From: Poecilobothrus nobilitatus
Taxonomy: Eukaryota; Arthropoda; Insecta; Diptera; Dolichopodidae
DNA length: 64,000 nucleotides
Direction: 5' to 3'
NCBI GenBank assembly: GCA_947095535.1
Contig: OX352773.1
Coordinates: 270,560,515-270,624,514, forward strand
Position numbers and translations under genes: made by a program. Below the pieces are notes generated by a model that ran no database searches, was not told where the DNA came from, and saw only the letters and a program-made list of their open reading frames with translations. Positions within the stretch are counted from its first letter, which is position 1. Each line of letters opens with the position of its first letter. This document shows positions 1-64,000 of the stretch, piece by piece.

Positions 1-3000
1 TTACTTTACACTATTAAAGCATTCAGAAAAACAAAAATTATACAAATCCTGACTATAGTATTTTTCTTTTTTTGGTTAATTTTAAAGCGTATCAATAATT
101 TTAACAAGTTATAACAACACGATGCAACTCTGTTATTTTTTATGGAATCAAATTATCTAATAAATCTTTAAGATTTAAGAATTATTTATTACTAAACTAT
201 TAATAGGTACTCGCTATGTTTAGCGACTCGTTCATTTCAAGAGTATTTCACTAAGAGTATTTCGATTTGAAAGGATAAAAGTTTTGGGATAATACTTTTA
301 ATCACCTTAGGAACTCCATTTATTTATTTATTTTGGTTCGCTCACCACATGCATTTTGATGAGGGAATAAATTAACTTTTCCTTTTTTGGTGTAGTTCCG
401 GTACAAATATGCTATATAACTTTCTTTTTTTTTCCATTATATTATATGTTGACCTGACCGAGATTTTTGAGACCAATGAGACCTTTCGCGACTCATTGAA
501 ATATCGGTGGCATACGCACTGCGCCATTGATCAGATTGCAAATAAATAAAAGCATATCTATTTAATAAAATGTAAATTTTTAAATAGGTTTAGTTTTAAT
601 TTTTAAAATGAAAATTTCTGTTTCTTTCCTTTTTAACAAACTTTCAAATATAAAATGAAAGAATTTAAAAATTTTTGATTATAAACTAAAACATAAAAAA
701 ACAAAAAAGATAGAAAATTTTAATTCAAATCATCACTTTTTATAATATCAACGACTCCCATTCTTTTACTGCTATACTATTATAGAATTTACAAAATATT
801 TAGCAGAAAGAGCACTCCTCTAAAATTAAATTATACTTATATGCAATACATAAAAAAGAATCAAATGTGAATACATATCCTTGAATAAAATAAATACATA
901 TATATATATTTATTTTATTATATTATATTTTAAATTATTCTCTTTAATTTTTCCATTCAATCATTCATTTATTTTTCATTTGTTTTAAGTATCAGATCAT
1001 TCTAAAATGAACAGGACATACTATATACATACGAGTAAATTAAATTAATCCTTTTTCAAAATACTTTTCTTTTATTTTTTAGTTTTTTTGTTTTTTTAAT
1101 ATTTATTCACCACCCTTAAAAAATGGTGTAATGTTCTTTTGTTTAAAAATGTTTTACGGTAGGGAAAATACACGGAAGTAAAAGAAAAATATTTATCATT
1201 ATTGTTATGTTCAATTTTAGATCTATTGCAATTTTTCTTCTACTTGTATTCATATAATGTATTTGTAGTTGTGTATTTTTTTTTTTTAGCGGCAAGGACA
1301 ATAGAAGGTATAATAAAAAAAATAACAAAGAATAAATTAGAAATACCAGAAAAAAAAAAAAAACAAAAATCAAAAATGCTGTGCAATTTTATATTAATCT
1401 TTTTCACTAGTTTTTTTTTTGTCATCAGCTAGCGATCAAAATTGATGCAAGGATATGCAAGGATATATATACAATATAAATATTCTTCTTTAATTTAATA
1501 CATACAAGTATACATAGTTTATATTTTTTTATGACAGCTTTTAATTTTCTATTGTTATTGTTGTTGTTTTTATTGAAGGCATAAACTTTAGTTCTTTTTG
1601 TTGTTTAGTCAAGTTGAAAGAAAAAGTTGTAAGTGTTGTGTTGATAAGCTTTAGATTTAATGCAAGACAGTAAATAGTAGTAATTTTTTTTTTTACTCCT
1701 TTTGGATACGGTTTTAGAATCATATTAAAACTCGTACATAAAATTAATTTTATAGTTAAATATTTTTTTCTTCTAAACTTTTAGAAAAATTTTTTATTAT
1801 GTTTTTTTTTTTTTTTGTGTTTACTGCTATTTTACTGATGAAGTTTTAAAATTGAAAGGTTGATTTATTGGTTTATATATATATATATATTTTTTTTTTA
1901 AATTTCCAGTTGAAGTAAAAGAAGAAATTAACATTTAATTGGAATCGCTTGAGTCATTGCTGAATAATAGTTTTTTTTTTTCCCCGGCAGACATTAAAAA
2001 TGAAAAATTTATAAAAAAAAAAAACATAAAACTAAAGCAATAACAACAAAAGCAACAAAGATAATTTTTTATGTCCTATTTTGTCCTTTAAAAGTTTAAA
2101 AGGTGGGGTCCTGATTTTAAAAACTATATTTTTGAGGAAAAGGAAACGATAATAAAAATAAATTTTTCTGTTAATTTAATTTCTAAATTAGAAATAAAAA
2201 ATAAATTAAAAGTATTTAAATGGGATCGTGTCATTACTGCTTTTTTTGGAATTTAATGTTTGTAGTTTTATATTTAGGATTTAATTAAGAAGGTGGTCTA
2301 TCGGGATTTAAGTATTCTTTTCATTCTATAGTATTTCCATATAAATTTAAAATTATAATCACTTTTATTTTAAAAATATGAGAATTTAATATACTATACA
2401 TTTGAATGTATTAATCTTAACTATGTATATTAAATTTGGAAAATAAAATTTAAAAACGAATTAGAATATTGCAACAGCTTCCAATATAATTTAATATATT
2501 ATTATATATTTTTATTTGTATACTTATTATGTCATTTGAAAATATTTTTGAATATGAATAAATTTTTATAATTTAATGCTTTTTAAAAAAAGATTAAAAA
2601 AAACTTTACATAGAAGAACTTTATTTATAATAGAAAATTGTATTAAAAGATTATATAAAGAGTTTAAATAGCATTTATTATAAATAAAAGTTTTTTTTTT
2701 TTGTTTTTTATTAATTTGACCTTATAATACAATAAAATAATATTATGTTGTTAATTTCATCATAAATTTATTTATTTTTTTTAATTATATTATCAATATA
2801 ATATTTTAATACTAAAAGCGAAATTAAAAAGCTAATGTCAATATTTTGAAATATCATTGAAAAAAATCAATCGATTTATTATTAATCAGAGCAGCATAAT
2901 CTGTCAAAATAAAATCGTGTTTTTTTTTAGAATTCTGTTTATTAAAACCGATTCCGCTCAAGGCGCACATTACGTGTTTAGAACAAATATTTCTAGAACG

Positions 3001-3162
3001 CCTGCAGCCTGAGCATAATAAAAATAGACAAACATATTTTGACAATTGTCTAAGAAAGAAATGTCAAATTAATTGATTTGTTATTTTTTTATCTATGTAC
3101 ATATATATGTATTTAATTAGAAGATAATTGTAAATAGAATTTAAACATTGCAAAATAAAAAC
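1..3162. other. AT-rich DNA downstream of dsx male exon, no gene seen
   Basis: No coding signal, repeat copy or structured element was recognised. Open frames here (for example near 1143-1432) are built from T/A homopolymers and read as Phe/Lys/Ile runs on both strands. Confidence 0.6.
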
Positions 3163-3177
3163 GAACGGTTCTTAAAG

Positions 3178-4215
3178 GCGTACATTTTTCAATACAAATA
3201 ATTTACAATAGTTGTGACTTGCACCAAAATTTGAACAATTTTCTTAGAATTTTAAATGTAAGGAAAAATTGTAAAATTTTAAGGGCACTTTTTTCAATTT
3301 TAAGGGCTAATACATGTAAAAAACATAATATTGCAGCTTTAATTGTAAACTTTTATTTTGGCAAAATATGTACAGGTGCATGATTTACAAAGAGAACATT
3401 TTTTGACTCCTAATAGCTTTTAAATAGGGGATAAAATTTCAATATCTAAAGCGCTTAAATACAGTTGAAAATAGGATTTTTTTTTCCAACTTAGAGGAGC
3501 TGTAACTTCGTAACCCTCTAAATAATTAAGAAAGTCTTTTTACACGGGTAAAAATATAGTATAGGAACTTTAATATTTTTAGTCACAAGTCTTTTGTTTC
3601 ATAAGTGTTTTAAGTCACAAGTGTTTAAGTATTGGAAATTTTAATTTTTTTAGCCTTAATAGCTCTTAAACAGGAGGTGGGACAGAGGTGACTTATGCTA
3701 ATTATAAAAGATCTTCCTTCTCTCAAAATTTCAAGGCTGTACCAAAAAGCGCTGCGGAGATATAAAAGAAACAAAACCTTGAATAATTTAGCTTTTACAT
3801 AAAACGGTAAATCTATCATTTTGATATTGATTTATAAATTTATTTCATTAAAATAAAATCTTGTCGTTTGACGTTTTTAGATTGAAAAAATATTAAGTAA
3901 AACCACAGATATGCGTATTTAAAAATAGGAGATATGCAGATATGCATAAGAAATATGCACATTTAAAAATAGGGCTTCTTCAAATTTGTTGTAGGGTTGT
4001 AGCTTCAAAACGAGTGGGTCTTCATAAAAAAAGTTATAGTACCTACACTTAATTTTTTTAAGATCTATACCTAAGACCGATACCTATCTACGTTTGAAAT
4101 TTTATCGTTCCATCTTAAAGCTTCTACACCGTAGCTTTGTAAATAGACGAATGGGTAGACTAACAGGGTGAAACTCATAGGCAAATTTTTCCAAAATTCT
4201 TTGAAAATTAGCACA
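3178..4215 (+). repeat. family A MITE-like repeat, copy 1
   Basis: This noncoding repeat of about 1.04 kb is shared with copies at 31967-32691, 50830-51639 and 62458-63245 (inverted). Shared landmarks in order are a start near GTACATTTTTC, CTTGCACCAAAATTTGAA, TACAGGTGCATGA, TCTCAAAATTTC, ACATAAAACGGTAAAT, GGGCTTCTTCAAA, a GTAGCTTCAAAACGAGTGGG-like block, and GTGAAACTCATAGGCAAATTTTTCC near the end. It is diverged, with an extra internal stretch of repeated ATATGCA-like words near 3905-3965. The TIRs, clear in the copy at 62458-63245, are degraded here. No transposase frame is present, so it is probably nonautonomous. The likely ends extend some 20-30 bp further on the left. Confidence 0.75.
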
Positions 4216-5042
4216 AGCGTGAAAATTATTTAAGAATTATTCGAAAACGCGATTTAAAATTTTCCAAAAATCTTGGCACAATTTTTTCGGTATAATCCTC
4301 TTTTTTTATTATCTGAACTAATCTGTTTTCAGATATTATTATATCCTGATCTGAACTTACCTTTTGGGCTTACTCTAATTATAGAGTGCTCAGATTTAAA
4401 CTCTGATTTAAAAAAAAAATTGATTAAAATATATATTTACATAAATATAGCAAAATTCAAATGCCACTGGCGATAGTGTATTTTAAATGGTTCACTACAT
4501 TATATTAAACACAGACATTGTTTCAATTTTCCAACAAAATTTTAATGCCTGATTGCGGGAGCTAAAACTGCAAGATTATTCCGCAGAATGGATTTCCCGC
4601 ACTTACTTTGTGATTCAGAAAAAAAAAGTAGGAAATCGAAAAGTATACCCATCCAAGATACATAATTTCGAAAGCTGAAGGTTTTAAAAATCTAGAATCA
4701 ACTTTAAGTTCAAATGCAATTTTTGATGATTGTTGATTAGTATATTCGGTAGTTTTTGACTTTGACATTTGGAATTATGTGTGATATTGGAATGTCAATA
4801 AATATAACGGTAATAATAAAAAATCAGTAATTTCCACCACAGGACCGACCGCTATTATACAAAAAGTATAAACCCAAAATTCATAAATATTTTACATAAT
4901 AATTCATCAAAGCAAAATAACTTCTAATAATTTAACATAATTTTTTTGTATTCAATAACAATAATAAGCAATGAAATCGAAAAAATATATCTACATACAT
5001 TTTTTTCATTCAAAAATATTAGAAGTAAAAAATAATAAAAAG
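4216..5042. other. AT-rich spacer, no feature seen
   Basis: Between copy 1 of family A and the SINE. Short open frames on both strands lack coding character. Confidence 0.5.
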
Positions 5043-5317
5043 TGTCAACAAATATAGTTATTTATTTTTTTATATACAGGTACCGTGGTACATAAATGTA
5101 CCAGGTAGCTATAACCCCTGTTTCCTGGTAGGAATGTGGGGTGTACGAGATATTATGTGATATATTTATATATTGCGATATATGAATATTTTTTTTTTAT
5201 ATTATAATTATTGTACCCAGCCGGGAATCGAACCCGAGACCTCTCATTCCCTTATGAATGAGAAGCGGTGCGTCAACCACTGCACCAATGGCTGGATTGT
5301 CAACAAATATAGTTATT
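5043..5317 (-). mobile_element. tRNA-derived SINE with 20-bp target-site duplication
   Basis: A tRNA-like head on the minus strand starts near 5297 (CCAGCC...), with box A TGGTGCAGTGG, box B GGTTCGATTCC, and a 3' GGCTGG able to pair with the 5' CCAGCC as an acceptor stem. A tRNA-unrelated body follows, ending in an A/T-rich tail near 5063. Perfect 20-bp direct repeats at 5043-5062 and 5298-5317 flank it, as expected for target-primed reverse transcription by a LINE partner. An internal palindromic stretch (GGTACATTTATGTACC) lies in the body. It could be mistaken for a tRNA gene, but the fused body and target duplication show a retroposed SINE. Confidence 0.88.
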
Positions 5318-8300
5318 ATATAAATTTTTAGAGATATAAAAAAAAAAGACAAAAAAAATTTGTTCAAATAAATTCATATGGCGTGTATGAAATATGAATA
5401 TGTATGAAATTTGGGCTTTTATTTTTGGACTTTTAATTAAGAAAACCTTAAAGTTGGTCGGGTCAAAAAATATTATATGGCAAAGTTGTTGCTTTTTACT
5501 TGTGTAACAACTTTTTCTTAATAATTTTTTCATAATATTTTTCTGTTACGAAATATTCGTAAAAAACTTAAAAATGACAATAGTAAACTACTACTTTCGG
5601 TTGTCCGATTTATTCCAAAAGCTTATCAATCAGAGATATTTACATCAAAACCTTAAATATGAAATTTCAAAAAATTGCGCTCAGTCGTTTAGGCTGTACA
5701 CGTGCCAATACACACACACAAATAGACATCACGCTAAAAAAATTTTTACAGCCTTTTACGCACGGGAGTAGTGCATATTTGCCGAAATCTAGCGTTCAAA
5801 TTTTTGGGCGAAAACAATACCTATCTTATACATAATTGTATGCGGTCGGTAAAAAGAATGCCATAACGCCAAAATCAATAATGCCATTAATTAATAACGA
5901 TGCATATAGTTCTGAATAATAATTCAAATGTAACAACCACCTGTAGGAAGCAGTTTCAAAGTTACATAAAGGTATACACCTATGAAAAATAGGAAGAGTT
6001 TTCATGATTACATGGAAAGATGATCGGTTAAAAATCGGTTAAATCTCATTAGTGTTAAATATTATCAAAAGAATGTAAGACAGCAAATAACAAGAAATAT
6101 TAAAAAAATGGATTTTCGATTAATTGCTTCTAAGAGATTGATTCAGCTTTAGTTGATTCTATAAAACACCTCTTAGCTTTAAATTATAAATTTAAAAATT
6201 ATTTACAAAGAACAAAATTTAAACGCAAAAGGGTTTTTGAATTTGAATACTTTAAAAAATCACTTTCATACTCACAAAATTTTAAATTTATTTTTTTTTC
6301 GAATTGAATTTGTGGAAAATATTTTATTTTAATTTTTTATACTAATATGCATTTTTATTTTTTAAAATTAAAGTGAAATTCTTTAAAATTAAACGTATTA
6401 TACATTTTGTCGTTTCATAGGTCAGTTATTCTTATTTAAGGTTAGTAAATTTTATATTCTATAATAAAATATCGCACCTATATACAATTCAACCGGAATG
6501 GGATTGTTATTTTTTGTGTGACATACATATACATATGTATGTATATATACAATACACTTGATATACATTTGTATAAAAATACAAGTTAAAAAAAAACAAA
6601 AGATTGTTATATTATTTTTGCTTCTATGTCATTAAAATTGACTCTGTCATCAAATGTAAATTTATTTACCAGAAAATGAATGAAGAAAGAAAAAAATCGA
6701 AGTTTTTATTGCGACGGTAAAATAAATATTCTAAAGGTAAACTTTGAAGTTATAAAATTGGTATATAACTTTAAATAATTATAACAAAATTCATTACCCC
6801 ACAAATGCACCCTTTATTACGAGCTTTTTTTTTTTTGCTTTGTTAAAAAATTATAAGGAATTATCCAAAAGTATGAGGCGCTAAAAAGTTAATTTTTACT
6901 TTTTTGTTTTGGTTAGTTTGGTTTGGTGTATTTTTTGTTTTATTATTATATAATGCCCTTAAAAGGGGGAAGTAACATTTAAAATAACAGTGTGACCACA
7001 TAATAATGATTTTTTTTTTTTTTATTTTTACTAAATATCAGATTATAACGCATTAGGTACAGCGCAGAGTTTCAGAATCGCTGTCAACTTAAAATATAAA
7101 GTTTTTAAACTGATTCACCTAAAATTCGTCATTTAATCAAAATTAAATTATAGTTTAATTTTTCAAGACTTCATTTTATTTTAGCCTTAAGAAATAATAT
7201 TAATTTACATAAAGATTTTAATGATAAGGAAACTAAAAATATTGGAAATTCAAGTTCTTTTAGAATTTAAGTATGTATTGTGCAATACGAAGAAGTTTAC
7301 GGTATTTTAAAGTTTTAAAAATCTAAAACAAAAAAAAACTCTCAAAATTCTCTAAAAATAACATCTGGTAATACTAGTTAGCAAAAAGGTTATTGAATCC
7401 TTTGTTTTGGTTTTTCGAATGGAATTTTATTATTCCTCTTTTTGTGGTTTGAAATTAGGAGTTATAAAAAACTATAAAAACAGAAGAATTTTTTTTTTTT
7501 TTAAATCTCATTTGTGGTTTTATGTTTTATTTTGCTATCTTTAAAGGTAGTAAAATTTTTGATCTCATAAACTTTTTTTTAAATATGTGTATACATATAC
7601 TTTATACATATATGTATATAATCGTGGTGTATATATTATTATATTGTATTAACAATAACTTGTAACATACATTATAGTAATATCTGGTAATATTCTTTAT
7701 AAGAATTTTGTAAAATCATCTTTCAAAAGAAAAAAAAAAAACAAAATAACGAATTTTTTAAATATATTTTTACGGCCGTATATTTATCTGTCGTCAATGA
7801 TTGCAGTTCGTATCCTCACTAGATTTTAACATGTGCATATAATAATGTGTAACTGTTTGTCTGTTGTTTGTTTTCATCTCAAAATTTTATCTGGCTGTTT
7901 TATTTTATTCTTATCTTATTAATACAACTATGTATTTTCTTGTATATCAATATCTACATATAGAATATATAGGTATATAACATGTATTATATTAAGTATA
8001 TGTATATTATGTACCTAAGCAAAATTCTTTACTTACTTTAAAATTGTAAGTCGTATTCTACTACTGAAGCAGTAAAGACAATTTATAAAATACATGCAAA
8101 AAAAAAAGAAGAACCAAATATTATAACAAAAAGCAATAATTTGCTATAAAAACAGTCTGGAAACTCTAAACATGTAAAATTTGAAATAAATATATGTATA
8201 TATGTATGTATATAATTATGGATGTATGATTATTTTTTATTTTTGAATATATGAGAGTACATAATATCTTAAATAGTTTGATGGATGGAATATAGATTGA

Positions 8301-10699
8301 TCTCAAGTTTTTTGTATGTACAAAATATATGTATACAAATAATACACGCACACTTATATATATAGATTATATATACATATACATAAATATTATTACTATA
8401 TGTAATATTTAACCAAGAACATAATCATAACCAGTCCAAACGGATTCATGAAAAATTTTCTAGATCAAAATAAGGAAAACATTTAAAATAAAAAATTTAC
8501 ATTACTAATTTAATTTTACCTTATTTTATTTGTATATACGTATGTTATGTATATATGCTTACATAAATTAATGTCAGTTTATTTAATTTTTTATTTTTTT
8601 TATTTAGGGGTATTTCAAATGTAATAATACTATACTTTTGAAAGAAGAAAACTATAATATTTTTCTATGTATTTTCATGTATCCTGGTTCTGTAAATTGT
8701 TCTGTTTCATTTCACGTCATTTCAATCTATATTCAGATTCATTTGTACATACATACATACATATATATACACATTTTATTTTGATAATATCCTGAATATT
8801 TCTTATACAAAACATAAATTTTATTACAGTTTTCTTCAAAAGATTCACTATCCCATAAATTTACATTACAGTAGTACGTATACAGTAAAAGATAGATTTT
8901 CTTTTGTTTTTTTTTTTTTTTTATAAAACAGAAAAGGATGTGGTTGAAGATGGTAATGAAATTGGTAACTGAACAATTGAGGGTGGCATAAGGAAAAAAA
9001 AAAAGGAAAATTTTATAATAAATATTGTTGTAATTTTATTTTGAAATTCATCATATAAATTGAATGTTTTTTGTTTTTGTTTTAGTTTTTTTTGTTTTTT
9101 TTATTTTGTGTTGAAGTGTTAAAGGAAAACGGTGAGAATGCGGATGTATTAAGTTTCTAGAACGAAACAAAAACAAGAAGATAAGAAAATATTAAATATA
9201 AGAAGAAAAAAAAAAGGAATTGAAAAAGAAAAAATAAGAAATGCACGTCCAAGATATAAAAATTTTTCTTTTGTTCTTTAATTTTTTTTTCTTTTCTAAA
9301 TTATAAATTCAGTTTTGAGTTAAATGTGTGTAGTTGTGAATATATTGTTTTGGAGTTATTTTTTTGTATTATTGTTTTACAGTACAACATTTTTATTCAG
9401 AACTATTTCAGATATTTTTTTTTTTTAAATCTTTTTTATTTAACTGTTAAAGGCATTTGATAACTTCAGAACAACCTTGATTTGCGGTTTTATTTGAACT
9501 ATTTAAAATTTATACATATATTATATTACATACATATACATATATTATGTATTTATGTTTTAGAATTAATAAAACCGTGCAGCGGATAAAACTCGCAACT
9601 TTGAAAACAATTCAAATCAAATATTGGCAAGATTGAAGCTTCAATAATTTAAAAAAAAAAAAATAAACTTTCAATTAGGATTAACATATTTTCACTTTTA
9701 ATTCATAGTCGACAAGTTTAAAATTTATTAAATGTCAAACTTTTCAAATAACTTAAAAATTTAAGCCCAAGGTTGTTTAATAAAAAAAAAAACACAGTTT
9801 TACTTAGTTGAATTACCAATGAGGAATATTAAGGTTAAGTTGATTGGAATCTTATGACTGATTGGAAACAACAACAATGCAAAGGAAAGTTTTAATAAAT
9901 ATTTTCAATTAATATTTTACTTAACAAATATCTTAAAATATATTCGTTAAATTACCAGAGAAAGCAAAAATTTTATTTATTAAAAAGTGTTACCATATTT
10001 ACGAATTAAAAAAAAATTTATAAAATCTGCGATATCAGAAAGAAACTATAAATAGCATAATATGCGCAATATTTAACGAATATATACTTTTTGGTCAACA
10101 TATAATTCTACTATATTATATTTTATAATAACATTTAATATGTTATGCGTATATATATATATATTATATATGTTATATTATAATGTGAGACTACTTTAAG
10201 TTGTATATATAGTTAAAATTATTTCTCTAATATTTTTATTGTATTCTATTTGAATTTTTCTTTGTAAGTTTTTTTTATTTTTTATTGCATTTTTAATAAA
10301 AAAAATGGTTATAAAATATTATTTTATGACCACCTACATTGGTTGTTTGTGTAAATATTTTGTATTATGTCTCAGAATAAAGAAATGAATATTATTTATA
10401 TTAAAATATTGCTAAAATATTTTATTTATTTTGGAAATCTAAGTGAATATTAAAGAGAAATTGAAAACTCGTTTTAACATTAAAATTTTGAAATTGTAAT
10501 GCGTCATTTTCAATTTTAAAAATATATTGAGCTAAAAGATAAAACTTGTCAATTAGAAGATTAAACAGATCCAATAAACGACTTTAGTAAAGTATTTACA
10601 TAATAATATCATTTAATATAAATAAATATAAAATTTAGTACAAGAGTGAAAATATTTAAAAAAAATCTTAAAGCTTTATTTCGCAATTAAAAGATTTTC
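5318..10699. other. AT-rich DNA with possible repeat remnant
   Basis: Mostly homopolymer and (AT)n-rich sequence. About 5640-5860 is less AT-rich and contains GCGCTCAGTCGTTTAGGCTG and ACACACACAAATAGACATCACGC, a style seen in insect noncoding transposon ends, but I cannot assign a family. No gene was seen. Confidence 0.4.
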
Positions 10700-11016
10700 A
10701 ATTAGAAGGAATTTTAGATTTGGATTCTGGAAAGAGCAGAAACCCTGATTTTGCGCCCCAAGCCCCCTGTTAGCAATTGATTGAAATTCTGATTTTGTAA
10801 CCAACTCTAAAGTTCTTTCTAATTATTTTTTTTGTATACATAGAAAGGACTTTATATTTGATTACAAAATCAGGGTTTCAATCATTTGTTTAGCGAGGAT
10901 TTGGAAAATTTGGAGGTATGTAAGAAAAAATGATAATTATGTAGAACTTTAGAGTTGGCTGCAAAATCTAGGTTATATGTTTTTTTCAGAATCCAACTAT
11001 AAAATCCCTTCTAATT
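10700..11016. mobile_element. MITE / fold-back element with long imperfect inverted repeats
   Basis: The ends are inverted: the left begins AATTAGAAGGAATTTTA, then TTGGATTCTGGAAA; the reverse complement of the right reads AATTAGAAGGGATTTTA, then TTGGATTCTGAAAA. The homology runs inward through the CTGATTTTG and CCAACTCTAAAGTTCT words in both arms. The core contains ACAAAATCAGGGTTTCAAT, which recurs near 37030 and 37155 inside the element at 36491-37467. It is noncoding, about 0.3 kb. No clear target duplication was identified. Confidence 0.7.
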
Positions 11017-11036
11017 CAGAATATCGCATATAAATA

Positions 11037-11436
11037 CATATATACACATATTCGAGAAAAGAGTGAAAATAAATAAAGATTCCTACCCGCTGAAATGATT
11101 CAAAAGTGCCATGAGATCTTTCAGAAGTCTTTTAGGACTTCTAGAGTGGTTAGCTTTGGCCCTGCATCGCCCTATTTGATTATTTTGCTTTATTTGCCAA
11201 AAAAAAACGAAGACAGAAATGTAAGCATTAAGTCGTATATATACACATATTCGAGAAAAGAGTGAAAATAAATAAAGATTCCTACCCGCTGAAATGATTC
11301 AAAAGTGCCATGAGATCTTTCAGAAATCTTTTAGGACTTCTAGAATGGTTAGCTTTGGCCCTGCATCGCCCTATTTGATTATTTTGCTTTATTTGCCAAA
11401 AAAAAAACGAAAACAGAAATGTAAGCATTAAGTCGT
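11037..11436. repeat. recent 200-bp tandem duplication
   Basis: Two head-to-tail copies of a unit of about 199-200 bp (11037-11236 and 11237-11436). They start in TATATACACATATTCGAG and end GTAAGCATTAAGTCGT. Only a few differences are visible, including GAAGTC/GAAATC, GAGTGG/GAATGG, one A in a poly(A) run and CGAAGAC/CGAAAAC. The unit contains an inverted pair AGAAGTC...GACTTCT. It is noncoding and its low divergence implies a recent event. Confidence 0.9.
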
Positions 11437-14400
11437 CATCTTAATGGATTTTGATTTTAATCTAAATAGCGACTTATGACAAAAAATCTGTAATGTAAAT
11501 GTGTAGTGACTTAAATCCTAAATTGATATTTAAATCATTTTGATTATAATGTTAATATTTTTTTAATAAATAATTATGAGCTAATGATTTTAAGAAATAT
11601 TATGATCGCATATAGGTTATAGTTTAATTAAATTACAATTTATTTTTGTTCAGTCAAATTTTTAAAAGAAAGAAAATTTTAATCCAAATTTTATAATTCA
11701 GTTAATTCCAGACAAAATACATTATTGACACAAAAAAATTTAATCTCATTGTTGACGTCACCTCCAAAAAAAAAAATTTAATTATATAATAAAAATAAAA
11801 ACTCAATTTATATTATATTAAAAATTATTTTTAAGTCCATTTTTTTTTTGGGTGAAAAAAAAAAAAAAATTACAGAAATGAAAAATCGAATTTTTGTTTT
11901 TTTTTTTCGTTTTTTTTTTGTGCATAATATATCCAATTTGTAGACAATAAAGGTGAAAAAAAATGAGTTCTATTAGCATTTTTTGATTAAAAATGCGTTA
12001 ATAAAGAGAAAAATGTTATTATTGAGTTCTTTATGAATTTTTTTTTTATTTTGTAAAATTGATTAAAATTTAAAAAAAAATTAATACATAATTTCTTATT
12101 TCATAATTTCAATTTCATTATACTGTTATTCGTATAGGTACTAACTAAATGTTGACTATATAGCTATAGAAAAATAAATATATAACAATTATATGTTACA
12201 ATTTTATTTTTTACATATTAAATTAGGTTTTAGATTTTAGAGTCTTACAACAACTTACAACGGAACAATTTCAAAAGAAAAAAAAATTAATTTATAATGT
12301 AATTATAAAAAAAAAAATAAAGATTTTAGAATACATAATGTGTGAAAATTTTAAAATTTTAGTATGGTTCGAGTATTACGAAAAGAATGAACAACGTTAA
12401 AAGTAAAAATCGTTAAAAAATTTTTTTATAAAATATTGCGTGCGTGATGAACATGATGAGAGTTGGACAAGCAACAAAACATGATATATGCATATATTAT
12501 ATTACAACAAAAAAAAAAAAAATTAATATAGTGAATGAATAAGACATGTTATGTTTTCCTATATATAATATAGTGTATATATATACATTGTATTTATAAG
12601 AAAAGTATTGCAATCGCAGAAAAATCAAGATTTTGATACTTGGATTTTGTAAGATAAATATCTATGAATTAATATGCCTAATCTTTCTGATTACGATTTA
12701 TGCAATTTAAAATATTAACTTTGTATTAAAAATTCATCTTATCTTAGGATCAAAAACTTTGTTTCGGAAACCGAAAATGATTTATATGGTGGTAACAGCA
12801 CAAAAGTGATGATACAAAAGATATTGGTCTTAAAATCAATACAAGAATTGAGATTTTGAATATGTACTTAGAATTTCAATTCTGAAAACTAAAATTTTTT
12901 TACTTATAAATTTACGACAAAGTCAACCGCAATTATTCTCGGTTTATTTTTGAATGATATAAAAAAAAATTATTCAAATTTTTTGTTTCATATTTATGCA
13001 AATTTTTATTTATTTTTATTTGAAATTTAAAACAACGCCATTCATCATTAAACAATTTTTTTTTAATTTTTTTTAAATTTATTTCGAAAATCGATTAATT
13101 CGAAATTGAATTTTAATTTCATTACAATATTAAAAAATGATTCTTTATATTATTATGTAATCCGTATCTGAAGCTTTGATATATCAAACAATTTAAGCAT
13201 ATTTTAAATTGAATCCTAAAATTGAAAATTATTAAGAAAATTAGAAAAATTTGGATTTAATTGATCGTCCTTTTCTGATTTGAATTTTAATTGATTAGAA
13301 TAACATTTGATTTGTTTTATAAGACGTGTTGAATGATTTAATGATACCAGGCTTCATGAGTGTTAAAAAAAAAAAAATTTAAGGTTTATTGTATGTATTT
13401 TTTTTAAGCACTAAAAATAAAAAAGACTATAGTTTTAAAAATGTTTTCATTAAAAAAAAAAAATTATTTAAATTTTTTATTGTCTTAAATTTTTTTGAAA
13501 TTTAATTCAATTTTTTATATTTTTAATTCTTTTTTTTTTTTTTTTTTATCTTGTTGTGCACTCAATAGAGAGTGTCAAATCATTACTGCAAGAACAAATT
13601 ATTGCAATCCACATATGTATATAAATATGTATATCAGTATATAAATATTTTGTGATTCTTATTGGTTTATGATGGTTAGTGATTTTTTATAACCTCTTGT
13701 TGTACATTTTGTATTGAGTTTATAACCTGTGATTTATGTTTGTGTCCTTATTTTATTTCTCTTTTTTTTTTTTGTTTTTTTATTAATTTCTTATCGTATT
13801 TTTTTTTTTTTTTTTTTTTTTTGTAATTTAACGATCGACATAAGAATTGAGACGGAAATTAGTAAGAATAGAATGGTACATACTTATTTTTTTTTTATTT
13901 TATCATGTAGGATTACATTCTCTTGTCATCATCATCATCATCATCATCATCAACAACATCGTTAGTATTAAACTTTTAAAATCATTAGATATATCCAGTT
14001 GAATGGATTGAAGATTTAAGAAATTGTCTACAACGCAAAATTATTTTTATACTGTACTTTTTAAATGTTTTAGCAGAGTTTGTCCGATGTAAGATTTTAT
14101 GATTATTTTTATAACGATCATTTTAAATTTTTTTTTTTCTCTTTTGAAAAATGTAAGGGTAAAATTTGTTATAAGAGGAAAATAAACACAAAATTACAAA
14201 TATTATTGTCTATATATATTTTATAAAATATTTTTTGAGGTTCGAAAGAGCAATTAGTTTTTGTTTAAAAGACTGGAATTTAAGGCTATACTTTGAAATA
14301 TGGACACAGTGGCAAGTCTTAATAACCTCATCACATAAATGTACTTTTTGATTTTACAATTCCGGTCAAAGATGTCATTATGATCGAATATGTCATCAGT

Positions 14401-16070
14401 GGCTGAAAAATGCATTTAAATTTAGAAAAAAAAATTAGTTTTATGCAAATTTGTGGGAAATGGTAAATACCGTTTTTTACCGTGTTTAATATTTTTCTGT
14501 GAAACGTTCTGCCTGTTTACTTTCTTTTTTTTTTTTTTTGTTACAATTTTGAAAGTAGATTTTGGATACGGTCTTTCTGTTAAAAACAAAGTTGTATTGT
14601 TGCACAACTCTTTCTTTTATTGTTATTTCATTAAACCAGTTATCCTGCAGCTTAAATTTGCAATTTAGTTTTTAAATCTATTTGTAAGCACTTCTTACTA
14701 ATCAATACTTACCTTCTTTTAAAACTTTTTAAAAATAGGAACTTAAGTGGAACAGGAACAAGAAGATAAGTTTGAAATTTTTTTAATTAATTTAAAGTAT
14801 ACATATTATTTCAAAACAATATGAATTAAGTATTCATTCAATTTTGTAATTTAATTTTTCAAAAAGCATTACGAATTCCTAAAAAAAGAAATTTTTATTC
14901 TAGAAAAATTCAAAACTTTATTTAAGAAATTTTAGACGTTGAAGAAACACTTAACAATTAATTACTTTCATTCAATCTCATCTAAATGAATCTTTTTATA
15001 AACATTTTTTATAAGATAGAAGGATTCTGTTTCGTTCTTAATTAAAATAAGAAAAAATTTTATTCATCTTTTGCTTCAAAATATGTTTTTAACTTTTTAA
15101 GATTTCTATTTTCTTTAATTAATTCAAATTACCAGATTCAGGAACAGGACAAAAATGTATAAAACTTTTTTTACAGTCCTTTTTATTACTGTTTTTGTTT
15201 TTGTAACCAAAGTTATTTTTGACAAAGATAGAAAACATTTAAAAAGGTTATATTATGTATGTTGTAAATTACATTTCTTCAGTTTTCGTTGTTTTTTTTT
15301 TTTTTCATTAATCCAGAATATACAAACCAGAACAAACTAGAATATACAAAAACAATTTTAACTTTCAAATTAGTTTTTGTTTAATATCGCGAATATCCAG
15401 AAAAAGAAAATTAACTAAGAAAAAAATTTTTAAATCAAAAAATAAATTCTTTAATTTAACACTCTTGAAAGATTTTATTTTCTTTTTGGAGAATATCAAT
15501 TGATTGAAACAATATTGATTTGAGCCTCTGAAATTCGAGTTAAAAGTCATTTTTATCGATTTAAATTTATCAGTGTTTAAATTTGATTTAGGACCACAAT
15601 GAGGGTGTGCATCAATACTTTAATATTTAAATTCTATCAATAAGATGATGAATACCTAAGGTTGCAAATCAATAAGATGATGATTTAACTGAGGTTGCAG
15701 ACCATAGAATACTTAATAGAAAAAAAAATGGAAATTCCTGCTAGCTAAGTTCATAAAAAAGAATTATATAAGAATTTTCTTACATATTATGTATTTAGAG
15801 TTATTATTCTTAAAAGATGTGATGTTTATTATTTTGTGATGAAAATATTAATTGAAAGAGAAAGGGAAGGTTATCATATTTAAACTTTAAATAATTATGC
15901 AGGTATTTTTATATTCATTTTTGTTCATATTTATGGTGTACCAATTTTTTTTAGCCGAAAGTTTTCAAACTTTAAATTAAAGATACTGTAGTAATTGAAA
16001 AAAGCATTATTTTCCCTTGTTTATTTACTTTAAACAGCTGAAGCTTAGCAATGTACTGAACAAAAGAAAT
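11437..16070. other. AT-rich DNA, short tandem repeats only
   Basis: No gene seen. It contains an (ATC/TCA)n microsatellite at about 13926-13952 and a 32-bp direct duplication starting at 15636 and 15668 (ATCAATAAGATGATGA...GGTTGCA). The open frame reading His8 near 13930 is the microsatellite. Confidence 0.5.
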
Positions 16071-16074
16071 CAAA

Positions 16075-16440
16075 TGTACTTTTTTTATTTTAACTGAAAT
16101 TTTTTTTACTTTAAGTGAATATTTTTTATTTTAAGTGAAGAATCTTTATTTTAATTTATGATATATAAATATTTAAAATACATATACATATATTTTATTT
16201 TCGTAATATATATATTTATTTATTTGGAACTGATATTTATGTATATACCATACATATATATATAAATGTGCATTGTGTGTATTATTTTACTTTAACTTAA
16301 CTAATTACAAATGCCTTCACTTAAAGTGAAAAAAACTTCATTTAAAATAAAAATTTCTTCAGTTTAAGTAAAAAATCTCCCCTTAAAGTAAATCTCTCTT
16401 CACTTAAAATAAAAATGTCTACAGTTAAAGTAAAAAAGAT
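16075..16440. repeat. inverted arrays of a ~20-bp CTTTAAGTGAA motif
   Basis: The left part (about 16078-16160) repeats ACTTTAAGTGAAT / ATTTTAAGTGAAG spaced by T-runs. The right part (about 16315-16438) repeats the reverse form: TTCACTTAAAGTGAA, TTCATTTAAAATAAA, TTCAGTTTAAGTAAA, TTCACTTAAAATAAA, TACAGTTAAAGTAAA. The two arrays face each other around an AT-rich centre, a fold-back-like arrangement. No coding sequence or target duplication is evident. Confidence 0.55.
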
Positions 16441-18118
16441 GTAATATGAATAAAACGTTAATCACCATATAGATACCATGCACAATATATTTTTTTATAA
16501 CTTAAAAAGTATAAGACCATCCTGTTTACATGGTTGACATGGTCGAGATCAATTTAATATTAGTGTTATTTAATAGTTATAATCTGCTTATCATCAATAA
16601 TAAATTGACAATTAATGTACTAAACTAAAAATCCAGACAGCCACTGCAAACAAAAGTTTTAGTCTTTAATAAAAATTTTTAAAATGGATATTTACTATAA
16701 CTCATCGTCCAGAATTTGGTTTAAATGTTAATTAAAATCAAAATTCATGACTGAAAAACTAAACTATTATCGATTGTCTATGATTTGTACATATTTTCGG
16801 AATGTTGTAAAATATAAAAATTCAATTTATAGATATATAATTTTTAACTGTGGCTTATAGATTTACTTTAAATCATTTCAGCTGGATATTTTTATATTAC
16901 TCATTTTTAATTATATTAGGTAAAAACTTTTTACATTTTATTAAAATTTTTTATAATAATTTTGTCTTATGATAAAGAGAAACAACTATTTATTAGCATT
17001 TGTTTTATTTTCTAAGTTGGTATTTGATGACTTTGATCATAAAAAAGTTATAAAAAGCAAAGAATATATACTATGGGTATACTATGGTTATATACATTAT
17101 TATTATCTTGTATCAATGTTCTTTGTATAGTTATTGTAAAAAAAAAAAATAAAAAAATAAAAAACGAAATAGACGGAAACAAATAAAGAAACAAACAAAT
17201 AAAAATATAAAAAATACTGACAGCAAAGAAAACTAAAAAAAAAAAAAAATAACTTAAGGACTTTTGTATGAAAACAAAAATAAAGAAAACAATTAAAGGA
17301 ACATGAGATTATGTAAATATTAGAAAGAAAAGAAGAAAATAGTTATATAGAAAGAGAAGAGGGAAACCGAAGGCAAAACAAAAAAAAAAAAACAACATGG
17401 ACAATCAAAACTGAATTGAAATTAAGGGAACTGAAAAGTAAAAACTTAAAAAGAAAAATTAAATAATAAAACAAAATAAAAAGTTTAAATATTTTTTTAG
17501 CTTTCTTAATTCATTTTTTTTTTTTTTTTTTTATTAAATAAAAAATAGAAAACAAACAATTTTAAATTTAATATTATTTAATTTTGTATAACACAATCAT
17601 CATATTATTTAGCTGCTATATAATATAAATAATTTTTTTTTTTTTTTATTTTAATTTTAATAAAATTATATTTGTTTATTTACTTATTTAATTTTTTTTC
17701 CTAAATTTAATTTTGAATTTCGAAATAAAAAAAGAAAATATTTAAAGCTAACTGTAGATGCGTGCACTTGCAATTTTAGTTTAGTGAGTTTTTATTCTAC
17801 AAAAATGTCAAATGTCAAAATTATTTAAAGAGAACCATTTTATAACTTTACTTTTGCTACTCATTTATTGTAAATTTTAGACAAAAATAACAGAATGTTA
17901 TATAAAAAACTTGTCATAAGAAATTGTTATAAAATATTTTAGTAATATTGTTATTAAAATTTCTCGTACATACAAAATAAATAAAAACATGTATGCTTCT
18001 AAAATAAAAACGCTTATTGCTTTTATTTTTAAAATATATATAACATAGTTCAGAGAACATCTGCTAATTTAAAAAAAAAAAAATAAAAACTGCATTTAAA
18101 ATTATGAATTTTATATTG

Positions 18119-18310
18119 TTTTTTTTTTTTTTAGTTTATTCCCCTGTGTGGCTGGCAATGTGGCAAAGAAAATACACAATCTTTCCTTTTCAGGCGTGGC
18201 TGTAAATGTCGTAAGGAGGAATTATTCTTACTACGTGGGATTCGAACCGACACTCCTTCGGTATTTACAACTTATTTTATATGCTCTAACCCACTAGGAC
18301 ACCGAAAGTC
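18119..18310 (-). mobile_element. SINE family 2 copy (tRNA-derived), dsx male 3' side
   Basis: Member of a second tRNA-derived SINE family with four copies here. The minus-strand head reads ...GGTGTCCTAGTGGGTTAGAGC (box A region) and GGTTCGAATCC (complement of 18238-18248, box B). The body is CTACGTAGTAAGAATAATTCC... and ...ACAGCCACGCCTG, and the tail is represented on the plus strand by a T-run at 18119-18132. It lies about 360 nt downstream of the male dsx stop, so it may be transcribed as part of the male 3' UTR. Confidence 0.8.
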
Positions 18311-18544
18311 CAACTTGTATTTATTTTATAAAAAAAATTTGCTAAATAAGTACAACTTTTGGAATAGTATCGTCTAAAATTACAAGTGCTAACGTTTAAA
18401 TTAACAATTTTTAATTTTGAATAATTTTGTTTTTTAAATTTATTTATTTATTTTTTAAATTTAAATATAAGACGTTCTATTTTTTTTTTTTTTTTTTTAA
18501 GTTATTATTCGAATGTACTTATTTTAAAATAAAAGTTTTTATTA

Positions 18545-18550
18545 TTTATT
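18545..18550 (-). terminator. candidate AATAAA poly(A) signal for male dsx
   Basis: AATAAA on the minus strand about 125 nt downstream of the male stop codon. Such hexamers are frequent by chance in DNA this AT-rich, and Drosophila male 3' UTRs are long, so this is only the first candidate. Confidence 0.2.
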
Positions 18551-18673
18551 AATTATAATTTATTTTTGTATTTAATTTATATATTTAATTTTTTTTTTTT
18601 TATTATTTTTTTTTTTTTTATTAATTTTACTTACATTTAAATTTTACATAATTATGATTAAGATTAGGAATCG

Positions 18674-18960
18674 CTACGTTGAAACACCAGTTGTACTTGA
18701 TAAACTACTAGGAGGTCTTGGTGGCGGTTCAGGAGTTGTTGTTCTTGGTCTTATTGTTATTAATGATGGTGATCTAGGTGATGATAATGATGTTGTTGTT
18801 GTTGCTGATGTTGTTATATTACCATTATTTGTTAAATTGGTTATTGTTAAATTAGATGGTAAAATATTGTGTACACCTCCCAAACGTACAGGATAATTAA
18901 AATATGAATAATAATTATAATATAAATGTGTATATAACCGTGTATTACATAATCGTGTAG
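18674..18960 (-). CDS. dsx: doublesex male-specific terminal coding exon
   Basis: This exon encodes the male-specific C-terminus of DSX: a split Ala codon, 94 residues, then TAG. Near its start is LYYNYYSYF, which matches the conserved YYNYY of the Drosophila male tail (QIYYNYYTPM). The rest is Thr/Ser/Pro/Asn-rich (TTSATTTTS, RPRTTTPEPPPRPPSS), resembling the low-complexity Ser/Thr/Pro end of Drosophila DSX-M. At 95 residues it is clearly shorter than the roughly 150 of Drosophila. The acceptor is strong: a long T/C tract then TTTTTTATAG. Its phase (two bases completing a codon) fits the common exon at 47618-47761 exactly, across a 28,657-nt intron that contains the female exon. Identification is by motif and phase rather than alignment; the low-complexity part alone would not be diagnostic. 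Confidence 0.9.
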
Positions 18961-19006
18961 CTATAAAAAATTAAAAAAAAAAAAAAGAAAGAAAAAAAAA
19001 AAAATT
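18961..19006 (-). promoter_or_regulatory. dsx: strong male 3' splice site and polypyrimidine tract of dsx
   Basis: On the minus strand nearly 40 bases of T with a few C precede TATAG and the male exon, giving a near-ideal polypyrimidine tract. This fits constitutive, default use in the absence of Tra. Confidence 0.8.
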
Positions 19007-19929
19007 CATATTATTATCAAATATATAAAGTTATATAAGAATAAAATAATTTTCAGGAGCATTTTATTATTGAATTTTGAAAATATTCATTTCAAACATT
19101 TAAAATTAATGCATTTTCCTAATAATATAGAAATACATACATATAGATATATTATATATATCACATTTTATTTAATTATTTAATTAAATTATTTTTAATT
19201 TTAATAATATATTAATAAATTTTATATATATCTATATTTACATAAAATAAATGACTTAAACTAATTTTTTTAAAATTCAAATTAATATTTTTTTATTCAT
19301 ACATACATAATTTTATTTATTATTTCTTAATGCTATTTTTTTTTTAATTATAAAGGTCTAAATGATAATTGTATATATTTAAATGTATTTTAATTTTTTT
19401 TTAATTTATATAAAAGCATATATATAGAGTAAAAAAAAATTTAATTTATAGATAAATATAATTCATAGTTCAAAAAAAAAACAGGATGTTATTTAAATTA
19501 ATAAGAAAACTGCCATAATAACTAAAATAATATCGGGCAGAACTCAGAAGAATAATATAGGTGTCGATTAATGGCTTAATATACGTAAGTAGCTATCTAA
19601 ATAAAAATTTGAAAAATTCAAATAATTAAATATGTGTTAAATGTTGTAAGGGAACGTTCTTCGGTATTGTTGAAATGCAATTTATAAGCGAATACCGAAT
19701 TTAATTTCTAACGCGAAAATTATTTATTATATATGTATTTAAAATTGTTGTGTGGCAATTCGTTTGTGATTCGAATATCACGAATGTAGAACCATTTTCC
19801 ATCTCATGTGTTCCCCAAAATTGGTAATAATTATATTTTGAATTAATATAAGTTTAAAGAGAACATCAAAACCATCATTCACCATATTTCTGCATATCTT
19901 AAACCAATTTTTACTACATAACAGAATCT

Positions 19930-20105
19930 TCTCTTGTCCAAACTGTATACAACAGTACTAAATGTCCATAATCTATTGTTTGGTTAAAAAAATAGGTGGT
20001 CTTTAGTGAGTTTAAGTGCCACACCTTGTTTGAGGAATCGTACTCATACTGCTGCTCTTTCAGCATTTTTCGATAATTCTCACCTACCCCCATAAAGAAA
20101 AAATA
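19930..20105 (+). repeat. dispersed repeat of ~175 bp, copy 1
   Basis: Resembles 21545-21715 in the same orientation. Shared words in order are CTTG(T/C)CCAAAC, A(C/T)AGTACTAAA, CCAT(A/G)ATCTATT, TTTGGT(T/C)AAAAAA, GGTGGT, then TTTTTCGATAATTC / TTTTTCGATGATTC and (C)ACCTACCCCCA / (T)ACTTACCCTCA. The family is unrecognised and noncoding. Confidence 0.6.
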
Positions 20106-20973
20106 TAGTAATAAGGTTTAAATGATCAAATCAATGAAAATTCCAATTCACAATAGAATACTTGTTTGATTTCTGTTCAAGTTGATACAAAAAATAAATT
20201 AAATTTTTATTAATAAAATAAAATATTTTTACCTTTCAACATATTCATAGATTTTTACATTTAAAATTATTCATCCATCTCTAAACTGTATGAATTCATT
20301 GAACTTAAATTAATATAATGCAATTTTCAAGTGCCATTCAAATAAGTGTAACTTTTTTAAAACTGGTTCTTTTTTATAACATAAAAAATTTGAGATAAAA
20401 ATGGAAATAAGTAGGTATATATAAGCAATTTTCACCATTTATTATACATAATTAACTTAATAAATATGTACACACACTTATATATACATACATATTACAT
20501 TTTAAATTAAAGATAAAAAAATTTAAAGAATTAAAAAAGAAATATTAAAAAAAAAAGAAAAAAATGTATGCGTGCACTTTATTTATTTAGTTTTTTTTTT
20601 TATTACACAGTAAAAAGTCATAAAAACTCGATTTCGTGTAAAACAAAGTTTCGAAAAGGACTCTTCCAGATTGCACCACAATTTTAAAATGTTGCTTTAT
20701 CATGTATTCCTTATATGTACATGTATATATATAAACATACATATATATTTTTAGTTAATTAGTTACTTAATTGTTCTAAAAGCAGCCGCATTTCATTTTA
20801 TATAATTAGTTTATGGCACATAGATGAATTAATGAATGGTATCATTGTTTGGATAGCCTCAAGGACTTATTAGTGATAATGATTTTTTTTTTTTTTTTTG
20901 AGTAAAATATTATTTGTGTCGCTGTTGTTCATGGGGATCAGTGCAATTCAACAAATTACAATTGAAATTATTT

Positions 20974-21004
<31 letters not shown>

Positions 21005-21544
21005 TCTTATATAGCAATTATTATAATGTTTGCTGAATCTAAAGTGAAGTTAAATAAATTTTTTCGAAATTCAAATTCATTTTAATAGGTTTCATTAGTT
21101 TTCCAGTTATTAGAACTTTTTTTTTTTAATATGTGTAGCAAAAATAAATAAAATTTTATGATTTTCTAATTATTTTATTACAAATTGCTACAATTATTAA
21201 AATTATAACAATTAGGAAATTTTATAAGAGTTTCCAAATTATTGTCATAGCCAGGATCGCTATGACATCAATTCATATTTGTAAATAAAATATTAAATAT
21301 TCATAAAAAATTTAACAATATAGCATTTATAAATAAACATTCAATAGATTGCCGAGCAACATCAATTAAGTAAAATAAAAACCCTAGGGATTGTTTTTTA
21401 GTTTTCTTCTGAATGAGATTTGGATCCAAAAAAAAAAAAAAATTAAATCAACATAATTTAATCGAACAATAATTTTGCATTAAGAAAAGAACTGTGGATT
21501 AACCTGACAATCAAAGTACTGTATATATTTAATTGAAACTTAAC

Positions 21545-21715
21545 TTGCCTTGCCCAAACAATACAATAGTACTAAAGGTTCCATGATCTATTATTTGGTC
21601 AAAAAAGGGAGGTGGTTCAAGTCACACAAAATCATAGAAGACTCATGCTCGTTCCACTCCTTTATCGTGTTTTTCGATGATTCCTACTTACCCTCACAAA
21701 AAAGACAAAAAAAAT
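21545..21715 (+). repeat. dispersed repeat of ~175 bp, copy 2
   Basis: Second copy of the repeat at 19930-20105. It overlaps a 62-codon open frame that has no counterpart in copy 1, so the frame is not considered a gene. Confidence 0.6.
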
Positions 21716-24700
21716 ACAATGAACTTAAGGTTTCTTAAATATGGCATATCAAATATATTGAATAATTTCTACCAGAGATTTTATTAAATTCACGAATAAA
21801 CAAAATCGTAATTTATATAGGCGGATAAATGGATTTTTAAAATAATGTGGTCTTAAATTTTATGGTGATTACTAAAATTAAATACAAATTGATTTGGAAA
21901 TTTGTTGGAATTCGCTATAATAATTTTTTAGAACTAAATTTAATTTTATTATGTCGAAATAGTTTTTATTGTGCCTTTGTGGCATAAATACTAATGATAC
22001 GTGAACATAACGTCGAAAAAAAAATTACGTACTTCGGTATTTATTTGTGACAGCACATACAAGAGGCTTAACATTTACAAATACCAAAAATATACCTTAT
22101 AAAAAAAAAGAATTTAAATTCAATTTAAAGGCAAAAATTTATGCGCTTATGCTTAAAATATTAGAAATTTAAGTAATGGTTTTATAAAAAAAATAATATT
22201 ATTTTATATTTAAATGACATGTTATTGTTACATAAATTTCAATAATTAAAACAAAAAAAAAAAAAAAACATAAAAATACAATTTCTGAATTAAGTAATTA
22301 TAACTTTATAAGCAATAATGCCAGTTATATTCTTGGTAATATTTAAATTTGTTGGATAATTATTATTATTAGCCTAAAAACATAGAATCATTAACAATGA
22401 ATGAATTATTATATAATTTAATTGTAAATTTAATATAACTTTTATTAAATAATACATTTTCATACGAAATAAAACTATAGTTAATCAGATCTATACGCAG
22501 GATTTCTAGGAAATGCTTTAGGAAATTTTAAAATTTAGTTACTTACTAATATAATTTCAAAATTATTTAATTTTTATGCTATTTTAGAGGTTAATTAAGA
22601 TCAATTGTAAAAACAATAATTTGTAAACAACAAAAAAAAAAAAAATAAAAAAAAAAAAGAAGAATTTATAAAATAATAATTTAAAAGTCTTAATTTATGT
22701 TCTGTAAGTGAGTAAAATTTTTTGTAATAGATTTTTTTTTTTATTTTTTTTTTTTATTACAAAATTTTCTTATTATTTTTTTTTTCTTTAATTTAAAATT
22801 CTATAGTGTGGTGGATTTTTATAGTAATTTTGTAAATTATAGTCATGTTATTTAATTTGATATAATATATAAGTGTATAGTCTAATATGAATAATACATA
22901 ATTATCTGGAAATATATGTATAAAAACATGGTGTTTTTGTTAGTTAGGGGTAGTGTTAAGTAAGTTTTCCATAGCTCTTCAGAGCTTTATACCTATATAT
23001 ACTATTCAGAGAGATTGAAAATTCTTTAAATGGTTCAAAGTAATTATAAGATTTTTGTTTGTAATGGATTTTGAACATTTTAGGTTTTAGTCCTGTCTGT
23101 CACTTACACATATATATATATATATATATAAAGTTATGTTAATATGTTTTAAAAATATGTATTATGTAATCCCATAAAAAAAGAAAATAATATAATTTAA
23201 GAACATGAAATATTTATTTTTTCCTAAAAGATAACATAGCCCAACTTAATGGATTATATTTATTATTTATTATAATATATACATTTTATGTATAGAATCG
23301 TTATAACTGTCTTATTACCATTTTAGTGAAACTAAATAATAATAAAATTGAAATTAAGTTTTTTAAAAGACTTTGTATAGATGAGGTCTTACCAATTAAT
23401 CGGATATCGTGACATAAAAAGAAAAGGTAGAATAAAAAGAGGTTTAAAGCATATATGATTTTTCCTAATTTGGTCTTCCTTATTCCTATATATATTAAAT
23501 AACATTCATTAAACACCATGTATATATATTTTTTTTTTTTTTTTTTGAAAGTAGAAAAGTATATATAGAAAATATAAAAAAATAATAATTTTATATATAT
23601 ATTATTTCTGTTTAAATTAAATGTAATAAGAAGTCATAAGTTGTTGCAATTGTGACTGCAATTCAAAAAAAAAAAAAAAAATTTTTTTTTTTTGTTTTCA
23701 AGATGAAAGAGAAAAAGAGAAAAAAAAAACATTGAAATAAAACCTAGAAATTTTTACGATTAAGTAATAAAAATGGGTAGTAAAATTTCATATATTTCAT
23801 TTATTCTATATTAAGTGCATATATACATATATCATCATATTATTATATGAGTGTATCTATATTTATATGGTATTATTATTATGGACTTAATACAAAATAT
23901 AAAATAAAAAAAAAACAAAAAACAAAAAACTGAAACAAAAAGAAAAATGAAAATCGAATTTAGTTAATTGCAAAATTACATTACGAAAATTATTATTTTT
24001 TTTATACCCACGAACGATTTTTTTCTAAATTTCATATTATTATTTTTTCAATAGCATTCAACTTGAATTATAAAATTTATTTTGAATTTATAATGTTATA
24101 GTGCCTAAAAGTATGCAGTATACTCATTCCGGTTTATTTATTTTTTATTTCATATCTGAGTAAATTAATTTTATTTAGAATTTCTAAGGAGTTATAATAA
24201 ATTTCTTATACACCAGAATAATTTAAGGAGCATGAAGACGATGTCCTTAAATATCCGTAAAGAACTCTTTAGTATAATAACTTCTATAGTTGAGTATTTG
24301 AACAGAAAATTTTTATGTAATTTTTGTGTTATATAAAATTGATATAATTTTTTAGAGAATTGATTTTCGAATATCTGAATCTTAAATATTTAATTTTGGG
24401 ATTAATATTTTTGATATATATTTGTATATAATATATCTTACAGTTGTTTCGTATAAAGCTTTGTTTTTTGTTATTACTACTAAGATCACTTAACAATAGG
24501 AAGAATATGTGAAGGTCTATATACACTATGGCTTATATTATCTTGTTTTTGTTATTTAATTTTTCAGTACAAAAATATGAGACATTTTCAATTTACGATC
24601 ATATTAGAAAAAATAAATGTTTTGACGTAGGATGTTAACATGACATTTTGTCTGCCATTTTGTTGTGAAATTTTAAAATTGAATTTTTAATGACAAATAT

Positions 24701-24762
24701 TTTAAGAGTATTTTAATGTGTAGTAAATAAAACTGCTGAGTACATATGTTGCAAACTATGCA

Positions 24763-24972
24763 AGAAACATTTATTTTTTTTAGTACATTTCTCTGCCACA
24801 TGAATGTGAACAAGAAATTGCACAGCCTTTTCTTTACAAGCGTGGTTGTAAATGTAAGGGGGAATAACTCTTACGACGTGTGTGGGATTCGAACCCACAC
24901 TCTCTTGGTGCTTACAGCGTATTTTATACGTTCTTACCCTATACGCCACCGAGGCCTCCGCGAGAAACGTTT
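24763..24972 (-). mobile_element. SINE family 2 copy (tRNA-derived), best preserved
   Basis: The minus strand starts GAGGCCTCGGTGGCGTATAG, has box B GGTTCGAATCC (complement of 24885-24895), then ACGTCGTAAGAGTTATTCCC, TTTACAACCACGC and a tail seen as plus-strand T-rich DNA at 24772-24781. Near-perfect 10-bp direct repeats, AGAAACATTT at 24763-24772 and AGAAACGTTT at 24963-24972, flank it and are read as the target-site duplication. Open frames on both strands here are artefacts. Confidence 0.85.
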
Positions 24973-25264
24973 GATAAAAGTTTTTAGTTAAAATTTGTTT
25001 GCAATATGTGTATAAGACTTGATTTTGTTTAGCTTTGTATTTACAATACAATAATTCATTTAAACTTAAGATTCAAAAACTTGAGTGTTAATGCTTTGAG
25101 AATTTGTCCTTTTGCTATTTTGCCATATTACACAAGTATCAAAAACCTTTAAAAGAAGTAATAAAGTAATTTCAAACAGATATCTCCTGATTAAACGGTA
25201 TAATCGATTAAAATTAAACTTTGTAAATGTGGGGGAAATATACATATATATGCAGTAGAAATTA

Positions 25265-25610
25265 GGTGTGGGAAAAAAGTTATTCGATTCGTCAAACCGT
25301 TACAACAGCACAAAAGCATTTTCGATTTTTTTTTCGTTTTTTCATTCGTTTAAAAATGGTTTGACCGATTAACTTCAAAGTTCGTATATGTAAGCTTTTC
25401 TTCGATTGACTGTTGGCTGTTATAACAACAGAATTAGAATTAGTTAACCCGTTCCGGTACGAAGATGTGTCAACATTTTTTATAAGTGCATTTTGTTCAA
25501 TCATGTACAGGTTTTCTTTGACCCGAAACGAACGGTACAACATCTTTTTAAAGATCTTTTGGTTTTTGACTCTCAATTCCAAGTGATTTGATTGATTTAT
25601 TTCAAACTTT
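25265..25610. other. less AT-rich block of unknown origin
   Basis: Base composition is visibly less AT-rich than its surroundings, with CG-containing words (TCGTCAAACCGTTAC, CCCGTTCCGGTACG, CCCGAAACGAACGG). A 96-codon open frame on the minus strand (25292-25582) has no recognisable domain. The phrase TTGACCGATTAACTTCAAA resembles noncoding insect transposon sequence. It is most likely a fragment of an unrecognised repeat. Confidence 0.4.
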
Positions 25611-28600
25611 CTGAATGTTTTCGTCCTTACAAAACAAGATATAAATAAAAAACAAATATATTAAAGAAACGCGTACAACCGCTGGGTAATTTCGATAGTA
25701 TTATAATTTATATTTATTTATACGTAATTACATTTAGTCTTATTTTTAAAACAAATTTAAAAAAACAGTAGCTCTGTAAAAGTAGCTCAGAAAAACTCAG
25801 ATAATATGTAAAAATATTTTAAATGTATATATGACTAAAAATGTATTTACAATCTCATTAAATAAATAAATAGAAGTAAATAATTATTTACATTTTTTTT
25901 TCTTATTAAATTAATTTTAAAATTAAAATTAAATTTTAAAATAAGTTTAATTTTTTAGTGCTCTTACTAATAATAGCCTTGTAGATTTTATAGGATGAAT
26001 GGATGTTAGTTTGTAAAAAGAAGAAATTTTAAAATTTTCCAGTTTCAATTTCTTTATCTTGACAATGACGATACACTTGAATTAATTAAAACGTCATTTA
26101 AAATTAATTAAAGCTTCATTTGAGATACTTTTGATAAAATATTTTTTTATTACAACACTTCTGTACAATTCGTTAGCGTTGCCAGAGAAAAAAAAATTTT
26201 TTTTTTAATTTTAAATGCAAAATTCAAAGTGTTCTAGTTTTTAGTTAGCCGTTTGAATTTTACGTTATATCTATAATAGTCTGTTTAGTTAGATGCAATA
26301 TTTGAAATTGCTATCCATCAAGACATATATTTCCATAATTAAGAAAAATTTTTGAACATTAAAATTAGAATTAACTTAGTTGATCCGGTACTAAGGGATA
26401 GTAAGGATGTAGATATTAAATGGATTTGTGGATATGGAATTTATTGCATATTCAAATTAAAATGAAGAGAAGTAAATGTTTTGTCCCAATATTTAATGCA
26501 CTTTTTCTAAGTATAACTATATATGTTTTGATTCAAAACTTTAGATTTGATATCCATTTTCGTTCCATTTTATTTTATTAATAATTTAAGATTAGGAAGA
26601 CTTTATTATTAATTAAATAACATAAAAAATACTGTTTAATTATGTTTATGAAGGTTAATTTTCCATTCATATAGAATTTTTATGACTTTCATACTCAAAA
26701 CTCAAAGTTTTTTTTTTTTTTTTTAGTTTTTGATATAAATTTTATAGTTTTCAGTAATAAAAAAAAATAATTATCTTATTTACTTTTGTATTGTATTTTA
26801 AGTTTACACAAACGTTCTATTTTATTTTATAACCTATATGTTAAGTTTTTATTTTTTTTTATTTTGGTGAAAATAATATTAAAAGATAAATTAAATATTG
26901 ATAAAGGCATATACGAGTAGTGTATATATTATGTAGTTATACATAGAAACAGTAAAATAGAAAATTACAATAAAAATATTTTTAGCTCATGAAAAGATTG
27001 ATACTTCATTATTTTTGAGTATTTGATAATGTTTTCGAAATAGAAAAAATTCTTTTCAAATACGTATAAAAAAAAGAATTAAAATATTCTAGACTTTTTT
27101 TTCACAAAGCTAAAATAGATATTTAGAAACATACCTACCACTTTAAATGAAATATGTACCTGTTCCGAGTAAGTTTAAAAGCTATTATAATTTGACAGTT
27201 TAAAAATATTTTGGCTTATATTCAGTGACACATATAGTAACTATGATAACGAACTAAAATTAAAAATTAATTTAAAATCCGGTGACTTTCAAAATTCGGC
27301 ATTAATAATTGACGAGTTCAAAAATTAGATGGCAATTATAGAAGTTGCGTTGAATGCTATAAAAAATTCACTCAAAAAGGCAGATGCTCAACAGTATGGA
27401 AACAATCAAAACTATTTTTTACGACGTATTAAACCGTTTTTTGAGTTTCGAATAATATTTAAGTTAAAATTGATTTATGTAAAAAATATATTAATTAATT
27501 TAAATTTAATAGCAAAATAACAAATAGATAAAAAGTGTCGACGGTATACAGAAAATGTTGTTTATTTGTAGGGATTGTGTCATAATTCCAAAAAGTTTCT
27601 GTAAAGGTTAAGTCTTGCCAGCGCATTTTTTGTTGCGGCAGTGGTGCGAAATTTTTCGAAAAATATTATTACATGGCGTCAATAAGCCGAGTTATGCCAG
27701 ATTTATGAGAATATGCCACACCAACTATATATTTCCGCGTGATACATCGTTTTTGTATGCGATTTTCATGCGGTTTCCGCTAATAAATGTCAAAAATTTT
27801 TGTTTTTAAATATAAACAATCGTAACAAAGGAGAAAATCGAGAACAAAGTTGAAAAATTAATCGAGTTACTATAAAAATATTCTATATTATAAGATTTGT
27901 CGAACCAATACTATAAAAATATAAAAAAAGGATAAAATACTTATAGGATAAAATTGTGATTACTAACTGAAAGTGGTAATATAGTATTATTTTGTTACAA
28001 ACATTGGGTAATTGGGTAATTTAAAAAAATTATGTTTTTTTGATTTATGATTTACCATGCGTATTCCGCTTCTCTATCGCAAAACAAAACGCGTCAGTCT
28101 GGAGAAGTCTTTAAAAATATAAGTTTTTCATCAAAGACATATATATTTTAGTTATTTGTGGAATGATAATTAATAGGTATTTTTTCGTGTTTTTCCTTAT
28201 TTTATTTGTGTTTTATTATAATTTATAATTAATTAAAAAAATTAAAGCAGATTTGTTTGTTTAGTTTATTTCCCTATATAATTTTAGTCAATTCTGGAAC
28301 TTTAAACTAGTCGTTTTAGATTAAAATATTTATTTGTAAGCATTTCAAAAAACTTCAAATGCATTTTTCAGACGTATGCAAATTTTGAGTGATTTTTTTA
28401 AACTTTTTTGGTATTAAAATTTTTTAATTTATTAAAATACAATTTTTATATCGGAAATAACATTTATTAATTTTAAAAAAATTTAAAAGATTTTGTTGTT
28501 CCCTTTTTGAGAAATTCTACTTCGTTTTAGACCTCGCTATGTTTGGAAATACATTTTCCTTTAATGATTAATTTTTTCGGTTTGGTGCCACTTCAAAATC

Positions 28601-31600
28601 CTATGTCTTCAAGACTCTACTTCCCATTCCAATGAGATTAACGTCTTAGTTAATCGCATTTTCCAGCAACATTTATATGATACAACATTTTCATGATACA
28701 TCGACATCATTTGGAAACTTTTTTATGTTGCATTAAAGTTCAGCAACATTTTCCAACAACATTTTCATGTTGCACCAAATATACCAAATTTCATTCAAAT
28801 CGTATAACAATTTCTATATGCTCTAGAATATATTAAATAGTATTCGTATTCGGATATTTTAAGGCGGATCTACTGAAGTTACAGACTTCAAATTTTGTGT
28901 CCTGATGCAGGAGCGTAAGAGCAACCCGTATTTTATTGAAATCCGAGACTTGTATGACCACGGGGTTTTTTAGAATAAACCATATTTTATTCGAACATTA
29001 TAAGGAGGTTCCACTCCACAAAACAACACTAACCTATACCACCTTTCATTCTAATCGGATAAGAATTAAATGAGTTATGCTGATAACAAGATCTATTTTT
29101 TTTTCGAAAACCCATCATAACATTCACTTTTACCGAGAACGTGGGTACTCCAAATAACCGACTTAATTTAAATTAACTAATTATGAAATTAAAAAATATA
29201 ACCAAACACTATATCAAAAACTGAACTTTGATAAGAAAATTTTAATAAATCCGGAAGCGAACTTTTCGACCATCGTGTTACATCTTTAGCTGAGTAACTT
29301 TTGGTGGTTTACGTATTTGAAAAATATCAACGTTAAAATTAAAACAGAAATGGTATTTTCGGTAATTTTTAATGTGCATAACATCAAAAGTTGCAATTTA
29401 CTGAATTACATGTACTTAATTAAATGTTTTCGCTTCAAATATGTGGGCAAATAGAATGAAGATCACACCTGAGTTTTACTATATATGTAACTTAACATTT
29501 ATTTGAATTTCTATAAGATTAAAAAAAATGTATTTTTTATTAAATTTTCAAAAGATATTCGTTATCTTAGTTAAATTTTATAAAAACTTCTGTATAAATT
29601 ACTTTTTCGTAGGTACTTTTAAACTTTTTTTTACCTCATTGTTAAGTGTTTCAATTTTAGTACTTTTATTTAAAATAATGTTTGTTTTTTTTTTTTTTTT
29701 CAAATTTTATTTAAACATTACAATCATCTTAATGGATTTTCATGTTATTTAGAAATAGCAGTATATATATAGTATAGTTAATTATATAGGGCAATATTAG
29801 AAAAAGATTTTTTCCTTAAGCTCTATTTAAAATTTCTTCATAAAGTTAAGGAAAACAGAAATAAACACATCTTTAAAATAAATGCACTTAAAAAATAAAA
29901 AGAAAATACAGGGTAGTAAAATTTTATCTACTTTCTCTTTATTTATTTATTTTTTTTTTTTTATGTTTTGTTATTGTCATTAACGTTCATATAAAAATGG
30001 TCATGTAGTCATTCAACAACTTCTGACTGACTCCTTTATATTTATTTGTATCTCACTAAAAGACTCATAAAAAAAAAAAGACTAAAAATATAAATTGAAG
30101 CATTAAGATTTCTTTTCTCTTGTTTAACAGCTCCATTTATTGTATTGTATAGTATTTGTTCCGTGCTTTGTTTTTTCTTAAATTCCATTAAGTTACGACC
30201 CGTAATTTCCTAAAAGAAACGAACTTGTATTATGCATACATGCACTTAAATTTCCTATTCCTATTCCGGTATTATATTAAGTAATTTCATCATACTAACA
30301 GTATCCTCGTTAATGTGCAACACATTCGAACCGATTTCTTGTAAATTCGTCAGCATAAAAGATAAAATAATTTTTCTTTTTTGTATTTTATGATCGAAAA
30401 TATATCTGTCAATAAATACATGGGATTTCTTATAGATATTTTATAAAACATATATTTTTATATATGTATGTGTGTGTGGATATGTGTAGTTGCGAAGATG
30501 AGTCCTATATGATAGGATAGCTGTTCAATCAAGGAAGCGATTGTTTTTAGTAATATTTTACGAGATTTGTTAAGATTTTTTAGGGGTTTTTATGTTCTCT
30601 ATTTTTTTTTTTTTTTTTTTTTATATATTTTGAGAAATAAACACAGCAATGTGTTTATTGTAAAGTTGTAAATTTTTTTTTTTATTTTACTTTAAGTTTT
30701 CTGGTTTTATCTCAATTTTCACCATTATTTTGTTTTTGTTTTTATTTCATATTGTCTCATACCAAAGAAAATAATATAATGATATAATAACAGTGGCTCA
30801 GATAAATGGTATATCTTTTGATATTATAGTAAAAAAAAAAACTGTTTTGTATTTTGTGCTGTTTCTTGCACCTGGTGATCGATTTCTATAAAAATATATT
30901 TATTAGCCCTTAAATGTTGATCACAATTGTATTAACTTCCATGAATAAAATATAAAAAACAAAATACAAAAAAAAAAATGTTTTTTTTTTTATATTATAA
31001 AGTACCTGAATACATATAACTATTATTTTTATTGGCTGTGGAAGTTACATTATGGGTGTTCATTTAATATTAACATTATCACCGGTTCAGTTTGCAATAA
31101 ATTGATAATTTTTATGAAACGCTTTTTTTTTTTTTAAACTTATCATGTCAATTATTAAAACGGAAATTCAAATGGTAATGTAAAACGTTTTCAATTTAAC
31201 ACTTAATAAATATTTGTATTTAATTTTAATATGCACTTTAGACGTGAATTCGCCAACAGAACAGATTATTTTATTTTCTTCTGTTGATGATTAATTAAAT
31301 ATCATTAAAAATTTAATTTTTCATATGATTAAGTAAAAAGTTTTGATATAAAATACAATAAAATTTATCTTAATTTCAATGTGAAATTAAAAATATCCAA
31401 GAATGGTGTTTTTTTTTTAATAACATATATATAAAGATTATTGATATACTGAGTTAATTTTTAGACAATACTTTGAACTTACCGGTCAGTTCGTTTTTTA
31501 ATTGAACCTGATAACAATGTATGTTTTGTGGTTTCCAAAATCTTACCAAATAAAAATATAGAAGCACTAGGTACAGTTAAATGTCTGTATTAAAACAAAA

Positions 31601-31935
31601 AATTACCACATAATTAAATTATAATAAAGGTTTGGAGACTCGTTTAAATCATGTTTTCAAAGGTGTTTATTGCTTTTTAATTGGAACGTACATTTTCTTT
31701 AATAAAAAAAATATTATCAGAGTTGAAAAAATATTTAATTGGATTTATTTTTTGATTAAAACGTTAAAGTATAATATTTTGTAAAACATTTGACTTATTT
31801 AAGAAAAATATTTTAGATTAGCATTTAATTATTTAAATAACGTTTTCCGTATTTCATAAAAGGATTACCTATAATATAGCTTCATAAAAATACGACTTAC
31901 TTTGTAGAATGCAATTTTTATTAAGATTTAACAAC
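25611..31935 (-). other. dsx male intron, no gene recognised
   Basis: AT-rich. Around 28660-28780 the words CAACATTTTCATG and TTGCA recur (AGCAACATTTATATG, CAACATTTTCATGATAC, AGCAACATTTTCC, CAACATTTTCATGTTGC), reminiscent of the interior of the element at 39702-40244. About 28850-29160 is less AT-rich and may be another transposon relic. Short frames at 27329 and 27615 on the plus strand match nothing I recognise. Confidence 0.45.
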
Positions 31936-31966
31936 GTAGAATGAAAACCAAAGCTTTTTAAAAGGC

Positions 31967-32691
31967 GCATAATTTTCAAAAGACCAATATAAACAATTTA
32001 GCATAAATACTGTGTGTTGCACCAAAATATGTAAATTTTCTTAGACTTTTATATGTAAGAAAAATTGTGAAAAATCAATAAACAGTTTCTTCAGATTTAC
32101 GGAAACCCTTTATATTTAAAAAAAAACACATGTTTACACATGTAAAAATATAACGATGGAAGTTTAATATTTACGTTTTACTTTGAAAAAATTTGTACAG
32201 GTACGTAAGTTACTGGTTTTTAAAAATGGTAAAATTTCAATTTTGGAAACCTAATATAAAATAGAGGGAGATAAGAAACAGAAAGATTTTTCTTCTCTCA
32301 CAATTTAAACGGTACTAATTAAAAACATGCCGGAGTTATGAAGGCAACAAAATCTTGTAAAATTTTTGTCTTCACATAACGTAAATGTAAATAGGTACTA
32401 TATTGTAAAAGATTGTATAATTTCGATATTGGTTATGGTGGTTAAAAGAAGTCTAATCGTTTGACGTTCTTATACTGAAAAAATAAGGGGTGTTTTTTAA
32501 ATTTTGGCTGTAGTTCCGAAACGAATGGGGCTAAATTAAAAAGTTCTACAACTTTAATTTTTTAAGAGACCTTTTTATATGGTTAAAATTTCATTGTTCT
32601 TTTTTTAACGGTGTAATAATTTTGTAAACAGACGACCACATAGAGTGAAACTAATAGGCATATTTTTAAATTTTTGTTTTGAAAAATGTGC
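31967..32691 (+). repeat. family A MITE-like repeat, copy 2
   Basis: Same order of landmarks as 3178-4215: GCATAATTTTCAAAAG start, GTTGCACCAAAATATG, TTTGTACAGGTACGTAAG, TTCTCTCACAATTTAAACGG, ATGCCGGAGTTATGAAGG, TTCACATAACG, GTAGTTCCGAAACGAATGGG, and AGTGAAACTAATAGGCATAT before TTTTGAAAAATGTGC. About 725 bp, noncoding and diverged. Confidence 0.78.
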
Positions 32692-35499
32692 TGAAAATTA
32701 AGTTTATTGAAAATTCTTTAATTCAAAACAAGATAAAAAAATTTTTTAACTTCATAATGAGTTATTTTTCAAAATTTTACACCTATATATAAATAAGTTA
32801 TACTGAATTCAATTGATTAATTTTTTTTAAAGTGTCACTAATTCCCATAAGATTATACGAGTATCTATATACTGGGATGAATATCTATATACTGTTACAG
32901 TTTTTCCAACTCTAACATTTTGTACAGTTATTTGAAATCACTTCAAATTACAAAATGCATGTTAATTTTGAGTTTTAGATTATAAACTTTTATACAAAGT
33001 ATAAAAATTTTGAAAGTGACTTATGCGATGTCACCTGAGTAGATTAAAAAAAATAAATTTAATATTATTTTTAATACATATATATTTTTGCTAATAATTT
33101 TTAATTATATAGATTAAAATTTATTTGAATTTAGATTTATTATTTTTAAAATTGTTTTTTTCTATAGTACCCGGATTTCGCATATTATAATATATTCGAG
33201 GTTGAATTCATTAATGATTAAAGTTTTTATAATAAAACAAGGAAGAGTGCAATACAGTAGACTGTAGCAACTATGGGATACCCGTATGAACATAATATAT
33301 GTTGTTTCCATAAATCATCTTTTAGAAAATTTCAAATGCTTTACTTTAATTAAGTACCGAGATATATTTATGTAAATTTTGTAATTTTATAACAGATATT
33401 CGAACCTGTTGCCCCGAATCAAACACATTTTACAGAAGTTATTGCCATAAAACTTGATAATCTTTTACAAAATTTTAGATGCTTAATATTTGAGCATGAT
33501 GTACAAGATGTACAAAAAACCGGAACTTACACTTTATACAAGTTATTCCGATTAAACATGAGCATTTTTTTAGAAAATTTCAGATACCTATAACGTTAAT
33601 ATATAGATACTGAGTTATTTCCATATAAAAAAAGAAGTTGTATGGCAGATAGTTAAAACCGCCAGCCCAACTTGCTGCATTTAAATTACGAAACAAACAA
33701 TTTTACAAAAATGACGTAGTAAAAATTTCAGAATCCTAGCTCCTATATTTTTTGAATTATCGTGCGGGTGGACGTACATGGCTTAATCGACTCAGAATTA
33801 ATTTCTGATCTGATCTTTACTTTAGAGTGTCGTACACATACACTATATCAATCTCGACTCCTTTAAGGTGTCAAAAACGTAATGGCAAATTTATTATACG
33901 CTTGAACCTACGTTCATACGGATATAAAAATGAAAATTTTTAAAATACTTTTTGACCTACAAATATAGTATAATGAATCACAATTACTATTTTTGGAATA
34001 TGCTTTGAAGTTTTGCGAAATTTATTCGAAAAATAATCTTTATTTGTATAGGTATTATAAATATTATAATTTAATATAAGTACATATTGTAATTTAAATT
34101 AAGACTTAATTTTACCTTTAAAGTGTAGTTTAAGTTTAATTTTTATATTATATTTGTACATTTTTGCAATCACGTGTACACATAAAACAGTACTAGTTTA
34201 ATATTATTAAAAAAAAAATTAAATGTATATTTTAAGAAAAAAAAAAAAAACTTTATAATTCAATCAAAAGTATAAAAACAAAAAGAAGTGAAGAATTTTA
34301 AGATTTCAACTTAAACCAACTTCAAAAGTCAATACAATTCATTTCTGATTGGGTATAAAAAGATTTTAAAAATTGAAAAAAAATTGCATACAATGTGATT
34401 CGAAATTATTCTAACTGCTTACGAATTCAACTCATACATTAATAGTTATATCCATAGAATTTTTAACATATAACTTAACACGTCCCAAATGTTAGACAAA
34501 CAGTATAAAATGAAAGTAAAAAAAAAAAAAAAAGAAGTAGCAATTGTATAAAATTGAAACAGAAAAAAAAAAAATTACAATTTCAAAACTAAAAAACAAA
34601 AATAAAATAAAAAAATTATAGGAAGCTATCGTCAACTATTTAGTTATAATGAAACGATGAAACTTAGGCGAAAAAAAAAAAAATATAATAAGAAGGAAAA
34701 TAAAAACTTTAAAAAATATATAATTGGAAGTGTACATACTATTACTATATATAGTAAAATGGTTTCGTTTTAAGAATAGAAATGTTTTTCATTATATCAT
34801 GAAATTGCAAAACAGTAGCACAAATTTACAGACTTTTGTGCATTTTTACACGATTTATGTAAAATTCATCCCTAGATTAAAATTTTTAGAAATATTTTTA
34901 ACAATAAAGACATTAAGGATGCAAAAAATAATTTACTTAAGGAAACCTTTAAAAATTTTTATTAAAAGGTGAATTTATACTATACTTTTGGAATATTGTA
35001 TTTATTCTATTCTATAGACGTAATCTTATTTATAAAATGTCAAATGTTTACCCACAAATGAATTCATAATGATTTTTATTTAAATAATAAATGTGAAGAG
35101 TGAATTTTTGTTTTTAGAAATATTATAATAATTACAAAATATAATATTATGGAATTATAAATCATCAGTATACTGTACTAACATAGTTTTCAATATGTAA
35201 GGCCAATGTTGTAATCAAAAATTTTCTAGTTTTACTTAGGAGCATGGTTTTTAGAATACGGACTTTTTTTTAATAATGTTTTGGTTTTGAGTCTTTGTTT
35301 CCTATTCCTTATTGTGTTTAAATTAAATGCAAATAATAAATCAATACTAATAGTAAAAAAGATAAGAATTTTATGTACACGAATATATTTAGTAAACCAA
35401 CTGAGTATATTACTTTAAATTAAATACAAATAAAACGATTCGAAACATTTTTATTTTAAAAATTGTAACCTTGAGTCTCTTTTTCTTGACAGACTCTCT
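32692..35499 (-). other. dsx male intron around the DINE-like element
   Basis: Outside 33278-33925 the DNA is AT-rich with homopolymers (34210-34250, 34519-34700). An 82-codon open frame at 34724-34972 has no recognisable domain and an A/T-driven composition. Confidence 0.45.
33278..33925 (-). mobile_element. DINE-1/Helentron-like nonautonomous element
   Basis: The ends are inverted: ATACCCGTATGAACAT at 33278-33293, and the reverse complement of 33910-33925 reads ATATCCGTATGAACGT. The minus strand carries TTCTGAGTCGATTAAGCCATGTACGTCCACCCGCACGATAATTC (in pieces around 33764-33800), the same block found on the plus strand at about 40800-40880 in the larger element. That GAGTCGAT-(C/T)TAGCCATGTCCGTCC block is a hallmark I associate with Drosophila DINE-1/INE-1. 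No coding frame. The superfamily assignment is from memory. Confidence 0.65.
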
Positions 35500-35559
35500 A
35501 TATCTCCATCTCCATGAATCATGTACCGTAATTGTCTAATACATGATCGTCTATTGTCG

Positions 35560-35885
35560 GCTAAATAGACACTGATAATTAGTGTCAACAGTTTCCCGGC
35601 ATAGCAATTTTGTTAGAAATCTCAGTTTAATTTTACTAAATCCTATGATTTTATCATATCTTTTCCGGTTATAGTTTCCCAAGCGCTCCTTAGAAATTAT
35701 CTGAGCCCAGATTTTTCACTCATTAGTTTGCTCTTCGATTTTTTATGCTTCTCTTATTTTGTGTTTACTTAAATCACAAAAAAATTCGGGAACTGTAAAG
35801 GGAGCTGTAGCTCCTTCTTTTTTAAGGCGATCCACTTCCTTATTTCCCTCTACATATCTAGGTGTCCAAATATCCAGTACACGGG
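35560..35885 (-). pseudogene. non-LTR retrotransposon remnant (RNase H / C-terminal region)
   Basis: Conceptual reading of the minus strand from 35868 gives W-T-P-R-Y-V-E-G-N-K-E-V-D-R-L-K-K-E-G, matching the WxPGHxGxxGNExADxLAREG pattern of RNase H domains in insect non-LTR retrotransposons; the Gly-Asn and Asp are kept and GH is lost. After a one-base shift in a T-run it continues PEFFCDLSKHKIREA and later SKIKLRFLTKLL, like the GPEPFCGLSK and SRKDLRLLTGLLTGH patterns downstream of that domain. Several stops and at least one frameshift mark it as dead. The clade is not determined. Confidence 0.6.
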
Positions 35886-36490
35886 GTTAGTGATATAACC
35901 ATATAGAATAGCAAATTCAAATTTGGTTTAATTGTACATTTATATAATATATAAGCGGATAAATGAACAAATGAACAAATAAAATTTTTAAAATATACTT
36001 TTATAAAATCTCAAGGTTGTAAAAGATTACAAAGTGGTTTTTTATTTGATTGATTCATGATTTTTCTTTTATTTTTATTATTAATCATTTTTAATATTCT
36101 GTTATTTTAGGAAAACACGTAGTCCAAAATTAGTGTTTAAAGACGATAACTAGACAAATGGTAGACAATTGAAATTAGAATTTTAAAATTTATTCCATAT
36201 TACAAAAATATCAATAAAGACAATTTTAATTGAATGGACATTCACGATTCAAAATAGCATTCTACAAAAATTAAATAAATCGATACCGGATAATAAAATG
36301 ATAAATTATTATTTAGAAATTGGCTTTATATTTCTTGGAAAGTACATTCTGTATAAAATATATTAAGATATGTTTATTGTAATGCAAATTATTGATTTTT
36401 AAATTTGAATACAAATTTGTTGTACCTAACGCTTCCATAAAATTTGTGTAATGCATATGTATTTGATTTAATTTATTTTGTTTTGAGTTG

Positions 36491-37467
36491 TTGGGAGCAC
36501 CCCACTTAGCCTAAACCGATTTCTCAAAAAGATATTTGGCATAAAGCCAGTTAGCATAAAAAGACATTTATCAAACTTCCATTTATGCTAATTGGACGCT
36601 TCTCATAAAATCTTATTGGCAAATGGGACATTTAGCATAAATTTTTTGTAGATGATAGTTTTGTTGTTGGTTATGTAATAAGGTTGGTAGGGTTGGTCAT
36701 GATAATGATCACAGTTAACCGTGATGGCGATAATGATGTTTATAATTCTGTATTTAAATTTATAATTTAGATACAAAATAAGAAATCTGAGGTTTACAAT
36801 TTTTAGGAGAAAGTTAATTATTTTTCAGATGAAAATGTCACTAAAATTTTTTATATGAAATTAGTGGAAAATATAATATATATATATGTGTGTGTGTGTG
36901 AATAGTGTAGTGTATGTGCCAGATGCTGAATAGGAGGGATTTTAAATTTGAATTCGAAATCAGAATTATACGCTTTTTCCAGAAAATTTATATACAGATT
37001 CGAAATTAGGGGGGATTTTGTAGTTAGATACAAAATCAGCATTTCAATAATTTGTTTAACGGGGGATTCTTTTTAATGTCTTTTCTTTTACGTACACATT
37101 TCAAAGCAAAATTAAAATATGTATTCAAATTGTAGAAATTTGGATTGTACAGTTGGTTTCAAAATCAGGATTTCAATAATTGGTTTAGCTGAAGTTTGGA
37201 CGCGGCAGCTCTCACAATTTTAAATACTTTGTTGCTGAAATATGTTTGTATAATTTAACCAACCTTACTACGTAAACAAGAACAATAATATCATATACAA
37301 AAAATTGATGCGAAGTGTTGATTTGAAATTAAAAGAAGTCTAAATGGAATTTTGCGAAATGTCTTTTTATGCTAACTGGTTTTATGCTACAAGTCTTTTT
37401 ATGCCAACTGTGGTTATGCCAAATGTATTTTTGAGAAATTAATTTAGGCCAACTGTCATAGACCCAA
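36491..37467. mobile_element. ~1-kb element with ~100-bp terminal inverted repeats
   Basis: The left end is TTGGG...TTAGCCTAAACCGATTTCTCAAAAAGATATTTGGCATAAAGCC... (36491 on). The reverse complement of the right end is TTGGG...TTGGCCTAAATTAATTTCTCAAAAATACATTTGGCATAACC... (from 37467). The homology continues through CAGTTAGCATAAAAAGACATTT. The interior has no transposase. It includes AGGGATTTTAAATTTGAATTC and two ACAAAATCAG-TTTCAAT motifs (about 37030 and 37155) shared with the MITE at 10700-11016, suggesting a nested relic. Superfamily unknown. Confidence 0.7.
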
Positions 37468-37925
37468 ATATTTTAATGATGTTTGAGTTTGCTTAAAAAG
37501 TTGTTTTATAAATTACTTAATAGTTTGGATCCCCAACCAGATATAATGTGAAGCGAAAATAAATTAACCTTTCCTTTTCAGGTCTAGTTACGGAACAAGA
37601 ATTATATTATATTATAATTTGTGATCCAAATATCTGAAGACTTATTAAAAATTGACCTTTTAAATTAAATATTTCAGGTAATTTGTATGTAGTTGATATC
37701 ATTGATTGCAATTTTAGAATGACTTTTATTTTTAAAAAATGTCGAGGCTTTAAATCAAAAATAATCGAATTCTTTCGATTTCCTCAGTAGAGTTCCTTAT
37801 TTTAAAGTTCATGTCATACAAAAACTATATCACATAAATTGTCATTAATATATATATATATACAGTAAAAATGTTACATAGTGTATAATTAATAAAATAT
37901 TTTTGTAAATGTAAAATTGTTTTTA

Positions 37926-38014
37926 GCACATTTTCCACAAAAATTTAAAAAATGTGTCTATTAGTTATGTGCCTGTATGTGCCTGTCTAATTGTTTACAA
38001 AACTTCTATACAAC
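37926..38014 (-). repeat. family A repeat, copy 3, left part (split by hAT element)
   Basis: Begins GCACATTTTCC, then TGTCTATTAG and GTTTACAAAACTTCTATAC, the inverted form of the family A terminus seen at 62458. The sequence resumes at 38654 after the hAT insertion: joining the two sides restores a stretch similar to the inverted copy at 50830-51639 (ACTTCTACACCGTTTAAAATTAAGCA-like). Confidence 0.7.
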
Positions 38015-38653
38015 GTTTGAAATAGTGTTGTGTTACTCACTGATGAGGTACCTCAAATGTTCCACTCGTTTTCGAAAAATGTCACAATACCTCAAAAAAA
38101 TAATTTGTACCACCTCATGTCACAATACCTCAAAAAGTTATTTTTACCAAAATGAGTCATGAGTAGAAAAATAAAATTTTATTTTTTGTACTGTTGCAAA
38201 ATTTTCTACTCATAACTCATTTTGGTACAAATAATTTTTTAAGGTATTGGACATTTTCTACTCATAACTCATTTTGGTAAAAATAACTTTTTGAGATATT
38301 GTGACATGAGGTGGTACAAATTATTTTTTTGAGGTATTGTGACATTTTTCGAAAATTATAGTGAAGTACTACAAATTACAAAGTACTTCAAAAAAGAATT
38401 TGCAGTAGAAAATGAGTAGTACAATTACAATGATACAAAATAGTAGAACGAGTAGGCGACAGTTTGTGTAGTGTAGACTGAAGAGGTAAAAAAGAGGTTT
38501 TCAGTAGAAAGAAAAAATAGTACAACGAAAGTTTGTGGAATCTTGAGGTGCGTACCTCATTTGAGGTACTACATTGTACCACCTCATTTTGCAAAATGAG
38601 TGCCTCATACAAACTCATTCAAAAATGAGGTATTACCCAACACTAGTTTGAAA
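38015..38653. mobile_element. hAT-type nonautonomous element with 8-bp target duplication
   Basis: The element body is 38023-38645. The ends are inverted: the left starts TAGTGTTGTGTTACTC and the reverse complement of the right starts TAGTGTTGGGTAATACCTC; CAGTGTTGGG-like termini are typical of hAT. The 8-bp direct repeat GTTTGAAA lies at 38015-38022 and 38646-38653, the size hAT transposases make. Internally it carries a second, near-perfect long inverted repeat of about 105 bp: about 38066-38170 against 38250-38355, rich in CACAATACCTCAAAAA. No transposase is encoded. It lies inside a family A copy. Confidence 0.88.
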
Positions 38654-38705
38654 TAGAGCACTGATATTTAAATTTTTATAACACAAATTCTTTAAGGTAT
38701 ATCTT
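38654..38705 (-). repeat. family A repeat, copy 3, right part
   Basis: Continuation of the family A copy beyond the hAT insertion (TAGAGCACTGATATTTAAATT...). Similarity fades after about 38700, so the end is uncertain. Confidence 0.45.
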
Positions 38706-39701
38706 CTATCTGCACCTAAACGATAGCTACCATGTCGGGCGAATTCTATATTGAAAAAAAAAAGTTTTTAAACCGCCTTTTAACCGCCAGTTTTTTTTAC
38801 ATCTCGGAACGCAATTTTTGAGTTTTTAAAATTGACTTTTTATTGGTAAAGTTGCATTTTGATTTTTTAAATTTTTGCTATAAATGAACGTGTTTTCAAA
38901 TATAATTTTAAACAACTTATTAGAGTTGTGTTATTTAAAATATATTAAACAAAATTTAAAATTGAGAAAAAAAAAATTAGATCAATTCCAAAAGTTTCAA
39001 ATTTTTCTATTATAATTCTGTATTACAACATTACTCCAACTTTTGACTTTTTATGCAAAAATTTAACGCAAAATATTGCAAAAAAAAGTATTTTGATATT
39101 TTATTTTTAAACTGGCATGTGTGGTAGCCCCTATTGAAAAAATTTATAGAAAAGCATCCAACATTTTTTGAATGCACGAAATATTTTTTCCTGGGTTTTA
39201 AAAACTCATTTTATACTATTCGGGACGCATGGCATTGTAAAATATTTTTGACGTACATAATGGGATGTAATACATTGTAAAATTTTGCGGTTTTTTTACA
39301 ATATGAAACTCAGGGATCGTAAGAAAACTGCAACCCGCTACAATGGAAAAATAATACAATCTATAATTTATGACCTAAACACATTGTGTCGAAAATAGAA
39401 TTTAAAATGTCGACTTTTATAAAAACTGGCTGCTATTTTGAAGAAACCCTTCGCAGTCGTATTGATATGATTTAAAAAACCTAGTCCCCGATACTGTAAT
39501 AGAAACTAAAAACTTATAAAAGTTACAAAAAGCCCCGGAAAGGTCTCTTGGTTTTTGTGATGTTTTTTAGGGTTGGCTTAAAAGTTGAACTTTTTTATTT
39601 TTGTTTACTATATTTGAATACAAAAACAGGGTTTAAATCATATCGGTCCAACTTCTTTTGATTCCCAAAATACGGTGGCTCCTTGCGACCTACGCTATTG
39701 A
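38706..39701 (-). other. intron stretch of unknown origin, no gene
   Basis: Somewhat less AT-rich than average, with many short palindromic words but no recognised coding domain or repeat copy. Confidence 0.35.
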
Positions 39702-40244
39702 GGGTAAAATCAAAAATTAAACATTGCGACAGTGTTGCAATAATGTTGCAGGTCATGAAATCAAAAATTAATCATGCAACAAACAACATAATCATTTAAG
39801 TAACATTGTAGCAACATTAAAGTAACATTTATCAAATATGAGCAACATCAAATTTCATGTAGCTACAAGTACTCAATTTTAAGTTTTGGTTGACAATTAA
39901 CAATTATTGAAATTTAAATTTTATTTAGTTTTTAAAATGGAAGAAATTAAATTTTTAATTTTGCTTCGTCTTGAAAGAGAAGAAGATTTTAAAAGTGGTA
40001 GATCAAATAAAACTGTTTTATGAGGAAGAATTTTTGAAGAATTAAAAAAAAATTTCCTTCAAAAAATTACACTAAAGAAGAAATTCAAAGAAAAAATATA
40101 TTTTACCTTTCTTTCACATAATTACAACCAAATATTCATCAATCACAAAATTTTGAAAAATCAATTTTAATATGATATGTTACATAAATGTTGCAACAAG
40201 ATTCAGGTAGTGTTACTTTTCATGTTTAATTTTTGATTTTGCCC
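39702..40244 (+). mobile_element. TIR element (PIF/Harbinger-like?) with internal gene relic
   Basis: The 23-bp terminal inverted repeats differ at one base: the left at 39702-39724 begins GGGTAAAATCAAAAATTAAA, and the reverse complement of 40222-40244 begins GGGCAAAATCAAAAATTAAA. Subterminal DNA is rich in GTTGCAA / AACATT words. A broken MADF/Myb-like gene lies inside. TIRs starting GGG together with a Myb-like accessory gene suggest PIF/Harbinger, but no clear 3-bp target duplication was found, so the superfamily is tentative. Confidence 0.75.
39937..40120 (+). pseudogene. broken MADF/Myb-SANT-like DNA-binding domain
   Basis: From an ATG the frame reads MEEIKFLILLRLEREEDF then KSGRSNKTVL, then a TGA where this family has Trp (VL-W-GRI), then GRIFEELKKNF. 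A shift after an A-run restores FPSKNYTKEEIQRK. The spacing R-SNK-LW-I-EL---FP---YT-EEIQRK is that of Myb/SANT-like (MADF-type) domains found in transposon accessory proteins and insect regulators. One stop and one frameshift show it is dead. It lies wholly within the TIR element at 39702-40244. Confidence 0.6.
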
Positions 40245-40541
40245 ATAGTCATAGGTTGTTTATGAAACCGATTTCTAAATCCAATTTATTTTTATTTGTG
40301 TATCCAAAAATTTTTCGAATTACAATTTAACAACGATGTAAAATGAATTTCCAATAACGAGGCAATTTAAATTTTTTTAAGTTTACATTTAAGATTATGC
40401 GACATCGTGACTTCACAAATACATTTGCGATGTCAACGCTTCTTTTATCAACTTTATAAAAATTATATATATAAAATAACTACATACTTTTGCCGTACGG
40501 TATAATAATTTACCCTTATGTGCAACTTATTTTTGCCAAAA

Positions 40542-40705
40542 TTTTTGGCAACTTCTTAAGGTTGAAGTTAGAAACTTGAAAGTTTTAGAAGAGTTAGATC
40601 TATGCAGATAAGTACGAGTCACTTCAGAAAATATTTTTGTATCGCCTCTCGTTTAAGAGCTGTAAGGGGCTAAAAACTGAAAATTTTATATTTTTAAACA
40701 TTTTT
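40542..40705 (-). repeat. family A repeat, copy 4, part upstream of DINE insertion
   Basis: Matches the reverse complement of 51060-51210 closely: GAAGTTAGAAACTTGAAAG, GAGTTAGAT, AGTCACTTCAG, AATATTTTTGTATCGCC, GAGCTGTAAGGGGCTAAAAA, CTGAAAATTTTATATTTTTAAACA. It stops where the DINE-like element starts (about 40706) and resumes after it. Confidence 0.75.
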
Positions 40706-42732
40706 ATACCCTACACCTAAAGTATAGGGTATATTAACTTTGGTATGGTGTTTGTAACCACCAAAAGGAAGCGAGTTAGGTATAGACATGTATATATATT
40801 CTGAATCAGGATCACCGCTGGAGTCGATTTAGCGATGTCCGTCCGTCCGTCCGTCCGTCCGTACGCACGATAACTCAAAAAATAATGATGCTATCTTGAT
40901 GAAATTTATATAGTAGGTTACTAATTACGAAAGAAAGGCTAAGTTCGAATCTGGACAAAATCCGTCCATGGGTTCGGATTCTGGAAGCTTTCGAATGATT
41001 CCGGAGCAAACGAGATTATCTCCAAAAGCAACAAAGATAGAACCTTCAAATTTTGTACAATGATGTTTCTTCCCGTTCGATTTATGTCTCTGAAATTTAA
41101 GAGGATTTGGTCCATGGGTTTGGGTTATGGAAGCTTCCGAACGAGCACCAGAGCAAATGAGATTATCTCCAAAACCAACAAAGATAGAACCTTTAAATTT
41201 TTTATAATGATGTTTCTTCCAGTTTGATTTATGTCTCTCAAATTTAAGAGGATTTGGTCCATGGGTTTGGATTTGGAAGCTTCCGAACGAGCCCCAGAGC
41301 AAATGAGATTATCTCCAAAACCAATAAAGATATAACCTTTAAATTTGGCAGGGTGGTGTTCTTTCATGTTTTATTTAAGTCTCTGAAATGTGAGAAGATT
41401 TGGTCCATGGGTTCGGGTTTTGGAAGCTTCCGAACGAGCCCCAGAGCAAACGAGATTATCTCCAAAACCAATAAAGATAGAACCTTTAAATTTTTTATAA
41501 TGATGTTTCTTTCAGTTTGATCTATGTCTCTAAAATTTAAGAGGATGTGGTCCATGGGTTTGGATTTTGGAAGCTTCCGAACGAGCCCCAGAGCAAATGA
41601 GATTATCTCCAAAAACAACAAATATATAACCTTTAAATTTGGCCGAATGGTGTTTTTTCATGTTTGATTTAGGTCTCTGAAATTTGAGAGGATTTGGCCA
41701 TGGGTTTAAATTTGAAAGAATTTGAACCGTGGATTCGAATTTTGGAAGCTTCCGAACGAGCCGCAGAGCAAATGAGATTATATCCAATACGAACAAAGGT
41801 AGAACCTTTGAATTTGGTACAATGGTGTTCTTTCGTGTTTGATTTATGTCTCTGAAATTTAAGAGGATTTGGTCCATGGGTTTGGTTTTGGAAGCTTCCG
41901 AACGAGCCCCAGAGCATATGAGATTATCTCCAAAACCAATAAAGATATAACCTTTACTTTTGGCAGAATGGTGTTCTTTCATGTATGATTTAGGCCTCTG
42001 AAATTTGAGAGGATTTGGTCCTTGGGTTCGGATTTTGAAAGCTTCCGAACGAGCCTCAGAGCAAATGATATTATCTCCAAATGCAACAAAGATATAACCT
42101 TTAAATTAGGCAGAATGGTGTTCCTTCATGTTTGATTTATGTTTCTGAAATTTGTGAGGATTTGGTCCATGGGTTCAAATCTTGGAAGCTTCCGGACGAG
42201 CCCCAGAGCAAACGAGTATATCTCCACAACCAACAAAGATAGAACTTTTATTTTTAGTACAAAGGTGTTCTGTTATGTTTCCTTTTCTGTAAAATTGGAA
42301 ACTGACATTTGAAAGAATTTGAACGATGGGTTCGTATTTTGGAAACTTCCGGACGAGCACAAGAGCAACGAGCATATCTCCAAAACCAAAAAAAGTAGAA
42401 CCTTTAAATTTAATAGAATGGTGTTCTGGCAAGTTTTCTTTATGTTCCTGAGATGGATTCGATGAATTGGAATGGCAATTCGGGTAGCTGACACAAACCT
42501 CCCAAGGACTACCAATCTTCGAAAATAATTAAGATAGAAACTTAAAATTTTATACAAGGGTGTCAAGCATATCCCAAGCGGATGCCTCTTTTACGTTCTT
42601 GAAATTCGAGTTGAATAAGACAGAAAAGGGAAGAAGTTCAAGCAGCTGCCAAAAACACTTATGGATTTTTAATTTAATTCGAATTATTCAGGTGTAGGGT
42701 ATTAATAAGTCGGTTGCATCGACTTACTGTTA
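40706..42732 (+). mobile_element. DINE-1/Helentron-like element with central 147-bp tandem repeats
   Basis: The left end has ATACCCTACACCT (40706-40718) within a small palindrome, and the right has its inverse AGGTGTAGGGTAT (42690-42702), giving subterminal inverted repeats. Next come the block GGAGTCGATTTAGCGATGTCC, a (GTCC)n microsatellite (about 40837-40861) and ACGCACGATAACTCAAAAAA, then a tandem array (about 40965-42480). The 3' end carries a hairpin AAGTCG-GTTGCAT-CGACTT near 42708-42726. Inverted ends, GTCY microsatellite, central repeats of about 150 bp and a 3' hairpin are the architecture described for DINE-1/Helentron-associated elements. No coding gene. It interrupts a family A copy. 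Confidence 0.82.
40965..42480 (+). repeat. ~10 tandem copies of a 146-147-bp unit
   Basis: The landmark TCCATGGGTT recurs at 40965, 41111, 41258, 41404, 41551, about 41697, 41873, 42019 (CTTGGG) and 42166, with a degenerate copy near 42322; spacing is 146 or 147 bp. One unit near 41697-41740 contains a partial internal duplication of about 30 bp, and the last unit is strongly diverged. Each unit holds GGAAGCTTCCGAACGAGC, GAGCAAATGAGATTATCTCC, AAAGATAGAACCTTTAAATTT and GTCTCTGAAATTTAAGAGG. The several open frames of 80-150 codons here are repeats of the unit and are not genes. Confidence 0.93.
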
Positions 42733-42830
42733 CATTTACTTGTTAATTGAACACTTGTCCAAAATTTTTTTGATATACAAAAATTAAAGCTCCACATTTT
42801 TATTTTCATTAACAAATTTTCTTAATAATG
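42733..42830 (-). repeat. family A repeat, copy 4, part downstream of DINE insertion
   Basis: ACACTTGTCCAAAATTTTTTTGATATAC-AAAAATTAAAGCTCCACATTTTTA matches the next part of the inverted family A sequence (compare 63030-63080, ATATAAAAATTAAAGCTCC), so the DINE-like element interrupted a pre-existing copy. Confidence 0.65.
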
Positions 42831-43940
42831 TAAGATTACCTTAAATTGACGAAAGTGTAACTTGATTTTTCCCAATTTTTCTAACAATTTTTTATAATTT
42901 TAATATTAATATAAATTTATTTTTATCCAAACTTATTTACTTCTTTCTTATTAATATCAAAATATTTTTGGCTTATTAGACCCAAATTTTTAACTTTTAT
43001 CTTACTATAGTATCCAATAATATATTTTTAAATATTATATGATGGCTTTCATTTTGTTTGTAATGTAGGATATTGTAATGTTATTTATTATATTGTTGGA
43101 CATTGTATATAAATCAAAATCAATATTAACATGTAGAATATTACATCGAAATGTTGAGACATTGTTTATTTGAAGGTTCTGCATACCCTTATTCACTTGT
43201 TTATCTGGGCCCGTAGGAAATTTTTCTTAAAACTCTATCAATCCTATCTAGGCATTTATTTTCTTTTTTCGAACAAATATTTTAACTACCATTCTTCGCT
43301 ACTGCCTGAGGTCATATGTTTAACAAACTTTGAACTTAAATATTTTATTTTTCACTTCTTTATTGGACTTTTTAAATTCTTAAATTAAAAAGAAATTTCC
43401 CTTATTCCAGTCTATATAATTATAATTATCTAAATTTTCCACTTTTCATTCTTTTCTATTTATTTATTACTCAGAAATTCTCATTTTTTTGAAAGCTTAG
43501 ATTTAAAGTATAGGTTAAATATTTATTATAGATAATTTTAGTTAGTTAGGTTTTCAGTTTTAATTAAAAAAAAATGATAGATAGTATAATGCAAAATTAC
43601 CATAGTTTCTTTAATAAAAAACCTAAGTTAATAACATTCAACAACAATTTTTTTGTTTTACGAAGATATAAATGAGGTTGAGATTCACCTCAAAAGAAGT
43701 CAGTGAGATCAACGCATAAGAATAGGCTGGCTTCTTTTGATTTCTTTCGATTAACATAAAAATAAGATTTGACAGAAAAATGGTTTGCGAAAATTTGAAG
43801 AAGAAAATTAATATTAAAATTTTGGACAAGTCGAAAAAAAAAAAGGAAAAAAATTGTTCAACTAAGGAATTTTTTTTAACGTAATGAAGACTTTTCTTTT
43901 AAAGTGATACGCACAGACATTACAAAATATATTTGAAACT
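42831..43940 (-). other. male intron / possible distal female 3' UTR, no gene
   Basis: AT-rich. Frames of 63-72 codons at 43170 and 43638 have no recognisable domain. The female transcript may end within or before this interval. Confidence 0.4.
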
Positions 43941-44086
43941 AGAGAGAAAGAAACATCTTGCAAATTTTTGGCAACTTCTTAAGATTGAAATTAGAAACTT
44001 GAAAGTTTTAGAAGAGTTAGATCTATGGAGATAAGTAAGAGTAATTTCAGAAAATATTTAATAGAGAGAAAGAAACATCTTGCAAA
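43941..44086. repeat. 98-bp insertion of family A sequence between 24-bp direct repeats
   Basis: A perfect 24-bp direct repeat (starts AGAGAGAAAGAAAC) is at 43941-43964 and 44063-44086. The 98 bp between them (43965-44062) match 40542-40636 over about 95 bp with roughly six differences. The inserted piece has no element ends of its own. This looks like a break-repair filler copied from a family A locus. Confidence 0.8.
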
Positions 44087-44301
44087 AGAAATAAAAATAT
44101 TATAAGAGAATTCTTTTGTTTTACGTTCAGCACATCTATATGATTGAATAGGTATGGATGAAGCAACACTTGTATATATATTAATAAAATCCATCTTATG
44201 AATTCCTCTATTGATTTCAACTCAAAATATAAATATAATTTAAAAAATTGTACTCACCTTTTAACTAAGTTATTGGTGTAGAAAAAATTATGTTAATAAA
44301 T

Positions 44302-44820
44302 TGTTGATTGATAAAAATAGTTATAAAAAATTTAAATAATCCGATACATAATTGATTACAATATCAGATAATTTAAAACAAGAAATAAATTGTAACTCTT
44401 AAGGTTAAAGGTTAATGTATAACAAAAACAAAAAAAAAAAAAAACAAATAAAAAAAATTGTTATAATTATTGGAAATTTGTTAAAAGTTGATTGTTGAAA
44501 AAATTAAAGTTGATATTTATGTTGATTGAAGAAATTGTTAATTGGTTAATTTTTCGCCTCCAAACTCCAATTGACACATGTATGTGCATTTGATTGTGTT
44601 GATTGTGTTGATTATTGAATGTTGAATTTTATTTCAATTAATAGAAATAATAAAAATTATAAGGATATCTATAACACCAACATTTGAATTATAGCGTATT
44701 TTCATCCAAGTCATCTTTATGATAAGTGATGTTTAGTAGTAATAGTTGATTGAAGAAAATTTTAATTTAATAGTTGAATTTTGTTGATTGTAATTAAAGT
44801 TGAATATTGTTGATTGTTGA
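44302..44820 (-). promoter_or_regulatory. dsx: dsx repeat element (dsxRE) cluster, Tra/Tra2 exonic splicing enhancer
   Basis: The fly dsxRE consensus TCWWCRATCAACA appears on the minus strand as a cluster in the presumed 3' UTR of the female exon. Perfect 13/13 copies are at 44520-44532 and 44808-44820. Copies with one mismatch are at 44302-44314, 44486-44498, 44606-44618 and 44744-44756. Weaker copies are at 44782-44794 (11/13) and 44597-44609 (10/13, overlapping). In Drosophila six such repeats bind Tra and Tra2 with SR proteins to activate the weak female acceptor. Here the nearest copy is about 1.0 kb and the farthest about 1.5 kb from the acceptor, farther than the roughly 300 nt in Drosophila. 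Orientation, clustering and context make chance unlikely; function is inferred. Confidence 0.92.
44551..44570 (-). promoter_or_regulatory. possible purine-rich enhancer (PRE-like) between dsxREs
   Basis: On the minus strand this stretch is G/A-rich (contains GGAG, then GGAGGCGAAAA) and lies between dsxRE copies. Drosophila has a purine-rich enhancer between repeats 5 and 6 that recruits SR proteins. The analogy rests on position and composition only. Confidence 0.3.
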
Positions 44821-45744
44821 TTTTTTTTTTTTTTTTTTTTTTTAATTTATATTAAACTTAATAAAATCCAAAATTACTAACTAAAATATAGTATTCAGGC
44901 ACATAATAGAAAAAACAAAAAAAAAAAAGAGTGCTACCATCGTACAATAAATTTATTTTTTTTTGTTTTTTTTTTTTTTAATTTCATAAATGTGTTTGTT
45001 TATTTATATTTAACTTAAGTATATTTATATTCATTAAATAATTTATAATAAGATTAATTTAAGTATTTAATATTTAAAAAATTTATAAAAAAAAATTACA
45101 AAACTAAAGAAAAACATAAGAAAAACTTTTCTAATAATATCACTAATATTAATTTTAAATAACAATATTTAAAATACATTTAAGTATATAATATTATAAT
45201 ATTTATAAATATATTCATTTATAATGTAAAAAGAAATTTTAAATATTTTAAGATGTTTTTTTTTTTTTTTATATTTTTTATAAACTCGAATTTGTGATCT
45301 TTATTAAACAAGTGAGTATGTATATAATTAGAGCAAAAATTATGACTATTTTCTAAGGCTACCAATAAATTAAATATACAAAATGTTTTTCTAGTAATAT
45401 TAAGAGAAGATTTACACGCGATTCTAATATAAAAATATATATTTAATTTTTTTTTTATTTTTTTTTATTGTTGTTTTTATGTTTTTCTTAATAATTACAT
45501 ACATAATATTTATTTATTAGTTTTGATTATTAATATTTTATTTTATAATTTTAAAATTATAAATTTTTGTTTTTTTTTTTTTATATAATAGCAACTTTAA
45601 TTATTGTTCATTTGTTTTTGATTTTTTTTTTTTGTTTTTTTTTTCTTATTTTTCACTTTTATATCAAATTAATATTTTTTTTTTAAATAATTGAAATATA
45701 GTGTTAAAAAATAAAACAAACAATTAAGTGCCTTAAAAAAATTA
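44821..45744 (-). other. proximal 3' UTR of the female dsx exon
   Basis: Between the female stop codons and the first dsxRE the minus strand is A-rich with long homopolymer runs (for example 44821-44843 and 45566-45582). No dsxRE copy or coding signal was seen. It is inferred to be transcribed because the enhancer must lie in the exon to act as in Drosophila. Confidence 0.6.
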
Positions 45745-45836
45745 TCATCCGCATTGACGTGTTGCATCACGTAATGCTCCACCATCATAAATATTGAGAT
45801 TATTTTGACGAGAATATTCATTAACAACAAGTTGTC
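45745..45836 (-). CDS. dsx: doublesex female-specific terminal coding exon
   Basis: This exon encodes the female-specific C-terminus of DSX. After the split Gly it reads 29 residues including VVNEYSRQNNLNIYDGG and ending ATRQCG, then TGA followed at once by TAA. The 30-residue length and the VNEYSRQ-NLNIYDGG-LR-TRQCG pattern match the Drosophila female tail, which extends the OD2 helix and forms the DSX-F-specific surface (Intersex binding in Drosophila). The acceptor, TTTAAATTAG, has an A-rich and interrupted pyrimidine tract, typical of the regulated weak female site. The exon lies 1,781 nt downstream of the common exon. Its 3' UTR continues toward lower coordinates through the dsxRE cluster at 44302-44820; the poly(A) site cannot be fixed. 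The call rests on motif match and phase continuity. Confidence 0.95.
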
Positions 45837-45895
45837 CTAATTTAAATTTAATTAAAATTAATTTAATAAAAAGATTTTCATTTAAAAATATAATA
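45837..45895 (-). promoter_or_regulatory. dsx: weak female 3' splice site of dsx
   Basis: The bases upstream of the female exon on the minus strand are alternating A and T (TTAATTTTAAATTTAAATTAG-like), with no long pyrimidine run before AG. This is the expected form of a site needing Tra/Tra2 activation. Contrast with the male site at 18961-19006. Confidence 0.75.
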
Positions 45896-47617
45896 TTTAA
45901 TAAATAACTTAAAAATTATTAAAATAAATTTTTTAGTTATTGGTTATATCTTTAAATTATTTTAAATCTTTAGGTAAATATATTTGTACATATATCATTA
46001 AATTGACTTTCTAGCAGTTTTTGCTGTAATTTTTTATAATTTATATTAAATTTATTTTAAATTTTTCTTTAATTTGTTTTTTTCAGACAAAAAGTAAAAT
46101 GCTTGCAGTATATGCTTGCAGTTAATAAATCAATGAACACAACACATATGTGTGTACGCTTTATTTTAAAAGAAGTTTCAAAATGATTAAAAAAATAAAA
46201 AAATGGATATGATGTAAAAAAATTTAAAAGATCAGAATAAAAGAGCAGTAAAAAGAGTATTCAACAAAAAACTGCAAACCTTTAAGGAAGAAGAGTCAAT
46301 TGCAAACCATATAGGGGCCAAATATTAAAACAGGCTGAAAAAATATGAGTTTATAGGCAAATGACAGCTCAGGTTATATTATTGTTCTGGCGGTTACGTA
46401 TACGTAAACTGTAAGAAAAACTATTCTTTCCTTGAAGCGTTTCAATAAATTTTGGTATACAAATAGAAATTCTTTGTAAAGCATTTTAATTAATTAAATA
46501 TTAAAACAGTTTGATTAGCAAACGCTTAAATTCAAAGTATATACATACATACAAATCTTTAAAACAATATCCATTGAAATTTTTTTTATTCTGAAACAAG
46601 AGAAGACTACATTTAAATTTCTAAAATTTTAACTTTTTTTTTAACCTCTTTTTTTTTAATAATAATTTTAATCTTTTAAAAGACCATTTTTATAATGTGT
46701 ATATATACATATATAATATGTTTTCTCATGCTAATTGGAGCTCAGCAGAAAAATTGAATAATAAATACATTACATATTAAAACAAACGTAATAATAGCGA
46801 ATAGTACACATTAAGCTGACATTTTTCATAAGAACCAACTGAACTTCTAACGTTTACATATAAAACTTAAAGTAAATATTTTTAAAAAAATTTTTGGTTA
46901 ATTAAAATAAAAATGTGTTGGTAACAAATATTTAACAAAAAAAAGAAAAATAAAAGTAATTTTTCTAAAAAAAAATATTCAATTCCTTTTGAGAACAGAA
47001 AACGAAAGGGAAATAGTTTTTATACCTTGTTGTACGTGATATGATAACTATTACAAGTGGTAGAAAAAATATAAAAGCAAAAACATTTATTACATATAGA
47101 AGAATCTATCTCTAATAGTTTTTGAGATAGTTTAGGTTAAAAATTCCCTATTTTCCAAAAAAAAACCTTTAGCAAGAAACTATTTTTATTACATTCATAG
47201 TTTTGACATATATTTAACCGTTTACCAAACAATTAAACGTCAATTTATTGCACTCCCATCAATAGTTTCATAACTTTACAAAATTTCTGTTATTTACTTG
47301 TAATTTATCTATAATTATAGGAAATTTCTTAAGACAAAATATCTTTAAAATCATTAGAAAAGAAAATCCCTCCTGTAATGAACTTTTTTGCTTCTTCTTA
47401 CCACATCTACCAACTTTCACTTCTGTTCATTTATTGAAAGAAATCATTTTTATACTAAGAAGTTTAATTAATTTTTTTTGATTTGCTTTAACGTTTTTAA
47501 AAGAAAAAGCAGGATTAGTTTCCTATTTTTTTTTTTTTTTTTTTTTGTAATTTAAAGTTTTTTGGTGAAAACTTTGAAAATTTTTGTAAAAAAATGAAAA
47601 TAAATTTTTATAATAAC
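45837..47617 (-). other. dsx female intron (common exon to female exon)
   Basis: Intron of 1,781 nt with donor GTTATT and acceptor ATTAG. It is AT-rich with no open frame of note. A perfect 14-bp palindrome, TTACGTATACGTAA, lies at 46394-46407. In males this whole interval is part of the larger male intron. Confidence 0.85.
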
Positions 47618-47761
47618 CTTCATCGATCCGTCTTGTAGCTTCATCGATATCAGCTCCAGCATATTTAAGTATCACATACATTAGTGGCATCATTTCCCAT
47701 GGATAGTGAAATTTTTCTAATAGTTTTTGACAATATTCTAATAGAATTTCTGCATTTGGAA
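47618..47761 (-). CDS. dsx: doublesex last common exon (OD2 / dimerisation domain core)
   Basis: This internal coding exon of doublesex, the DM-domain transcription factor at the end of the insect sex-determination cascade, encodes 47 whole codons plus split codons at both ends. Visible motifs are EYCQKLLEKF, YPWEMMPLMYVILK and DEATRRIDE, which match the C-terminal oligomerisation domain (OD2) of Drosophila DSX almost residue for residue. The domain is helical (UBA-like) and mediates DSX dimerisation. The exon begins after a strong acceptor (T-rich tract, then TTTTCAG) with two bases completing a Val codon, and ends GAAG before a GTTATT donor, leaving phase 1. That donor serves both sexes: the last base G joins GA of the female exon or CT of the male exon. 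The exon start just before V-P agrees with the Drosophila intron position as I remember it. The DM DNA-binding exon is not in this window, so the gene is partial here. Confidence 0.96.
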
Positions 47762-50476
47762 CTGAAAATAAAAAGAAAAAAAAAACAAAAAAAGTTTAAT
47801 TTTTATAAAAAAATTTAAATTTTATAAATAAATTTTAGAACAAATTAATAAAATCTTTCTGATTGTAAATAAAAAGAAATAATTTTTCAGTTTTAAAACC
47901 TTTATGTATACCTAAGATACATTTATAATTTTTTTTATTTATTTTGCTTTTAATTACTGATAAATCTGTAAAAATCTTATCTGCTTTGTTAAAGATTAAA
48001 GGTTATCACAAAATATTTTTATTTGAAAAGACAGGTTAAAATTGTGCTACACTTGGGTGATTGTAAATGACAATAATTTAAAATAAAACAATTTTAAAAA
48101 ATTTATTTTATTTTAAATTGTTGCCATTTGTTATTTGTGAGAGTAATTGATAACGATAAGATTGAACAGAATTCCAAAGAGAATGAAAAAAAAAAAATAA
48201 TTATTAAATAATTTGTGTTAAATAATTTTAAGGTCTTAACCCAATATTTTTTAATCAAAATAGTTTTAAAGTTATTATATATAGGGATTTTCTTCTTTAT
48301 TTATAGAGATAAAGTATGGAGTTTCTATATAGTGTGGCAGTTTTTGAAAAAGTGTTTGTGTGAGTGTATATGCGTACATTTTTTATTTAAAGGTTGAAAT
48401 TAAATTAATAGAAAAGGATTGCCAAATCTTTTTTTTTTAAAGACTTAAAAAATCATTTTAATTTTTTTTTATAAAAACCATAAAATTAAATTAAACTCAA
48501 TAAAAAATGTCATGGTTTGACGCAATGGGTAGACTTAATGCAGTAGCTATCATACAACTCTGAAATTTACATAAATATATCTCATCTCATTAATTTAGAT
48601 TTATTTAGAAATTTAGATTAATTTTTAATTATAGGAAAGTTTAGAATATCAATTCTAAAAAAAAAAAAAACAAGACACCTTTTATTAGTTAATTTAGTAG
48701 AAAAGCCAATACATATTTATCGTCTTTATAAAACCTTTTTTCAAGTGACTAATTTTAAAATATTAACTTTTAATTGTTTTGAGATTGGTAATGTAATGAA
48801 TGACATTAAATATCTTGATTTGGTGTCCTTCTACTAATTTGTATTCATTAAACGTTTGTAAGCGTTTGTAAGCGAAGCGTTTGTAATGTTTTCTTTTTTA
48901 TATAGTTATTGTTTTATTTTTTGTAGTTGTTTAACCACTGGTACACTATAGGGCAGCAACAAAATCTCTCAATCGTCCTCGATTAAAGGACAGTTAAATG
49001 TTTGATTTTCACATTTTCTACAAAATCCTTCTTTCAGATAAGACTGTTAATTTCCATTTAGTTAATTCTTTAGGAGTTTAAAATTAGTATTCTTCTTTAG
49101 GATTTTTAAGATTAGATTAGATATAAGGTATATGCATAATGACAGTTTGTCATTTTGTTATATAATAATCCTCAATTCAAAATATAATCTGTGTAAGTTA
49201 TGTACAATCATTTTGGTTTTTTTATATCATATCATATTATTCATATTATACATCAATTATTTTTATCAACTTTAATATTATAAGTTAAAGTAAATATATA
49301 AGTAAATAATAAGGAAAAAGATTTAAATAAAATTATTAAAGGGTATTAAAGATGCAAAAAAATAGATAAAACTGAATAAATTTTAGTTTTATTTGTTAGC
49401 CAATAATAAAACTCGAATTTTTAATGTTTCATTAAAATTAATGTATGTAATGTGCAAATAAAAAAGATAATTTTCAGAATTTTATTTATTTTTTTTATTT
49501 TCTTTTGGTTAAATTTTATTCAAAATGTCTTCCCAAATGTATGCAATAAAATTAAATACAAGCAAGAGAAAATAAAACAATATTTTAAGGTTAGATTTTA
49601 GATTTAAGGCAGGTAAGTATATGGTGCAATTCTTTTCTATTCTATACATTTCTTAACATGCACATTACATTCATATTTTGTATTTATATACAATAATAAT
49701 TGCAATTATTCATATAAATAGCTAAGTATGTATGTATTATATACATAAATACATATTATATTCATGTATTATTTTTTTAATGGCGCTGAAATTTTATTTA
49801 AATTATACTAAAAATAATAAAAACATAAAAAAAAAATAAAATGAGACAAAAAAGAGTTACGGTAAGAGAAAAAGAAAAAAAAAAGGTAAACACTAAATGG
49901 AAAATCCAAACAAAAAAAAAGTGTATAGCAACATTTATAGGGTTTCAATTAAAATGTGTTCATAACCATGTCCATGTTTTTTTTTCTCTATTTTAATGAG
50001 AACATATATTATATACATATATTATATCTATATAAATGTATATAATGTTTGTAAATATATTTATTTATATAGAAAATAAATAAAAATAATAAAATTATTA
50101 ACAAAAATAATTAAAACAACAATGATTGATTTTATAAGAAAATTTTCATTACGAAGAATGCACGAGAAAATAATCAACAAAAGTTTGTAATGTGTATGCC
50201 TCAAGTTTTCATTAATTTGTTTTTCTTAGAAAACAAAATAGTGTTTTCAAACACTAATACTTGTTAAATTTTGTAAATTTTTTGTTATATAAGGATAGGA
50301 TAGGATAGAGTGAAGATAGAATGTGCAATTACTCAATATCAAATTCGCAAGGCACTTTTAAATTGGAGAAGTATAGAAAAATATATATATCTACTTACTC
50401 ATTAACTCAAGAAAAAGTAACAGTATTTTTTATTAAAAACAATTTCGATTATAAAGGATTTTCGACTTAAGACAGC

Positions 50477-50670
50477 TTTTTTTTTAGTGCATTTCTCTGC
50501 CACATAAATGTGAACAGGAAATTACATAGCCTTTCCTTTTTAGACGTGGCTGTAAATGTGGTAAGGGGGAATAATTCTTACGACGTGTGTGGGATTCGAA
50601 ACCAAACTCCCTCAGCGTTTACAGCGTATTTTATACGCTCTTACCCCCTCTTACGTCATCGAGGCCCCCT
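50477..50670 (-). mobile_element. SINE family 2 copy (tRNA-derived)
   Basis: Same family as at 24763-24972: plus-strand order is T-run, TTCTCTGCCACATAAATGTG, GACGTGGCTGTAAATGTGG, TTCTTACGACGTGTGTGGG, then box B complement GGATTCGAAAC with one change at 50592-50602, and CATCGAGGCC. The target duplication is not evident. The box B change suggests an inactive copy. Confidence 0.82.
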
Positions 50671-50829
50671 TATTTGTATTATATTTTATATTTAGTGCAT
50701 TACCTTGCGTTGTATATTTAAATAGGCCGATATATTAAAATTTTTGTCCGAACATTGCATTTCGTATTATTTTCAGCTCAAATTACAATAAGAAAAGAAA
50801 TAACGGTAAAACCAAGGGGTTTCAAAAAA

Positions 50830-51639
50830 GCACATTTCCAAAATTACTAAATATTCCATAATAAGCCTAGAGTAAAGAGTAGATATATTGACAAATAAAT
50901 TTATAATAATATAAATTACGAATTTTATTAATATAAATTATGAATAATAATGAAAACAATAAGAAAAATTGAGAAAAATCAAATCAGACTTTCGTAAAAA
51001 TATAATGTTCGAGCTTTATTTTTTGTATATTACTTCGAAAAAATTTGGTCAGGTGTTTTCATTTACAGGTGTTTAAAAATAGAGAATTTTCAGTTTTTGA
51101 CCCCTTACAGCTCCTAAACGGGTGGCAACACAAAAATATTTCCTAAAATGACTCACAGATATTTTCAAAAATCTAACTCCTCTCAAAATTTCAGCTTCTA
51201 ACTTAAACCGTTTGAAAAATAGAAGGCCTCCAAATGTTTGCAAAAATTGACCCACATAACGCCGTAACCGTATATTAAAATACCGCATGGCAAAACCACA
51301 TATTTATTTTACATATAGTATTTATAAAATTTCTAAAACCAGCTATCTTTTGGCGTTTCCAGATTGAAAATATGCCTTACATAGAACCTGTGTTATAACA
51401 ATTTAATGATAGGGCTTCTTCAAACTTTGTAGGACTGTAGCTCCGTAACGGATGGGGCTACAAAAAAAAGTTGTTTCACTAATTAGTTTTTTGGCGATGC
51501 CTATCCGTATAGTTAAAATTTCATTGCTTAATTTTAAACGGTGTAGAAGTTTTGTAAACACCTAGACGGTCGAAAGGACGGAGAAACGGATAGAGTGAAA
51601 CTAATAAGCACATTTTTTCAAAATTTGTTGAAAATGTGC
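50830..51639 (+). repeat. family A MITE-like repeat, copy 5
   Basis: Starts with a perfect GCACATTTCCAAAA (50830-50843) and ends GTTGAAAATGTGC (to 51639), giving visible terminal inverted repeats. Internal landmarks are ATTTGGTCAGGTG, GACCCCTTACAGCTCCTAAACGG, CCTCTCAAAATTTCAGC, ACATAACGCCGTAACCGT, GTAGCTCCGTAACGGATGGG, AACGGTGTAGAAGTTTTGTA and GAGTGAAACTAATAAGCACA. About 810 bp, no transposase. Confidence 0.82.
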
Positions 51640-54157
51640 TAAAAAAATATAAATTTTTCAGAGTTTTTTTTTTATTTTTTTTTACGTATATATGTAATAA
51701 TTTACTATACATACCTAATAATTTTTATTTTCTCATTTTTCTCAAGTTTTTTTTTGATTGTTTAGATTGATAGGTAAGTTCGTCAATTAATGGCACGTGC
51801 TTTAATTTTTTATAGTTTTTTGTTTTTAGTCTGAGAAAAAAGTTTTTTAGGTATAGATAAGTTGATAAAAATGAAATTTAAATGTGTTGTAGAATTTTTT
51901 GAATTTATTAATGTAGTGAGTCAGCAAATAATATTTACCGCAAAATTTGCTCAGTTTTTCCAATATTTTATATTATTTTATATTTTATAAAAAAAATATT
52001 AAAAATATTAATGATAAAGTTTCACTTAACAAACAGAATAAATAATATAAACATTGGAAAATTGTTTTAGACACTTTAAATGCTTGTTTTAATTTTCATT
52101 GTTTTTATATTATTAATGTACGTATACATACTGAAAGGTTTTTTGTTTCGTAAAATATGAAATATTTTTTGTTACTTATAACCGATAAATAAATTTTTTA
52201 TTTTTTTTTTTTATTGTTATCATGTTTTTTAATTATTGTTTTACGCGTTCTACATTTTTATTTTTTCATTGTACCAATAACATAAACTTTTACCTTAAGC
52301 AAAACATATTTGAAAGCACTTACATATAGCCCAAAATAAACGTAACGAGACGAGCAAAACTCTACTATTACATTTAGCCAATATATGACCAATAGCCATA
52401 TTGTGAGATAAAAATGTCAAAAAACTGCACGAAAAATTATATGTCATATGAACGAGAGAAATGTCATGTAAAGTTTCCGTAAAACGATGCCGATACGTTA
52501 ACCCAAAAAAACTTTATTTGAAGTAAAAAGTTGTTTATGAGAAATGGCAAATTTTAAAATTCTAATAATTTTTTATCTTATTTTTTTACAAATACATGTA
52601 ATATTAATTATAAAATATCCAGCTATACTTAATTCCAAAAAAAAAACAAAGTTTTTTAGTGTTCTTATAGAACTTGAAGTGAAAGCATGGAAATATCGAA
52701 ATTTTTCTTATAGTTTTTTTTTTTAATTTTTTAAAATTATGAATGAAAAAGTTAAAATTTTTTAATGCGGCTCTGTTTATTAAATTCTGTCCTTTCATAT
52801 TGGTAAAATAAATTTAATCTAAACAAATTTCCAGAAATAATATCTTTTGAAAGAAAATTCTTCATGAAGTACACATAATTTGGTTTTTGGATATTATTTT
52901 TACTCAAATTTTTGCGTACCTATAGGTACACCTATAGTATATATATACCAAACTAATATATAAATATATATATTATTTGTTTCGTTTGTTTATATATATA
53001 TTATATATATAAAAATATATGTATAGTACATTAATAAATTGCATTTACATCATTAATAATTTTCACAATTTTTAACAGTTTGCGCTAGACAGCGTTTTTC
53101 TTTTCTTTTGTTATTGGTGAATAACCTGACGAATATCAATAATTATTATACTCAAAGTCCATAATGTACCTTCAAACGTAGGAGAATTCATCAAGATCGC
53201 TTAAAGTTTGTATGAAGTTTGACCAAGTTCACCTTTTGGGTAAATATTATTTAAAATGTTTTCCCAAAAGCAAAAGAAAATAAAACAAATTATTAAAAGG
53301 TTAGATTTTAGATTTGTTTAAATAAAAAACACTTGTTACAGTTTCACAATTTATATATGTATATTTTGTGCAAAAATACAAATAAAAAACGACTAGTTTC
53401 GCGCTATTGAGGTATCTTCAGATAAGCAACTCATTATTTTAGATTTTAGATTTAAGACACTTTTAAGTTTTTTATATATTTATTATTTAAAAGACTCAGA
53501 GCAATGCTTTCAGTAAAAATTACGTTTTGAAATTAAAATCCTTAAAGTTCCAGAAATTTTAAAGATCGAAATGATGTGAACAATCCAAATGAGTTCTTGC
53601 ATACACTCTCACCATACTGAATGCCGTCACATACATATTGATATTGAAAAAAAATATAATTTGGAAATAAGTGTGAGTCATTTCATCAAGAGTCTGCCCC
53701 AATGCGGTGATAAAAGTTCGACTTATATGTCGAAAAAAAATAAATAAAATAGGTACCGAAGTTAAAATAACATAAAATAATCGAATTTTTGATTTTTTCT
53801 AATTGTGGCTAATGAAAAAAAAATATTTGATTTTATGGCGGGTTACGAGACAAGCATTATTATAATGTACATATAGTCTATATGTGCATCTTTATTGCCA
53901 AACATATAATTCTTATTTTTTAAATATTATTATTTTTTTAATAATCTTAAAAATATTTTTACATTTAAACATTGATATTTTTAATAACCGGAAACGGAAT
54001 TAGAAATGAAGATGTTGTTTTTCAATTTATTAAACATATTTAACAATGGTTATAGTAATTCATAATATCATTTGTTGAAATATATTCTTTTATTTTCATT
54101 TTTTGATACCTATTTCATGGAAATATGAATGTAATTTACGAACCTACTAAATAATAT

Positions 54158-54188
<31 letters not shown>

Positions 54189-57100
54189 CTAGAAATATAT
54201 AAGATTGTAATGAATTGATTTAATTTTACCTGTAAAATGTGTAGGAGAAGAAAGAATAATGGCAGGTGAAAATAAAAAATAAAATATCAAAAGATTAAAA
54301 ATCATTAAAATGAACTATGATACCATTAAAAGAGTCAAACATATCTTAGAATAGAATGCCAAGTAGCTATTTTAAAGAGGAAAGAAAATTAATTTAACTA
54401 TACGCCCTTGCTTAATTTTGGAATACGTGCTTATCCTGTGTTCCAGTTCTTTTAATATACAACGCTCATAAAGTCAATAAAGAAACGTCAACAATGATTC
54501 AACAACAATAGAAAGTAAAAGAGTTTACTAGCAACAAAATCCCATTTTTTTTTTTTTTGCATACAAGAAACCCCATAAAAAACAAGATTTGCTTTTTTTT
54601 TATTTTCTTTCCTTTTATTACGCTTCTACTTTTTATTTTAGTTTGTTCGTTTTTTTTTTTTCTTATACAATTTTTTTAACAGAATGTAAAAAAAAAATTA
54701 AAAAAAATATGAAGGCGGAGCTTAAAAATCATTGGTTAAGGCGGGAATTATGTCCCTTCTTTACTCTTCTATTTTCATATTAACATTTGCTCTTTCACTC
54801 TTATACATTTTTACATTTAAAAATATAAAAATACAACATACTTTATACAAAAACAAAAGTTAACTTATTGGAATTAGGTAGTTTTTTTATATTTTCTATG
54901 CTTTGACTGGAAAAAAACATGTTTTTTTGTTTTGGCATTTTTTTTTTATTGTATTGGAAGTTTTATATTGCAAATGCATCGCAATACAATACAACACTAC
55001 ACAATACAAGCACTATCATCGCAATATATAGTATAAAAAAAAAACTAACACGAAATTAAAAATTAAACAAAAGTAGTTGAATAAAATAATTTTTAAGGCA
55101 CGTGGATAAATACAGAAATTGTTCTAAGAGTAAACTGTTAAAAATCTGTTAAATTTGAAGAGAAGCAATAAAGTTATTAGTTTATTCTATATATAATATG
55201 TACCTATTTGGTCTTGATATAAATAAGATTTTAAATACCTATTTGGTTTTTTGAAAAGGTAATTAATTTAAAAAAAAAACGTGGATTCTTTTTAGAAGAT
55301 GTGAAGTCTTGTTACATCTGGCATATTAATATTGGGAATGTGAATTCAAATATACACGCCATAAACATTAGAAAATGGAAAAAAAATAAATTTTCAATAT
55401 TATTGTGCCAAATGAAATATAGATATAAAAGGTAGTAATTATTAATAATAATTTCGAATATGGATCCTTTAAAAAAAGGACTATAAATACGAATATTGTT
55501 TTTTAATTGTAAAATACATGTGTAAATAAATAAATAAATAGAAAAGGGAAAAAATTTTAAAAGAAGATTATTATGTACTTCCAAATAATAGTCATTGACT
55601 GTAATAATAATGTATGTGTGTATTTCTAAGTTAATGAAAATATTGTTAACCGAATGAATACAAATTTAATATTTTGTATTTTAACTGTCACTATCAAATG
55701 CTTTAAAAGTTAACGGTTACTAATAAGTACTGATAAATGTACTCATTAATTTAAAATCTTAATTTAAAACAAAATTTGATATGTAGTTTATATTTGACAG
55801 TTAATAGATATTTTATGTATTTATTTAGATAAATATTAGGTATTAACAAATATGAAATCATATTATAATGATTAGGTCTAGAGGCGTACTTTTATTTTTT
55901 CCTTCACTAAAACTAACTAACTTAATATGTTAATATTTGGGGACAAACTGATATTTAGGTTTAAATATGTATTTTTTTAACATTTTTTTCGGATCACGAT
56001 TATAAATATCTAACATAAGCTGCAAGAAATAAATCTAAGATAAGCTGCAACAATCTCTCCACATTACCACCTAACATATTATAACATACCATAACTTTGA
56101 CGAATAACAAAAGATTCTGATATGAAAATCCCGTTAAATCATCTGCATTAACTTATTATCTTAAGAGGTTATTTTAAAATTAAAATTATTAAAATTATTT
56201 TAAAATGAAAATTTTAAAACAGTTATGTTCATTGTTATGTTCATCATATTTAATATATGTATGTATATATTATATACATATGCACGTATTTGTTTTCGTG
56301 ATTATTTTTTGTTTTTCTTCTTTTTTATTTAACTTAAAGTGCAGTTAAATATATGCTGTTCTCAAGGATGTTTAAAATTCAATTCTGTTTAAAATATAAC
56401 AGTTATTTTCGAAAATATGTTATACAATTCTTTTTACAGAACAAGGATAACATTAAAGTTTTTATAAGAAAAAGGATGAATAAAGGATAGAAAATAATTT
56501 TAACTTCACATCCTGTATGTTCTGTAAAAAAACAAAATAATTTTTTTTTTAAATGTAATAAAATGTGGCTGAGAAAAATTTTATTAGTTTTTTATGTGTA
56601 TTGCATTAAAAGGAAAAAGAAAAAACCTAGCAAAAACTATAAAAGAAGAAATAAATATGTATGTATATAGGAAATAGTAAATAGATGCAATTACGTGCAT
56701 TTTTTTTTAAAGAAAATTTTTGATAATGTTTAAGCTTTACATGCGATCTTTAATGTATTGGAATGAGAACGAAAAAAATTTTTTTTTTTTATTTATTGTA
56801 GAAAAGAAAAATAAAATTTTATTTGCGACAGGATATTTTTTATATGTGTGAATGAATGTAATGAAAAATACAGAATAAAAATGTAGAAATTTATATGTTT
56901 ATATATATTTTAAAAAAAAGAAAGAAAAAATAAAATTAACAAAAATACATTGGATCCACGATATTATTTTTGATTTTTTATGTAAAAGAATGCAATGCGC
57001 AATGCAAATTCAATTTTTTTTTTATCACTGTAATCATTTTTAATGTTAAAAAATTTTATTTGTAGGAAGAACTTTAATAATTTTTTTTTTTTTTTGGATT

Positions 57101-58072
57101 TTTGATGTTTAAATTTTTGTTTTAATTCGTTTACATACAATACATATACATATTTATTTACTCAATTTTTTATAATTTATATAAACATATTATAAACTAC
57201 ATAATATATAAGTATACTTTAAATTATTGTACCTATAGTACTATTTTTTGTTGGTGAAAGGAATTATAAGGATATTTAGAAAAAGTGAAATAAATTTTTC
57301 TTGTTATTACATTTTGAGAACCTCTTTTAATAGGTTATTCGTTATATATTTTTTTTTGGATTTTATTTATAAATTACATTATGTAAAAAGAATTTTTAGC
57401 GAATAGAAAAATAGCGATTCAGAAGAAAATTATTTTGATGTGTTTATGTAAAACCTTTGCTTTTTGTAGTTGTTTGTTATTGTATGTATTAACAAAAATA
57501 TATTAAAAGGCGGTCATTTATTTAAAATGGTTATTATTATTTTTATTAGTATTTTTTAGGAGGGTAAATGAAATGATGTTGTTTTTTAGATAAACATTTT
57601 TTTTTTCTTTAAAAGAATTACATTTTATAAAAATATTGATTTGAATTTTGACGTAAATTTATAATAAAATGATGTTAAATTTTGTTCTATTCAAATCTTA
57701 AAGATATGCAATAAACTGAAATTTTTTGATATTATACGAAAAAATCAAAGTATATAAAAATATTAGCGTTTTCAAGAAATTATTTTATATTATCTATAAA
57801 ATTCATATTTAAATACTAATAATTAAATATTAATTTAAGTCAAAATTTTATTATTAGGTACTTGATTTGAAACAAATTGAATGAAAAATAAAATGTTAAC
57901 ATTAATGTATACAAGTATGTAACAAAAATTAATATTAAATTTTAAGTTAAGACCGAAATAACTTCAATAATAATTTATTCGTATTAGACTAAGCTCAATT
58001 TCTCGAATCATTATTTTCACTGCATAGCTATTGTACAAGAGACATCATGAGACATAAACATTATATTTACAT

Positions 58073-58288
58073 AAAAGAATTATTTCTTTTCTTTTCATGC
58101 ATTTCTCTGTCACATAAATGTGGACAGCAAATTACACAGTTCAGACGTGGCTGTAAATGTCGTAAGAGATAATAACTCTTACGACGTGTGTTATGGGATT
58201 CGAACGCACACTCCCTGAGTGTTTAAAGCTTATTTTATACGCTCTTACCCATTAGGCCACCGAGACCCTTAAAAAAATTATTTTTTAT
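58073..58288 (-). mobile_element. SINE family 2 copy (tRNA-derived) with small deletion
   Basis: Same family: TTTCTCTGTCACATAAATGTG, TCAGACGTGGCTGTAAATGT, GGGATTCGAACGCACAC, CCATTAGGCCACCGAGACCC. It lacks about 10 bp (CTTTCCTTTT) present in the others before the CAGACGTGG block. An approximate A/T-rich repeat, AAAAGAATTATTTCTTTT at 58073-58090 against 58271-58288 (three differences), may be the target duplication, but low complexity makes this uncertain. Confidence 0.8.
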
Positions 58289-60249
58289 TTTTATATTACG
58301 ATATAAATTACTAATATTGAATATGATCTGATCCAGGGTTGAAACCTAAAGTCTTTTGACTGAATGGCTGTTAACTTAATCGCACTACTCTATTAGTAAT
58401 ATAGATACTTACAAAGATTAACTTAAAAAAAAAATTACTTAATTAAAAGACAAACCAAACAAGCCTTTCGATATACCTATAAATAATTTATTAAATTACT
58501 TTTTCTATTTCATGTGTTTAATTTTTTACTTTTTAACGGATATATCTATTATATACTCGTATAAAGGATAATAAATTTTTCACAATAATTAATTTCATTT
58601 ATTTTTAATTAAATAATACTATATTATTAGAGAATTTCCTTTCGCCTATGTATATATATATATATGTATATTCGAAAATATATAATAAATTTATTCATGT
58701 AACATGCTTTTAATCTAATTCTTGTATTTTTATTAAAAAATAAAATAAATTTAAGTAACAATTAACAAGATAATCATTTTTTTTAAATTAGAAAATTATT
58801 TAAAAAAAATTTAATAGTAAATTACGTGTGAAATTGAAATTTCATGTATTCCAAATTTAATATTCAAAAAAAGGAAAAATATTATTTTAATAATAAACAT
58901 ATTATTTTCATTTGTACTTTCACGAAACCTTTTTTTTTTTTTTTTTTTTTGTATAACACAAGTAATAATTAAAGTTTCCGGTGTGTTGCAATTATAATTC
59001 ACAATAACAAAAAAAAAAAAAAACCTTAGATCTCAGCTATCTATTAGGTCGACATCATGCATTTAATAAAATATAAAAAAATATCAGTTAAAGTATATAA
59101 GAGCGAGGGGCAGATATATGTGAAAATGTCAGTGAAATGATTTCAACCTAAAAGATGTTCATACTGTTTTAATTCAACTTTCGTTCAACCACTCCAACAA
59201 AAGTTATTTTCTTCATATAGGGCAGAAAACATTTTCTGTGAACATATACATATATGTGTTCATATTCTATATTATTAAAAAAAAAAACAACACATGCAAT
59301 TAAAATTTTTTTTTTTTTAATTGTTAACATTATAGATAATAAAATAAAATGATTGCTACTGTTTATTTCATTTGACTACTATATATTTGATTTTAATAAA
59401 AGTAATAAAAAATGTATAGTATAATAATTATGTTTTAATATGTATATATATATATATATATTGCTTTGTACTGATTGGTAACTGACTACCAGTTAACAAA
59501 AAACATGATTTTAATTTTCTATGTTATACTATAAATTCATTGTTTTTTCTATTTAATTAATTTTAATGGCAACTTCATCCCTCCTCGTTTCAATTCTTTC
59601 ATCAGTTTTCACGGTATTAATTTTATTATTTAATTCCAAATTTACGCTTTTAATCCGGGGAGAAAAAAAATAAAAATAAAAATAAATAAAACGTGAATTT
59701 AGTATGGTTTGCCAAGTTTTATTGAAATCATTTTTATTTTGTGACCACATATATTCTATATTTTTTTGTTTTCAATTCGCCGCATTTTATTTGTATTTAT
59801 GTTTTTGTTTTTTAATTTATAATTTTGCATTGTAATATTAAGGAAAATTATTTATTTTAAATTAATTTCTTTTTTTTTTATTTCATTTAACGTTGCAATT
59901 TTAAATTTGAAAATAATTCAATGTATGTAAATAATTTGTTAATTATTTTGTTGTAGCGCCATTAAAATCTGTTGGAGAATTTAAGCATATATTTAAACAT
60001 TTTATTTGAAAAATTTGAAATTCTAATTAGAGGTGGAGAATATGAATAGAACAACATGTTGACAGAACAAGAGATTTTAAATACATATTTATGTACGTAT
60101 TTGTTTTATCAAATTAATCCAACTTTTTAATGTATACGTATATATTTTATATATAGATAAACATTTAAAGGTAACTATAATGTAACTGACAATTTAAATT
60201 ACATAATAGGTAAAAAGTTTTAGTAAATTTTCAGCATACATTCAAAAAT

Positions 60250-60740
60250 TTGAAATACACTTTTTAGTTTCATTCTGAATGTTCGTTGATCCTTCTGTAG
60301 AACAACGTTTTTATGTAGTCTTATCCATTACGGATATACAGGTCCTTTAAAATTGGAAAAATTAGTATTTTTAAATGTTTGTTAGTTGTGATATTTGCTG
60401 AACATTGGATCGAATGAAAAATGAGTTTAAACTATAATCTTGCTTTTTTAAGTAAAAATTTATTTTTGTTTAAATTTTGCAAGGAAAATTGTCAGCCAGA
60501 ACGAGCTTTTGTTTAAAAAAGTGATATTTGAGTTCAAGCTCCGTTTTATGAATTCGACCCATTGTTTCCATAATTTTACAACATGTTCGTTTCTCTGTTT
60601 TTCCGGAACGCTTTTAGTCAATCAGAAAGATTCATGTATTTGCTCATATCTCTGAAGTATAAATTATTACTTCAGAATTATTTTTTTTACTTTCCACCAT
60701 TTATAAGAGTTATTTAAGGGTCAAAAATTTCTGGTGTATG
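60250..60740 (-). repeat. possible diverged family A fragment
   Basis: TAGTTTCATTCTGAATGTTCG, TAGTCTTATCCATTACGGATATACAGG and TATAAGAGTTATTTAAGGGTCAAAAATT echo the inverted family A order (compare 62497 on), but similarity is patchy. Confidence 0.35.
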
Positions 60741-62457
60741 GTGTGGTCTGGTCTGGTGTATGTTTTTAAGATAACTTTATAATATTTTAAAATAAAGTAA
60801 ATCGTAAGTTTTAGATTGATCTTTTTATATTTAAAAAACAATACTGTACATACATACTTATTTGATATATATCAAAAGTTAAAAGTTACATTTTCATTTT
60901 AAAAAATTTAATCTTATTTAAAAACGGTTTAACATTTACTCTATAATAGGTAACTAATGTGTTTTATAATTTAGTTTTATAATAATGAAATTATCTTAAT
61001 TATCCATCTTTCATTTGAGTTTTTAACAATAGAATAAAATTTAAAGCCAATTAAAGTTTTCCAAATCGGAAGGTCTTAAAGCTTAAAATAAATCGTGTAA
61101 TAATGGAAAACAAAAAATTGTAATTGAAGTTTGAATTTTCTATTACTGTTGTAAAGAAAAAACGGAAATGCTCATGATTTTTATTGCGAATTTCCTATAC
61201 TTTTTGATGTTTAACATGTAGAGAACTTTTAAAAATAACAAAGATTAAATTTAAGATAAAATATTGTGATATGCATTATTGAACAAATAAAAGAAAGTCA
61301 ATCAGGGTTACCATAATAATATTATATTCAATATGATTTATTAAATATCAAAAACTTTAAAAACAGTTTTCCTTATTTTGATAAATTAAAATTTAAAATA
61401 AACAAATATTTGCTCTGAAAATCAATAAAAATTTATATTTATTATAGTGACTAGTGCCTATTGAATCTCACTTGTATACAGTGAGATTTGAAGTTATCAC
61501 AAACTAAATTTTAACAAATCTGTTGAAGTTTTCCAATTTGCTTAGTATATATGTATATTATATAGTATACATATTCTAAACAAAATTTTGGCTCTGCATA
61601 ATTAAAATCTGTTGGCAACCCTACTATTTGTTAATGTACATGGATATATGGAAGACATATATGACTGTACATGTTTTTTTAGTTCAATGAAAAGTATAGT
61701 TGAAGGAGTACGTGATCATTACTCTTTCTTAGTACTTTTTTATAACATTCTCTGTAAATCGTGTACTACTACTCAATTTAAACAAGTGTTTGTTACTTTT
61801 GTTTTTTATTTTTTTTTTCTTATTTATTTTCCTTATAGAATATTGAAGAATTAAAGATTGTTTTTTTCTAGTTTAAATATTAGATAAGACTAAAGTTTTT
61901 CATTATTGGCACGTATTAAGTGTTGCAGATCGAGCCATAAAAGGTGGAGAAAAAAGCAAAGCAAAGACATAAATCGAACAACTCTTTAGTAAATAATTTT
62001 TATTATAACATTTCATGAAATTCTTTATAAGTGAGAGTGTGTGTTTTCCAATTGACTTACTAAAACTATATATTGAAGTAAAAATAAATGAATGATACTT
62101 AGTATGTAACGCTCAAAAATTATATAGGTATTTTTACTTTCATTGTACTTCTTAAAAATTAAGAAAAATTAAAAAACCTCTATACTATATTAAATAATAA
62201 TGAATCAAATTTTCTTTTAAGATATCTTATTGCCATACAATTTAACATATACATGCAAATGCGAGTGTTAATAAAAGAAAACAAATAGTACTTTGTAATT
62301 CATGAAGTTTTAATAAATTTTCATGTTGTTTCTTTTTTTGAATACAATACTTTCCTTCGGATTTCATATATGATAAAATAAAGGATCTACAGAATGTTTT
62401 AATATAGTGTTATAAAATGTTCATTTTTGACTTGTAATTAACGTATACACCTTTTTA

Positions 62458-63245
62458 GCACATTTCCAAAAAAATTTTGAAAAAATTTGCCTATTAGTTT
62501 CCGTTCGTCCATCTGTTTACAAAACTTCTACACTGTTAATGATAGAGAAAAAAAATGTTAACCATAGATAGGTCTCATAAAAAAAATTAATGTTGTAGAA
62601 GTTAGATCAATTTTTTCGTATAGCCTCATCCATTACGGAACTGCAGCCCCTCAAACTTGGAAATAGCCGTATTTTTAAATGCGTATATAGCTCATGCGCT
62701 ACTTAACATTTTTTCAATTTGAAAACACCGCATTCGACAGGAATTTTTCTTACCTTTATTTAATATTATTTAATATCAAAATTATACAAGTTTTTTAAAT
62801 TTAGTATTTAAATTTACCGTTATGTGAAATCTAAATTTTGCATGATTTTTCTATCTTCATAATTCCGACATGCTTTTAGATAGGGACTAAAAATTTTAAG
62901 GTAAGAAAGAACGTTTAGATTTAGTATAAGTTTCCTCTGAAAAATTTTTTGGACCTCCCCCCCTGTTTTAGAGCTATTTGGGCTCAAAAATTGAAAATTT
63001 GTTATTTTCAGAAACCTGTAACTTAGGCATCTGTGCACATTTTTACTTCGGCAAGATATAAAAATTAAAGCTCCAGTAATATATTCGTGTTAACAGTTTC
63101 TTTTAATTGTTTAGGGTTCCAGACTTACATCCCCTCAAAATTGCAAAAAAGTCCTATTTTCACATATTTTTTTATTATATGAAATTTTCAAATTTTGGTG
63201 CAAGTCACAATTCTAAACAGGTTGTATTATCTTTTGGAAATGTGC
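62458..63245 (-). repeat. family A MITE-like repeat, copy 6, with perfect 14-bp TIRs
   Basis: GCACATTTCCAAAA at 62458-62471 and its exact inverse TTTTGGAAATGTGC at 63232-63245 bound a 788-bp element. ACACC just outside the left and GGTGT just outside the right may extend the inverted repeat. Inverted relative to copies 1, 2 and 5, it shares all landmarks (TTTACAAAACTTCTACACTG, CATCCATTACGGAACTGCAG, CCGTTATGTGAAAT, AGAGCTATTTGGGCTCAAAA, GGTGCAAGTCACAATTCTAAA). A 72-codon open frame inside it (62820-63038) is not conserved as a frame in other copies. Confidence 0.85.
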
Positions 63246-63975
63246 GGTGTTAAGAACAGTTGGTTTACATTCTCCCTTGTTTCCTATCTAATGTATTGAA
63301 GATTGTGTTTTCTTCAATTAAAGTTCCTGATTTTGAGCAAAAAAAAAAAATCATTTAAAAATTTTCATCTTTATCGTTTTATATCTAACATTTATTTTTT
63401 ATTATTATTGATTTTGGTTTGATGTAATTTTAATTCAATTCCATTTAACAATGATGAATAAAATGATTAAAAAAAATAAAAAAAAAATTAGAAAATTTCA
63501 AGGTAATTATGAGAAATTATGAGAATATTTAATTATATATAAGTAATAACATTAAATTTCATTAATAATTAAAGAAATTATTATATCTTATTAGTTTTTA
63601 TTAATAAAATAACTCATCTAATTTGTTACACTTGTATATATGTATATGTTGTTACATGAAATATCAGACAGCTGTCAAGTGTGTACCAGTGTACAACAGG
63701 TTAATGGTTTGAACTTAATTGTTTTAATTTTTATTTTTTTTAATAGAAGCTTATAATTCTGAGAAAATTTGAAAAAAAAAAAAAAAACAACAATATAAGA
63801 GTTATAATAATTTCTTTACAAAGTTGTTTTCTATCAGTACTACATTAATACCACTACTATTTTTGAAAGTAGTTTACAATTTCATTATTTATAATTGATA
63901 TGTTGTAAATTTTTCTAGTTTTTCTGCTTTTTGTATTTTAGCTTTTGTTAGGCGTTTTGTAATTGTTTTTTTTTT

Positions 63976-64000
63976 AATACATTTCCAAAAAAAATTTGAA
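63976..64000 (-). repeat. start of another family A copy at the window edge
   Basis: AATACATTTCCAAAAAAAATTTGAA resembles the left end at 62457 (AGCACATTTCCAAAAAAATTTTGAA). It is truncated by the window end. Confidence 0.5.

Follow-up and report, generated by a model that had tools for sequence, protein, structure and literature searches.

The stretch of DNA that we analysed, hereafter the window, spans 64 kb (positions 270560515-270624514 of contig OX352773.1, within a 944-Mb, 84-contig assembly) and comes from the fly Poecilobothrus nobilitatus, whose lineage in the NCBI taxonomy is Brachycera, Eremoneura, Empidoidea, Dolichopodidae. The ND2 encoded by the mitochondrial contig of the assembly (17,390 bases) is 100% identical, over its full length, to that of P. 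nobilitatus, the next match being Dolichopus simplex at 89%. Judging by homology and reading phase, the window contains the 3' half of doublesex (dsx), including two endings, one female and one male, each in frame with a common exon. The three exons lie on the minus strand, and the coordinates given for them in the original prediction were all correct to the base. The common exon (47618..47761, minus strand, 144 nt) encodes PNAEILLEYCQKLLEKFHYPWEMMPLMYVILKYAGADIDEATRRIDE, which corresponds to OD2, the DSX dimerisation domain, as indicated by its matches to DSX_dimer and 2jz1. Its acceptor has 11 pyrimidines among the 12 bases preceding NYAG, and its donor, GAAG/GTTATT (47612..47617, minus strand), is weak, with agreement to the consensus at 7 of 9 positions. 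The exon ends in phase 1 with a G as its last base and, as had been proposed, the split codon is completed by both sex-specific exons, with GA at 45836 (female) and CT at 18960 (male). The joined peptides read ...RRIDE/GQLVVNEYSRQNNLNIYDGGALRDATRQCG for the female form and ...RRIDE/ATRLCNTRLYTHLYYNYYSYFNYP...TGVST for the male form, each followed by a stop codon. The translations contain the four motifs named beforehand (YCQKLLEKF, MPLMYVILK, VVNEYSRQ, and YYNYY).

The similarity to DSX, for which a protein search had been asked, was confirmed. The Pfam family DSX_dimer recognised both forms above its cut-off (E 3.6e-30 for the female and 2.1e-29 for the male form), and the Drosophila DSX structure PDB 2jz1 aligned over residues 4-77 of the female form (77 residues in all), through the female tail (E 5.3e-37). 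When the male form was used as the query of a protein search, 7,971 candidates were scored and 1,846 matches obtained; the best 4 of the 120 matches listed were DSX of Anastrepha, Hermetia, Bactrocera, and Drosophila. When the query was limited to residues 222-365 of the male form, 26 matches were obtained among 773 candidates scored; Anastrepha DSX covered 93% of these residues with 42% identity, and many of the other matches covered mainly OD2. In the whole genome there was only one DSX_dimer match (4 candidates scored) and there were four DM-domain matches (37 candidates scored). One of the latter (OX352773.1, 270753790-270753927) is on the same strand, 145 kb upstream, in a frame that begins with MVSEDNWNDTMSDSDLLD. 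Its likely donor, G/GTAAG, leaves phase 1, which is compatible with the common exon, and the junction would read VPNAEILLEYC. We infer that this DM exon is spliced directly to the common exon. The gene would then have an intron of 145 kb and a coding span of about 175 kb, with products of 300 (female) and 365 (male) amino acids. That the locus is a dead or duplicated dsx copy is hardly conceivable, since no sign in favour of this was found, the DSX_dimer match is single, and the reading frames are uninterrupted and agree in phase with the DM exon on the same strand. A Pfam scan of 10 of the 102 stop-to-stop frames of at least 60 amino acids, aimed at mobile elements and nested genes, gave none above a family cut-off, and the window yielded no Rfam match (at gathering scores) and no ARAGORN prediction.

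The male-specific coding part (18674..18960, minus strand; 95 residues and a TAG stop), recognised by homology and composition, starts 28.7 kb downstream of the common exon. It is preceded by an acceptor (18961..18976, minus strand) with 10 pyrimidines out of 12. Its GC content is 31%, with sharp edges towards 300-nt flanks at 10-11%, and amounts to 0.27/0.59/0.07 for the three codon positions. Because the window is AT-rich (23.4% GC), the motif YYNYY is by itself little evidence. We compared five DSX-M tails with the window using tblastn, with the low-complexity filter and the composition correction switched off. They were picked from the 123 proteins collected for the ease with which the tail could be split off, other male-type tails being left out. 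All five had their best match in the window inside 18960-18674 and in the right frame. The Anastrepha tail, whose alignment starts at LYYNYYS, scored 34.3 bits (E 1.7e-5), and none of 300 shuffles did as well; the same was true of the tails of D. bipectinata (34.3 bits, 0/300) and D. persimilis (29.6 bits, 0/300). The matches of the Hermetia tail (20.4 bits, 11/300 shuffles as good) and the Cephus tail (19.6 bits, 18/300) were weak.

Composition contributes to these scores, as indicated by the finding that 78, 97, and 89 out of 300 shuffles of the three strong tails also had their best match of the window in the male exon. Furthermore, the Drosophila tails matched best in the Thr/Pro-rich part, and the residues with which the male tail begins in Drosophila (ARVEINRIVAQ...) are missing. 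These three points, and the weakness of the Hermetia and Cephus matches, would fit with a chance open frame, the true male exon being elsewhere. Such a coincidence is very improbable in view of the Anastrepha alignment, the convergence of the five tails on a single place and frame, the GC periodicity and edges, the pyrimidine-rich acceptor, and the correct phase. Taken together, tail homology, GC edges, and codon periodicity indicate that 18960-18674 is a real coding exon. The encoded tail resembles those of Anastrepha and Hermetia DSX-M in that they align over YYNYY/YCYYW and the Ser/Pro/Thr-rich end; the overall identities with these two proteins (52% and 54%, respectively) include the shared OD2, and the tails alone are much less alike.

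The female-specific coding part (45745..45836, minus strand; 30 residues and a TGA stop) starts 1.8 kb downstream of the common exon. Its tail, of the type ending in ...LRxxTRQCG, is identical to that of D. simulans at 25 of 30 positions, and to that of Eurosta also at 25 of 30. The acceptor (45837..45852, minus strand) is weak, with 5 pyrimidines among the 12 bases before NYAG, which is the figure for the weak acceptor of Aedes exon 5b as well (PMC3045327, in part). Both strands of the window were searched for the 13-nt dsxRE pattern TCWWCRATCAACA with at most one mismatch. This yielded seven matches, against 0.79 expected window-wide, and none of 100 shuffles reached seven. Six of them form a cluster on the strand of the gene (44302..44820, minus strand), which comprises eight matches if two mismatches are allowed. 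The first dsxRE is 1,016 nt from the female acceptor, and the cluster as a whole lies 1.0-1.5 kb from it. Between 45836 and 44200, neither a Nasonia-type repeat nor, pure A runs excepted, a purine run of at least 14 nt was present, so that a classical PRE is not supported there. The weak acceptor and the predicted dsxRE cluster are known signs of a TRA/TRA2-activated female exon.

A donor that fits the consensus at 9 of 9 positions, AAG/GTGAGT (AAAAG/GTGAGT; 44252..44260, minus strand), is situated 44 nt past the last dsxRE. All nine MAG/GTRAGT positions are matched by 3 of the 2,603 GT sites of the minus strand, this donor at 44258 among them, and on both strands of the window MAGGTRAGT is found at four sites, against 1.04 expected. 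The site at 44258 is the sole occurrence of AGGTGAGT in the window. By density, the chance of finding a 9/9 donor within 100 nt of the repeats is about 0.5%, this being a post hoc estimate. No AATAAA was found between 44633 and 43527; there are nine from the female stop to 44633 and ten from 43527 to 42804, and an ATTAAA is present at 44062. If the donor is used, the female exon would be a cassette of 1,579 nt (44258..45836, minus strand), with a predicted 3' boundary. The dsxRE cluster, the weak female acceptor, and the 9/9 donor past the repeats are new with respect to the original prediction, which held that the complete splicing switch is in the window. This part of it is better supported than was known at the time, because a TRA/TRA2-type repeat cluster is also there; the identities of the gene and of the female and male tails stand, by homology, while the designation of the female exon as a last exon has become doubtful because of the donor with perfect consensus.

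A search of the 944-Mb assembly for two perfect dsxREs 12-42 nt apart gave 5 places, against 1 for the reversed pattern. The dsx cluster is not among them because its two perfect copies are further apart. One of the 5 places adjoins a frame ...PLALDLISTQKRNLENIGPPPPPPTPPPR, which we take to resemble the male N-terminus of fruitless. On the same strand, 425-428 kb downstream, two stretches were 95% and 92% identical to the FRU BTB domain used as query, the 92% match being read with one internal TAG; the other 35 BTB matches were at most 65% identical to this query. The likeness of the N-terminus and the downstream FRU-like BTB stretches make it very likely that this place is fruitless P1. About 6 kb past the first repeats there are two more matches (with 1 and 2 mismatches), which end 94 and 67 nt before a 9/9 donor, the only one on its strand in the 10 kb scanned. 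For comparison, the sites of Drosophila fru are 50-230 nt before the female donor (PMC3572092, in part). Because the putative fruitless P1 has repeats just before a 9/9 donor, the arrangement of repeats and donor in dsx corresponds to one on which this fly very likely relies for donor choice at another locus.

Two of the other four places with paired dsxREs (L019 and L020) have simple-sequence-like surroundings. As this is the case, and as any sex regulation of the four is putative, the paired pattern is no proof of function. We did not accept transformer at L017 or L018, as no Arg/Ser-rich frame stood out around them, and none of eight frames of L016-L018 exceeded a Pfam family cut-off.

PMC4461909 (in part) locates the dsxREs of the female exon at its 5' end in Drosophila dsx and near its 3' end in mosquitoes; in Anopheles, their apparent target is the donor, as it is in fruitless. 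Most Brachycera combine an alternative acceptor with alternative polyadenylation, and in Anopheles and sand flies a cassette is skipped in males and the male exon is kept as UTR in females (PMC6593557, in part); Aedes has a two-exon form of the cassette mode (PMC6593557 and PMC4461909, both in part). The P. nobilitatus gene is like D. melanogaster dsx in its OD2 and female tail (2jz1), its weak female acceptor, and the presence of a cluster of 13-nt dsxREs in the female exon. It is unlike it, with its alternative 3' acceptor and alternative polyadenylation, in that the repeats are remote from the acceptor and close to a consensus donor, and in that the male tail has diverged. With Anopheles gambiae and Phlebotomus dsx it shares the location of the dsxREs, which in the predicted female exon occupy the 3' end and adjoin the donor. 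The predicted length of 1,579 nt compares with about 1.7 kb in A. gambiae, where the female and male transcripts measure 8,667 and 6,975 nt (PMC10397894, in part), a difference, by our subtraction, of 1,692 nt. Unlike the situation in Anopheles, where a weak donor is believed to underlie the switch (PMC4461909, in part), it is the acceptor that is weak here, and the repeats fit the Drosophila consensus, whereas those of Anopheles and Aedes are degenerate (PMC3572092, in part). The arrangement also resembles that of Drosophila fruitless P1, where a canonical donor follows the dsxREs at a distance of a few dozen to a few hundred nt (PMC3572092, in part), except that fruitless involves a choice between two donors while here the exon would be included or skipped.

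These data have to be weighed between two modes of splicing. In a switch of the Drosophila type, the female exon would be the last one and have its own poly(A) site, TRA/TRA2 would act only on the weak acceptor, and the donor-like site at 44258 would be unused. This is the mode of most studied Brachycera (PMC6593557, in part), and it would account for the weak acceptor, for the dsxREs in the female exon, and for the AATAAA hexamers that precede 44633 and those that recur from 43527. It does not account well for the location of the repeats. They are not at the acceptor side of the exon: 1,016 nt separate the acceptor from the first of them, and 44 nt separate the last from a 9/9 donor, which is the 3'-end location of mosquitoes and not the 5'-end location of Drosophila (PMC4461909, in part). 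We consider it a serious contender, with somewhat less than an even chance of being correct. What is found in the sequence is the mosquito and sand-fly type of arrangement, i.e. a 3'-end donor with adjoining dsxREs. Since this is the layout of mosquito dsx and of fruitless, as opposed to the repeats near the acceptor in Drosophila dsx, the female exon is probably (with a probability of about 0.55) an internal, 1,579-nt cassette that would be activated by TRA/TRA2 and skipped in males, rather than a last exon. Also in favour of a cassette are the rarity of 9/9 donors on this strand, the lack of AATAAA between 44633 and 43527, and the repeats before a donor in the putative fruitless P1 of this genome. 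Against a cassette, the donor at 44258 was noticed post hoc and MAGGTRAGT occurs four times in the window, and poly(A)-like hexamers are abundant around the female exon. A weak female acceptor is also a Drosophila-type feature and counts in the same direction.

If the female exon is a cassette, males would pass over its weak acceptor and join the common exon directly to the male acceptor, which is strong. In females, TRA/TRA2 bound to the dsxREs would promote recognition of both ends of the 1,579-nt exon, namely the weak acceptor, 1.0-1.5 kb upstream of the repeats, and the strong donor, 44 nt beyond them. The male exon would then be part of the female mRNA without being translated.

Going by titles and the beginning of abstracts, we found no treatment of dolichopodid dsx in the literature, most subscription journals being outside the scope of the search. 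The Empidoidea belong to the Eremoneura and are close to the Cyclorrhapha. We would give even odds to the proposal that dolichopodid dsx occupies a middle position between the switches of mosquitoes and Drosophila, namely a cassette with a fruitless-like TRA/TRA2 enhancer at its 3' end, through which the strong donor downstream and also the weak acceptor on the far side of the exon would be activated. Should this be true, the terminal female exon known from Drosophila would be a late acquisition, made within the Cyclorrhapha or just before them, and not at the base of the Brachycera. A cassette in the Empidoidea would date the change of dsx architecture, and it would be a hint that donors, acceptors, or both can be the target of a single set of TRA/TRA2 sites.

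The donor of the common doublesex exon (window 47612-47620), GAAG/GTTATT, is weak, fitting 7 of 9 consensus positions, and would have to be used in both sexes. In the intron that separates the female from the male exon, 147-bp tandem repeats form an array that carries long open frames (window 40964-42445), and a 199-bp tandem duplication with 98% matches is present at window 11038-11436.

On contig C1 of the same assembly, the stretch at 287494000-287503999 (minus strand) is likely to contain a fruitless P1 exon, with copies of the 13-nt TRA/TRA2-type splicing repeat (dsxRE) immediately past its probable male donor. About 6 kb farther on, 2 further repeat matches were found ahead of a strong donor.

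Contig C8 contains 3 perfect dsxREs at 67425766-67425855 (plus strand), with long open frames on either side, and, 391 kb away, a cluster of 7 matches with at most 1 mismatch each and a period of about 16 nt (67817246-67817341, minus strand). Directly downstream of this cluster is a very long Ser/Lys-rich open frame, of 2,031 amino acids when counted to the end of the stretch analyzed (L021), and the next one, in stretch L022, is a frame of 1,641 amino acids. The seven-repeat locus is possibly another target of TRA/TRA2.
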